Origin: Terebella lapidaria
Taxonomy: Eukaryota > Annelida > Polychaeta > Terebellida > Terebellidae
NCBI GenBank assembly: GCA_949152475.1
Contig: OX424558.1
Coordinates: 36,466,651-36,530,650 of the forward strand
DNA: 64,000 nt
Direction of reading: 5' to 3'
The position numbers were made by a program, and so were the translations under genes. Positions 1 through 64,000 of the stretch are shown piece after piece. The notes beneath the pieces were generated by a model. It ran no database searches. It had not been told where the DNA came from and worked only from the letters and a program-made list of their open reading frames with translations. The first letter of the stretch is position 1. Every line of letters begins with the position of its first letter.

Positions 1-185
1 TTAGGCTAATAATTTTATTTAGGTCATCAGAATATTCGGCGTATATCATTTCCTATATGTCCACAACTGATTCCCAAGCTATAAAGTCGATAATAACCCT
101 TTTTTCCTGTGACCTTGAAAATTGGGTCAAATATCAAAATCAAGGTTACGAGAATATTAATCATATATCATTTCCTACGATCGAT
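1..185. repeat. Dispersed AT-rich repeat fragment
   Basis: This stretch matches, in inverted orientation, sequence near 41,265-41,400, and part of it matches 7,930-8,050. The shared part includes a run around an AAGTCGATAATAA core and an ATATCATTTCC core followed by AGAATATT and ACCTTGAA. It is a scattered non-coding repeat family. I see no gene in it; the short open frame over it has no recognisable features. Confidence 0.5.
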
Positions 186-189
186 TTCC

Positions 190-3100
190 TACAACCCAGT
201 CGGATCCTGAGCACCGATAGGAATGCGGATTCCGTTTCTGAGTCACTGTCAAAAATGCACAATGGCGTTCGAATCCCGAGACCTGATCGTGTCCCAGATA
301 CCGACAGGAATATGGACTGACGACATGGATGAGGCCCCTAGTTTTGCCCCCTTTTGTGAGGAGGATCGTGCGTTCACCAAGACTTGTTCTTCCAAGAGAA
401 GTTGTTGCTCGTTCGCTGCCGCCTGGGTCGCAGTTCCCCTGGAGCCCCCAGTGGATAACTCCTCCTCCGTGGACCCTGTTTTTCATGCGGCCTTCCGGCT
501 CCTCCCACGAACATGCACCAGCAGCTACCACTCAGTAGAAGCATCTGCCAGGTCTTCGAGTGCCGCCATAAGAAGAGACAAGGTGAAACGGTTGAAATTG
601 TTTCAAGCTTCACCTGCCATCGCATAAGGACTTTTCTGCTAAGTCTACGGAGCCCTCCATGGAGGCCCTACAGTTCATGTCACTACCTACCTCGGTCTCG
701 ACTTCACTCACTCAGCTGGAGGTACAGGAGGTACAATAGGCCCTGCGATCTGCCATTTTGATCGACTCTACTCAGGATTGGCTCCTCGCATCAGCCCGGG
801 ACCTGCTCGACGACCTCTTGTGCCAAGCCACAAGGGGCCCTCTCTCCGTAATTGCTCCAGGAGCAGCTCACCTCAGTGATTGGTCTCTTGAGTAGCGCGG
901 GCATTGCCATTCATGATCGTCTCCTCTAGACGACTTACGGCACATATGCAATCGAGCAATGGCGTAGGGATGTTACCTCAAGTCCTTGGTGTTTTAAGGC
1001 TTCGGCTGCCCTTTGGTCGAAGCTTCGCACAGCCCTCATGCTCCTAACCTGTGCACATGAAGTTCTATAGGACAAGGCTCAGAACTCCCTCTTCCACAGT
1101 GAAGACCTTGAGTTGGTTCAGGAGGAAAGCCAAGTTTTCAGACCGCATCCTGGGGGCCAAAAATCAACTTGTTCAAGACTTGCTGGTCAAGCAAAAAAAG
1201 CTGGAAGCCCACTTCCCAGTCACAGGCACCTTCGTCGTCCAAGGTCAAGAAGTCAAAGAAGCAGCCCTCACCAGTAACCCTGCCTCAACATCAGGCAAGC
1301 GCGATGGCCGTCACTCCGGCTCCAGTCACAGCGGCAAGTCCAAGGGCAGAATGGGCGTCCCGGCCCGGTCCACGCAGTAAATACCAAACCACAGGAAGAT
1401 TTCGTGTACCAAGATCACCAAGGGTGACACCCTCCCATTTCGGTCTTGTAGAGCCACCAGTTGGTGGGCGATTAAATCTCTTTTGGCCTGTTTGGAAAGA
1501 GATGACAGCCAGCCCTTGAATCACAGGGGTACTCTGGAAGGGATTCCAGATTCAGTTCATAAAAACACCTGTTCTGTCTCCCGTTCCCGAGCGCTTCACT
1601 CGTAACCACAGCGATGCCCAGATTCAGAAATGATCTCCAAAGGGGTCGTAAAACCGCGGATCTCAAGACTACGGGGTTCTACAGTATCATGTTTGTGGTT
1701 CCCAAGATTTCAGGCAGTTGGCGCCCAGTGATTGACTTGTCACCGCTGAACCCGTTTGTGAAGACTCCAAAAGTCGCCATGGAGACAGCCGAATTCAATT
1801 CGGTTAGCACTCCTGGTGGATGCTTGGGCAGTCTCTTTGGATCTGAAGGATGTCTTCTTCCACATTCCAATCCACCGAGCCTCCCACCGGTATCTGAGGT
1901 TCGCTTACCAGGGTCGTGTTTGGCAGTTCCGTGCCAGTTCCGTGTCACCTTCTCCATGGATATTCACTATTGTGCGGGAGATCCAAAGCCTTTCTCACCA
2001 ACGCGGTATCTTCCTACATCAGTACCTCGACGACTGGCTCTTACGTAATCAGTCTCGGAAAACCATGATGGAACACCACAATTGGCTGCTCAACACGTGT
2101 CAGACCATGGGCCTGGTTATCAATTTCGAGAAGTCGGATCTCACTTGTCTTTCTGGGCTACTGGTTTGTTACCACGTCAGGCATGGTATTCTCACCACTG
2201 GAGTGGATCCGCAAGCTGCATCCCCTCGTGGCCTCCTTTCTAGCCAATCCGTGTCAGTTGGCTGCCTCCTGGCAGTCCCTGCTGGGCCTTTTGGCTGCAA
2301 CGGAGAAGCTGGTGCTGCTTGGTCGCCTCCACATGTGAGAGCTCCATCAATGCCTGAGACTCAGTTGGTGTCAAGCTACTGACTCCGACTCTACTCTGGT
2401 TATGTTGGCTCCCATGACTCGCGAGTGCGTCCGGTGGTGGATTAAACTTGGAAATTCAATGCTGGGTTCTCCTTTCCATCTTCCGCTGCCAACCAAGCAT
2501 CTGTTTACAGATGCCAGTACGAAGGGCTGGGGCGCCCACTTGGGAGTTTCAAGAGATTTCGGGCCTATGGAGCGGTCACTATTTCATGGTACATATTAAT
2601 GCTCTGGAGTTGGAAGCCGTATCTCAGGCCCTGGCCAATTGGGCATCCGAGTTGAGGCCACTGTGTGTTGGGTGTTACTGACAGCCCAACGGTCGTGGCT
2701 TACATCAACAAGCAGTGTAGCACCCACTCTCTAACACTCAGTCGTCAGGTGTCTGCCTTGCTTCAATGGTGCAATGCCCAATCAATCCTGCTCCGGGCTC
2801 GTCACATTCTATGCCGTCTCAATGTTTTGACAGACATGCTTTCTCGCCGGGGTCAGGTGCAAGCTACCGAATGGACCTTGTCTGCAGCAGTCTTTCGGCA
2901 GCTGTGTCTACTTTGAGACTGACCTCACGTGGACCTGTTTGCCACTCAATGGAACAACAGGCTTCGTACGTTTGTGTCCCCAACCCCAGACCCTCAGGCG
3001 TGGATTATCGATGCTCTGTCAATGGATTGGGTGGGCCTGTATGCTTATGCTCACCCTCTGGTCATCTTGATGCCGCAAGTGATCGTCAAGGTCCGAGCAC

Positions 3101-4215
3101 ATCATTGCCACTTTCTGCTGATCGCTCCTCTGAAAACCAACAAGCCATGGTATCCAGAGCTTCTAGATCTCTTTATCGAGTCTCAATGCGGATGCTTCCC
3201 GAGGAGATCTGTTGATCCAGCCACGGTTTCTGGTGTTTCACCAGAGATCCACACCAGCTGGCTCATCACGCGTGGATGTTGTCCAACGATCCTTGCGCGC
3301 AGAGGGCTTTTCTAAAGAAGTGTCCTCTGGGATTGCACAGCCAAATTCTCTGGCGGTCTACGAGTCAAAATGGGCTTCAGTGCTTGGTGTGAGTGCAGGC
3401 ACACTGATTTTTTAACAGCCAATGCCCCCTTAATTGCTGAATTCCTATTGCTAAAATTCAATGAAGGGATCCGGAGGGTGACGTCTACCCTGGCGGGCTA
3501 TCGAACAGCTATCACAAGAAGTTTTTGCCGCGACAGGGTGTTGACTATGGGACTGATCAAGCCATGAGACCAGTCGCTGGGGCTGAACCGTCTGGCCTCC
3601 GCCCCATTCAAGCCCTTGACGTCGGCGCCCCTGAAGCTGGTCACATGGAAAACAGTCTTTCTCTAACCCTGGCTTCTGGCAGACATCGACGTGAGATTCA
3701 CACATTGGAAGCGTCAAGATTAGCTGGAAGGAGACTGGGCGTTCTCCCGTCTTTTCTGTCAAAACCCCAACTTTCCCCCAACTCCTCCGTTGGCGGTAGT
3801 GATCCCGGCTCTTGACGTCTCTCTTGGCACGGACTTGGAGAGAACCAAAGCCTTTCGCAAAGATAAAGAGCTCCTTTTTCGTCCCTTATTTGAAGAGTTT
3901 TCAAGAAAGATAATAATTCACCGACAATTTCTTCTTGGATTAAGAAGTGCATTCGGATGTGCTATGATATAGCTGATCAGCCGACTGCCTGTTCTTTTCG
4001 GGAATGAGCGCACAACGTACGGGCCATTAGTGTACATTGGTAATACTCCGTTGTTGCGGGTTATGAGTGCTTGTTCGTGGTCATGCCATAACAGTTTCAC
4101 TTCTCATTATCTCAGAGACATAGCATGGACGTCTGAGGAGGGCCTCCAGCTGGGACGTGTCGTTGCGGGCCAACACGCCCTGCCCAGCCGTGTTCTCACG
4201 GTTTACTTTTTTACT
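190..4215 (+). mobile_element. DIRS-type tyrosine-recombinase retrotransposon, fossil
   Basis: A broken DIRS-like retroelement. In order it shows a gag-like Ser/Pro-rich region (about 310-1,520), reverse transcriptase (about 1,610-2,380, with a PKISGSWRPVIDL motif and a YLDD active-site box), RNase H (about 2,400-2,910, with FTDAS), the conserved DIRS segment after RNase H (about 2,925-3,200), a tyrosine-recombinase-like region (about 3,210-3,780) and a non-coding right end to about 4,215. DIRS elements are known to integrate by tyrosine recombinase rather than by an integrase. The reading frame is interrupted about five or more times, so this copy is dead and probably of moderate age. Both outer ends are approximate because I could not define its terminal repeats. 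Confidence 0.8.
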
Positions 4216-4230
4216 CCACTGAGAGTTTTT

Positions 4231-4792
4231 AGGTTACCGGACCTATGATCTGATAACCTATTGCCTGGCGTTGCGTCCGTCGTCCGTCCATCGTCCGTCC
4301 ACATTTTTATCTTTAGATCGGCGGCCATTTTCTCGAAAACTATCTGATCAGTTTGAGATTTTTGTTTCAAAAGATTCCCCTTATGTACCTTTATGAGGTG
4401 TATAAGTTTTGTTGCCCTTGAATCGACGGTCTTCGTGTGGCGGCCATTTTGAATTTTTGACGGGTCGGCGAAAAAATTTTTTTTTTTGCCCAAGTTGCAT
4501 TACTATCCATTTTGGGTCATTTCTAGGCAAAAAAGAAATTTTCACTCTTTAAAAAAAAATTGGGCTTGTAAAATTTTCACAATTTTTTCCCTTCATAATG
4601 GGAGCTGCCAGAACTGTACTCTTAGAACGCCTGAAGACAGACCTTAGAAATTGGTACTTTCATATGGGAAGTCATATATCGTGACTTGTAAGGTGACCTT
4701 GGATGACCTTGAAAGGTCAAAACAGCCATTTTTGGGTCGAAAGATGCCCAACATTATTGTGCACCTGGTCAACCAAATTTGTCCGGTAACCT
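4231..4792. repeat. Small inverted-repeat element
   Basis: An 11-bp inverted repeat (AGGTTACCGGA at 4,231-4,241 and its complement at 4,782-4,792) bounds about 560 bp with no coding capacity. The inside has GTCCGTCC short repeats and poly-T and poly-A runs. Related wording (GTCCGGAAACCTATTTGAGCCC) recurs near 31,322, so this is a dispersed family. It is probably a non-autonomous DNA transposon; target-site duplications were not clear. Confidence 0.45.
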
Positions 4793-5196
4793 ATCTTAGC
4801 CCTTGGGCTAATTTTCTGTTTGACTGTACATAGCATTTTTCAAAATGATGCAAGAAAAGAAGAAAATTAAAAAAAAAACCCAATGGCACAGCACAAAAAT
4901 ATCAAAAATTGTTCGGACAATACGTCGCCTTACTTGATCCGAATGGATTCCTCAGTTGTGTGTCGATACTAGTGCAAGAGGATTTTGAACTTATATACTC
5001 CTTTGGATATATCGTTTGCGAAAGATTCCCAGATCCTCCTATTTTAATCACCCTTGTTACCCTTAATTGGACTTGGATTTATTTGACACTTACAAAAGCA
5101 TTGCGTGATAATGTGTGCAATTATTGAACCATGGAATGGACAGTTCAAGTTTCGGGAAGTTGAGCGGATTCAAGACAGAATTTCTTCCCTTGGTCA

Positions 5197-7690
5197 ATCA
5201 ATCAATCAATCAATTTATTTGGAAACGTACATGTGATGGCACAAAAATAACAGTGATATTTACAGGATACGATTCCAAGACATTACAAGAGCCGTTAGGC
5301 TGTGATTCCAGGTAGTTTATACAGTGTATTGAATATTAATTAAACACATCTTAAATCATGGAGTTGTAATGCCTTAATAATTGGGGGGACAGAAGGGAAA
5401 ACCGATGTCTTCTAAACGCTGGTACACTGGTATGCTGGTACAAGCATTGCAAGGTGCATGAACTCAACAATACTGCTCATTTCGTGTATGCCTCAATAAG
5501 CCTTACAATGCTTGTACCAGTATACCAGCGTACCAGCGTTTAGAAGACATCGAGGGAAAACATACGTTTATTGGGGGACAAAGAACGGGGAGAAAAACCC
5601 TAAACCGATACACTCAAACGTTAAGGACAGAATACGTAGACACATATGCAATCATACTCAGTATCACGAAACAATTAGACCATGTAGACAGTAACCTATG
5701 CTAAGCACGGAACACGTGGACAAACACATACGATCTTACACATAGACACGAACACATGGATGAACACACACAGACATACACAAATACAATAACATACAGC
5801 TCACTCATATACAACACATTCACGTACAGCTCGTTCACATGCGTTCACATTCACTATTATAACACAGTCATAACATGGAAGAGCTCATTCACACCTGCCA
5901 GTTGAAACAGTGTCACAGACCCTTGCCCGACGAAGTAGAACGCCAGGTCAGCTGCCGCGCAGCAGAACGACGCCACATGCACCGAAGTGTGAGATTCACT
6001 TGAGTAAGGTGTGGTTTTAACATATGATTCAATATTGTTTGATGAGTAATCTTTTGACTCGATTGCTGAAGCACTTAACCGACTTAGATTCTTTTATATC
6101 AGTGGACAATTCCTGCCATAATTTAGGACCAATATGTAAATATGATTGGATAGATAATAAGGAGTTTTTACTGTCAAAGTATGGATTATTTTTCTGACGT
6201 GTATCATGGCTTGAACTTACTGGTTTAAAGATTTCATTTAGGTTCAAGGGAAGATTATAGTTAATTTGATTATACATGAATTTCAAGGTATGTAATCTTT
6301 TGAGGTCATCTATTTTGAGTATATTCAACTGTTTAAAAAGATGATTTACCGGTGAGTTGTAAGTTTCGCTGAAGATTGCTCTCATGACTTTCCTTTGCAT
6401 TATTTCTAATGGTTTGATTAGTTGTTTAGCGGCGTTACCCCATAACATAATGCCATATTCTATATATGGTTGAAATAATGAAAAATATAATGTTTTTAAG
6501 TGACCTACCTGCAGGGTATTTTTGGCTGATTTTATAGCAAATTGAGCACTCGATAACTTTGATTTAATATGTTTAAGATGAATGTCCCATTTTAGTTGAT
6601 CATCAATAATTAACCCTAAAAATTTTGCATATTTCTCTCTTTTAATGATATTATCACCAATACGTATGTTTTCAGTGTGGTCTTGTGGCTGACTTCTTTT
6701 ATAGTCAAAAACTATAAAGGTTGTTTTCCCTACATTTAGTGACAACTTATTTGCCCTAAACCAGTCTGTTAGCACCGCAAGATCTGTGTTTGTATTTTTA
6801 TAAAGTGTATTGATATTAGGGGCAGACGAATAGATAGTGGTATCATCTGCAAATAAAATGCAATTTGTTTTAGATAAGGAATTAGGCATATCGTTAGTAT
6901 AAATAATGAACAATAGGGGTCCCAAGATTGAACCCTGAGGAACACCACATTGTACCGATTCTAGATCCGATTTTTTATCTTTATATTGGGTAAAATGTTT
7001 CCTATTAGTCAAATAACTTTTGAACCATTGAAGGGGGATACCGCGGATACCGTAATAGTGTAGTCTATCAATTAGAATATTGTGATCTATAGTATCGAAT
7101 GCTTTAGATAAATCGAGAAATGTTGCCCAGGGTATGCTGTTTATTGTCTAATGCATTGATAATGTGTGTGCATAGTTCAGTAATTGCCTGTATAGTTGAA
7201 TGCTTGGATCTAAATCCATACTGACTAGCAAATAAGAACTTAGTCATGTAATGGTAAAGACGTTTATAGATAACTTTTTCGAACACTTTAGATATTGAAG
7301 CTAATAGGGATATTGGACGATAATTAGAGAAGTCAGTTTTATCTTTGGATTTATAGACAGGCACTACTTTTGCTGTTTTCAGTGATTCAGGGAATATGCC
7401 AGTTTCAATAGATATATTTATTAGAATTACAAGTGGATTAACGATGGATTTGTTCAATTGTTTTAGGAGCCAGGAAGAGATGCCGTCATTGCCAGATGAT
7501 CGCTTAGGTTTCAGTTCAGAAATAATCAGCGATACTTCATTTACATCAGTAGGGCTCAGATAGAGACTCGATTTCGGGTCCGCTTGTTTAACTTTTAAAT
7601 AATGATGGAATGGTTTAGAGGGTTTTGGTATCTTGTTTGATAATGAGGGTCCTATATGGGTGAAAAAATCACTAAAACATGTACCTTTTA
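5197..7690 (-). mobile_element. 5'-truncated CR1/Jockey-like LINE
   Basis: The minus strand encodes the reverse-transcriptase part of a non-LTR retrotransposon. The upstream frame (7,457-7,104, extending to about 7,690 in the same frame without a start) has the fingers region with YRPISLL and QYGFRSKHST. The next frame (7,012-6,029) has CGVPQGSILGPLLF and FADDT, then the thumb and C-terminal region ending near 6,029. The two parts are joined by one frameshift near 7,110, so the copy is not translatable as a whole. The endonuclease and ORF1 parts are missing. The 3' end is marked by a short (TTGA)n run at about 5,197-5,215 after a 3' UTR that has received a 150-bp inverted-repeat insertion. 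Confidence 0.8.
5403..5552. mobile_element. 150-bp hairpin MITE-like element
   Basis: Two arms of about 48-50 bp (CGATGTCTTCTAAACGCTGG at the left edge and its complement at the right) are separated by about 50 bp. The arms match at nearly every position. It lies inside the 3' UTR of the neighbouring minus-strand LINE, so it inserted after that LINE. It has no coding capacity. Confidence 0.7.
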
Positions 7691-8906
7691 TCGCACTTGT
7701 ATCCTGGTACTAGATCTAATCAGGTAGGGACGGGTACAAATCCCACCTCCTATGTCTATTCTGATTTTACTCCTGCAGTATTATGCAGGCAATGTATAGG
7801 ACAATAATTCGTCGTTTTAAAAGTTAAAACTAGTATTTTTACTTACTTCCATAATACTACTAAAGTGTCCCATCCAGCCTGCCCCTTTTCCTTTGTACTC
7901 GTCCCTGAGACAAGGAATTATTGGGAATGGAGGAAGTTGGTACGGTGCTGCAACTTATTATTGATTTTACAGATCAGCAATCAATTGTAGACATTTAGAA
8001 AATGATATATGCTGAATATTCTCGCGACCTTGAACTTGAAACAAAGTGAAAATGCCAACCACAGTGCCATTCTTTATGGAGACAAACATGAAATACTGAA
8101 TTGTATCAAATTGGTGATAAACAACGAGGCAGTTGGAGAAGATCTCATTTTAAATGAATACCTGTAATGATGATTGTGTTTGTAAGCTCCTCAATCTGAT
8201 TGTCAGGCATTATTCCAGACAGTTGGTCATGCGGTATAATACCCCCTGTATAAAATGAATAAGAATAAAAGCGAATGAGAGGAGTGTAGATAAATATAGA
8301 GACATCACAATTATATAGTTGTATAGGGGAATTTTTAAAGAGCGTTCGCAATACACGTCTCAACAAATTCACGGAAAACTGTGTCTTGACTGGTGCTGAA
8401 CAAGCCGGATTTCGTAGAGCTCACACCCACATCGATCATGTCTTCACTCTCAAATGTTTGTTAGATATATTTTATCCAATTTTTTTTTGCGCATTCATTG
8501 ATTAAAAAAAATTCATTCGGTAGTAGAGTGCGCCTGTGGAGTAATATGATCGCTAGTGGCATAATCGGTAAAGTTTTTGATGTCATATTGAATATGTAAA
8601 TGCTAAATTTTGTGTCAAAAGTTTCCATGTTAAATAGAATTTATTCATTTGTATGAATGGAGTAAGACAAGGAGAAATTTTTTTTCGCTCCCGTTCTCGA
8701 TATTCTTAAATAACCCACGAAGCTTCTTACCAGAGAAGTACGTTAGTCTATTCTATCTGAGAGAAACCGGTTCAGGCTACCTCCCGAGCTATCCCCTAAG
8801 AAAAATCCCCAAACGACCTGCAACTGGCTATGGATGGTATGAAAGAGAGCTGTGATAATCCTTTGAAAGTTGTAAAGACACAAGCAAAGTTGTACTAACA
8901 AGTGAA

Positions 8907-9390
8907 CTTTCGTCTGTCTTGAACGGCAGACGTCATCTGCCTATTCATCTATATTCATTGGACGTGATTCTTGCGATCCTTTTCCCGTTAATGCTCCAGT
9001 AGTGTTTGTGACCTCCGTCGTTGTTAGGTCAGCAAATGTTCTGGGCTCCCTCGTCAATCTAGCTTGTTGAGTTGTAGCATCCAAAATATCACCTGTAGGG
9101 GTGGTAAATTGTTCTCGCATCATTGGTAATCAGTCTCATCTTTTGGTACTTTGAAGGATGATGAAAGAATGGAAATGGCATACTGATATCCTAAATGTAT
9201 GTATAGTAGATCATATTTGCCTCGTGATAGTTCTACTGGCAGATAAGTTAATTCATCTGAAGTTCCAGAAATGTTTGTAGTCAGCTTAGTTGATGATGTT
9301 GATATTGGATGATTCGTGGTTGATGTCGTTTGAGGAAGACTGGCATCCGGTGTCAGTCTAATGCAGTCTGCCGTTCAAGACAGACGAAAG
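8907..9390. mobile_element. 484-bp unit bounded by perfect 25-bp inverted repeats
   Basis: The sequence from CTTTCGTCTG to GGCAGAC (8,907-8,931) is repeated exactly in inverse orientation at 9,366-9,390. The unit splits a LINE relic, consistent with insertion as a mobile unit. Its interior carries a minus-strand Thr/Ser-rich open stretch that looks like a receptor stalk exon. No transposase is present, so it would be non-autonomous, possibly a captured-fragment element. I did not find a clear target-site duplication. Confidence 0.6.
8944..9357 (-). pseudogene. Stalk-exon-like relic of the receptor family
   Basis: On the minus strand, two open stretches encode Thr/Ser-rich sequence. One starts RLTPDASLPQTTSTTN (about 9,356 leftwards), and the second is the MREQFTTPTGDI frame ending at 8,944. 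The opening RLTP resembles the start of the stalk exons of genes C (YRLTPKTP) and D (SRLTPKPP) in this window. An in-frame stop separates the two parts. No ectodomain, membrane or tail exon accompanies it, and it is opposite in orientation to the cluster. Low-complexity sequence makes the homology tentative. Confidence 0.35.
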
Positions 9391-10010
9391 CTCATTGGTT
9401 AGTAAACACTTTACTTATATCTTTATAACTTACAAGAAATATGAATTTACCGAGCTGATGAACGTGCTTCCAGAATTGTGATACTTTCAAACTAAATATC
9501 AATGGTAACAAACCAAAGTGATTTTAAGACAACACGAAAATGAGCATGAAATTTATTTTGGTAATGACTTGCTAGATTTAACCTACGAGTATAATCATAC
9601 CTCGGAGTAACATTTAACTGCAACAGCTCTTTCAAAAAGGCGATTTCAAATAATTTTGTTAACCGCATCAAGGGCCATGTTTGGATTTGTGAGGAAAGGA
9701 CGTGCTCTCAATTTTGACACAGACCTGATGTTAAAATTGTTTGACTCAATAGTAGTTCACATCCTTCTGTAAGGCTCTGAAGTCTGGGGCTATTTAAATT
9801 CGGCACTAATTTCCCATTATGAGGTGAAGGCGACTTGGTTATAGGCATACCCCAGATGTCACATTTCTCCATCATAATGTCGCATGTACCATCACCACAA
9901 TGCTATTAATATTATTATTACTATGATTACAATATTGATGGGCAGATATACCCTATTCGCGGGATCTCATGCCAACTTACTAACACCGCAAAAATATCTG
10001 GATTCGTTTT

Positions 10011-10390
10011 TATGGGCCTGGGTATCGTTGTATGTCTGGTGGTCGCGTTATGGGCCTGGGTATCGTTGTATGTCTGGTGGTCGCGTTATGGGCCTGGGTG
10101 TCGCTGTATGCCTGGTGGTCGCGTTATGGGCCTGGGTGTCGCTGTATGCCTGGTGGTCGCGTTATGGGCCTGGGTATCGCTGTATGTCTGGTGGTCGCGT
10201 TATGGGCCTGGGTGTCGCTGTATGCCTGGTGGTTGCGTTATGGGCCTGGGTGTCGCTGTATGCCTGGTGGTCGCGTTATGGGCCTGGGTATCGCTGTATG
10301 TCTGGTGGTCGCGTTATGGGCCTGGGTGTCGCTGTATGCCTGGTGGTCGCGTTATGGGCCTGGGTGTCGCTGTATGCCTGGTGGTCACGG
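10011..10390. repeat. 38-bp minisatellite, ten copies
   Basis: Ten head-to-tail copies of a 38-bp GC-rich unit, TATGGGCCTGGGTRTCGYTG followed by TATGYCTGGTGGTCGCGT. The copies differ mainly at two C/T and A/G positions that alternate between units. Because 38 is not a multiple of three and the unit lacks stops on the plus strand, all three plus frames stay open and produce apparent proteins of 124-175 residues that I regard as artefacts. Confidence 0.95.
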
Positions 10391-10530
10391 TTTGGGACGG
10401 CGTTAAGCTGAAAAGTTGACTATAATTTAACAAGAAAAAGCGAGACCAAAGTCAGACATACCCCTATCGATAATGTTGTTATTATTATAATATGTATTTG
10501 TAAAAAAAATCCCTTCCATATATACAATTT

Positions 10531-10650
10531 TTACGGAAGCGCAGTGCTGACACATGAGAAAAAAATTTAAGTCGTTTTAACGAGATATTATCTCGTTAAA
10601 ACGACTTTTTTTCTTTCTTTTTCTCATATGGCAGCACTGTGCTACCGTAG
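10531..10650. repeat. Long hairpin, 120 bp
   Basis: The core is a perfect palindrome with 19-bp arms around one base (AAGTCGTTTTAACGAGATA at 10,569-10,587 and its complement at 10,589-10,607). It is flanked by imperfect outer arms, TTACGGAAGCGCAGTGCTGA and the complement ending near 10,650. It is a MITE-like element or a cruciform-forming repeat, with no coding capacity. Confidence 0.75.
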
Positions 10651-11315
10651 AAAACCACATTATTGTATACAATATTGTTTTTGTTGGACGAGACATTCTG
10701 TCGTTTTCTTCAGTTAACCCATTGTCCATTGGCATTCTTCCTTTAGGAACTTTTCCCTCTCCACAAATACTTGAGTACTACCGATGAAAAACGCTATTCT
10801 ACGAGAATAAAAGCAAGAAGAGGTTGAGAGGCAAAAAAGTAAAACACAGACAAATAAAACAGGTAATAAAATGAGATCGTGATGAAAATTCAATAAGGGT
10901 ATTAGATTGAAACAAAATACCTAAAAGTGTTTTATTAAAAAATTATTCAAATTGATAACAGTAAATGACAAAGTTTGGAGTTCATATTCGTGAGAATAAT
11001 TCTACAGATTCGTAGATATCAACTTTTATGAGCTACGGTACTAGATATCGAAAACAAGAGTGAAAAGAAAAGTACTGGCAGTAAGATTGAAAAACAGCAC
11101 AATCCTGGTCAATACAATCACAAACGAATAGTATCTAGTGTAATTATAAATCAGTTTTACTCCCATGCGTGGAACCTGGACGTATGTTCGTGAAGGTTGC
11201 AAGTGTAAAATCCAGCCACCTACTCACACATACATATGTAGTGGATAGAAGATTTTATACTTATACGCAGGAGTCGCACCTCTTGTGCATCTCACTCGAG
11301 ACTTTATGTATTTCA

Positions 11316-12344
11316 CTAGACTTTCAGTGACTCCACAGTGACCACTGCGGGAAACACCGAGGCGTGCCTTCGACATCCACAGGTGAGCCATCTCTTCATT
11401 GCACGTCTGATAGTCTTGTTGCTGACGACACAGAGTACGGCGTTGGCGATAAACGGCGAAATCAGGAGAAATTGTGACGTCGCATAGAGTATGTTCTTAA
11501 CGGAGCCTTTTTTGCAGGCGTCACAGAATGTAAGCGGCATCTGGATGATGCCTGACCCAACCCAGCACAGTACGTTGACAATCAAACCCACCCACAGAAC
11601 ACTGAGCATGCGCCGTCGCAAGGTGAGTAACTGAATCGTCTGGGTCTGTACAGAAGCTTGCATGTTTCTCTGACCGTTTATCTCTCGATTTATCTTCATC
11701 GGGTCGAGTACGATAGCCTCTGAATTGGATGCCGTTGAACTTTGTTCTCGGTATGTGTAGTGACGTTCCAATGATCTCAGGCTTCCTTTTAGGAGTCTGA
11801 GGGATATCGCGTACACCACTATCATCGATATCTGGACGCTTATATTGAACGTAAACGTCAGGAGTTTGTACCATTGGTAATACAAATCGAAGTGACAGTC
11901 ATCGAAGTTTTCGAGTGTTGAGTTGGGCTTGATGAGGATAGTCCCGCCGAAGCTGAGACAAATCCAAAATGTACACGTGGCGACGGAGAGCAAGCAGTAG
12001 ACGGTTTTCGAGAGCACGGAGACGATGGTTGATAGCTTCTGTATTGCCAGGTAGGTCTGTATAAGCAGGAGCAGCATGTAGGTGGGGTACACTCCAATGC
12101 AGAGTCTTGTCGTGGCTAGAATCACGTTGCATCCGGAGAGACTAGACAACGATACCGTAGTGGCAACTGCTCTGACGATGAACGTGATGGCCATCAGAGA
12201 TCCCGCCACGCACATCTGTGTGAGGAAGACCACCGAACCTCTCTTCGGCGTCTTGACTTGTTGTAGGATGACTATGAGAGCACCGACGTTGAGTAACAGG
12301 GTGATGATTCCGGTTGAGTAATATACCACTTCGCGGAGAGCCAT
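11316..12344 (-). CDS. Orphan class A-like G-protein-coupled receptor
   Basis: A single-exon gene encoding about 342 residues with seven hydrophobic segments. The first ATG is at 12,344; a stop lies a few codons upstream in frame, and the codon at 12,350 is TTG, so I chose 12,344. TM1 contains LLLNVGALIVI (the usual Asn). A cysteine before TM3 and one in the second extracellular loop (DDCHFD) could form the family disulfide. TM4 has a Trp, and TM6 has CW. Departures from the rhodopsin pattern are clear: the DRY box at the end of TM3 reads QTY, TM2 lacks the usual Asp, and NPxxY in TM7 reads SPFIA. A basic C-terminal segment with a CGC pair could be palmitoylated. It should sit in the plasma membrane and signal through G proteins. 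The ligand is unknown. It is not obviously related to the receptor cluster to its right. Confidence 0.8.
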   Translation of the reverse strand: MALREVVYYSTGIITLLLNVGALIVILQQVKTPKRGSVVFLTQMCVAGSLMAITFIVRAVATTVSLSSLSGCNVILATTRLCIGVYPTYMLLLLIQTYLAIQKLSTIVSVLSKTVYCLLSVATCTFWICLSFGGTILIKPNSTLENFDDCHFDLYYQWYKLLTFTFNISVQISMIVVYAISLRLLKGSLRSLERHYTYREQSSTASNSEAIVLDPMKINREINGQRNMQASVQTQTIQLLTLRRRMLSVLWVGLIVNVLCWVGSGIIQMPLTFCDACKKGSVKNILYATSQFLLISPFIANAVLCVVSNKTIRRAMKRWLTCGCRRHASVFPAVVTVESLKV

Positions 12345-13716
12345 TTCCAACCTTTTTCAGTCATGGATTGTGATACCACGTATCCGGGAAAGGCTGTTCC
12401 TTTTATAGTGTGTATATGTTTCCTGCATAGCGCCTTACAGTCCGAAAGTGAGAATGTCTTGGTTATGAAAGGAACATTTGCATCGGTCACCTGTTGCTTA
12501 TTACCTGAATCACGACTCAGCCACCCACAAGATAGGTGGGATAGGCCTATATGCACGGTTATGTGAGCTGTGATTCGCCAGATTTGGCACTATGCAGAAC
12601 CCTTCAAAAGACTGTGATTCGCTAGAATTTATAAGCAATCACCGGAAATCTACGTCACCAACATAAAATCTGCAACAATGCAACACGAGCCAACCAGAAA
12701 TCATCAGCTCGCCCAAACTGCGAAAGCTGCCAATTTCGAGACGGTAACAGATAATTGACGACAATGCGCTCACCTAGCTACCTGTACCATCGCTGTTAAG
12801 ATCATGTTCACAAGAAGTTGCCAATGTAATGTGTATGATCGAGGATCATCCGGCGGTACTGTCTTTTGTCTGAGTGTCAGCGGCAATCACTTATGTTATC
12901 AATTAGGGAGGAGTGTGTTGGCTATCATTATTATTAATAAGGAAAATACCATGATAAACGTTAGCACCTGCTACTCCCATATCGCTGTTAGACAAACAGA
13001 CCGATAAACACGTGCGTCATCAACACATAATGACTGTTCGATTACGATAGGCAGCGAATCCAGTTACCCATGTTGTAGAGGGGAACATGATAGCTTAATG
13101 TGCATACGTCTTTATTTACATCCTATTATTATCAATTATCCCACTTTGGGGAAACTAACGTCAACCAAATAGAAAACTACTTCTGTTACTATAACAGAAG
13201 AAGGCTAATAGAATTTGAATTATTGATGGTACTTAATACAGTGACTTAACAATGCTTCATCTCCAGTTCAAGTATAGGTTCTTCAGGGTGTACGATATTA
13301 TCGAAACATATTGTGGTTAGGCCAGTCATTGCCGAGGACTCTCACAACTAGATTTACAATAAATCCAGTTCAAATCCAGAGTATATTTAACTGATCAGTT
13401 CGTTGAAGTTGTTTTGTGATCTCCTATTTAATACTGTTCAAGTTATCAAGCGTTGGATTAATTTGGATCCAGATTCTCATGAAAGTTGATCTTTCCGTGT
13501 CTTGCAGAAAGATATCCACGATACTTCTATTTCGTTGATCAGTACAAATTACCGTGATATGTTTGCATCACCTCCTGTTACTCCAGATTTTGGTGATGAC
13601 ATTAGTAAAGTACAATATAGATCTTCGGATTAATAACAAGGCCACGCTGGCTTTATCTGTTGGTATTAATGAACACAATGAGTACACAATCACACAACAA
13701 ATGGCTCTATCCTATA
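12345..13716. other. Intergenic, no gene recognised
   Basis: AT-rich sequence upstream of the minus-strand 7TM receptor. It should contain the receptor's promoter and 5' UTR, but I could not single out a TATA box. A short stretch (12,390-12,560) is open in other frames without recognisable protein features. Confidence 0.5.
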
Positions 13717-14236
13717 CATAGTCAAAGATTTTCTACCAAGATAGCCCACTCAGGCCAAAACGGAAGCGAACATTTGATTAGTGCAGAGAGTGTAGTGTCG
13801 ATCCTGGCGGTGAGACTGAATGTTTGACGTATTTCCAATAGTGACGGCGGTTTTCATTCATAAAATGACGTTTTGGTCAGAGATATTCATTCATAAAAAC
13901 CCAAATGTAGTGATTCCTCAGTTTGACCGCCAGGGAATCTGTTCGCTTCCGTTTTGGCCTAAGTGGGCCAGAGCCGTCTAGTAAGAGAGTTGTGACAATG
14001 ACCGTTCGAGATTTTAGCGTGATTCGCCATTTTTTGTCCAAAAGAAGCTTTGCATCGGCTGAAACGACCTTTCAGCCCGAGGTATTCATGATATCAATGG
14101 AGCTTTGTGTGGGGTATTGTTGTTTTCCGTCAAACGTGATTGGACAAAAAATGGCGCCTATCACGTCATTGTTGTAACTCTCTTACTAGACGGCTCTGGA
14201 GTGGGCTATCTTGGTATAGAAAATCTTTGACATAGT
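13717..14236. mobile_element. Nested inverted repeats, about 520 bp
   Basis: The outer arms (CATAGTCAAAGATTTTCTAC at the left and its complement at the right end) are about 36 bp. Inside are two adjacent hairpin units. One has arms around GGCCAAAACGGAAGCGAAC (about 13,753 and 13,942-13,963). The other has arms around CCGTCTAGTAAGAGAGTT (about 13,975 and 14,176-14,196). This looks like one MITE carrying two others, or a stepwise compound palindrome. The short open frame inside is an artefact. Confidence 0.65.
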
Positions 14237-16640
14237 GGAGAGATTGGGTGTTCATTACCAGTGGACGATGCATAATCTAAATTAGAGCTTCGGTGTAGCC
14301 AATCGAGAAGGCACAAAATTGAAAGCTCGGTTCATGGCGACAAGCAAACGGCAACCTGCAGCTGAAGCCCCTTCAGGGGCTCGTTTCTCGAACAGTTCGT
14401 AAGTAGGTTTCGTACTCAATGGTTTAAGAAACAACTTAGGTAATGCGCAAGTAATTTCGTAAGTCTGTTTCTCAAACCTGACTTACGCATTTCTCAAATG
14501 TGTGTTCGTAAGTAATGCCAAGCCAGTTCGTAAGTTGTTGCCGGTGGTAGTTTCTATGGTAACGCGTGCATGTCAATAGCTCAATTATTTGTGAAGCTAT
14601 GACAGTTTTAGTGGACATTTTGGGCTAACTTTCTTGTACCTAAATAAATAATTAATCAATGAGTATTCATGCGTTACAAGAGTGAAACAAGGTAATTAAC
14701 ACGATTAAGGTAATGAAATGTCTATTTTCAAACACATACGATGATAATGTGAGCTTCATTTTTTTGCTTAAGGTAGTCCGCTCCAAACAGTGAGGGGAGG
14801 GGTCAGAGTTTTTTTGAAAATAAATAACTGTATCAACATAATCTAAAACTTCATAATGACATATTTTATAAAGTAACTGATCAGCATCCTAAAACTGAAA
14901 AGGAAATAGGGGGTCACCGTATCCGTTCGCATGGAAGAGACGATGCAAGATGTAAATATGGACAAAAAATGTGCAAAAATGCCATAATTTATGTCATTTT
15001 ACGTAAATGGTATCTCGGAAACGGTGCATCACAGAGTGAAACGGATGTTATTTTCAGACTCGTTTTATGCTGGGTGAACTACAACCTGAGTTTGAAAATT
15101 TTCCCGCTGAGTCACGATGTTTTATATGTAGAGTGAAATGGACGCATAGTCGAAAATGACCATTGTCTTACCTCACAAATGGTGGAGACACATATGAATT
15201 TCTGTCGAGATGCCCCAAGGCATCTTTGGGCTTTAATGTCTAACTTGTTTTGATACGATTAGTCACAATGCCATTATTGTATTAATTGCATTGAATATTG
15301 AATTTGTGGAAGTGAACACTTAAAATAACTTAATCTTTCCCTCGCAAGCTCGGTCAATGCATCTTCGTCCAGAGTGTAAGACAACTAATAATTCACTTGA
15401 AGGTTAATATTTGTTTTATTATATGCATTCGCTATTTTATCCTCGTATTTCGTGCTCGTGACCTTAAGGTGTGATTGCACATAACTTACCGGTAACTGCA
15501 CTGAGGCACTTTTCCATTGACTTATAATGTGATAGTAAAGGTAACAAAATCACCAAAACAATACAATCCCCTGACCTAAAACTTGGCTAGCACACACACA
15601 TATACTCATGGATGATGAACCGAGACATGGTTTCATAAATGATATCACGAAAGCTGTGCAATTTGATGATTAGATAAATCATTTTATACGTTTCACCAAA
15701 ACGAAGATTCGATTGTTCTGCTTGACAAGCATTGGCAGTTGCATATATTTATCCCTTGTTGTCGTCAAAATAATGAGAATATCTAGGGCTATACTTTCTG
15801 TGAGATGAATACAATGAGCTGAACATTCATAATCCCAAACACCTCGGTGCACCCGAGTGCATATCACCTGTGAGTTTTACTGGCCTCACTAGCTATTTGC
15901 TGCACAGCATAATCCTCAGCATAACCCACAGCATCGCCCTGTTGTGAGTGTATTTTGTAGACTGAGAAATAGGTCGAAAAATGACATATGAAAACGATGA
16001 ATTTAACAAATTTAACATTTCTTAGTAAGCATGGTAAGAAACAGTCTCGGTTAGTAATCCTTGATGGCTAACAATCAGAAAGGCAAAGTTTCACGTTGAT
16101 TGGAATTGTGTAAATTCATGAATTTGTTACCTTTATATTTACATTATAAGTGAATGGACAGCTGGTCAATGCCAGGTTCATGACGACCACATGCAATCAA
16201 TCCTTAAACATGCAGTCAATATCTATATCAATATCGTCAGCACAGTCAATATATATCAAATCTGACCGCACGGTCAATGTCTCTTGCATGGATAGTGACC
16301 TACTCCAGTCAACAAGATTCTATGTCACATGGTTCAACCTGCCACCCGCCAGTGAAGATATGATTTTTTCGTTTCGTTTTATTTCGTTTGTATGAAACTA
16401 GTTTCAAATTCATAGTTCAAAATGGCTTGGTTAATATTCATGTTTTCGCCAGTCGGTCGGGCCATAGTGAAGTATTGTCAGAGCAGCCTGTTCATATTTA
16501 AATATAAGCAATTATATAGATTCTAGTACAGTTTCTTATGTTTTGCACGTACAAAATTATTCAATTTATTTTTCTGGTCCAGGTTGAGAGATGATCTAAA
16601 AAATAATAATTATGAAAAAAATGATGAAAATAACAATCAA
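14237..16640. other. Intergenic, with a satellite-related relic at 15,005-15,245
   Basis: Mostly AT-rich with no gene. From about 15,005 a diverged relative of the satellite unit at 43-45 kb appears (TATCTCGGAAACGGTGCATC, then GAGTGAAACGGA), ending with GATGCCCCAAGGCATCTT, which also follows the satellite at about 45,085. A run of TTCGTAAGT words at 14,395-14,540 is a loose local repeat. I see no exon of the receptor family here. Confidence 0.5.
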
Positions 16641-16675
16641 AATGATAAAAATCGAAATAATAATCATGAAATCAT

Positions 16676-16830
16676 TTAGTTATGCAATTATAATTTCAGA
16701 TAAAAAAATACGTGATACTATTATTAGTTCCAATTGAAATATTCGTTACACAGAATAAATTTATGAAGGAAGTGCAACCCACATATTATATGATATAAAA
16801 GAAATTTCCTTGTCACCGAAGACTCGTGAC
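16676..16830 (+). promoter_or_regulatory. Candidate promoter block of receptor gene A
   Basis: This block is shared with the regions upstream of genes C and D. It contains TTATGCAATTATAAT (about 16,680), then CAATTGAAATATTCGT (16,731-16,746), and a TATA-like GATATAAAAG at about 16,792-16,801 followed by GAAATTTCCTTGTCACCGA. The same order recurs upstream of C and, around an inserted LINE, upstream of D. Conservation across paralogues supports a regulatory role, although recent duplication alone could explain it. Confidence 0.5.
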
Positions 16831-18100
16831 TTTGATAAGAACAGAGACATTAGTCATTGTTACTCATTATATGAATACTATCATTTCTTCCACCCGCATG
16901 TACAATCTACAACAGACGCAACAACGGGTACAAATGATCACAATGAACTACCTGGCATGTATACTTCTCTTCTTGGAGATTTGGGGTACATTTGGAACTC
17001 GACAAGGTTCAGGTAACGTTTCAAGTTATGAATTCATCTTGTGCTGAGGAATTGATAGAGTATTGGTCGAATTATACAATAGTTTTCAATTGTCAGGACG
17101 TATATGAAAAAATGGTGCATATTTTTTTGTAAAAAAAGGTTGAATCTTTGCTGTGAGACTTCAATTTCAACTCAGGTTGTGAGAATGTGACCATCATTGG
17201 CGCCATCACTGAGAACGGTCGATCCCTTGAAGGGACATACCAACGTACCACAACAAAATGCCATGGACGGTTCGTTTACAAAAAGGAAGATACCCACCTG
17301 CACTTTATTGACAATTTCAACAAACCCGACTTCCGAGGGTGGGTGGTTACAAAAAGTCAGTGCAGTGGGAGAGATTCGAGGTATTTTCAAAATAACGATG
17401 CGACATCTCTCCCATACCGAGTGCAGTTACCATGGAAGGAACTGACCGACCGTGGTGTGTTGGTGGATAATCCGAGTCTGAGCGTGGTGTGCTCGGGTTA
17501 GTATTTCAATATGCGTTTTTCTGAACCTTGGAAGTATGTGATTGTTGGAAAAATTCATGAGACACAGTAAAACTCATACTTATATACTTTTACGTCAAAA
17601 CTGGTTCTGACATTTTCAGTTCAGCCAACGCCAGTACCGACATCACATCCGGCTCAATTCAAGTCGACTGCAAAGCCTTTAATGAATGTTCTCAGTAAGA
17701 CAAACTCTCAACCAAGCATGGGAACGGTAGACACAACTCGACCCACCACTTTACTTTCAACCTTCACACCCAGTTCCACAATTGATAGACCCTTCCACAA
17801 AGGTCGCAACAGAGGAAGGAAATGAGTCTACACGCCGGTCTACCGCCAGTAGCACTCGTGAAGTGGAACTTGCACAGAAAGTCTCACCTGCCGAGGTGAC
17901 ATCAAATAGCAGAGAGGTTCCACACACAGGGTCCTGTCACACAATCTTTACTGTTGATGGCGAATTCGTCGAGAGCCCTGAAGACAAAGTATTCTTTGGT
18001 AAAATAAGACATTTTCTTGTTAGCGTACATCTGTAGAAATAATAAGGAAAAGACATATAAAAAAACTAACATGTAATTTCAATTTCACTTTCCGATACAT

Positions 18101-18760
18101 AGACGATGTATTGTCGCTAAATAATTCCAAATTTAGTGATTATTTGGATGTCATATATCCTAAGGAACTTGAAATAAGGATACTACAGACTCCGCTAATT
18201 TTTCCAACTTTCTAGACCAGAGGTTGGAGATTGATAATGATTCTAACTTGTCAACTAGATTATATGACACACGTGATGATTTCAATTTTTCCATAGTCAA
18301 TTTCCCTTTTCTAAGCAGCAACATTCCTATGTCACCGGCATATGGTGTGTTTGTTTCTCAACCTATACGCTATTCCAGAGCTAGTTGCAAATATGAGGAC
18401 TTTGTTTATCGAAGTGCCAGCTAGTCTCTACACTGCTGCGACAAGGATATGTTTTACCAAGAAGCAGCCTTTAAGAAATTCTATGGACGTCATCATGATC
18501 CGATTGATAAATACACCAAATCCACGACTGCCATGCAATAAGATATATTTTCATGTTAATTTTGAGGAATTCATGACGGCATTAGTGGCCAGGAAATGAT
18601 CACTCGTTCCGGAACACCTGTTTTCATGCCTTCGTATGCCTGATAGCCAGGACTATGAGATTGGATAACGGACCCTGTTTTGTTCGCTCGGAATGCTTGA
18701 TACTGGGTATTGATTCTAGGTCTATTAATATTTCTCAATTGGACTGATTATCATGAAATG
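18101..18760 (+). mobile_element. Penelope-like reverse-transcriptase relic in intron of gene A
   Basis: A frame beginning DDVLSLNNSKFSDYLDVIYP at 18,102, and then another with LEIDNDSNLSTRLYDTRDDF (from about 18,224), is the C-terminal half of a reverse transcriptase of the type with an IDD-V-like box and a YLD-L-LEID-like motif. I associate this with Penelope-like elements, with moderate certainty. Later text (KFYGRHHDPIDKY, about 18,470) is in another frame. Frameshifts and stops make it dead. It lies between the stalk and membrane exons of gene A and lengthens that intron. Confidence 0.5.
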
Positions 18761-19064
18761 AGTTGGTACGTTCACAAATAGTATATCCTCACTCAGTCAC
18801 ATTATTTTGTGTATATAGCCGTCCCCACTTAGATGTACCAAAGTAGCGTTATCTTTTCTATCCACAGGCACAATCAAACGATATTTAATATCCATCACAG
18901 CTGTGGCTTTGGCTTTGATGGCTTGTGTTATTGCCCTCGTTTCACGAAGGTAATACGAAACAGAGTGTACTCCGTGAAATTCAATCACTGAAATATATCT
19001 TGCTTACCGATATTTTTAAAATTACAGCTCTGTGAGTGGAATATGTATACCTGGAGTTGAACGT

Positions 19065-19361
19065 ACCGTATTGGTCCTAATAGTGGCACGCGCCCTAATA
19101 GTAGAGCGCCCCCCTCTTTTGCCCAAATATGTTCGATTTTTTAAACCTTATAATTCACTTCATATCTTTCTAATAAGATCTTGGAGTGTTCCAATTCACA
19201 CATCCATGTTATTTGAATCGTAATAAAGAGGATTGATAGCTATAGGTATTTTATTCAGTGATTTTGAAAAAATTTGACCTCAAGTTTGACCCCCTTTTTA
19301 CGCGTGCTGATGCAGGAGGTCTTGCTTTGGCTCGCCGTGCTACTATTAGGACCAATACGGT
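19065..19361. mobile_element. 297-bp MITE with 26-bp inverted ends
   Basis: The left end ACCGTATTGGTCCTAATAGT (19,065 onwards, through GGCACG) is matched by its near-exact complement at 19,336-19,361, with one mismatch. It lies in the intron between the membrane and tail exons of gene A. There is no coding capacity, so it is a non-autonomous DNA transposon of unknown superfamily. Confidence 0.75.
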
Positions 19362-21423
19362 GAATAAGAAATGATGAACAAAAGGAGCTACATCTGTTTT
19401 CCCGTACTTTCAGCTCACAGAAGCGAAAAACATGGGTTCGCAGGAGACAAGTCAGAGCACTGGGGGTAAGTCGGTCTCCATCACAACTGATTGAGAATGG
19501 CCCAGTATCACACCCCAGTTCAACACATACTGTTTTGCGGGCAGTCGGCAGGCAGGAAGACCTTCTGGAGTCTATCAACTTGGAGGATACAGAATTGCAT
19601 ACCTTCATATCAATGACACGCACTGGGAATGTGACAAACTCCAGTCTGCAAAACATAATTTTACGAGATAATTCATGCATAGATGCCATAACTCCAATTG
19701 CCGTGATGATACCTGATGTTTCAGATATCAAGAAGCACCCGGATCAATGTAAAGAGCAGAAACTAGCCGCTGTTTATGATGACGTGCACATTTCTCTACG
19801 GAATGAAGTGTCAATGTCTAGATGTTCCAGATCACAGGCATCGCCCCGAACAACATTGAAGAACAGCAAAGTTCACTATGATGACGTCTATGAGCCTTCT
19901 GGTGGACACCTTGGGCCAAGAGCTCACAAGGCTCAAACTCCACAGAAGAGGTCACCGGGTAAAGAATCTCCTAAATCCACTAAGAGGCTTCAACAAGAAA
20001 TGTAAAAGCCTATGCCAATTTGTGTAGAAAAAAAGGTTGTCTTTGAAGAAAATCCAACAGATCGGGCGTATGAAGATATTGGCATTGATTTGAACATAGA
20101 CAGAGAGGCGTTGCCGCAGGAATTTTTTAAGATCAGTGAATTTCACGGACAATAAGGTGCAAATGAAGTGTGTCTCAGGAGTGTTTATGATGAAATTGAT
20201 ATCTCTGATGGTGATAAGTAAACCAGCAATGCCTCCACGGCCACGAGCAAGTCCCAAGACCAAGTTGGGTGCCATCACGCAACACGGATACGCACCGCCT
20301 GTCAAAGGAAAGAAGACAAACACCCGACAGCATCCACAGTAGCCTTCTGTTTATGTATCCGATCAAAACAAACTCGCCAACTCAGCATATATTCAGATGA
20401 CGTCTTACTTTGGTCAACCCTCCTATGTTGGTGGCGAATATTGGTCTATTCTCCCAAATATTGGTTGCTACGAACTTGCATCACCGATCACACCTTAATC
20501 TGCTCATTGACTAGTTTGACTCATGAGATCGTCAACAGGACTATTTTGATTACATCACAGAAGTGCAATGATGACAGTTGAACAAAGTTGGACTACATGA
20601 TGAAACATGATGAATGCCTTGAAGTGAGGAACTATACTTCATACTACTTGGAATATATACACACGTGTAACACGATCATGATATGACGCATTTGTAATCG
20701 GACATACATACACGAAACACCACAATGTAATTGCACGTCAGTAAAGTTCTGAAGGCATGAGTTCTTCAACCTGCCGAAAAAGTCAATATTGGTTCCGATG
20801 TCATCCGAAAACATCTATAGACTGGAATCGAGCATCTTTTTTAAATGGTATTTGTGGACAGACATGTGAAAAACATAACAATGTAGTCGGACTCGACTGG
20901 ATAGTAATACGGGGTAAGAAGTTCAGACACAGACTTGATGGATAAATATGTGAAAGTCTACACCTTTCGTATTTATGTCTGAATGCCAGTCTGCGGTAAG
21001 AAATCAACGAATATTAGTGTTGGGAAAATAATTCATGTGGAGAAGACTTCTTTGATCATGATTGTGAGAAAGCTAGACAAAAAAATCAAGTGAAATGCTA
21101 TGAACGCGTCCAGAGACTGCAACAAAATCAACCACTGTAGTATGCTACAATATGCCATTGATGTATACATGTATTCCGTTGAAAAAAAAGTTGAAAAAAG
21201 CTGGTATGCCTATGTAATTATATTTATATCTTGATTTATAAATATACTGCTTCACTGTGAGTACACATAACATCGCTCAGCAAACGCTATTTGTATTTAT
21301 GCCGTCACACGGCGAACTATTCTAACATTACACTACATGTACCTCAAAACGTTATCATGCGTTCGATAATTTGTAAAATTTGGGAACACGTCATAAAGGT
21401 TTCACAAAACTGGTCATGTCAGT

Positions 21424-21609
21424 GTAAGTATCAATCTATTACCACCAATACAGTGAGATTTTAATGATGCCAATAACAAACGAAAAATACAATATTTTGC
21501 AATAAAAACAAAGCGCGACCGAATAGTTTATCCAAAGACACACTGGCGTCATCAGGGGCAGACAGTGTCTTAACTGTAGTTGTTTCTACTGTACACCTGA
21601 TGGAATTAG
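21424..21609. repeat. 186-bp direct repeat, copy 1
   Basis: It begins GTAAGTATCAATCTATTACC and ends CTGATGGAATTAG. A second copy of the same length lies at 22,051-22,236 with roughly 80-90% matching by eye. It has no coding capacity. Confidence 0.7.
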
Positions 21610-22050
21610 TATACAACTGCCCAACAACCTATGAAAACAATTTAGAAATCCGAAACAACCCCAATGGTTCACCAACCTCAATGGTTCAACAACCCCAATG
21701 AAGTGAAATGATGATGAGTATCATCCGTCATCAAGGTGTGACCAACGAGTTCAGCATCAGTGACAGGCTCGCAGCTTCTCGATTATCGAACAAGTATAAG
21801 TGACCATATATGTACGTGCACTTCTTTAATGGGGACGTTGCTTTCTAGCATCAGTTGCTTCGTTATCAGATATTGAACTTGCTAAGTTATCAAACTTATG
21901 TTCACCGTTTATGAGTGAATAGAAACTATTATATGGGGTACATTTGATTGACATTAATCTGACTTCAGACCACTTTGAGGTCATCATTTAACCACATGTA
22001 ATTGGCCTATGGATGATAAATGCTTGAAGGTTTGTATTGTAGTTCTAAAT

Positions 22051-22236
22051 GTAAGTATCAATCTATTACCACCAATACAATTAGATTTTGATGATGACAA
22101 TATCAAACGTAAACTACAACATTGTGCAGTAGAAACAAAGCCCGACCAATCAGACTACCCAAAGACACACTGTCGTCATCTTGGGCAGACGTTGTGTGAA
22201 ATGTAGTTGTTTGTGCTATACGCTTGATGGAATTAG
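22051..22236. repeat. 186-bp direct repeat, copy 2
   Basis: Same orientation and length as the copy at 21,424-21,609, about 440 bp further on. Divergence of the copies implies an old duplication or two insertions of one repeat family. Confidence 0.7.
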
Positions 22237-23135
22237 ACAACCTATCAAGCTGAATTCATGAGCCTCTGTGGAGTCATAAACGTATAGTTTAGTTTGTATG
22301 ACTGGTCTTACCTGAAATAACATCGACTGCTTAATCTTGATTATTTGATTGAGAGACAAAACCCTCGATAAGCATAAGCATGATATCTGTTTATAAAGTA
22401 ACCACACGCTCTTAAATCTCGACTACAAGTATACATGTATATAAATCTTTCATGTGTTGAAAATCATTTTACAACTGCTAAAATTAACGCACGGTTTGAA
22501 AATATTGACCGTGTACACATAACTAACATAAGTCCAACAACTGCTCCTGAACTCGCGAGACGTGCTTACTAACTGGCATGTATATTAGCATCGATTTGTT
22601 GTTCCAGGAAGCTAAATCGGTCATCAGTTTGCGAAAAATATTCATTGATAGTGTGACTAATTGGTATCACGTACAAATTAATGGCCTGTTCGCGTGGTCC
22701 CAGCGCAGTAGTGATCTTTTATCAGATGATAATTTTCATGACACACTTAATAAAGCATCCTGACATGTGGCTACTGATCATAGGCTAAACTAATACATAC
22801 CCTGAAAACTTTCAGAATCACACGATGAGAAATGATGATGAAAATAGCTGATGATATAGTCATCTCATGGGTTTTCCTTGAATATAATTTGACATATATT
22901 TCAAATAAGCATTCTGTGATATTTTTTGGAAGATCAATATTCGTGTGCGTTGTGTGTATCTGTCATATGAATCCAATTGGTCTTTATTCATCACCCAATG
23001 ATATTAACAAAAAAAATCCCGAAATGAAGTGATCGAGTTGTCTATCTGATTCACGCCAGAATTTGTGTGAGTTCCAGGTTATGGACTAGAAAATCACTGA
23101 AATTATTGGAAGGTTGATAAAACAGACAAGACAAA

Positions 23136-25463
23136 ATGAAAGCTTGGTTCCTGCTGCTACTTTCTATGAAATTTTCTATGAAAGGCTGCCACACAATACG
23201 GGGACCAGGTAAGTTTTTTTTTATACATAATGATGAGGTTGTATTGATAGAAACGAATTTGTAAGATGATAATTCCTCGAAGGAAGACAACAATATTTCT
23301 ACAAATTGTAAAAACAATAATCCTCTGACTCTTGTTTAATGTAAAACTAATGATCGCGAAAAATCCGGCTAAGTGCATTCGTCTCGCAGACATAAGTAAT
23401 GCTATTAGGCCCGTGGTTATACTAGTATATTTGCATTTGATTCCTCACTAGGATGTCAGTATATCCTTCTCGACAACGCTCTAACAACTACGGGCCAGTC
23501 AATGCACGGATTCTATCGAAGGACGACCCCAAAATGCAGTGGGCGATTCGTGTATGAAAAACTTGACGCCAGAGGCCGCTACTATCTGTATTTTGTAGAA
23601 AAACGTAACCTGCACGATTTTCAGGGATGGATTTTAACTAGACGCAGGTGTGAAAAAGAGAATCTTGTCAGGTATATCCTGATAGAGGATGGGTCATTGT
23701 TCCCATACACCGCATTGGGAGAATGGAAGGAATATGGCGGCCCGGGAAACCCCTATGTGGAAAGCCCCAACCTGTCAGTTACTTGTACTGGTGAGTAATT
23801 TGCATGAATTAATCAATCATATATGTAACAGTACTCCTTATTCTCCACACCGTGAATCTTTTGCTGTGCTTGCCGTGAATAATGCTGATTATTCTCATTG
23901 CATGCTGTGATTGAGTAGATCTTAGGCCTTTTCCGACCTCGACAGCTTTTGTTTTTGTTCGCTGTTGGCGTCATCGAAATCTGATTGTGTTGGTGTTACT
24001 GAGATAATACTCTCATTGCTTGTGATGAATTTCGAGATTTGTTATGAATTGGAGGAAAGTTAGTTAATAAAAAAAATGATTTTTCTGTATCCCTTCAGTG
24101 TTGACCACAGAAACAACAGAGACTACTTCAATATATGGCTTCTCTGAGCCACCTACTATCCGATCCGAACCCACTGTACTCCATGGGTCAACAACACGGA
24201 CAGTCAGGATCGAATCAACAAAATCCCTATTCACAAAGAAGTTCAACAGTATAACCTCTAGCTCAACTGTATTCACAACCACTTCCAAAGAGCAAGCACG
24301 AGAAACCACCGGGCAAATTACTGAAGTTCCACCTACACTTGAATCTAGTAGTAGTGCAGAAGATGTTGAAGTCAACCATGAAACAGGAAGCACTCCAGGC
24401 TTTTCACGAGCTACACGTTCTCCAACATTCGTTCTTGAAATCACCTCGCACGCCGAAACACACAAGACCTCCACAACTATACTGCCGATTCCAGATCACC
24501 AAAACGATACTGGAGGTGCAGATGATATTGGTAGAAATACATCATTTATCTTACCCAACAGTAATGTTACCCGTGATAGCCTTTCACTATTTTTCATGAT
24601 GATTTTCTATCAGTCGGGGCATGTGTCACGTACATTGTAAATATATTTCTGACAGAGGATGACTTGAGGTCATTGATCTATGCGGTAGTCGGCGCCATCA
24701 GTGGGCTCTGTCTCGTGCTGGTCACAATAGCAACAGTCGGCGTGTGTTTCTGCTATCGCAAGTACAGGTATTTAACATTTTAACCGTTAATATGTTACAC
24801 GTTTTACCGATGATAACTAGTGATAGGAATAGCACCATTTTTAAAATCTGATGAGTATTGTATGAAAGGAATCAAAGACTTTTATTTCACTATATGACTC
24901 AATTCGTTTTAAACTCACGCACATTCATTCTGATACTGATAATCAAGTGTCATTCAATCTTCTTGCTAAGGATGACCACTTCTTCTATCAACTTGAACAG
25001 ATTCAACAGGAGAGGGCAGGATGATGGTGAACAACCGAAAGAAAATGCTACTGGTCCAGAATTGTCAAATTTACTTGATCGGCGTTCACTGGATGCTCCC
25101 ACAAATGACTTCACAATTGGTCAGGCCAAGCTCACGCTAAATCGGTCAGCGATATTCGTAGACATAGACTTGAAATCCAACGACGCATCGCCAAAGAATT
25201 CCCCAGAAGCCAGTATTGGATCTGTGTATAGCGAGTTAGACCAAGCCAAGATGTACACGTCATTGGAAGGTCGGGAGCCAGCCGTCCCTGGGGTATACTG
25301 TAGCAGTTTGGGAGATACCTCCACTGCAACATATGTGAATAACACAACCAATAAAACGGTAACATCTAGTCCTGACTACGACGAGTCTGTACCTACTACA
25401 GTTTGCGTCTATGAAAATATGGGTGAAATACAAGTGGATTCCAGTTACATCACAACTTGCTGA
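23136..25463 (+). CDS. Receptor gene B: four-Cys domain, mucin-like stalk, TM, tyrosine-motif tail
   Basis: Five exons: 23,136-23,208; 23,452-23,790; 24,099-24,560; 24,656-24,767; 25,001-25,463. All junctions fit GT-AG with phases 1, 1, 1 and 2, giving 482 residues. A signal peptide (MKAWFLLLLSMKFSM) leads to the four-Cys domain at residues 25-137, then a Thr/Ser-rich stalk (about 138-291), a membrane helix (IYAVVGAISGLCLVLVTIAT) and a basic stop-transfer YRKYR. The tail (about 329-482) has a canonical ITIM-like SVYSEL, then MYTSL nine residues later, a YVNN (Grb2-type), and VYENM (YxxM, PI3-kinase type). SH2-domain proteins are the likely partners. A tandem acceptor (ACAG/AACAG, 9 bp apart) could make two tail forms. 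No break is visible. The ectodomain family is not one I recognise. Confidence 0.85.
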
Positions 25464-26640
25464 TTACAATTCAATATGTCCGAACAGTGGATGGTGTTGA
25501 CTGCATAAAGTGGAATCACGAATAATTTATATGTACCATTATTCGCGCTATGAACGTTTGATACCTCATTTGCATACGGACATGCTATTGTTGTTGTGAA
25601 GTTATTATCTAATGAACAAGTACATGTATTCATTTTGGAAGTATTATTGTATAAGGCCAAAAAAAATTTTCATCTTTAGGTCATCGAGTTTACTCATTGG
25701 AAAAACCAATGAATGTATTATTTTCCGTCACCATTGGTACGCTGCTTTATGGAATTCGTATAATATTGCCTTGACGTTGGTGAAATGATACACTGTTCGT
25801 CACTCTGACATACACACAAATAAACATTTTTGGTTGCCTACGTGATCATGCAGCAATGCAAGTCTAAAAGGTCAGTGCTGTGAAATCAACAAATAAATAG
25901 GTGATTCATTTAGTGAATTCCAACCCTGTTAAATATATTAGAATAGTACGTTAGAATAATCGCTCCCATTTTGAACAATGAAGTACCTAGACTAGAAGTA
26001 ATTTCGTTCCCATGAGTACCTTTCTGATTAACTGTCGAAGTTCCTGCTAAACAACACATTTCATATTTTGACGTATTCTATCCAATATCACCGTCATTAC
26101 AACAAAATAACCTAAGAGCTAAGAAAGATTACCGGAAAATATGACAGTATTAGACATAAAACTTTCGGCAAAATTGCTGCTTTGGCAATCCAATTTGATT
26201 AAATGTCGAATTCAAGGTCACCAAAATAACCACCCAATGTGATTGCTTGTTTGCTCATAACACAAACCTAAGCTCCTTCTACAAACACTCTGTCTGCATC
26301 TGTCACTTTCAAGGTCACCAAAATAACCACCTAATCTGACGCTTATATGCTTATAATACAAATTAAAATAAACCTAAGCTTCATCTACAAACATTCTGTC
26401 TGCATCGGTCATTTCAAAATATACACATCGAATGTTACCTCGAAAATCACACAAGGACATTTTCAACGAATCTCATACATGATGTAGAAAGTCGAATCTC
26501 ATGCATGCGTTAGAAAGTTACTGAATAGATTTTGAGAAAATGGATACAAAAGTCCAAAATTGGGTAACGTGATTTCTGGCCAAATTTTCTTTTGGAACCC
26601 ATAAAAAAATCAAAATGACGATTCAGGTGCAGCGAAACTT
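25464..26640. other. 3' flank of gene B and intergenic spacer
   Basis: It contains the likely 3' UTR of gene B; an AATAAA-type sequence is present at about 25,891. A tandem duplication of about 100 bp lies at 26,211-26,408 (CAAGGTCACCAAAATAACCA twice). Otherwise AT-rich with no gene seen. Confidence 0.5.
26211..26408. repeat. Tandem duplication, about 100 bp x 2
   Basis: Two consecutive copies begin TTCAAGGTCACCAAAATAAC and end near CTGTCTGCATC(T/G)GTCA. The second carries a short AT-rich insertion. Non-coding. Confidence 0.6.
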
Positions 26641-26654
26641 ATACATATATCACA

Positions 26655-26843
26655 GAGGTAGATAACTCGATATTATCGAGTTACTAACTCGATATTATTG
26701 TAAAGTTATTGACTATCGTCCGCTCTTCGGGATCCTCGAGGATAGTCCTCTCACCACGAGTCCTTGCGGACCCGCATCCGCTATTCCGGATCCTTGCGGC
26801 GGCGCCGCTCACCGGAGGTCGCTGCGGACACGGTAACCACTCT
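26655..26843. other. GC-rich left flank of the 1.66-kb tandem array
   Basis: It starts with ACTCGATATTATCGAGTTAC (26,666), a small palindrome that also occurs at about 31,222 at the far side of the array. It is followed by about 130 bp of unusually GC-rich sequence with GGATCC and GCGG words, ending ACGGTAACCA. The open frame here is not convincing. It may be one end of an element that carries the array. Confidence 0.4.
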
Positions 26844-29800
26844 AGGTTATGGACCTGTATTGATTTCCTTATATGGTCAAAATGAGGCATCAAAGTACTA
26901 TATTATTTAAAAACTCCCAGTTTCTCCTCCAAATGCACATGTATCACTTTAAAATGTCTCTGTTTTGGTTTGTATAGTGGTATTATGGGTATTCCTCTAT
27001 GTACATGTGAATTTTCATGTTGATTGGAGCTGTTACTGTGCGCATGAATACATATAAACAAACCGGCCCTTTCTGGGAGTTTGCTTTCTGAGGAATTCGC
27101 CAGGTGTCAGCAGCTAACAGTCAAATGCTTGTAGCGTTTGATCTATTCCAACAACATGTGCTGATTTTTAAATATTTTGTAACTTATATATATTGCTTCA
27201 ACATACTGAAATCTTATGAAAATTGAAACATTTTGAAAGTGATTTCTCTCATAAAACGTTATAATGGAGTTAAATGGCAATCATATATGTGTTTGTATAC
27301 CTAAACCGAGGACATGGAATTTTGTGTATTATAGATTTTTAGCAGGTTTTGTGGCATTTCTTTAATTTGTGTGTGGATAGTGTGCAGTATTCATGAATTT
27401 TTCACCATTGCAACCATAATTTTCGTTCACGTGGATTTTTATTACATATGTAGGATTATATCTACATGCTAATAGCGGCGGTGTTTATCCCCCCCCCCCT
27501 TTGAATGCTAAAGACATGGAGTTAGTGCCTTTTCATTTTCTTTATTTTCATATAGTACCCAATATTTCAAATCACTGTAAAATATTATACACTTTCACTG
27601 AGGACTACTGGACTCAGACACAGCCTAACCGAAAAAGGTGTCGAAATGACCACCAAAAATTGAACGGTGGATAATACTAGGTGTCTCTGAAATTCATCAC
27701 CATAACCTATATAGTCGATCATAAATAAGCTAGGTTAGGCATTGCGGAATGCATTTGGTATATTATTTGCAATTTTGGCACCATATCTTGTCAAGTACGC
27801 ACTTTTCCGATTTTTTTACCATATTTTTTTTTCGATATTGCCGTAGAACCACATTTTTGACCCCATATGTGTCTCTTGCCGTTTGATCGATTGCAGTCCA
27901 TCATATAAATGTGTTTCATGAATAAATTTTATACAGCACATAAATTAGTCCCCTGTACAAGGCACCTATGTGACCTAATGTCGGTGATCTCTGGCTTACA
28001 GAAACCATATTTTCAACAAATTGTCTACGTTTTTGTGTTTTGTCAAGATTAAAACTTTGGAATTTTTGCTTAATTTATAAATATACTATATTGAGAGTGT
28101 GGTGGTAGCATTTTGCGACATTTGAATACTATTGGTGTAGACAGCAGTATGGTAGAAAGTGTTGGGTGCTAAGCAGCGGGGTAGGACTACCAACTCTTTT
28201 AGAATTTTGACATATTTAGTCCAAGGGGAATCAAACTGATGGTAATATATGGGTGAATAATACATTTATCTGAAACAAACCCCAAATTGTCCTTGAGCAT
28301 GTTTGATCGGGCGTCAAATCAAAATTTCCAAAGAAAATCTCACTTTTTTGTTCAAAATATTTCCTTTCTTAAGTGCAAAAATCACTGTTTTATTTCTTCT
28401 CTACAAGTCTTCCCTTTTCACATAAGAGCTCAATAATTGGGGATTATCACCTATGTATGTGGGGTGTTATAATTGTAAAATGTGAAGAAAATTGCCATTA
28501 ATTAAGGTTATGGACCTGTATTGATTTCCTTATATGGTCAAAATGAGGCATCAAAGTACTATATTATTTAAAAACTCCCAGTTTCTCCTCCAAATGCACA
28601 TGTATCACTTTAAAATGTCTCTGTTTTGGTTTGTATAGTGGTATTATGGGTATTCCTCTATGTACATGTGAATTTTCATGTTGATTGGAGCTGTTACTGT
28701 GCGCATGAATACATATAAACAAACCGGCCCTTTCTGGGAGTTTGCTTTCTGAGGAATTCGCCAGGTGTCAGCAGCTAACAGTCAAATGCTTGTAGCGTTT
28801 GATCTATTCCAACAACATGTGCTGATTTTTAAATATTTTGTAACTTATATATATTGCTTCAACATACTGAAATCTTATGAAAATTGAAACATTTTGAAAG
28901 TGATTTCTCTCATAAAACGTTATAATGGAGTTAAATGGCAATCATATATGTGTTTGTATACCTAAACCGAGGACATGGAATTTTGTGTATTATAGATTTT
29001 TAGCAGGTTTTGTGGCATTTCTTTAATTTGTGTGTGGATAGTGTGCAGTATTCATGAATTTTTCACCATTGCAACCATAATTTTCGTTCACGTGGATTTT
29101 TATTACATATGTAGGATTATATCTACATGCTAATAGCGGCGGTGTTTATCCCCCCCCCCTTTGAATGCTAAAGACATGGAGTTAGTGCCTTTTCATTTTC
29201 TTTATTTTCATATAGTACCCAATATTTCAAATCACTGTAAAATATTATACACTTTCACTGAGGACTACTGGACTCAGACACAGCCTAACCGAAAAAGGTG
29301 TCGAAATGACCACCAAAAATTGAACGGTGGATAATACTAGGTGTCTCTGAAATTCATCACCATAACCTATATAGTCGATCATAAATAAGCTAGGTTAGGC
29401 ATTGCGGAATGCATTTGGTATATTATTTGCAATTTTGGCACCATATCTTGTCAAGTACGCACTTTTCCGATTTTTTTACCATATTTTTTTTTCGATATTG
29501 CCGTAGAACCACATTTTTGACCCCATATGTGTCTCTTGCCGTTTGATCGATTGCAGTCCATCATATAAATGTGTTTCATGAATAAATTTTATACAGCACA
29601 TAAATTAGTCCCCTGTACAAGGCACCTATGTGACCTAATGTCGGTGATCTCTGGCTTACAGAAACCATATTTTCAACAAATTGTCTACGTTTTTGTGTTT
29701 TGTCAAGATTAAAACTTTGGAATTTTTGCTTAATTTATAAATATACTATATTGAGAGTGTGGTGGTAGCATTTTGCGACATTTGAATACTATTGGTGTAG

Positions 29801-30622
29801 ACAGCAGTATGGTAGAAAGTGTTGGGTGCTAAGCAGCGGGGTAGGACTACCAACTCTTTTAGAATTTTGACATATTTAGTCCAAGGGGAATCAAACTGAT
29901 GGTAATATATGGGTGAATAATACATTTATCTGAAACAAACCCCAAATTGTCCTTGAGCATGTTTGATCGGGCGTCAAATCAAAATTTCCAAAGAAAATCT
30001 CACTTTTTTGTTCAAAATATTTCCTTTCTTAAGTGCAAAAATCACTGTTTTATTTCTTCTCTACAAGTCTTCCCTTTTCACATAAGAGCTCAATAATTGG
30101 GGATTATCACCTATGTATGTGGGGTGTTATAATTGTAAAATGTGAAGAAAATTGCCATTAATTAAGGTTATGGACCTGTATTGATTTCCTTATATGGTCA
30201 AAATGAGGCATCAAAGTACTATATTATTTAAAAACTCCCAGTTTCTCCTCCAAATGCACATGTATCACTTTAAAATGTCTCTGTTTTGGTTTGTATAGTG
30301 GTATTATGGGTATTCCTCTATGTACATGTGAATTTTCATGTTGATTGGAGCTGTTACTGTGCGCATGAATACATATAAACAAACCGGCCCTTTCTGGGAG
30401 TTTGCTTTCTGAGGAATTCGCCAGGTGTCAGCAGCTAACAGTCAAATGCTTGTAGCGTTTGATCTATTCCAACAACATGTGCTGATTTTTAAATATTTTG
30501 TAACTTATATATATTGCTTCAACATACTGAAATCTTATGAAAATTGAAACATTTTGAAAGTGATTTCTCTCATAAAACGTTATAATGGAGTTAAATGGCA
30601 ATCATATATGTGTTTGTATACC
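26844..30622. repeat. 1.66-kb tandem repeat, two full copies plus a partial third
   Basis: Unit starts are at 26,844, 28,505 and 30,165 (spacing 1,661 and 1,660 bp; the only difference I saw is in the length of a poly-C run). The third copy stops at about 30,622 after 458 bp. The unit is AT-rich and non-coding in all frames. Near-identity means very recent amplification, or an assembly expansion or collapse at this place. Confidence 0.95.
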
Positions 30623-31245
30623 TCTAGCATTAACGGTAACCAGGTAACAGCCCACCCGACACTCCCAGGCCTACGGACACCGTTCAGAAACTGGTTCATC
30701 ACCACGGTGTTAACTGGAGGGGCCTGGCGAGCCGCGGTCTGCCTCGGGGACGGAACCCCGTACAGTCCGACATGCTGGCCAGAGCCTATGTCACACGTCC
30801 CGGGAAGGGAGAGAACTGGCGATCCACAGGGCTTGCGCCCCCGAGTCAGCAACTTGTCTCTCCCAGCCCGGGCCTCCCCATGGAAATCGTCCCCAGGGCT
30901 CTAGGAGCCCACTACTCGCAACTAGGGAACACAAAGCTCATGGCGAGCCTCGTGTGCGTCCCAGTTACTCTCTCTCGGACAATCTCCTCGATCGAGTAGC
31001 TTCCAGTGTATATATAATACACCACAAGCTGTAGGACGCACGCGAGGTATAATCAAACCATTGTTATAGTTTACTGGAGCGTAAATTACAACGCAACGCA
31101 CGCTCGAACGGAGCGTGTCAAAACAAGGCCAAGAACGAAAAGGCCACATAAATATGGCATGTATGTTTACAATCACCTGCCGCGTGCTTAGGGCAAAATC
31201 GCCACATTATCAATATACTAAGTCGATATTATCGAGTTACTAAAT
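30623..31245. other. GC-rich block to the right of the tandem array
   Basis: Base composition changes abruptly from AT-rich to GC-rich at the end of the array, then returns to AT-rich near 31,100. Near its left edge it has ACGGTAACCA, also present at the left edge of the array, and near 31,222 it ends with TCGATATTATCGAGTTACTA, again shared with the left side. Frames are open on both strands (about 116 and 90 residues) but show no domain. I call it part of the array-bearing element rather than a gene. Confidence 0.4.
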
Positions 31246-31448
31246 CAGGAATTTGAAAAAAAATCTTCTTGGCTGATTGATCGCAAGGTCTTTTGTCACC
31301 TGTGATGCTTTAAATCAAGATTGTCCGGAAACCTATTTGAGCCCTTGGGCTAATTGTTTAGTTTATCTTCAGAGACTGCACTGTGCCACTTGGTACAAAA
31401 TGTAAAAGCTGTATTTACAATATGCGGCCGAGTACAGTTGTTTGGAAT

Positions 31449-32605
31449 AGGGCTGGAAAGCGGAAGTATGATCGGTGATAAATTCCAATGAAATATTCGT
31501 GAATAAGGCGTCGCCGGGGATAAACCCAATTATCGCCCATTTCTAACAACGTCAATGACTGCTGAAATAACATGTCTTGTGTCAAATAACTTTAGCGAAA
31601 GTACAAAGCAGGTATACTTGTGTCAAAATTCATTAGAATCCCAGTCAACAATTTGACCTCACATTTACCTCAAATTCAGAGAACAGCAAGGTCACAGTGT
31701 GATATCGTGGTGACCTCAAACTGTCACCCCTCGTCAAACTCACAACGACCTCACAGGTGAGACGTCTCTAGCGGCGCAAAATAGAGAAACGTCATTTCAT
31801 GTGATATGGATACAGAATCGGAAATAATATTGACAAATAATAATATGTGCCATACATTACGCATATAGCGTCACAAAGTCTGCACAAATGGTATTTCATG
31901 GCTGATTCCATGTGAAAGTCATCCATAACTTACGCCCACCTCAAATTCCGACTTTTCCAATTAATTATTATATTAATTATATATCGTCCTGTTTATTATA
32001 TCACAGTGACATCACAGCAGTATCACATTTGTGATGTCATATCTGAGATGTCATCGTGTTATCACATCGACCTCACACCTTTGAGGTCACAGTTGTGAGG
32101 ACCCTGTGACATCACAACAATATCACCTTTGTGATACCATTATGTCTGAGGTCATAGTAACATCACATCGACCTCACACGACAGAGGTCACACAGTTGTG
32201 AGGTCACAGTGATATCCCTGTGGCATCACGAATATGACATCAAAGATGTGAGGCGTGTTTGATATCACTTTGAAATTGTGTGATGTCACGTGTTGACTGG
32301 GATAACAGGCCGTCTGTCGGCGATTTTGCTAGAGCAAGGCTTTATACGAAGTGCCGTTTTTTCAGTGCCTCTTCGAAGCTTGGATATGTTGTGGAATTGG
32401 ACAATTTTTGTCTTTTACAACAGTTTTTGTACATCTTCATCGTGTATGGATACTATAATACACTAAAGACATCGTTTATATACTTGAAATTCCCATATTA
32501 AATGCACCCCCATGTTAAAAGACAGGTAGGCGTCAGGTGCTTATCCCCAGTCCGAATAAATTCATTGGAATTTGTCATCGATGAGTACTTCCGGTTTCCA
32601 GCCCT
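31449..32605. mobile_element. Inverted-repeat element upstream of gene C, with a nested MITE
   Basis: Left arm AGGGCTGGAAAGCGGAAGTA at 31,449 and a diverged complement ending at 32,605, about 85 bp long with mismatches. Between them lies the CCCAGTCAACA element (31,640-32,301). The sequence before the left arm (ATGCGGCCGAGTACAGTTGT) and after the right arm resembles uninterrupted sequence upstream of gene D near 46,437-46,476, so D looks like the empty site. Confidence 0.55.
31640..32301. mobile_element. CCCAGTCAACA MITE, copy 1
   Basis: About 662 bp with termini CCCAGTCAACA and TGTTGACTGGG. The interior is crowded with GAGGTCACA and TGTGATGTCA words in both orientations, typical of subterminal transposase-binding repeats. 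A second copy lies at 36,385-37,041. It sits within the larger inverted-repeat element upstream of gene C. Confidence 0.8.
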
Positions 32606-32639
32606 ATATAGCTAAACCAAATATGACAATGTATGTCTA

Positions 32640-32986
32640 CTATAATTATGCGATTATAGCAAACAATCAATAAATTACATCAATATTTAGTTTCAATTGA
32701 AATATTCGTGACATTGGAGCAATTAAGTATCATAAAAGAAAGTATATCAGATACATACAAAATTTATTTGTTAGTGAAGACGCCCGCATTTTATTTGAAA
32801 AGCGACACTAGGCATTGTTGCTCAAACAAATAATTTCACGAATATTTAGTTTCAATTGAAATATTCGTGACATTGGGGCAATTAAGTATCATAAAATAAA
32901 GTATATGAGATACAAGAAATTTATTTGTTAGCGAGGACACGCACATCTTATAAGACCAGCGACATTAGTCATTGCTGTTCACTTAT
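32640..32986 (+). promoter_or_regulatory. Duplicated candidate promoter block of receptor gene C
   Basis: The block shared with genes A and D (AATTATGCGATTATAG, then TTCAATTGAAATATTCGTGA) occurs here. Its second half is tandemly duplicated: the CAATTGAAATATTCGTGACA core is at about 32,694 and again at about 32,853, with the following AATTAAGTATCATAAAA also repeated. The repeat spacing is about 160 bp. Gene C starts 75 bp downstream of the second copy. Confidence 0.5.
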
Positions 32987-33061
32987 GGAGAAATAACATT
33001 GAAAGTATGTAGAATCTACAACATACGCAACAGAGAATAGAAGTAAATTTAAAAAATCGTA

Positions 33062-36000
33062 ATGAACTATCTGCCATGTATACTTCTCTTCTTGGAGATT
33101 TCGGGTACGATTGGAACTCGGCATGGTCCAGGTAACGTTACAAGTTAAGAGTTCACATTTTGCTGAGGAATTGATCGTATTAATATTTTTCAAGTGTCAA
33201 GACGTATATGAAAACCACGGAAACCCAGAGAGGACATTTGTCTCAATAATTTATCTCGCCTCGGCAAACTGCTAACTTACCTCAGCGTACTGCTAACTAA
33301 CCTCGGCGAAATCCTAACTGCAGCCGTTTCAAAATAAATACAATAACTGGCAACTTAGAGATTACAATTGGCTGAACAGTTCGCCAATAAGAGGGGAGTT
33401 AGCAGTTGGCCGAGGCTATAGTAAGGAGTTTGCCAGTTGAGATAACAGTTTGACGCTGGTTAGGAGCTCACCGAGGTGAGTTACTATTTGGGCAAGGCGA
33501 GATAACAGGTCACCAAAGCAACATATCAGTTGGTCTAAGGGAGACAGCAGTTCCCGGGATGAGATAAACTATTGGGGGCAAATGTACTAGAATCTGGGCT
33601 TCCGTTAAAAACGGTGCAATTACTTGTAAAAGGTCAAACCATTTGTTGTCAGACTTCTATTGCAACTCAGGTTGTGAGCATGTGAACATCACCGGCACCA
33701 TAACTGAGTACGGTCGATCTCTTGAAGGGACATATCAACGTACCACAACAAAATGCTATGGGCGGTTTGTTTACAAAAAGGAAGATACACGAGGAAGTTA
33801 TCACCTGCACTTCATTGACAAAATAAACAAATCTGACTTCCAAGGCTGGGTGGTTACAAAAAGTCAGTGCAGTGGGAGCGATTTGAGGTATCTGCAGAAT
33901 AACGATGCTACATTTCTCCCATACCGAGTGCAGCTACCATGGCAGGAACTGACTGGCCGTGGTGTGTTGTTGGACAACCCGAGTTTAAGTGTGTCATGTG
34001 CGGGTTAGTATTCCCGCATATATATGTTTTTTTAATCTCAAAACTCCGCGATAGATGGAACCATTTATGAGACACAGTCAGTGTGTCATTCCGTATACCT
34101 GATATTTTCAGATCAACCAACTCCAGTTCCGACATCAACTGCACGTCAATACAGACTGACTCCTAAGACTCCAGTGGATGTTCCCGAGAAGACACGCTCC
34201 AAAATGATCACAGGAAGGACAGACACGAGTGAATCCACTGATTCGTCTGCAAAGTCCACACACCCAAGTTATGTCACAACAGAGGAGGCTCCAGAGACTC
34301 CAGTGGATGATCACGTGACGACAGCTTCCACAATGACCACAGGAAGTGCAGACACAAGTCGATCCACTGAATCATCTTCAGACTCCAAACACCCAAATTA
34401 TGTCACAACAGAGGAGGCTCCAAAGACTCCAATGGACGCTCCCGTGACGACAGCTTCCACAATGACCACAGGAAGTGCAGACACAAGTCGATCCACTGAA
34501 TCATCTTCAAAGTCCACACACCCAAGTTATGCCGCAACAGATAAGGGAGCGACCCCTGACGTCAGCATGGTCTTTGGTAAATAGAGAAACTGAGAAATAA
34601 TGAAAGTGTGCATGAATATTGATGAATGGAGCAGGTGCTTCGTGCGCTTGAATTGTGACATTCATGAGATACCATCAGAGAAGATCCAGTACCTGATTGC
34701 ACTTAATTTGGAGTCCATGTATTGCATTCACCAGCATGATGGTACACATTTTTCAGTTTGTATAATTAATCGCAATAGATGCTTTGCAAGTGACGTCATA
34801 ACGTTTTTCTTCTCTATTTATGACGCCATACTGGACGGCAAAATCCCCAGTGAAATCACAATAGAATCGACAAACACTGGACGTTGTACATGATTTTGCC
34901 GTCCAGTGTGACGTCACAGCAGAGCATCTATGGGCGTATTTTATTTGTACGGATCAGAAATCTGATCCCGGATCAGAAAACTGATCCCTACGAAAAGTGT
35001 ACGGATCATGATTCCGATCAAACAATTTTGGGATCAGAAAGATCAGAAATTGTTACGAATGGTTGCTTGATATCAAAACCTGATAATGAAGTTTTACTTG
35101 ATTGACCTAGTCCATGCTTGTCCTTTAGATTGTCAGTGTAGTATATTTAACTGACAAACCATCTTGAAATAAACCATCATGAAATAAAAGGGGTGAATTC
35201 TAAGTTGGAACATGATGTGTCTTATGCCTAAGTCACATTTGCACAGGCCGTCGGCCGATGTCGGGACATCGGTGATATTTTCCGATGTTCCGGCCGCCGG
35301 TGATAGTTTGTCAGGCATCTATCCCATATCTTTTGAGTGGTCATGAAACCACCAGGCACTGTCCACCGATCACCGCTATATTCACCTAGCTATGATCACG
35401 ATTCTTTCTTGAAATTTCAAGAATTTCAAGAAAAACTGACGAAACAACGATGCCCTATTGGAGACCACATGATACTCTACCGATACCTGCTCGGTAACCG
35501 TCCGATATGTACAAATCGGCCGATGATCTGAAGGGCACCTATCGGACATTCATCGGCGCCCGGTAGGATATCCCTCGGTGATCGTCTGGTTAGCTACCCA
35601 CATTGGTCGACAAAAAAAAAGGTCGATCCCTCGGCATCTGGTGGGCATCTGAAGGGGCGGTCGCCGGCAGGCGTACTAGCAATTAACCTATCGCCAAACC
35701 AGTTTGTCCGAGTCTTTTTTACGTCATTCTCGACAAATTCTGCAAAACGTTATTATTGGCCAAAGAGAAGTTTGCCGACGTAATATGTGCAACTCGGACA
35801 ACTTTTTGGGGTTTTGGCGATAGGTCAATTCACTACCGATGTCATTTTTTCCTCCGGTCGCCACAAGAAAATAACTCTGCGTTATTTTCTTCCGATGCCT
35901 CCACTGGCGTGTCTACGATGTCCGATTATTGCCCGATGGCCACGAATGATCTAGCCATGCTCGGTTGGTGACCGACCGAGATCGCCAAATTTCAGCCTTT

Positions 36001-37688
36001 TCGGGTATCGTATCCTAATCTGCGTAGGCATCGGTGCAAATGTGACTTAGGCATTACTGGGTACATTATGATTTAGCTGCATGTGATAGACCATGATTAC
36101 CAAACTAACCAACATATTACTGTACGCTGTAGGCCTACGTACGGAATCGTTATATTTTTGTTTGTGTTCAAATATGTTCAGGTTACCTAGCAACTATTAT
36201 TGATCACTGATCAGGAATCGGGATCAGACATTTTTCTGTACGGATCAGAAGTCTGATCTTGAATCAAGATAACATGTTTTTATTTGTACGGATCAGAAAC
36301 CTGATCCCGATACAAATAAAATACGCCCTATATGTACTCCAGTATTTTTTTTCAGGCAGTCGTATCTAGTGGAATATAATGCTGCCCAGTCAACAATTTG
36401 ATCTCACGCTTACCTCACAGTTACCTCAAATTCAGAAAAACAGCAAGGTCACAGTGTGACATCGTCGTGACCTCAAACTGTCACCCCTCATCGAACTCAC
36501 ACCGACGTCACAGGTGTGACGTCTCTAGCGGCGCAAAATAGAGAAACTTCATTTCATGTGATGCATGCAGAATCGGAAATAATATTAACAAATAATAATA
36601 TGTGCCATACATTACGCATAATAGCGTCACAAAGTCTGCGCAAATGGTGTATCATGGCTGATTCTACGTGAAAGTCATCCATAACTCATGCCCACCTCAA
36701 ATTCCGACTTTTCCAATCAATTATTATATTAATTACACATCGACCATTTTTTTTATATCACGGTAATATCACATTTGTGATGTCATATCTGAGATGTCAT
36801 CGTGTTATCACATCGACCTCATGCCTTTGAGGTCACAGTTGTGAGGTCCCTGTGACATCACAACAATATCACGTTTTTGATACCATTATGAGGTCATAGT
36901 GACATCACATCGACCTCACACGATAGAGGTCACTGTTGTGAGGTCACAGTGATATCCCTGTGGCATCACGAATATGACATCAAAGATGTGAGGCGTGTGT
37001 GATATCACTGTGAAGTTGTGTGATGTCACGTGTTGACTGGGTGTATATCTGTAATTTGGTGATTTATGTTTCTCTCTGACTCGATGTCCTCTTGATACCT
37101 CCTTTGTCAGATGTTGAGTTCAAGTGGCTACTGTATGCTGTGACTGGCGCTCTGTTTAGTGGTCTGTTCCTGATGGCCTCAGCGTGGATGTGCTCTTCTG
37201 TCTGCAGGTAATTTCTGCAGTCCATCCCAAGGCAAACACGTATAGAAATGTAGTTATCAATGTAGGCCTACATATTATTTTTTTTCAGGAAGCAACAACG
37301 TGATCAGCGCCCTGAACCAATCGAAACTGGCAACACGGCTGCCACAATAGAGAACCATGTGACCAACCAGTATCAGAACCATACGAATTTACGGCTCCCA
37401 AGTAGACCGAAAAATCAAAATCAAAGAGACACTACAAGCTTCACATATGATGAACTGGACGAAAGCAAGATGCAGAGATGGTTGATAAGAGGGAAGTACC
37501 GAGTGGGGGCGACAATGAGAGGTCCATGTAACCCAGACAGGTTCGGGGCCTCCAGCACGGGACCCCCGCATTTGGATGTAGATACAGGTCACCCTGCAAA
37601 TTACTTACAGCATGCTGAAGACAGTTTCCAGGTTGATGGTGCTGAAATTGAAACGGGTGTATACATAACCACAAATAACATCGAATGA
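33062..37688 (+). CDS. Receptor gene C: A/D-like ectodomain joined to a B-like tail
   Basis: Five exons: 33,062-33,131; 33,671-34,003; 34,112-34,576; 37,111-37,207; 37,289-37,688. Phases are 1, 1, 1 and 2, giving 454 residues with no break. The signal peptide MNYLPCILLFLEISGT and the four-Cys domain (residues 24-134) are near-identical to those of A and D. The stalk (135-289) is three 43-residue repeats rich in Thr and Ser. The membrane helix (LLYAVTGALFSGLFLMASAW) and the tail instead resemble gene B: FTYDELDESKM matches B's SVYSELDQAKM, but B's second tyrosine motif is replaced by QRWL. VYITTN near the end is a further possible phosphosite. Intron 3 is 2.5 kb because of nested insertions. 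It is probably a type I membrane receptor; the ligand is unknown. Confidence 0.85.
34168..34554 (+). repeat. 129-bp coding repeat x 3 in the stalk of gene C
   Basis: Three in-frame copies of a 43-residue unit beginning TPVDV, TPVDD and TPMDA. Each contains a TMTTGSADTSRSTESSS-like Ser/Thr run and HPSYVTTEEAP or a variant. Copies 2 and 3 are the most alike. The length of such a stalk would be expected to vary between alleles, and it is likely O-glycosylated. Confidence 0.85.
34819..34914. repeat. Hairpin in intron 3 of gene C
   Basis: Left arm near 34,829-34,845 (CTGGACGGCAAAATC) and its complement near 34,891-34,906, extended by GACG(C/T)CA(T/C) words on both sides. It is a small MITE-like palindrome just left of a larger inverted-repeat element. 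Confidence 0.6.
35224..36054. mobile_element. Nested inverted-repeat element (second level)
   Basis: Perfect 21-bp ends: ATGCCTAAGTCACATTTGCA(C) at 35,224-35,244 and the complement at 36,034-36,054. The interior has many CGATG and CATCGG words. It lies entirely within the 34,932-36,328 element and itself contains a hairpin at 35,686-35,826. Confidence 0.8.
35686..35826. mobile_element. Nested hairpin (third level)
   Basis: Arms are ACCTATCGCCAAACC plus GTTTGTCCGAGT on the left and their complements on the right (near 35,790-35,826), with about 80 bp between. It sits inside the second-level element. Confidence 0.6.
36385..37041. mobile_element. CCCAGTCAACA MITE, copy 2
   Basis: About 657 bp, the same family as 31,640-32,301 and in the same orientation, with small deletions relative to it. 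It lies in intron 3 of gene C, 70 bp before the membrane exon. Confidence 0.8.
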
Positions 37689-38698
37689 AACTGAACTTTC
37701 ATTGGATTTTTTTCACATCATGCAGAGTAGCAACAAGCAGATAACGAGGAAACTCGTGAGATTGACGAGGAAACTGCAAATGGTGTATCATATAAATGTA
37801 TCTATCTATGTAGCTTGTTACAGTTGGGGATATCATGTGATATGTCAATGTGGCAGTATCAACATGAAGTTTGTTTGCCTATCCACGAGACAATCAGACA
37901 ATTCTTAGGTATCAGTTCATCCTTGATAGACATTTATTACTGATATTATTATTCAAATGATGGTATGACAATAGATATCTATAGTGTGGATGTCACTAGT
38001 AACAATTGGTGACAAGTAAACTGTTAGGACTAGTGTGGTCTGGTATAATATCATTTATACATCAAAATGTACGTAAATAATCATGATATAAATATAATTA
38101 TATGTGACCCGCTTTGTTAAAGAAACGCATAGGACTGAATATGAAGTATATTCAATATGTGATTTATCTTCCCTAAATTCTCACATAATATGCCATAAAA
38201 TGAAATTTATAGGACTTATGGTGTTTCATTCATTTTGTTTTCGTCATTCATTTTACTAGATTTATTTTACCAACATTCAAATTGAGCAATTGCAAGATTA
38301 TATTATGCGCCATCAGTCAAGGTTTGAAGATCGAGTGATGCATTTGGTTCATGATATTGTCGAATATCCAATACTAATAGATTGATAATAGTGGTAATAG
38401 TTTGATACTTACATTCAACAAATATTTCCACGCTTTGACAAATTCAGCCTAAACGTAATATACAATACAAATGATCCTGTAACAAATCATCACCTAATTG
38501 AACATATTCATAGTTGAATTAGACATATTTATCATTTTATTATTTTTCATATAGTGCATATAAATAAAACAACTATTTATACACTTAACATGATTAAGAC
38601 ATATGACACAAGAAACAAAATATTGAAATCACACGTAAAACAAAAACATAACTATATCAAACAGATGTACAAAAACAATTCTGATTGGCTATAATCTA
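37689..38698. other. 3' flank of gene C and AT-rich spacer
   Basis: Non-coding. No gene, no strong repeat structure. Several AATAAA-like words occur (for example near 38,564), but I cannot choose a polyadenylation site. Confidence 0.5.
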
Positions 38699-38700
38699 CA

Positions 38701-39878
38701 GTGCCCCTAATAGGACACGAGAAAATTATTCTTTAACAATTTTTTTTCGTCCCGACGAATTAGTATTTCATCCCGATGGATTAATATTTCGTCTGGACGA
38801 ATTAGTATTTCGTGTGGACGAATTACTATTTCGTCTGGACGAATTATTATTTCATCTCGACGAATTATTATTTCGTCTCGACGGATTATTATTTCGTCTC
38901 AACGAATTATTATTTCGTCTTGACGAATTATTATTCGGCTCGACGAATTATCATGCATATAGTATGTTAGATCCATGAAATGAGATACATAGCAAGGTTA
39001 ATTTCGTCCCGACGATATAGTGTTTCGTCCTGACGAATTATTAAGCATTATATTCTCCATGATACATCGTATGAGTATACGAACGAAGTGAGTGTGCCGC
39101 AATCAAGAGGGAGGGGGTGCTGTCTGGGGTTCTCAGGTGGGCGAAGTGGGTTCTATTCTGGGTTTAATTGCGGCCAACTGGCGTTATTTAGAGCACTGAA
39201 GGTCTAATTGAAGCGAGGGTAGGGACATAGTCCATGCAAAGGGAGAGTAAGCTGTTCTTCCTATCAGATACACATATGGAGAGCTGTATCTCATTTTATG
39301 TATCTAACATACTATACGCATGATAATTCGTCGAAACGAATTAATATTCCGTTTGGACGAATTATTATTTCATCAAGACAAAATAATAATTCGTCGAGAC
39401 GAAATCGTCCAGACGAAATATTAATTCGTCCAGACGAAATACTAATTTGTCCAGACGAAATACTAATTCGTTCAGACGAAATAAAGGTTGCTTCAAAATA
39501 TTTGTTGTATAGGACCAGGACGGGAATAGCCAGTAGCTTGGGGTAGGGTCATATCAGTTCCGATATCGTGGGGTGGGACGGTGGCCTTGGTCAGCAGGGC
39601 GTGTCGGCCCGGCTCCTGTGTTCTGAGGGCCCAGGGCCAGTGTGGAGAGGCTGACCAATGGCCAGCCACGTAGCCAGGAACGGGCCGGGAACCGGGTAAG
39701 GGGGTTAATAAATTAGGATGTTTGATGTTTCATGTTGTTGTTGATAAGATATCACTGGTTGTGGAGAACAAACGTGTGTAACTCTACCAAGTGCGAGTTA
39801 TTCCCCAGGACAGCAACCGCCAACATAAAGCACACGAATTCTTCACAACATATTTTTCTCATGTCCTCTTAGGGGCAC
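38701..39878. mobile_element. 1.18-kb inverted-repeat element with palindromic minisatellite arms
   Basis: Ends are GTGCCCCTAATAGGACACGA and a near-complement ending GGGGCAC at 39,878. Inside are two minisatellite blocks of a roughly 26-bp unit built on TTCGTC..GACGAATTATTA, at about 38,745-38,960 and, inverted, 39,325-39,485. Between them a further inverted pair (ATAGTATGTTAGATCCATGA) is found. The open frame across the first block (repeats of LDELLFR) is an artefact of the unit. It is a non-autonomous DNA element. Confidence 0.7.
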
Positions 39879-40059
39879 CGTAATAATCACATGTAAATAG
39901 ACGTTTTTTTTAGATGACTTTTGAAAGCAGCAATGGATGAACTAGACTTCGACACTGTTCGGCAGTTTATTGATCTATAATACCATTAAACATAGTTTTT
40001 CCAGGAGATATCAAGGATGGTTACAGTAGATGAACAGAGTGTCCGGTGGGAGTTGCGGA

Positions 40060-40870
40060 TTGAAAAGAGTTCAAACAGATAGGAGGCTGCTGTATTGTTC
40101 ACACACTCGCATGCCAGGAGTCAGCACCTTGAACTGGAACATGCTTTTTACAGGAAGCCAATGGAGGTCGTGGAGGACTTCGTTCTAATAATGATGAAGT
40201 CCGTAAAGGAGATTATTGCGGTAATCTAATTTACTGATGACGAATGTGTTGACCAGTGTGTACTTCCGAAGACGCCCAATGTAATGGAGACTGTTGGTTG
40301 CAAACCTGGAGAGAATACGAAGGAGGTCAGACTTGATCGTTAACTGTTCAGAATTATGCCCAGGTCGTTCGCGCACCTACTGGCTTGAACTGTCTTGGCA
40401 CCCACAGGGACTGGGACGAGACTGGCAGAAGCCCGGAGCTTCGACTTCAGATGGATCACTCCAGTCGTCCCTTCATTGAGTTTGAGTTTGTATTTTCACA
40501 CATCCATAACTGCACATCATGAATGCATCACTCAATAGTCTCAATATTGCTGTCTCCAGACTGGGACTTGAAAGTGATGTCCATATGTGTATCACCAGCA
40601 TGGCACATATAATGACTCCATGTCCATGTATGGAGATGCAATGTACAGACAGAACAGGAGCGGTCCCAACACTGAGCCCTTAGGAACTCCACATGCCAAG
40701 GCTGTTGGGGGTTGACGTTGCAGCTACGATGACTAACACTCTGTACTAGATTTCCCAAGTATGACTTCATTCAGTCAATGGCAGCATCAATAATTCTATA
40801 TCTGATCTTCGTACGTTCCATGAGTTTCACTAGAGCAATGGTGTTGGAAGACCACACTAAGGTCTAGTAA
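40060..40870 (-). mobile_element. Decayed L2/CR1-like LINE fragment
   Basis: Minus-strand frames give, in order, LVLLDLSVVFQ (near 40,870), CGVPKGSVLGPLLFCLYIAS (near 40,690), a degraded YADDT-like box (AGDTHMDITFK), then NTFVISKLDYRNNLLYGL (near 40,240) and LHDLHWLPVKSMFQFKVL (near 40,160). These are the palm and C-terminal signatures of L2/CR1-type LINEs. Several frameshifts and 5' truncation make it a relic. Confidence 0.7.
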
Positions 40871-40883
40871 AACAAGCAACGCG

Positions 40884-41792
40884 TGTTGAACCGGTAAATG
40901 TGAAATCAACGCTAAATGTGAAACCTAACGGTAAATGTGAAAACACACTATCGATAAATGTGAAACCTAACGCTAAATGTGAAAATGTATATATATATAT
41001 TGTTATCACTCACAGTCATCAGACTGGTACGAACAACCAAGAACTACCCTAATTCCGAAATGGATAGCATCGAAATGGATAGCCTGCCCTTCTCGACTCC
41101 CGCCTGGTCGACTGTAAAACCGTTTCACCCTAGTTCAAATCGGTTCTGCAGGAATGCAAGTGATCTGTCTTTTTAGGTTACCGTATCTAATAAGCCACAG
41201 CATACAAGGAATAGAATGCATAAGGATATGTCCGGGTGACATGTTTTTAGGCTACCTGACAAAATGGATAATATCTCGCTTATTATCGACTTTATAGCTT
41301 AAATATCAATTGTGGACATATGGGGAATGATATATGCTGAATATTCTGGTGACCTTGAATTTGACCTCTGACCTCTTCTTCAAGGTCAGAGCACAAAATG
41401 GCTAATATCTCATGTAATATCGACTTTTCAGCTTAGGAATCATAGTATCGAGATACTAAGTCGGGAATTTAAAATAAAAATAATTGTCCTGGGTGGCCCT
41501 TCTACGCTTCCGTAGCCTAGGTCTATACGTCGGCAGTTATTTACATGTCACAAGATAATAAATGCCGGGTACGCTTAAAAACCTAGTTTTGCCTTTGGCC
41601 GATTTTTCACATTCACCGTCGTGATTTCTTTTAACATTTACCGTTAAGGGTGATTTCCTTCATTTTCACATTTAGCGTTAGGTTTCCCATTTACCGTTAG
41701 TGTTTTTTTTTTACATTCACCGTTAGGTTTCACATTCATCGTTAGTGTTGGGTTTCACATTTAGCGTTGATTTCACATTTACCGGTTCAACA
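40884..41792. mobile_element. 0.9-kb inverted-repeat element with (CGNTAAATGTGAAA)n arms
   Basis: Left end TGTTGAACCGGTAAATGTGA and a perfect complement ending 41,792. Each arm has several copies of a roughly 20-bp motif, CTAACGGTAAATGTGAAA or its complement, over 100-190 bp. The interior includes the dispersed repeat also seen at 1-185. No transposase is present. Confidence 0.75.
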
Positions 41793-41830
41793 AACGAGTC
41801 TTGATCGTTCGTCATGATCAATATGTATAC

Positions 41831-42062
41831 ACTAGAACATTATCAACATATACACGTCTTTTTTAATATGCACCATTGCATAAAATCACCTTTGAATGTC
41901 GGTTCTATATCAATCAATAATTATATAGAATTCATTTACGACTTACACTAGTGCATTATCAACATATACATGTCTTTCGTAATATGCACCATTGCATAAA
42001 ATCACCTTTAGGATGTCGGTTCTATATCAATCAATAATTTTATAGAATTAATTTACGACTTT
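41831..42062. repeat. Tandem duplication, about 117 bp x 2
   Basis: Two adjacent copies of a unit with CATTATCAACATATACA, ATATGCACCATTGCATAAAA and GGTTCTATATCAATCAATAA. They differ at a few positions. Non-coding. Confidence 0.75.
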
Positions 42063-43014
42063 TAGAAATATCAATCTAAGCTTAAACGTACTTTCATTCT
42101 TAAGATGGTGAATGGAGAATTTTGAAAGGCTTTACTTCCAATTTATTCTCAGGATCGGACCGGACTGTTTCATTTGGAACACAATGTAAACACACTGCAA
42201 CATATCTTAAGGCGGTGACTGTCATAGTTCTTTTGTCTAGGGGTCAGGTCATGTTATTGTCACCGACTTGTGCTCAGATTTTTTGGAAGGAAGATCAACA
42301 CACGGTGAGAAAAATGCAATTTCTGCAACATAACGCATATATATAATAACTGAGGGGGATGATACGATGTCCGAGATACTACTACAAATTTATGTATCTC
42401 ACAAATATTTGTAGGGGCTGAAATTCCCCAGAAATAAGGTTTCTTCCATCAATGTTTTCCCCAATTTTGACACGGTGATCACGTTCATGGTCATTTTCAA
42501 TAAATTCTGCACATTGTATTTCGCTAATCTGTACACGGGAGTTAAGATAATCATCTCATGTTTCATATATCCTGCGCATACGCACCAATATATAGTAATT
42601 AGGGCATTTCGGCCCGAAATGCCCTTATGGTTTTGTCTGGTTTTTTTTTTTTTTTTTTTTTTTTTTCTTCTTTTTTTTTTTACTTTCCGCCGTTTTGGTT
42701 TCCGATCAATAACTCGGGAACGCCTGAACGGATCTTGTCCAAATTTACACCACTGGTCAGAAATATTACATGGAAGACCCCTATTGTTTTGGAGGCGGCT
42801 CCGGGGTCCGTGAGGTCCGTGAGGATGAAATCAAGGTTGATTTTGAGACTTGGTTTCCGATCGATAACTCAAAAAGTATTCATGCAATGGCAAGTATTCT
42901 CTGCATGGGAGTTCATATACCACCAAGGAAGAACCCTATTGATTTTGGGATCACTCCGTCGAACGACCTTTGACCTAGAGCTCGGAAGAATTTTTGCTGA
43001 TTCATCCTTGAGGC

Positions 43015-44975
43015 TTTCATGCATATCTCGGAAACGGTGTGTCGTAGAGCGAAACGGAGCTCAATTTCGGCCTCCTGGCACTAGACAAACTAGTCTAGGG
43101 GGTATCTTGGGTCGAAACGACCCCTGGTGTCGATTTTTTTTTTTCGCCGACTCGGCACTTCCTGTTTGGCCGTATCTCGGAAACGGTATGTCGTAGAGTG
43201 AAACGGAGCTCAATTTCGGCCTCCTGGCACTAGACAAACTAGTCTAGTGTGTATCTTCGGTCGAGACGTCCCCCGGTGTCGAATTTTTTTTTCGCCGACT
43301 CGGCACTTCCTGTTTGGCCGTATCTCGGAAACGGTGCGTCGTAGAGCGAAACGGAGCTCAATTTCGGCCTTTTGGCACTAGACAAACTAGTCTAGTGTGT
43401 ATCTTGGGTCGAGACGACCCCTGGTGTCGAATTTTTTTTTTGCCGACTCGGCACTTCCTGTTTGGCCGTATCTCGGAAACGGTGCGTCGTAGAGAGAAAC
43501 GGAGCTCAATTTCGGCCTCCTGGCACTAGACAAACTAGTCTAGTGTGTATCTTGGGTCGAGACGACCCTGGTGTCAAATTTTTTTTCGCCGACTCGGCAC
43601 TTCCTGTTTGGCCGTATCTCTGAAACGGTGCGTCGTAGAGCGAAACGGAGCTCAATTTCGGCCTTTTGGCACTAGACAAACTAGTCTAGTGTGTATCTTG
43701 GGTCGAGACGACCCCTGGTGTCGAATTTTTTTTTCGCCGACTCGGCACTTCCTGTTTGGCCGTATCTCAGAAACGGTGCGTCGTAGAGAGAAACGGAGCT
43801 CAATTTCGGCCTCATGGCACTAGACAAACTAGTTTAGTGTGTATCTTGGGTCGATACGACCCTGGTGTCGATTTTTTTTTCGCCGACTCGGCACTTCCTG
43901 TTTGGCCGTATCTCTGAAACGGTGCGTCGTAGAGCGAAACGGAGCTCAATTCCGGCCTCCTGGCACTAGACAAACTAGTCTAGTGGGTATTTTGGGTCGA
44001 GACGACCCCTAGTGTCAAATTTATTTTCGCCGACTCGGCACTTCCTGTTTGGCCGTATCTCGGAAATGGTGCGTCGTAGAGCGAAACGGAGCTCAATTCC
44101 GGCCTTCTGGCACTAGACAAACTAGGCTTATGGGTATTTTGGGTCGAGACAACCCCTGGTGTCAATTTTTTTTTCGCTGAATCGGCACTTCCTGTTTGGC
44201 CGTATCTCAGAAACGGTACGTCGTAGAGCGAAACGGAGCTCAATTTAGGTCTCCTGGCACTAGACAAACTAGTCTAGAGGGTATCTTGGGTCGAAACGAC
44301 CCCTGGTGTTGATTTTTTTTCCCGCCGACTCGGCACTTCCTGTTTGGCCGTATCTCGGAAACGGTGCGTCGTAGAGCGAAACGGAGCTCAATTTCGGCCT
44401 TCTGGCACTAGACAAACTAGTCTAGTGTGTATCTTCGGTCGAGACGACCCCTGGTGTCGAATTTTTTTTTCGCCGACTCGGCACTTCCTGTTTGGCCGTA
44501 TCTCGGAAACGGTGCGTCGTAGAGCGAAACGGAGCTCAATTTCGGCCTTTTGGCACTAGACAAACTAGTCTAGTGTGTATCTTGGGTCGAGACGACCCCT
44601 GGTGTCGAATTTTTTTTTCGCCGACTCGGCACTTCCTGTTTGGCCGTATCTCAGAAACGGTGCGTCGTAGAGAGAAACGGAGCTCAATTTCGGCCTCATG
44701 GCACTAGACAAACTAGTTTAATAGTGTGTATCTTGGGTCGAGACGACCCTGGTGTCGAATTTTTTTTCGCCGACTCGGCTCTTCCTGTTTGGCAGTATCT
44801 CGGAAATGGTGCGTCGTAGAGCGAAACGGAGCTCAATTCCGGCCTCCTGGCACTAGACTAACTAGTCTAGAGGGTATCTTGCGTCGAGACGACTTCTGGT
44901 GTCGAATTTTTTTTTGCCGACTCAGCACTTCCTGTTTGCCATATCTCAGAAATGGTCCGTCGTAGAACGAAACGC
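43015..44975. repeat. 147-bp satellite, about 13 copies
   Basis: Head-to-tail units of roughly 144-156 bp, each with CGTATCTCGGAAACGG, CGTAGAGCGAAACGGAGCTC, CACTAGACAAACTAGTCTAG, GGTCGAGACGACCCC, a poly-T run of 7-10 and CGCCGACTCGGCACTTCCTG. Phase markers (CGTATCTC) fall at about 43,021, 43,171, 43,319, 43,468, 43,613, 43,764, 43,907 and so on. Apparent 70-95-residue frames on both strands repeat with the unit and are not genes. A diverged single relative lies near 15,005. Confidence 0.95.
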
Positions 44976-45469
44976 AAAAATGCCTAAGGACGGGGTATGT
45001 CACTTAAACTTTGACCACGGACAGATTCAGAGTCATTATGGTTCTACGCGGTCTCTTAGGTAAATGTTAGGTAGGAATAGAACTCACACGAAATGCCCCA
45101 AGGCATCTTCAGGCCTTGACGTCTAGTTTTCGACTTATTCCTAAATTACTACACACGCTTATCGTGTCACCGATTTGAGTCAAGCGTCACCGACTTAAGA
45201 TGTTAGTTGCCCAGAAAAGGACTGGTATCTCTCCACGAAAAACGCAGAAAGTATTAGCCACCGCCGATGTTCAATCAACGGTATGCATTGCAACATCATA
45301 ATGCAAATGTTTATATTATTTTCTTCCCTTATTCTTGTCTTCATATTTTGAAAATGAGCAAACTTAACATGTACACTATACACACTCATAATACGTGGAC
45401 ATGCCTAAATTATTCGCATAGTCCCATCGTAGTCCCATCGTTTGTTCATTCAGGAATCATGGCAAGAAA

Positions 45470-45873
45470 AGAAAGCTGTACCTGTCCAATCAGGTGTGCA
45501 CGTACAAACTGCGAAGATAGCAGTGCGACAATGACGCACCGACGGGGTCCGACTCGGCTACAGAATCGGGGGATGATCTGGACACCACAGTGTCTGATGG
45601 AGAGAGTGGTTCGGAGAGCGATGACCACCTGCATGCAGGAAATGTAGTGCAATAAACACTTTTGCAACACTTGCTGGTTACGACTGTTTTGATGACAATT
45701 TGTTACTTAGTCTTGAAAAAGGTCTTATAGGCAGGGACACTATGTCCTTCAAGCTATTCAATGAGTATCTGTCGTCCGTGTCATCCCGCGATACATTTCA
45801 CTACAGTGTTGACACTTTGATGTGGTGGACGGCGGGATTCAACCGCTGTAACCGTACACGAGAACACCTTTCC
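45470..45873 (+). pseudogene. Coding relic inside the long-inverted-repeat element
   Basis: A stretch coding for acidic sequence (GSDSATESGDDLDTTVSDGE, about 45,548-45,607) is followed in another frame by LAGYDCFDDNLLLSLEKGL, then LFNEYLSSVSSRD and LMWWTAGFNRCNRTREH (about 45,668-45,869), ending in TGA. The second part has protein-like composition (aromatics, Cys, WW) and avoids stops for 66 codons. I do not recognise the family. It could be the remnant of the element's own protein or of a captured host gene. Confidence 0.4.
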
Positions 45874-46424
45874 TGAGAACTCATTGTACAGTTCAACTCA
45901 TTCAACCAGTGGGTATGTTATACCCATAATGTAAACCTAAGTCGGTGACGCTTGACTCAAATCGGTGACACGAAAAGCATGTGGAATAATTTAGGAATAA
46001 CTGAAAAATTACAAGATATTAGTGCATATGCGCAGGATGTATGAAACATGAGCTGATTATCTTAACTCCCGTGTACAGATTAGCGAAATACAATGTGCAG
46101 AAATTATTGAAAATAACCATGAACGTGATCACCGTGTCAAATTCGGGGTAAACATTGATGGAAGAAACCTTATTTCTGGGGAATTTCAGCCCCTACAAAT
46201 ATTTGTGAAATACATAAATTTGTAGTAGTATCTCGGACATCGTATCATCCCCCTCAGTTGTTATATATATGCGTTATGTTGCAGAAATTGCATTTTTCTT
46301 ACCTTGTGTTGATCTTCCTTCCAAAAAATCTGAGCACAAGTCGGTGACAATAACATGACCTGACCCCTAGACAAAAGAACTAGGTCAGTCACCGCCTTAA
46401 GATATGTTGCAGGGTGTAAAGCTA

Positions 46425-46580
46425 TATATACAATATGTGGCTAAGTACAGTTATTTTGAATATAGGCCAATTACAGCATCACAATTAGGTATCTAATTTC
46501 GCAATTATAATAATCAAACAATGAATGATATAAATATTTCGTTTCAATTGCAATTCACGTGACAAATATTATTATAAACC
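46425..46580 (+). promoter_or_regulatory. Candidate promoter block of receptor gene D, separated by a LINE
   Basis: It contains CGCAATTATAAT and TTTCAATTGCAATTCACGTG (46,543-46,562), the counterparts of the A and C blocks, and upstream an AAGTACAGTTATTTTGAATA match to sequence before gene C. The expected downstream part (AAGAATTTCCTTGTCACTGA, 51,788 onwards) now lies 5.2 kb away, beyond the LINE. Confidence 0.45.
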
Positions 46581-46911
46581 ACAGTATCCCACACTTATGA
46601 CACTTATGCTTACCACATGTGATGAAAAACAACAACAAAACTCAGCAGCGATTCACCAACTTTACACTAAAGAAATACTGGCTGTTTTGAACATTTCCAA
46701 TATTTTCATAGATGTGTCCACTGTTTGTGTTTGCGGTGAGGTATCTTATGGGAAGTTAGACTTACCTACTTGTCAGTTTTGAGCGTCCGATGCCTACGCC
46801 ACTCAATTATCGCCCACTGTGTACTTGCCTGGACGAAGGTCACGCTCGAACGAACGCAGTCACCAATCAGTTATCCATCCCCGTTGTGTTTTATTATACA
46901 ATGTTGTGAAC

Positions 46912-48084
46912 ATGAACTTCAATGTGGAAGAGATTTTGAAACAAAAATCACGCCGTAGCTCTTCTAACAGTAGCGCCGGTGAGACCCCTGCTAAGAAGCC
47001 CAACATAATCCACTCTTCTGCCATGTCTCAAGTTGGCTCAACCCAACAAAACCCGCTCGCTTTGCCCGCACCCCTAATGGAACCTGGTTGCCCCGATGTA
47101 CCAATGATGTCGCTGATGGAAATGTTCCAACACCTTCGTAGTGATATTGCAAGGGTACAACACTCCCAAGACGCCCTACAGCATAGTGTTGAACACACAA
47201 TACAAGAAATTAAGTGCGAGTTACTAGAAGTGAAGAACGAAGTGATCAGCATGAAGCACTCACTTTCCTCTGATATTATACATCTTGAGAAGCGAATCTC
47301 GACGGTAGAAACAAACTGTAGTGACATGGTGACCCGATCAGACATTGACTACATTCAAAAACGCGTCGAGGCACTTGAAACCACCTCAACCAATAAGTCA
47401 AACTCCCGTGGGGTAGAAGAGGTAGACTTAACAGTGATAGCAAGTGGAGTTCCAGAGACTTGGCAAGAAGATGTAGTGAAAACAGCCAAAGATCTAGTGG
47501 CAGCTCTCGACAAACCGGGGCAACCACTAGGTGTGCGAGTCACAGACGCTCTTCGAATGAGGAGCAAATCCAAAGACAAGCCTGGCCTTCTGAAAATTGC
47601 CTTTGAGTCCCTGGACCAGAAAAAAACAATCCTGCGATCTAAAGCTAATCTCAGACAGCACCCCAACTGGTCTCGTGTTTACATTAGGTCCAGCAAAACG
47701 CACACAGAGCGGATACTGGAAAGGAACACCAAGACCCTCCTTGACTATATTCCTGGCGGTAGATCACTCCGTGTTACAAGTCATGGTGTCTTGATAAAGA
47801 AAGACTCTGTGCCTTACTCTGACAGTCAAGATCGCACTCACACCGACTCCACCCAACCCAAGTCCATCAGTGACAGGCCTTTGTCACCATGCCAGCAACT
47901 CCCGTCTCCAGCATATCGGCATGCTCCCTCGGCCCAGTATCAACAGCCCTCACCGGCCCAGCGACAACATCCTTCGCCCATCCCTGATCCTTATGCACAT
48001 ACATCAACTGTGATGTACAGCCAGCCGAATCAGTACGCCACTTCTCAGGTAGTGCAAGCTCCTTTCCCGCCCCAGCATCCCTGA
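46912..48084 (+). CDS. LINE ORF1 protein (nucleic-acid-binding)
   Basis: 390 residues from the ATG at 46,912 (MNFNVEEILKQK), which I prefer over the non-ATG or upstream start at 46,819. A long helical, coiled-coil-like region (about residues 85-160, with LEKRISTVETN and IQKRVEALE) is followed by an RRM-like or L1-ORF1-like domain (about 170-290, with VIASGVPETWQEDV and LRMRSKSKDKPGLLKI). The C-terminus is Pro/Gln/Tyr-rich and disordered. ORF1 proteins of this kind trimerise and bind the element's RNA. The stop codon overlaps an ATG (TGATG), though that ATG is not in the ORF2 frame. Confidence 0.75.
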   Translation: MNFNVEEILKQKSRRSSSNSSAGETPAKKPNIIHSSAMSQVGSTQQNPLALPAPLMEPGCPDVPMMSLMEMFQHLRSDIARVQHSQDALQHSVEHTIQEIKCELLEVKNEVISMKHSLSSDIIHLEKRISTVETNCSDMVTRSDIDYIQKRVEALETTSTNKSNSRGVEEVDLTVIASGVPETWQEDVVKTAKDLVAALDKPGQPLGVRVTDALRMRSKSKDKPGLLKIAFESLDQKKTILRSKANLRQHPNWSRVYIRSSKTHTERILERNTKTLLDYIPGGRSLRVTSHGVLIKKDSVPYSDSQDRTHTDSTQPKSISDRPLSPCQQLPSPAYRHAPSAQYQQPSPAQRQHPSPIPDPYAHTSTVMYSQPNQYATSQVVQAPFPPQHP

Positions 48085-48085
48085 T

Positions 48086-51000
48086 GGGAGAAAGAAACAT
48101 TCACACCTGTCTATTTGTGCCCTTAACGTTTGTGGGCTAAAAAGTAAGCTCAATCTGGGAACGTTTAATGGTTATTTAAAGAAATATGATATCATGTGTA
48201 TAAGCGAAACTAAAACCAATATTCTCGACGACCCGATTGATGGTTATACTGTGTTCCATAAAGCAAAGTCCAAGTATAAATTTGGTGGTGTTCATGGTAT
48301 TTGTGTCTTTGTCAAAAATGATCTAGCTAATCATTGTAAACCTTTAGTATGTAAATCTGACTGCATTCTTTGGTTGTATATATTGATACCAGAGATGAAG
48401 TTTGAAATGGTGTTAGGTTCAGTGTACATTCCATGTGAAGGTTCGGTTCATTTTGATAATAGTTTGTTTGAGGACATATGTCATGATATCACTGATATTA
48501 AAGGACACTATGGTGCCCCAATCCTTATGATGGGTGATTTCAATTCCCGCACAGGTGTTCTAGATGATACTGTAACTTATGATCCGAATATGGCTGAGTC
48601 CTGTGGAATTGATGTCACAGACACGGATCAGAATGATGACATTCTAGAGTCAATATTTGCCAACCTGCGATGCAACCTAGATAAGACTGTAAATAATAGT
48701 GGTCACAACTTGATCGATCTGTGTAAGTGCCAGAATGTGAAAATTGTCAATGGTAGATGTGGGGATGACACCGGTCTTGGTAAATACACATGTACAAATG
48801 CACGAGGTAGCAGCACAATTGACTATGCAGTAGCATCGACTTCACTATTTACAAACATAAGCAATTTCTTTGTTGACGTGTTTGATCCATGTCTATCAGA
48901 TGTTCATTGTCCTATATGTATTTATCTTTCTTTCGGAGGATCTAGTGAGAGCTCATATGAAAATGTTTTGTATAATGCTGATATTCATGATATTGTTGAT
49001 GAACATATTCCTGTAAGGTACTATGTAAAATGGGACTCGTCTCGTGAAAACGAATTCAGAAATGGTTTTAATGAAAATTTGTTGAAGGAACTCGAAAAAG
49101 CAACCGTGGCACCCATTGTATTTGACCAAGCATCTGTAGATAATTTATGTGCTACTCTAAATAATACATATCTTGAGGTAGCTGATAGTATTGGAATTGT
49201 TCGACAGACAAGATCTGGAAAGCCTAGTGCGAAGGCTAAGCACGCTACCCAAATGAAGGATTGGTTCGACCACAATTGTCGAGTCAAACGTTCAGAGTAC
49301 CTTAAATTTAAGGCTAAATCGAAGAGAGACCCTTCTTTTGTCCCACACTTTAAACGTTTGTGTAAGGAATATAAAAAATGTGTCAAGCAAACGGCAAAAG
49401 TATATTATAAATCCAAAAATGCCCAGCTACGTACTCTACAACACGCAAATCCCAAAAAATTTTGGGACTTACTGAATAAAAGTTGTGATAGGATATCATC
49501 CCGTGGAAATTTTGATAAGATTGACCTGGACACTTTCTATAAACATTTCAAGAAGCTGAGCCAGATCCCAGCAGGTGATCATGATGTAAACCCAACTGAC
49601 CCTGTGATTTTTTACCCTCATTCAATTAATCATTCCATCAATGAGAACTTAAGTGAGCCATTTACGACAGATGAAGTCTATAAGGTGATTCGTAAACTAA
49701 AAAACGGCAAAGCATATGGTGATGATTTAATTATTAATGAATTTTTCAAATATTGTCCAGATATCATGATTGAATTCACCACCAGATTATTTAATATAGT
49801 ATTGGATTCTGGTGTCATTCCAGAGAGCTGGTGTCTGGGAATGATTAAACCTTTGTACAAAGGTAAAGGCGACCCTAAAAATCCAGATAACTTCAGAGGA
49901 ATTACAATTTTGAGTTGCATGAGCAAATTGTTTACTGCAGTGATCAATGAAAGATTAACCACTTATGTTGAGACTTTGGGTATCCTTGGGAATGAACAGG
50001 CCGGGTTTAGGCAGGGGTTCTCAACAACCGATCATATATTTGTATTGCATGCAATACTATCTGTGTATCTATATAAGCGAACGCGTGTATATTGTGCCTT
50101 CATCGATTATAAGAAAGCTTTTGATTTGATAGACCGTACGTCCTTATGGCTCAAACTTGTTTCCACTGGTATAAATGGTAAGATCTTGCATGTCATATAT
50201 AACTTGTATTCTCAAGCCAAGTCCTGTGTCAAAGGTTCCAATGGTTGTCTATCTGATTACTTTGCGTGCAATATAGGTGTGAGACAAGGTGAAAATTTAT
50301 CACCACTCTTGTTTGCATTATACCTAAACGACTTTGAGTTGTGGTTGAGGAATTATTACAATGGCTTAGGTGACTTGTACAGTGATATAAATGCCTTGCT
50401 TAGTAGTGATGATGTTGAAACCTTTTTGAGATTATATACATTACTATATGCAGATGATACTATTGTTATGGCTGAGTCTGAGACTGAACTGCAGCTTGCA
50501 CTAAATGCTGTATCTCTGTATTGTGAACATTGGCACTTGACTGTCAACACCAGCAAAACCAAGGTTGTTATTTTTTCTCGAGGGAAAGTTAGAAAACTCC
50601 CAGTATTCATGTATGGTACTGCTCCCCTTGAGGTAGTTTTTGAGTATACTTACCTGGGGGTTATTTTTAATTATAATAATTCTTTCAAGAAAGCCATATC
50701 TAGGCAAGTGAACCTAGCTAAAAGGGCCTTGATTTGTTTAACTATTAAATGTAGGCAGTTACGCTTACCTGTCGATATCCAGTTGAAACTTTTTCACTAT
50801 CTGATCATGCCTATTTTGCTGTATGGCTGTGAAGTTTGGGGGTGTGAAAATATTGATATCTGTGACATATTTTTCCGCAAGTTTCTTAAGGATGTCTTGA
50901 ATGTAAAAAAAAACACTACTGATTGTATGGTGTATGGTGAACTTGGCCAGCAACCCCTGTCATATCATGTGGAAAATAGGATGCTGTGTTACTGGAATAG

Positions 51001-51628
51001 ACTTATCACAGGCAATCACAACAAATTGTCCTTTATATTATATAGATTGTTGAGAAGTATGCAAGGTATTGAGGATTTTGAATCTAAATGGGTAAAACAT
51101 GTTAAATTCTCACTTGATTCCCGTGGTTTTAGTAACATATGGTCTTCTGAACCCGAAGTTACATTCTCAGCTCTATGGTTCAAAAAGAGTATAAAACTCA
51201 GGGGTGCGGACATGTGTGCTCAAAAGTGGTGCAGTACTGTGTGGGAAAAGCATAGTTGTGTCAATTACAGAATTTTTAAAAACAGTCTTTGTCTAGAACC
51301 ATATTTGACTTTACTAGATCGCAAGGAAGCCATTGTTTTTAGTAGATTCCGATGTCGTAATTCTAATCTCCCTGTTGTAACCAGAACTTATGACTCGCAA
51401 ATTCCTGTAAATTGTCAACTATGTAACTTCAACGAAATCGGAGATGAATTCCATTATCTTTTTAACTGTCCTGCATTTACTGAATATAGAAAAAGCTATT
51501 TGCCTAAGTACTATAGATGTTACCCAAATACCCAAAAAATGCAAGCCTTGTTGACATGTAACAACAGACGTATACTCAGAAATCTTGTACGTTTCATATC
51601 AGTGATCTGTGAGAAACTAGACTCGTGA
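48086..51628 (+). CDS. LINE ORF2: AP endonuclease and reverse transcriptase
   Basis: The frame is open from 48,086; the first ATG is at 48,194, but endonuclease homology starts before it (LNVCGLKSKL at about 48,125). Counting from that ATG (1,144 residues): endonuclease with ISETK (3-7), MGDFN (113-117) and SDVHCP (about 237); reverse transcriptase with FIDYKKAFD (about 636), GVRQGENLSPLLF, and YADDT (about 752); a thumb region with YGCEVWGC; and a C-terminal CCHC-like zinc knuckle, CQLCNFNEIGDEFHYLFNC (about 1,074). Such proteins nick target DNA and prime reverse transcription there. All key residues are present. The missing ATG suggests ORF2 is reached by frameshift or reinitiation, or that the start is damaged. 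Confidence 0.85.
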   Translation, partial: GRKKHSHLSICALNVCGLKSKLNLGTFNGYLKKYDIMCISETKTNILDDPIDGYTVFHKAKSKYKFGGVHGICVFVKNDLANHCKPLVCKSDCILWLYILIPEMKFEMVLGSVYIPCEGSVHFDNSLFEDICHDITDIKGHYGAPILMMGDFNSRTGVLDDTVTYDPNMAESCGIDVTDTDQNDDILESIFANLRCNLDKTVNNSGHNLIDLCKCQNVKIVNGRCGDDTGLGKYTCTNARGSSTIDYAVASTSLFTNISNFFVDVFDPCLSDVHCPICIYLSFGGSSESSYENVLYNADIHDIVDEHIPVRYYVKWDSSRENEFRNGFNENLLKELEKATVAPIVFDQASVDNLCATLNNTYLEVADSIGIVRQTRSGKPSAKAKHATQMKDWFDHNCRVKRSEYLKFKAKSKRDPSFVPHFKRLCKEYKKCVKQTAKVYYKSKNAQLRTLQHANPKKFWDLLNKSCDRISSRGNFDKIDLDTFYKHFKKLSQIPAGDHDVNPTDPVIFYPHSINHSINENLSEPFTTDEVYKVIRKLKNGKAYGDDLIINEFFKYCPDIMIEFTTRLFNIVLDSGVIPESWCLGMIKPLYKGKGDPKNPDNFRGITILSCMSKLFTAVINERLTTYVETLGILGNEQAGFRQGFSTTDHIFVLHAILSVYLYKRTRVYCAFIDYKKAFDLIDRTSLWLKLVSTGINGKILHVIYNLYSQAKSCVKGSNGCLSDYFACNIGVRQGENLSPLLFALYLNDFELWLRNYYNGLGDLYSDINALLSSDDVETFLRLYTLLYADDTIVMAESETELQLALNAVSLYCEHWHLTVNTSKTKVVIFSRGKVRKLPVFMYGTAPLEVVFEYTYLGVIFNYNNSFKKAISRQVNLAKRALICLTIKCRQLRLPVDIQLKLFHYLIMPILLYGCEVWGCENIDICDIFFRKFLKDVLNVKKNTTDCMVYGELGQQPLSYHVENRMLCYWNRLITGNHNKLSFILYRLLRSMQGIEDFESKWVKHVKFSLDSRGFSNIWSSEPEVTFSALWFKKSIKLRGADMCAQKWCSTVWEKHSCVNYRIFKNSLCLEPYLTLLDRKEAIVFSRFRCRNSNLPVVTRTYDSQIPVNCQLCNFNEIGDEFHYLFNCPAFTEYRKSYLPKYYRCYPNTQKMQALLTCNNRRILRNLVRFISVICEKLDS

Positions 51629-51764
51629 ATGTATTTAATGTGAATCATCCATCTTCATGTTCTCATCCATTAATACTGTACGTTGTTGTTGGTAATATCT
51701 GTTGTTGTTTTACTGTTGTTTTTCTTGATTTCTGTCTCCAATGCCCCAGACCAGGGGTTACATG

Positions 51765-51947
51765 AGAAAAATAAATATATAAATCCCAAGAATTTCCTTG
51801 TCACTGAGAACACGTGCATTGGATTCGAACAGAGGCACTATTCATTGGTGCTCACTCGAAAAAATCAATTTCTATCCAGGCATGTAGAAGACGTAACACA
51901 GAATACAGCAGACGTAACACAGAATACACAGTTTTTTAATGATCGTA
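51765..51947 (+). promoter_or_regulatory. Start-site region of receptor gene D
   Basis: AAGAATTTCCTTGTCACTGA at about 51,788 matches the sequence just downstream of the TATA-like box of gene A (GAAATTTCCTTGTCACCGA). In D the TATA-like AATATATAAAT at about 51,772 falls in the 3' tail of the inserted LINE, so the LINE may now supply that element. The ATG follows at 51,948. Confidence 0.35.
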
Positions 51948-54860
51948 ATGAACTACTTGTCATGTATACTTCTCTTCTTGGAGATTTCGGTTACGATTGG
52001 AACTCGGCATGGTACAGGTAACGTTACAAGTTATGAATTCACATTGGGTTGGGGAATTAATAGAATACATCATCGAATTATGAACTATATTTCAATTGTC
52101 AAGACGTATGTCAAACGGTGCATGTTGCTTGTAAAGGTCAAAGCCTTTGCTGTAAGACATCAATTTCAACCCAGGTTGTGAGAATGTGACCATCACGGGC
52201 GCCAAAACTGTGTACAGTCGATCCCTTGAAGGGATATATCAAAGAATCACAGTTGAATGCCATGGACGGTTCGTTTATAAAAAAGAAGATGCACGAGGAG
52301 ACTATCATCTGCACTTCATTGACAAATTCAACAGATCTGACTTCCAAGGATGGGTGGTAACTAAAAATCTTTGCAGTCAGAACGATTTAAGATATTTGCA
52401 GAATAATGATGCAACGAATTTCCCATACCAAGTGCAGTTGCCTTGGAAGGAACTGACTAGCCGTGGTGTGTTGTTGGAAAATCCAGACTTGAGTTTGACG
52501 TGCACAGGCGAGTATTTCAATATCCATTTCCTGAACCTCCAAAATTAACTCAAAAGTGACATTTTGGATCTGAATATTCCTGAGACAGTCAAATCAGTGT
52601 CTAGTCACCTGTAAGTTTCAGTCCTTGTTTTTGTCTAGAATATCACACCTCAGATTGTATTGTTTGTTATCCATTTCAATCCTCATTTGAGAACTTTGCA
52701 TATTTTCCTTTTCCATTGGTTGGACTGACATTGCAGTTCAACCAATCCCAGTACAGACATCACAATCAGCTCTATCCAGGCTGACTCCAAAGCCTCCAGT
52801 GGATGTTTCAACTGAGACATCCTCTCTATCAAGACTAACTTCGAAACCTCCAGTGGATGTTTCAACTGAGACATCGTCTCCATCCAGACTGACTTCGAAA
52901 CATTCAGTGGATATTCTCGTGAAGACAACCTCTCAATCCAGGCTGACGTCAAAGCCTGCAGCGGATGTTCCTTCGAAAATAACATCATCAGCGACCAGCG
53001 AAAGGGAAGACAAGGTTCAACTGATATCTTCAACCTCCGCGGCCAATACCACAACTGATACACCATTCCCAAACCCGAGTCACGTCACAGGCCAGGAAGG
53101 AATCGACCATACACACCAGTCCATCACCAGTGGAACTCGGGAAAGGGAGATCAACAAAACGTTTCAATCAACTAAGAGGGCACCAACTGCCGAAGGCATT
53201 CTCTCCACCGAGAATAGTGATGAAAGTGTCACTGTTGATGGCAAAGTTATCGAGATTCCTGGCGTCAACGTAATCTTTGGTAAAACTACATTTGACGATA
53301 TTTTCTTTGTGTACATGGAAAAGGAAAACAAACATTACGCAAGTCCAGCCTTCTATGTATTAGATGGTACATTCACTCAATCACATATAGGCATATAGCT
53401 GTGTCATCACCATGGTTGTTGTACCAGGTAATATTTGTATTTGCAGGCACAATCGAGCGGTATTCGATCTCCATCACAGCTGTGGCTTTAGCTTTGATTG
53501 CTTGTGTTATTGCCCTAGTCTCAAAAAGGTAACACAAAAGAGAGTGTACTTAGTAAACTCTAAATACATGTGTATCTTTCCATACCTTTGATAACGTTAG
53601 CTAGTGAAAGTCTAGTATTTCTTCCTGATGTAAAGCATGATTTTTGGTTTGTCATTTTTCACTGAAAATAACACATATTTGACCATGGAAAAAAGGGCAC
53701 AGAAACACATTTGAACTGAAATAGACTATATTCACAGATCACGAAAGGGAAAGACCAGGGTTCACAGGAGACAAGCCAGAGGACGAGAGGTAGTCCGGTC
53801 ACCACCAGAACTGAATGAGTATACCACAGTACCAGACCCCAGTCCAACTCATAGAGTTCTATGGGCAGTCAGCAGACAGGAAGACTATCTGGAGTCCATC
53901 AACTTCGAGGATCCGGAACTCCATACCTTCTTATCGCCGGCATGCAGTGGGAATGTGGCGACCGCTAGTCTACAGACAGAACGTACGCCAGACAATTCTT
54001 GCAGAGTTGCCTTAACTCAGATTGATGTGCCAGATGTCAAAAAGAAACTGGATCAATCCAAAGAGCTGAACATAGGCGCTACTTATGATGATGTGTACAT
54101 GAATGAAGTGCCAATGTCTAGAAGACACAATTCAAAGCTGCTGCCCCAAACACAGAAGAACAAAATCCATTATGATGACGTGTATGTATCCTCTAGTAAA
54201 GATCTTGAGGCAACACCTCGAAAGCCTCTATCCTCTCCCAAGACGAGGTCAACAGAGAAGAAACCACCTAAATCGACTAAAACACGTCAACGAAAGACGA
54301 AAGAGCACGCGTCAACGTTTGTAAATGTCTTGGGAGCAAATTCAGTAAATCAAGCATACGAGGAAGTCGACATGAATGTGAGCAGTAACAGAGAAGCGTC
54401 GGCAGAGGACTTCGGAAGATCAGTAACTTTCAAAGGCAAGAAAACACAACTGAAGAGTGTTCCAGGTGCAGCCACGAAAGAAACTGAATGTGTTTATGAT
54501 GCAATCGATATCTCTCATGGTGAAACCAATAAGAGTAAACCAGCCATGCATCAGTTGCCACGAGCAACACCCGATGCCCAATCGGGCGCCATCACCAAGC
54601 GCAGACACGAACTGCCTGTCGAGGGGAAGAAGACAAACCACCAACATCATCCACAGCAGCCTTCTGATTATGTATCAGATCAACACAAACTCGACGGCGT
54701 GTATTCAGATGACGTGCTCATCTGTGACAATTTTAATTATGATGACAAAGATGTTGAGCAAACGTCCTACCTTGGTCAACCTTCCATTGCTGGTGGAAAT
54801 CATCGAGCTCTTCTCCCAAACACTGGTTGCTATGAACTTGTATCAGCGAACAAACTTTAA
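51948..54860 (+). CDS. Receptor gene D: four-Cys domain, repeat stalk, TM, long multi-tyrosine tail
   Basis: Five exons: 51,948-52,017; 52,175-52,507; 52,737-53,279; 53,447-53,528; 53,738-54,860, giving 716 residues with no stop. Phases are 1, 1, 1 and 2. The donor of exon 2 is GC (G|GCGAGT), the others GT. Layout: signal peptide (MNYLSCILLFLEISVT), four-Cys domain 24-134, Thr/Ser stalk 135-315 with four 18-residue repeats, membrane helix (SISITAVALALIACVIALVS), then SKRSRKGK and a 374-residue tail. The tail carries EYTTV, TYDDV, IHYDDV (ITIM-like), AYEEV, VYDAI, VYSDDV and CYELV, spaced out among Lys/Ser/Pro-rich sequence. This suggests several SH2-binding sites. It is the longest and best-preserved member with this tail type. 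Confidence 0.87.
52778..52993 (+). repeat. 54-bp coding repeat x 4 in the stalk of gene D
   Basis: Four 18-residue units of the form RLTxKPPVDVSTETSSxS. The first two differ from each other at only a few positions, while the last two are more diverged (HSVDILVKTTSQS, PAADVPSKITSSA). Likely an O-glycosylated, length-variable spacer. Confidence 0.85.
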
Positions 54861-55857
54861 GCCGCTCATAGTTTGGCTCAACTTGTTCGATTTATGTTTT
54901 GGACAAGAGACAAGAACCTCTTGATTGCCTCACCAAAGAGCACCGACGACGTGACAGTTTAACAACGTTGGAACTAACATTGATGACAAATAAGGTATAA
55001 GGATAATTATGTATCACCCAAAACTGAGAAATATTTCTTCATAATATTCCGTTCAATATTGGATTATATGATCAAATGTCACAACATCATGATATGACCC
55101 AATTTGCAATCGAATCTACAAACACGAGATACGAAAATGCATTTTCTGCAAGCCGGAGTACGTCAATCTACAGCAAAAGATAAGATAGCGTGGAATCGAC
55201 ATTTGATGTGTGTACATAGACGCGTGAAGTTTTGATGAAGTAGTACTCAATAAATGAGGAAATGTATATGTAATCAGACTATATGTGACTAGAAGGAAGC
55301 AGAACATTTATTTCAGATGTGAGCTGCAAACACGTGTAATTATGATTGTGAATTTATATGTCTCTTGTATCATGATATCACCACATCACAATGTCAGTTT
55401 GCACTAAGAATTCAAAATCGGGGATTTACTTCATATGACTGTAATACAATAATTATTACAATCATACCCCCACCTAAATACTAGTCTCCCAATGTTCTCA
55501 AGTGCATAGTGATTTAACGGGTGATAGTAAGGTACTTTGCAAGGAAAAAGTACTTGGACCCGGATGGAATTCTGACCAACGCCGTAACGGTTGTGAAGTT
55601 CGATGATGAAAATTTTTTTGATGAAATTGTGACTTTGAGGAGTGTGCCGAAGGACGAAAATCTTCTCGATGAAACGTTTACAATGTTGATACTGTAGGAA
55701 TTCTGTGCACTGAAGAGTACGTGTACATTTGAATGTGTCCTCAAGTCGAAGTAACAACCCGCAGGCTTTTTTTTAAAAGAATGTTCACATCTTTCATATT
55801 GATTATGAATATTTAAGTTTATATGTACTTCATAGATCTACCCGTATGTCACTAAAC
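54861..55857. other. 3' flank of gene D and spacer
   Basis: It contains the 3' UTR of gene D and AT-rich sequence. No gene. The minus-strand open stretch near 55,431-55,757 has no recognisable domain. Confidence 0.45.
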
Positions 55858-56390
55858 AATTAATTGGTTGATTGTGTAGCTTTATCATTTCTTTCGCTTC
55901 AGATAATCGCAGTACTATCCAAGTAATACAATAAACTGATTTGTCTTGCTGGATGGCAGTAGTTAATTTAATCTTGAACTTCCTGGTCCATTTGCTACAA
56001 ATCGTCATTCCTCACGATAAAGCCGTGACATCAAACAAGATCAGTTGTGTACCATGGAGCTTGAATTCTTAATTGTAGTAACATTGACGTCATACCAGCT
56101 GGTGACGTACAGTTCTGGATTAGCAAATGGCAGAGGTAAGGTATCATTAACCAAGAGTAACACACAAGCATTTCAAGAAAGGCCGTGAGTACAAAAGTGA
56201 TGGTCTTGTGAAAATCTCCTGTACGCTGCAATGTAATAATCGCCTGTAACTTTTCTTGGCGTCGTTCTGTGTGTCATATGAGAAGTTTGTTCCAAATCTT
56301 AAACTCCAAATCCTTAAAAATATAAATAGGAGGTGTGAGAACTGGTATCCTCTCTTTTTCTCGTCTCGTCCCAGGCTGCCCAGCTTCTGC
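55858..56390 (+). repeat. 530-bp block duplicated at 62,357-62,886
   Basis: Near-identical to the 5' part of gene F, covering upstream sequence, the signal-peptide exon, intron 1 and the first few codons of the domain exon (CCAGGCTGCCCAGCT). The match stops at 56,390. This marks a recent segmental duplication within the cluster. Confidence 0.9.
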
Positions 56391-56693
56391 CGGTAGTTAA
56401 ACACTAGGAATCTACGCAGCATGATTTAACCACAATAACATGTATAAGTGTGTTTATTGTGAAAATATTGTTTTGCATTGGTATGCCCTGTTTTCGTCGA
56501 TATGACCAAATGGAGTATTTGTCTGAAAAATAAACCTATTTTTTTCAGCAAGCGAAAGGAAAGTTCTACACGGAACAACTGGGATGAGGAGGCTGGTGGC
56601 ATGGCTCTGAAAGCTATCAACAGTTCAACAAACCAAGTCACTGGGGACGATATAACTATTGTGCTTTCTTCACCCGGGTATGCCTATTCTTGA
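56054..56693 (+). pseudogene. Gutted receptor copy, or 5' exon of gene E plus stray tail exon
   Basis: A signal-peptide exon at 56,054-56,135 (MELEFLIVVTLTSYQLVTYS, ending phase 1 at G|GTAAGG) is followed by an acceptor and only about four codons of the domain exon at 56,375. After about 150 bp comes an acceptor (TTTTTTTCAG, 56,548) and a 48-residue phase-2 frame, SKRKESSTRNNWDEEAGGMA ... SPGYAYS, ending 56,693, which looks like a short tail exon. Domain, stalk and membrane exons are missing. Either this is a deleted gene, or its first exon serves gene E, whose own signal exon I could not find. Confidence 0.5.
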
Positions 56694-56699
56694 GTGTAG

Positions 56700-58039
56700 T
56701 GTACATTCTCTGTAGTGTACATTACAGTGTACACAGTTTTGTCAACGAAAAAAAATTGGCGACTTGCAACTCTCTGTGCGGAGAACTCATAGTACCATGC
56801 ATATACTGTAGAAGACATGATATTAGATTACAGCAACATAAACTCCAGTATTCTTTCATATCGCAACATTGTAAATTTATTATTGTAATTAATGAATAGA
56901 GCTGAATCCAACAATTGCTTGTTCATTATCCAGAAATATACTCAGCTAATATTACATTATCACGTGCATTACTAATAAATTTAAGTCATTTACGACTATC
57001 ATGGGTGGCAATTATACTTGTTTACATTGTCAGCTATCGCCGTGTGTCCGACATCATATTTGTTCGATAAATGTTAAAATATTCCACACATATTAAAGCC
57101 AGGAGCTTGCCTCTCAAACAATTGTATGATGAAATAGTTATTCAGCAGTAATGAAATGACAGAATCTCCAACAAGTGAAGCATACAAATGAGTGTTTTCA
57201 AAATGCTTCATATTAATCTTTACTTCATATGTACATTAACGGTATCGAGTAACTATGGAAACTAGTCCACATGGAAATGCATATCCTTGAGTGTTCTATC
57301 GAAGGAAAAAAAAAAGTTACATCTGTGTCGCTGTATACATTTTCGCAAACGAGAAAAGGACGCAATTTGATATAATATATTGCTTCAGTGCGTCGCTGAA
57401 TATAGTGATAATGTCATTCGTGAGCCATTTCATAACCAATCATTAATTATTCTCATATTGATCGTGTTTATATGTACATTTCCTCCTTTACTCAACAATG
57501 ATGCCTAATTACACAAGAATTCACATTCATTACATCTACTGGTATGTCATTTGATTCCTGTCGTAGACGAGTTGTATTGAAACTATCAGTAATGTTGAAG
57601 TATTCCTGTCTTACACATTCGAAACGCGACCAGTCCACCAAATAGTAAATACACGATGCATTTCGAGCATTGCTGCGTCTTGATGAGATGCAGCTGATCG
57701 AGCTTTCTTCCAAACGAGAGAAAGAAAGCATCAGTAGTGTTTCTTCCTGCCCCCACATTGACAATTTTGAATATATGACAGCTGTGTGTTCATTACTCAT
57801 AATGAACATTGGAAACTACCATGACCCGGAAATTGTCCTAGCTATATTACAATATTATGCACATTACTCCGTAAAATTATGTTATTTATGACTATCATGT
57901 GCGGCAATTATATTCATTTCCATTCCCAGCAAGTGTCATGTGCCTTCGTACTTGGTTAACAAATGTTGATATATTCTATTAATGTCAAAATGAAGTCGTA
58001 CTTCTAAACTGTTTTAGGCTGAGTCAATAATGCTTCCAG
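56700..58039. other. Spacer before the domain exon of gene E
   Basis: AT-rich, with no signal-peptide exon ending in a phase-1 donor that I could find. No recognisable transposon. If exon 1 of gene E is at 56,054, this is intron. Confidence 0.4.
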
Positions 58040-59831
58040 AATGTGATAACATACTGATACAAAACGCGGTAACGAATAACGGTCAGAAGCTTCAAGGCAA
58101 CTTTCACAGAAATGACCACACGTGCTCAAGTAGAGATGTCTTTCAAAGGGACTACAACAATAAAATATACTTCCTACACTTTGTTGAGAGAAGTGTCTTG
58201 GGAGGCTTTCAAGGATGGGTTGTTACAACCAGCGTGTGTGACAAAAATGGCAATGGGTATTTCTTCGTGGAAGACGACTCGTTACACCCATACACAACTT
58301 CGGGACTGTGGAAGGAATATGGAGGACCTTCTAGAACTTCAGTGGAAAATCCAGATCTATCTGTACAATGTGTAGGTCAGTAGTAGTACACATTTTCAGC
58401 ACACCTGTTTGTCTTATGTATGAAAAACGCAATCCAATAAAATTATTGGTAATTGCCATCACTCACATACTCCACATATATAGTATATGATTGGATGCAT
58501 TACTTAATTAAAATCCACCCAAACAGATGGAAGACATACCCTGTCCCCTGACTTAGCAGAAGTAGATTCGACGGTGATGAGTAAATATGAAGTAACTCAC
58601 ACATATCGGACAACAGATGTTTCCACAATTAGTGCCAAGAAACCAACATCGTCAACCACAGCGTCTCCAGGCAACATCTTCCAGAAACATCCGCTATCCT
58701 CAACATCCATTGTGGCGGTTGCCTTGGCACTGATCGCTTTCATTGTAGCTCTCTTCTCCAGGAGGTAGATCCAGTTGTGGTGAAAGAGTATTCTTAATCA
58801 GTTGTTTACGTTCAAGCATGGTATATATTTAGATATATATTTAGATAAACTATTCTCTCATCGAAACGTCATCAGTTTTTAAGTGCTAGAAATCAAATTG
58901 TTGCCATCCGAATACCGTACTATAGGATTTGACATATAATGCATTAATTTATGCAAAAACGAAGATATTCAAAATATTACGACCTCTTTCGCATCTTATG
59001 CCAGTGATACATACAAATACTTAATATTTTTACAGATGCCACAATCGAACGGCGACGTCTCAACAACAGCGATCTCACATTGGAAGACGCCGCTCACCGA
59101 TCTACTCAAGAATGTGTCGCTACTTCCACTACAGACCTAGCAGATGGCTTCCGGAAACACCAACTGTCCGTGACTCTATACACTTGGACGATGAAGAGCT
59201 GTACTCCTTCACGAGACAACACAACGCGAGTCATGCAGCTGTCAGTTCCACTGATAGCTCAGGCCTCGTGGCTTCTAGGGGAACTCGGAGCCGTGGGGAT
59301 GTCGTTGATGTGGAGAACGATGGAGCTGCTTTACATGACACAGTACAAGTCGAATATATTCAGACCTCTGAGAACCCAGACACCACTCTCACAAAAACTG
59401 AAGTAAAAGGCGATTGCCTTTATGAAAACGTGAGCTGTCACACTGACGCTGCTTCAGGGGAACATACAATGTCGATGCTACCTGGAATCGACGCAGAGCA
59501 TTTATCAAGTGCAAGTCACTTGATGCACGAATGTGAAAACGAGACGCACGAATATGAAAACCGTGAATATGCTGGAGATCATGCTAAATGCAGAGCCGAA
59601 TCCTCACAAGACAAACACACTTATTCCCTCGCTGGTATGACTGGCGCCTATGAATCAATCAGAGAAAGTCGAATGGTGAACTATGATTTACAGTCAGTTA
59701 GCAATGGGTGTGTTCCCGCAGCTCAAGCGTCTGAATGTTCCACATATGGAGATGGTCGATGCAGAGCTTCTCGGGACTCGGACCTCTCCCAGCAATACGA
59801 AGACATCATTGAAGCCGATATGAAATATTGA
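58040..59831 (+). CDS. Receptor gene E: four-Cys domain, short stalk fused to TM, tyrosine-motif tail
   Basis: Exons 58,040-58,375 (domain), 58,527-58,764 (stalk and membrane together) and 59,036-59,831 (tail), with phases 1, 1 and 2. The first exon is not certain; 56,054-56,135 has the right phase and would give 483 residues. The domain has the four cysteines (first gap x26, second x37, third x43) and LWKEYGGP as in B. The stalk is only about 50 residues and runs straight into the helix (SIVAVALALIAFIVALFS), where genes A, C and D have an intron, so that intron seems lost. The tail (265 residues) has LYENV, AYESI and QYEDI plus EYEN and TYSLA, and its membrane-near IHLDDEELYSF matches the INFEDPELHTF of D. 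Open throughout. Confidence 0.72.
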
Positions 59832-60900
59832 TGCCTTTGCAAGTTGGCATTATTGATATATATCCATAATGGAGTATGATGTCATAACTTGAATGCACGT
59901 GGCATACGTTATACATGTAGTATTTTATTAAATGCCTGGTACCTATTTAGCTCTGAATGGGGTAGACAATGAATGCTGTAAACCTTTCTGAGGGAGTTAG
60001 GGAAATAACAGAGTGGTCCAGCCTGAGTCCTAAAAACATTACCTCTGGAAATGTCATATAGTACAGTGGATTTTGGGCAGCTGTCGTTAATTCTAGATTT
60101 TGTACATTGCATTTGATTAGAAATATATATCTAGAAGGGAGTGTTTCTTACATGTTATCTTTTCTTTTTTGCTACAAGCCTATATGGTTCGCCATTGATC
60201 TTTATTTGACATATTTTCCGTACTTTTTATTACACAATTTCAAAAAGCATTGAATTGTTGCATGTTATTTGTCCTCACAAGTTGATTAAAGTTGACTTTC
60301 CCAACTAGAAACGTTCTACATGGTTCAGACGTTCATTTTCATGGCTACATAAGGCAGAATCCATATCTGCTTTACTTACCTAGGTGTATGTGTGACTGTT
60401 TTTAACAGCTTCTGCACCTGTTGAAAGCAAAAAATCGCTCGAAAAGGTCATATTTTCATTTACGATATTAGTCTGACACAAAACAAGAATCGGAACAAGA
60501 ACGGTTTGCATTATATGGCTGATTACTCAAGCGTTTATAATTTAATGTCTTCTCGGACAAATTGTAAAAAGTCTGGATGATCTATTTTTTCGTGACTCTT
60601 GTATCATAGAAACTTTGCCAATATTTCTATGGTTGTATGTTGCCTATATTTCTATGGTTGTATGTTGTATCATGAGCAACATTTGTGCCGCTGTGCCGGG
60701 TAAAGAGCGCTTGCATTATGATATCATGGTAGTCATACACTTAAGTATGTTTTTTTTTAATATCAACTAGATCAGTACCTTGTACCTCCTTTAGCTTTTA
60801 ATTCATATTGATTATTAAGAGGTATCAGGAATAAATAGATTCAGATTCAACCTAAATATGCACATACTCTTTTGGAGCATCTGATCTCGCACTCAGCTGG
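59832..60900. other. 3' flank of gene E and spacer
   Basis: AT-rich, non-coding. A small tandem repeat (TTCTATGGTTGTATGTTG twice) lies at about 60,625-60,667. No gene. Confidence 0.45.
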
Positions 60901-61438
60901 TAAAGGCCCGGTCAGACAGCCGAAAACGCATGAATCACGTAAAAAATTTGGTTAAGATTTGGTTGGGCGCGATTGTTAGTTGAGTATTTGACCATTTTTG
61001 CTGATTTACGTGATGAAAAATCACCGATGAATTGCGCAAGAAACTACGGAAATGTCACGTACAAATCACTAACAAAGCACGCACTTCAGCGCAAATCAGA
61101 TTTTTAAAAGTGATTTTAAGTGATTGTCAGTGATTTCAAGTAAAATATACGTGTTACTAATGAGGGACATGCGTGATATGTCTTTTATTCTTCAGTGAAA
61201 AGTCATCGAAGAACGCGATAGCGGCAACATTTTCGCGAACAATCACTAATATTCTAAGCATATTTCATGCATTGTCCAGGCAAGAACTACGTAACCTACA
61301 CAGAAATATCGTAATAACAGCTTGAAACTGTGTGAAGTCTCACGCGAACCGATTTTTGAGCTGCTCAAAACCCGGAATCGCGTAAAACGATGATTCATAC
61401 CTAATTCATGCGTTTGGGCAGTGCGACCAGGCCTTTAT
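60901..61438. mobile_element. 538-bp MITE
   Basis: Ends are TAAAGGCCCGGTCAGACAG and a near-complement ending GGCCTTTATA. Matching arms extend through CGCATGAATCACGTAAAA and its inverse. TA at both ends would fit a TA target duplication, as for Tc/mariner-type elements. Interior words such as AGTGATT are repeated. Non-coding. Confidence 0.65.
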
Positions 61439-62008
61439 ATGTCACAGGGCTTTGAATTTTCTATTAATAACGTCACATAGACTTGATCAAATACATTGAT
61501 TTGTGAATTCCGTTCATGGACTCGGTCTTGGAAGCTGAATCCGACTGTTTGTCGGTATATATGCTCTTCGAAGTCACATCATAGAAATCATCTTCACCCG
61601 TTGAGTTGAAAGTTTTCCTAAAGGCCCAGTACAAATATATAGCCTACATGTAATATTTACATTACAACGAAAGGTAGGCCCCTATATCCCTTAGGCTATT
61701 CATAAACGACTGTCTATTTCTTATGCGAACCTGCTTGCTTCTTCTACAATGTAATATACAAGTCTTTCACGGAAAATTTTTTTTGTCACTCTCATAAGCT
61801 ACAAATACAAGTTAATTATCCACACCGTGAACATCTATGTAAACAGTTAAACATTTCAATGAAAAGCAGAAAAAATAGCATTATATCCCACTTTGACTTC
61901 CGAGGGTTAGAGAACAGGTCCAGGTTCAGGGAGTTCAACGTGATGTATTTACTGTACACCATTTGCCAAATTTCAATCAGCGGAAAAAAGAGTATACAGA
62001 AACAAGAT
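61439..62008. other. Spacer upstream of the orphan signal-peptide exon
   Basis: AT-rich with no recognised gene or strong repeat. The shared promoter block of A, C and D was not seen. Confidence 0.4.
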
Positions 62009-62081
62009 ATGGACTCGTTGGAGAAGTTGTTGCCATTCACTCTGACGTTTATTGTTACCAGTAAATTCGTGTCGTCATCAG
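62009..62081 (+). other. Orphan signal-peptide exon
   Basis: ATG at 62,009 opens 24 codons, MDSLEKLLPFTLTFIVTSKF and VSSS, then a phase-1 donor G|GTAGGT. Length (73 bp) and phase equal those of gene B exon 1. It is followed not by a domain exon but by a diverged piece of the inverted-repeat arm seen at 42.2 and 46.0 kb. It may be an alternative first exon of gene F or the remnant of a lost gene. Confidence 0.45.
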
Positions 62082-62164
62082 GTAGGTTGTAATAACTAGA
62101 TTAAAATGTAAATATTGATCATAAATAAATATTGCCCTTGTAGGTCGATCAAGCAAGAGTTATC

Positions 62165-62360
62165 GTAACTCCAACTCCCGTGTAGAGATTATTGAAATAC
62201 GGAAGTTTTTGAAAACGACGATGATTGTAATCACCTTGTCAAAATTGGGTTAAATATCTGCGGAAGAAACCTTATTTCTGGGGAATATCAGCCGCTACTA
62301 ACATTCGTAAATTACATAAACGGGCAGTAGTATCTCAGACATCGTAGCACCCCCTCAGTC
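62165..62360. repeat. Solo diverged copy of the 42.2/46.0-kb inverted-repeat arm
   Basis: The words AACTCCCGTGTAGAGATTAT, GAAGAAACCTTATTTCTGGG and CCCCCTCAGT match the right arm at 46,065-46,260 with scattered differences. Only about half of the arm is present. Confidence 0.7.
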
Positions 62361-62552
62361 AATTGGCTGATTGTGTAGCTTTATCATTTCTTTCGCTTCA
62401 GATAATCGCAGTACTATCCAAGTAATACAATAAACTGATTTGTCTTGCTGGATGGCAGTAGTTAATTTAATCTTGAACTTCCTGGTCCATTTGCTACAAA
62501 TCGTCATTCCTCACGATAAAGCCGTGACATCAAACAAGATCAGTTGTGTACC

Positions 62553-63203
62553 ATGGAGCTTGAATTCTTAATTGTAGTAACATTGACGTCATACCAGCTG
62601 GTGAGGTACAGTTCTGGATTAGCAAATTGCAGAGGTAAGGTGTTATTAATAAAGAGTAACACGCAAGCATTTCAAGAAAGGCCGTGAGTACAAAAGTGAT
62701 GGTCTTGTGAAAATCTCCTGTACGCTGCAATGTAATAATCGCCTGTAACTTTTCTTGGCGTCGTTCTGTGTGTCATATGAGAAGTTTGTTCCAAATCTTA
62801 AACTCCAAATCTTTAAAAATATAAATAGGAGGTGTGAAAACTGGTATCCTCTCTTGCTCTCGTCTCGTACCAGGCTGCCCAGCTATGGAGGTCAGTGGCG
62901 TCGTGACTCCATCTGGGAAGTCACTGGAAGGTCAATACACGCGCCAGGGTACCCTCTGCCACGGTCGATATATTTACGTAAAACCATCAGACGAAGGCAG
63001 GGAATATGTATTACACTTTGTACAGAACCAGGCTGGGCGTGTCTTCAAAGGCTGGGTGGTGACTGGAACCAGATGCAATCCCAGTGATACCTTATGGTAC
63101 CTGGAGAATGACGACGAATCGTCCTTGTTTCCTTACAAAGCTTGAAGCACATGGAAGGAAATGAGTTCTGTGGAAAACCCCGATTTGAGAGTGGAATGTC
63201 CAG
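62553..63203 (+). pseudogene. Receptor gene F, 5' part, interrupted
   Basis: Exon 1 is 62,553-62,634 (MELEFLIVVTLTSYQLVRYS); exon 2 is 62,874-63,203 and encodes the four-Cys domain with gaps x26, x38 and about x40. GRYIY, YVLHFV, GWVVTG and NPDLRVEC are conserved. One in-frame TGA at 63,143 falls where B and E have a small residue before the conserved WKE, so the protein would end early. Exon 2 ends in a normal phase-1 donor (CCAG|GTAATT), and a LINE begins 23 bp later. No stalk, membrane or tail exon is seen before the window ends. It is either a pseudogene or a nonsense allele whose remaining exons lie beyond the right edge. Confidence 0.6.
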
Positions 63204-63225
63204 GTAATTTTCGTTTGTTATTGAG

Positions 63226-64000
63226 TATTGTATGATAATAATGATAATGCTTTATTTGCATATTCAGGCCTCGGGCCCATGTACAATTAAACATTTTCAT
63301 ACAGGTCATACAACGACAAAACGAAACATAAAACTACAGCAAATCTTCATGCTTTTTAAAAGAATGATATACAAATGCTGCAATATCCTTGATGGTTTCC
63401 ACTCTTGTGCTTGACATTAGGTTAGCAAAAACAATAGTATTCGAATAAGTATAATATTGGTTTATATATTTTTCCCGCTCCGCTTGATACAGTGGACACC
63501 TAAACATGAAATGCAATTCATCCTCAATTTCAGTTACCCCCCGGTTTTTACAAAACAGACAGAAACGTTCTTCTTTCGGGTGTGTTGGTCTTAATCGTTC
63601 AACTGCTAATTTATGATACGAACAACGAAATTTAATCAATGCCTGGCGATGTTTGTAATACATATCTATTTCGAAATACCGTTCTAATTCTAATGAGTTT
63701 TTAAACATACAATATTTATCCAACTTTTTGTTCATAGCAATATCATTTCTCCAATTTGAAATAGATACATCTTTTAATCTTTGTTTGAAAATCTCAATAA
63801 AAGTTTGTACATCCCCCACACTGTGCTGTATCCATACCTCTCCAAATCCATATATATACAATATATTTTAAATTTTTTTCGCCCATGTATTTTTCCCAAC
63901 ATCATCAGAATATTTCAAATGCCTATACAAAGAATTTCGCAAATGTGGTGTATTATCATGTACAATTTTCAACCAAAATTTAATACATCTCATGATATAG
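63226..64000 (-). mobile_element. LINE 3' part, same clade as the complete copy, running off the window
   Basis: The minus-strand frame 63,861-63,334 encodes the C-terminal end of an ORF2, with HRQALIKFRCSYHKLAVERL and a zinc-knuckle CLFC ... HFMFRC, comparable to CQLC ... HYLFNC in the complete LINE. The 3' end is a (ATT/ATC)n run near 63,226. More reverse-transcriptase sequence (to 64,000 and beyond) seems to continue in another frame. It has inserted just behind the domain exon of gene F. Confidence 0.7.

Follow-up and report, generated by a model that had tools for sequence, protein, structure and literature searches.

A clustered family of putative type I receptors in Terebella lapidaria combines one four-cysteine domain with two unlike tyrosine-motif tails

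The window analysed here is a stretch of 64,000 nucleotides (C4:36466651-36530650, from an assembly of 761.6 Mb in 438 contigs) that forms the left edge of a 0.8-Mb cluster with 47 domain loci. Within it lie six members of one receptor-like family, A to F, together with a gutted copy. Gene models, with splice sites checked by script, place the following features (window positions).

16934-17012, plus strand: A exon 1, signal peptide (by eye); GT donor, phase 1
17176-17496, plus strand: A four-cysteine ectodomain exon, phase 1-1
17620-17998, plus strand: A stalk exon, frameshifted and decayed (gene model)
18868-18949, plus strand: A class I membrane-helix exon (gene model, helix comparison)
19414-20005, plus strand: A class I tail, cut by stops, with remnants to about 20523
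23136-23208, plus strand: B exon 1, signal peptide (by eye; gene model)
23452-23790, plus strand: B ectodomain exon, phase 1-1 (gene model)
24099-24560, plus strand: B mucin-like stalk exon (gene model, composition)
24656-24767, plus strand: B class II membrane-helix exon (gene model, hydropathy)
24971-25463, plus strand: B class II tail (YSEL, YTSL, YENM, YITT)
33062-33131, plus strand: C exon 1, signal peptide (by eye; gene model)
33671-34003, plus strand: C ectodomain exon, D-type (gene model)
34112-34576, plus strand: C stalk exon with three 129-bp repeats
37111-37207, plus strand: C class II membrane-helix exon (gene model, helix comparison)
37289-37688, plus strand: C class II tail (YDEL, C-terminal YITT)
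51939-52017, plus strand: D exon 1, signal peptide (gene model, hydropathy)
52175-52507, plus strand: D ectodomain exon, GC donor (gene model)
52737-53279, plus strand: D stalk exon with 54-bp repeats
53447-53528, plus strand: D class I membrane-helix exon (gene model, hydropathy)
53738-54860, plus strand: D class I tail, 13 tyrosines, six YxxV/I/L
55862-56385, plus strand: head of the gutted F-type copy, upstream region and signal exon (56054-56135), 97.5% identical to 62361-62884
58040-58375, plus strand: E ectodomain exon (gene model)
58527-58764, plus strand: E exon coding for both a short stalk and the class I membrane helix
59036-59831, plus strand: E class I tail
62553-62634, plus strand: F exon 1, signal peptide (by eye; gene model)
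62874-63203, plus strand: F ectodomain exon with one in-frame TGA (gene model)

Members B to E share a layout consisting of a signal exon, one four-cysteine domain exon, a Ser/Thr-rich stalk (32-38% Ser+Thr, no cysteine), a membrane helix and a tail, and each reads open from ATG to stop (B, 492 residues; C, 454; D, 719; E, 483). All six window members have a phase 1-1 domain exon, and the helix exons of B to E share a phase 2 end; the stalk and helix of E occupy a single exon, unlike those of B to D. Signal peptides were called by eye and by simple hydropathy, and with a 19-residue window the signal peptide of D alone passed the cut-off, as did all four membrane helices of B to E. The stalk of A is frameshifted and its tail contains stops, and F, of which only the first two exons lie inside the window, carries its TGA within the domain. 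These splice-checked models bear out the architecture proposed in the first-pass annotation (a signal peptide, here by eye, a symmetrical four-cysteine exon, a mucin-like stalk, a helix and a tail). Its division into intact (B, C, D) and decayed (A, F) members also stands, except that E, not listed there as intact, has open exons as well and a rearranged head. The interval originally assigned to the cluster (16676-63203) begins upstream of the first coding exon, at 16934, and ends at the donor of F's domain exon.

The first exon of E is the head of a gutted F-type copy near 55.9-56.7 kb, taken here as the gutted copy reported earlier. For 524 bp this head aligns with F, breaking off 11 bp inside the domain exon of F; from there on the window matches another locus, L051, starting roughly where the helix frame of the F-type copy closes. 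Within L051 the E-type domain is preceded by a candidate signal exon of its own, of which no counterpart was found in the window. E is thus a fusion that borrowed its signal exon or else a gene without a proper start, and from its sequence the window copy looks like a product of exon exchange. An alternative in which F and E make up a single two-domain gene was set aside because the F-type copy in L051 appears, judged by open frames only and with splice sites unchecked, to have a stalk, a helix and a short tail of its own, and because the candidate E-type signal exon is present there. Repeats at 42.35-42.54 kb (minus strand) and 46.06-46.26 kb match the region upstream of F; neither overlaps a receptor exon, and both resemble dispersed repeats.

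Beyond the window, a search with D's domain returned 62 matches at E<=1, of which 52 are on C4 and 10 on other scaffolds (C8, C11, C13, C14, C15 and C17); those on C8, C14 and C15 are weak (E 0.01-0.6), as is one of the C13 pair. A profile built from ten family domains matches all six of these scaffolds, with independent support only for C8 and C15, since members from C11, C13, C14 and C17 were already included in the profile. Used as a query, a C17 member finds the C4 family at E about 1e-6 and gives nine matches on C14 (33.97-34.08 Mb). On C4, 50 matches reduce to 47 loci (20 on the plus strand, 27 on the minus strand) that span 36.484 to 37.286 Mb, and two further domain matches lie near 30.8 Mb, apart from the 36.48-37.29 Mb cluster. 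Chance is excluded by the domain identity of 33-82% among A to E together with 47 such loci in one cluster. Five pairs among 30 of the loci (L009-L038) are 98-99% identical along alignments longer than 3 kb, which would indicate either that part of the expansion is recent or that the assembly holds duplicates. As a side observation, one myosin exon has its closest solved relatives in 3i5f and then 1dfk/1dfl/1b7t, structures from squid and scallop. The claim of a clustered receptor-like family comprising A to F and a gutted copy is confirmed by the splice-checked models, the shared phases, the four cysteines and the 47 loci, and the suggested hunt for further copies in the same genome yielded these loci and the relatives on six scaffolds. 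The family is real, larger than first noted and more structured, with one domain and two unlike tails, and its description as a tandem birth-and-death family of type I receptors is supported.

None of the four cysteines varies among the six domains in the window (for F, reading past the stop). In a set of 12 domains, which includes window members B, C, D and E and one partial sequence, the invariant columns are C2, C29, R32 and W60, and C67 and C110 are nearly so. Searches of Pfam with all six domains in the window, F's being truncated at the stop, returned no immunoglobulin (Ig), C-type lectin, SRCR or LRR family at E<=5; with the 12-domain set these four were absent among the families listed and nothing rose above noise, and whole B and D had no Pfam match at E<=0.01. 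The 12 domains gave nothing above noise in NCBIfam (best E 0.027, for one member of 12), and a sequence search of the PDB with a single sequence or a profile gave no match at E<=10. Identification of the domain as Ig, lectin, SRCR or LRR is therefore rejected for want of profile support in Pfam or NCBIfam, in agreement with the initial impression, which the PDB search also matches. The sensitive profile search proposed as a check found no family above noise, so it does not place the domain in a known non-receptor family.

In the structure prediction proposed alongside it, an AlphaFold model with B as query and window sequences only is all beta (mean pLDDT 71.8, pTM 0.69; using D as query gave a poor model, pLDDT 63), and a Foldseek search of the domain model (pLDDT 72) against the PDB gave no match better than E=0.2. 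In the viral Foldseek library, the top structural match is the uncharacterised Clandestinovirus protein A0A8F8PN15 (TM 0.53/0.56, probability 1.00, E=0.017). With 17% identity and an E value above 0.001, this model-based resemblance is a lead, not a result. The earlier suggestion of an undescribed receptor system fits the libraries searched (Pfam, NCBIfam, PDB) and the papers listed on molluscan receptor families and snail clusters, none of whose titles points to such a family.

Two recurrent membrane/tail classes occur on the same ectodomain subtypes, an arrangement that is new relative to the first-pass annotation. Class I tails belong to A, D and E, and class II tails to B, C and the 28 other sequences that match C's tail. 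The D tail has five matches (its own locus, two copies near C4:30.8 Mb and two fragments of A's broken tail), the E tail six, one with a TAG, and the B tail three; the C tail has 29, of which 26 are on C4 (C included), two on C11 and one on C61. Twenty-one of the 26 C-type tails on C4 sit 0.8-3.3 kb downstream of a same-strand ectodomain, and the other five have none within 8 kb upstream. D-type and E-type membrane helices are 68% identical (E=4e-7); those of B and C are less clearly related (40%, E=0.002) and their tails have marginal similarity only (E=0.05-0.07), so that B and C are placed in one class mainly by shared motif order. The tails of D and C show no significant alignment (E=0.5) despite 74% identity between their ectodomains. 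D-type ectodomains are found with class I tails (D, A and the C4:30.81 Mb copy) and with class II tails (C and others). Similarly, the F-type ectodomains of L050 and C11 are 78% identical, and the former precedes an E-type tail (58% to E, one TAG) and the latter a C-type tail (45% to C); in L051, the F-type domain seems to lie upstream of a third, short tail (open frames only). Two ectodomain subtypes (D and F) thus each occur with both tail classes, the arrangement that marks paired receptors, in which one ectodomain subtype is carried on alternative tails within one family. The reshuffling of promoters, stalks and tails claimed at first pass is borne out for heads, stalks and tails.

The tails had also been described as full of YxxV/I/L motifs. 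Compared with shuffled sequences, YxxI/L/V is enriched in the four window tails pooled (12 versus 5.65 expected, p=0.006) and in the D tail alone (6 versus 2.1 expected, p=0.009), but not significantly in the B, C or E tail singly. An aligned set of 21 class II tails (19 C-type and two B-type, 18 distinct; rows L018 and L053 truncated, and shorter pieces of L018, L024, L039 and L040 dropped) has six invariant columns among the 84 with at least 19 residues, namely S87, Y90, E92, L93, Y170 and T173. This selectivity rests on the two B-type rows, since the 19 C-type rows alone have 18 invariant columns of 87 (the same six and twelve others). Between related tails, tyrosines are kept preferentially for D versus the 30.82-Mb tail (class I; 12 of 13, against 207 of 374 residues, p=0.005) and for B versus the C11 tail (class II; 7 of 7, against 105 of 164 residues, p=0.04), and no better than other residues for E versus the L050 tail (9 of 14, p=0.35). 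The tyrosine motifs are constrained in most of the comparisons made. A pattern picked once the tails had been inspected, Y-D/E-[DENS], is present 11 times across the four window tails, where 1.7 would be expected.

The YxEL motif is invariant in 21 of 21 class II tails. The immunoreceptor consensus for an ITIM is [SILV]xYxx[ILV]; it fits nine of these 21 sites, the remaining 12 having F at -2, and in the four window tails pooled the strict ITIM occurs twice versus 1.4 expected. A YxEL sequence can also serve as a YxxPhi sorting signal compatible with AP2 binding and endocytosis, and its invariance would suit a family of endocytic or scavenger receptors that take up ligands. We consider this improbable, because five of the seven listed class I tails have 13-14 tyrosines each (L050 has 9 and A's first open stretch 3), which exceeds sorting needs, and because the C-terminal YxxT of class II tails has no hydrophobic residue at +3.

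Selection was estimated from the stop-free D-type domains that are 112 residues long, copies of other length or with stops being dropped; these number 28, with 24 distinct DNA sequences and 276 pairs. Mean dN is 0.104 and mean dS 0.288, the median dN/dS is 0.39 for pairs with dS of 0.01-2, and dN exceeds dS in three pairs. With a median below 1, there is no average sign of diversifying selection in the D-type ectodomains, and the pattern is one of constraint rather than of an arms race. Where a locus has a full C-type tail, constraint is weaker on the tail (median dN/dS 0.53) than on the ectodomain (0.32). Five of the ten most variable positions of the D-type ectodomain lie within three residues of Cys29 or Cys67 (p=0.001, in a test chosen after looking), and these positions are possibly a ligand face. 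The low dN/dS bears on whether the cluster is mostly a dead expansion, with few functional receptors among many neutral duplicates. Such decay would accommodate the condition of A and F, the rearranged head of E, the five of 26 C4 C-type tails that lack a nearby domain, and the stops found in four of the 42 full-length domain matches of the C4 cluster; it is very improbable for the cluster as a whole, as the other 38 are stop-free and the D-type ratio is well below 1. Purifying selection on the D-type ectodomains, like the combination of a single domain with a mucin-like stalk, would also be expected of a cell-adhesion or gamete-recognition family, in which the domain mediates cell-cell contact, the tails tune adhesion, and expansion results from sexual or tissue-specific selection and not from defence. 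This is rather unlikely, since two exchangeable tail classes with conserved tyrosine motifs resemble signalling outputs.

The explanation we favour, and regard as probable though well short of certain, is a lineage-specific family of type I single-pass paired receptors that signal through phosphotyrosine docking. The small four-cysteine beta domain, held on its mucin-like stalk, would bind an extracellular or cell-surface ligand, and the tail would then be phosphorylated on tyrosine and recruit SH2 proteins. Class I tails, with many tyrosines (to which D's adds Pro/Lys-rich stretches), may act as scaffolds, and class II tails may provide a short output module of an ITIM-like YxEL and a C-terminal YxxT. 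Through introns of equal phase, exchange and deletion could have put one ectodomain subtype on either module; the outcome would be paired receptors that answer similar ligands with different outputs, as recognition receptors of vertebrates and tunicates do. We infer expression, ligand binding, phosphorylation, a sign of output and an immune or allorecognition use; recognition is our best guess at the function, and an immune or allorecognition role is plausible.

A cluster in which one outer domain is borne on two unlike tails has a layout otherwise known from immune and self-recognition receptors, and by analogy several systems invite comparison. In vertebrates, KIR and LILR genes place similar ectodomains on alternative signalling tails within one birth-and-death cluster; their ectodomains are Ig domains, and activating forms use charged helices and adaptor proteins. 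The alternative tails on similar ectodomains in a birth-and-death cluster are common to the annelid family, which differs in that the helices of B to E have no charged residue inside and the ectodomain is not Ig by profile. A recognition system that shares the logic of vertebrate NK receptor clusters, in which the exon for the four-cysteine domain (a fold that may also occur in giant viruses) is joined to activating or inhibitory tails, is possible and doubtful in this stronger form.

Among tunicates, the FF/FcoR genes of Botryllus are clustered type I receptors whose tails carry an ITIM, a hemITAM or a lone YxxI/L/V, with the sign of output thought to vary among members; FcoR ectodomains are Ig and sushi, and the partner genes FF and FcoR are encoded side by side (PMC12065747). 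The likeness lies in layout, as clustered type I receptors with tyrosine-motif tails, and the Ig and sushi ectodomains of FcoR differ from the four-cysteine domain here. The Biomphalaria clusters GRC (PMC4361660) and PTC2 (PMC7494358), both linked to parasite resistance and extreme haplotype divergence, contain many single-pass membrane genes. The extracellular parts of GRC proteins are beta-rich, and more than 50 residues lie on each side of the helix; four GRC genes have fibronectin III domains and some resemble chitinase or tyrosine phosphatase (PMC4361660). PTC2 proteins are reported to have no known domains besides the helix and no homologs outside gastropods (PMC7494358). The PTC2 contig of B. 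sudanica includes a gene annotated with a SHP2-interacting adaptor domain (PMC10875847), and other snail resistance regions hold receptor phosphatases and GPCRs (PMC12297450). The annelid cluster resembles these loci as a cluster of single-pass genes, with more than 50 residues on either side of the helix as in GRC; compared by description only, it differs in its four-cysteine domain and tyrosine-tail classes, neither of which is described for the snail genes in the available parts of those accounts.

If the favoured reading is true, a protostome independently built paired receptors of the activating/inhibitory type on a non-Ig domain. The family would then offer a concrete gene set for testing how animals without antibodies tell self from foreign, and would stand as another candidate cluster beside the snail resistance loci.

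The domain exon of receptor gene D ends in a GC splice donor (52507-52508), where the other five copies of this exon in the window have GT. Four further features lie around the receptor genes:

11316-12356, minus strand: open frame of 346 codons
26844-30464: three near-identical copies of a 1.66-kb unit
43024-44974: array of a 148-bp unit, about 13 copies
46783-51628: long non-LTR-type element between receptor genes C and D

The last of these adjoins the upstream region of D and contains an open frame of 1191 residues with a match to RVT_1 (E=3.8e-30), together with a weak endonuclease match. A 401-base piece of the 1.66-kb units recurs on many scaffolds, with no fewer than 40 matches of 99-100% identity. 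The minus-strand frame, judged by eye, looks like a seven-helix receptor, and no Pfam match to it was found at E<=0.001.

Elsewhere in the assembly, two other contigs carry myosin heads interrupted by many TAA/TAG codons; only when these are read through is the one on C150 (L055) almost whole and the one on C186 (L056) mostly readable, as would be expected of a contaminant with reassigned stops (e.g., a ciliate). The four-Cys ectodomain itself occurs in a second, diverged group of several copies (locus L043 and C14:33.97-34.08 Mb), on a scaffold other than C4, which holds the window.
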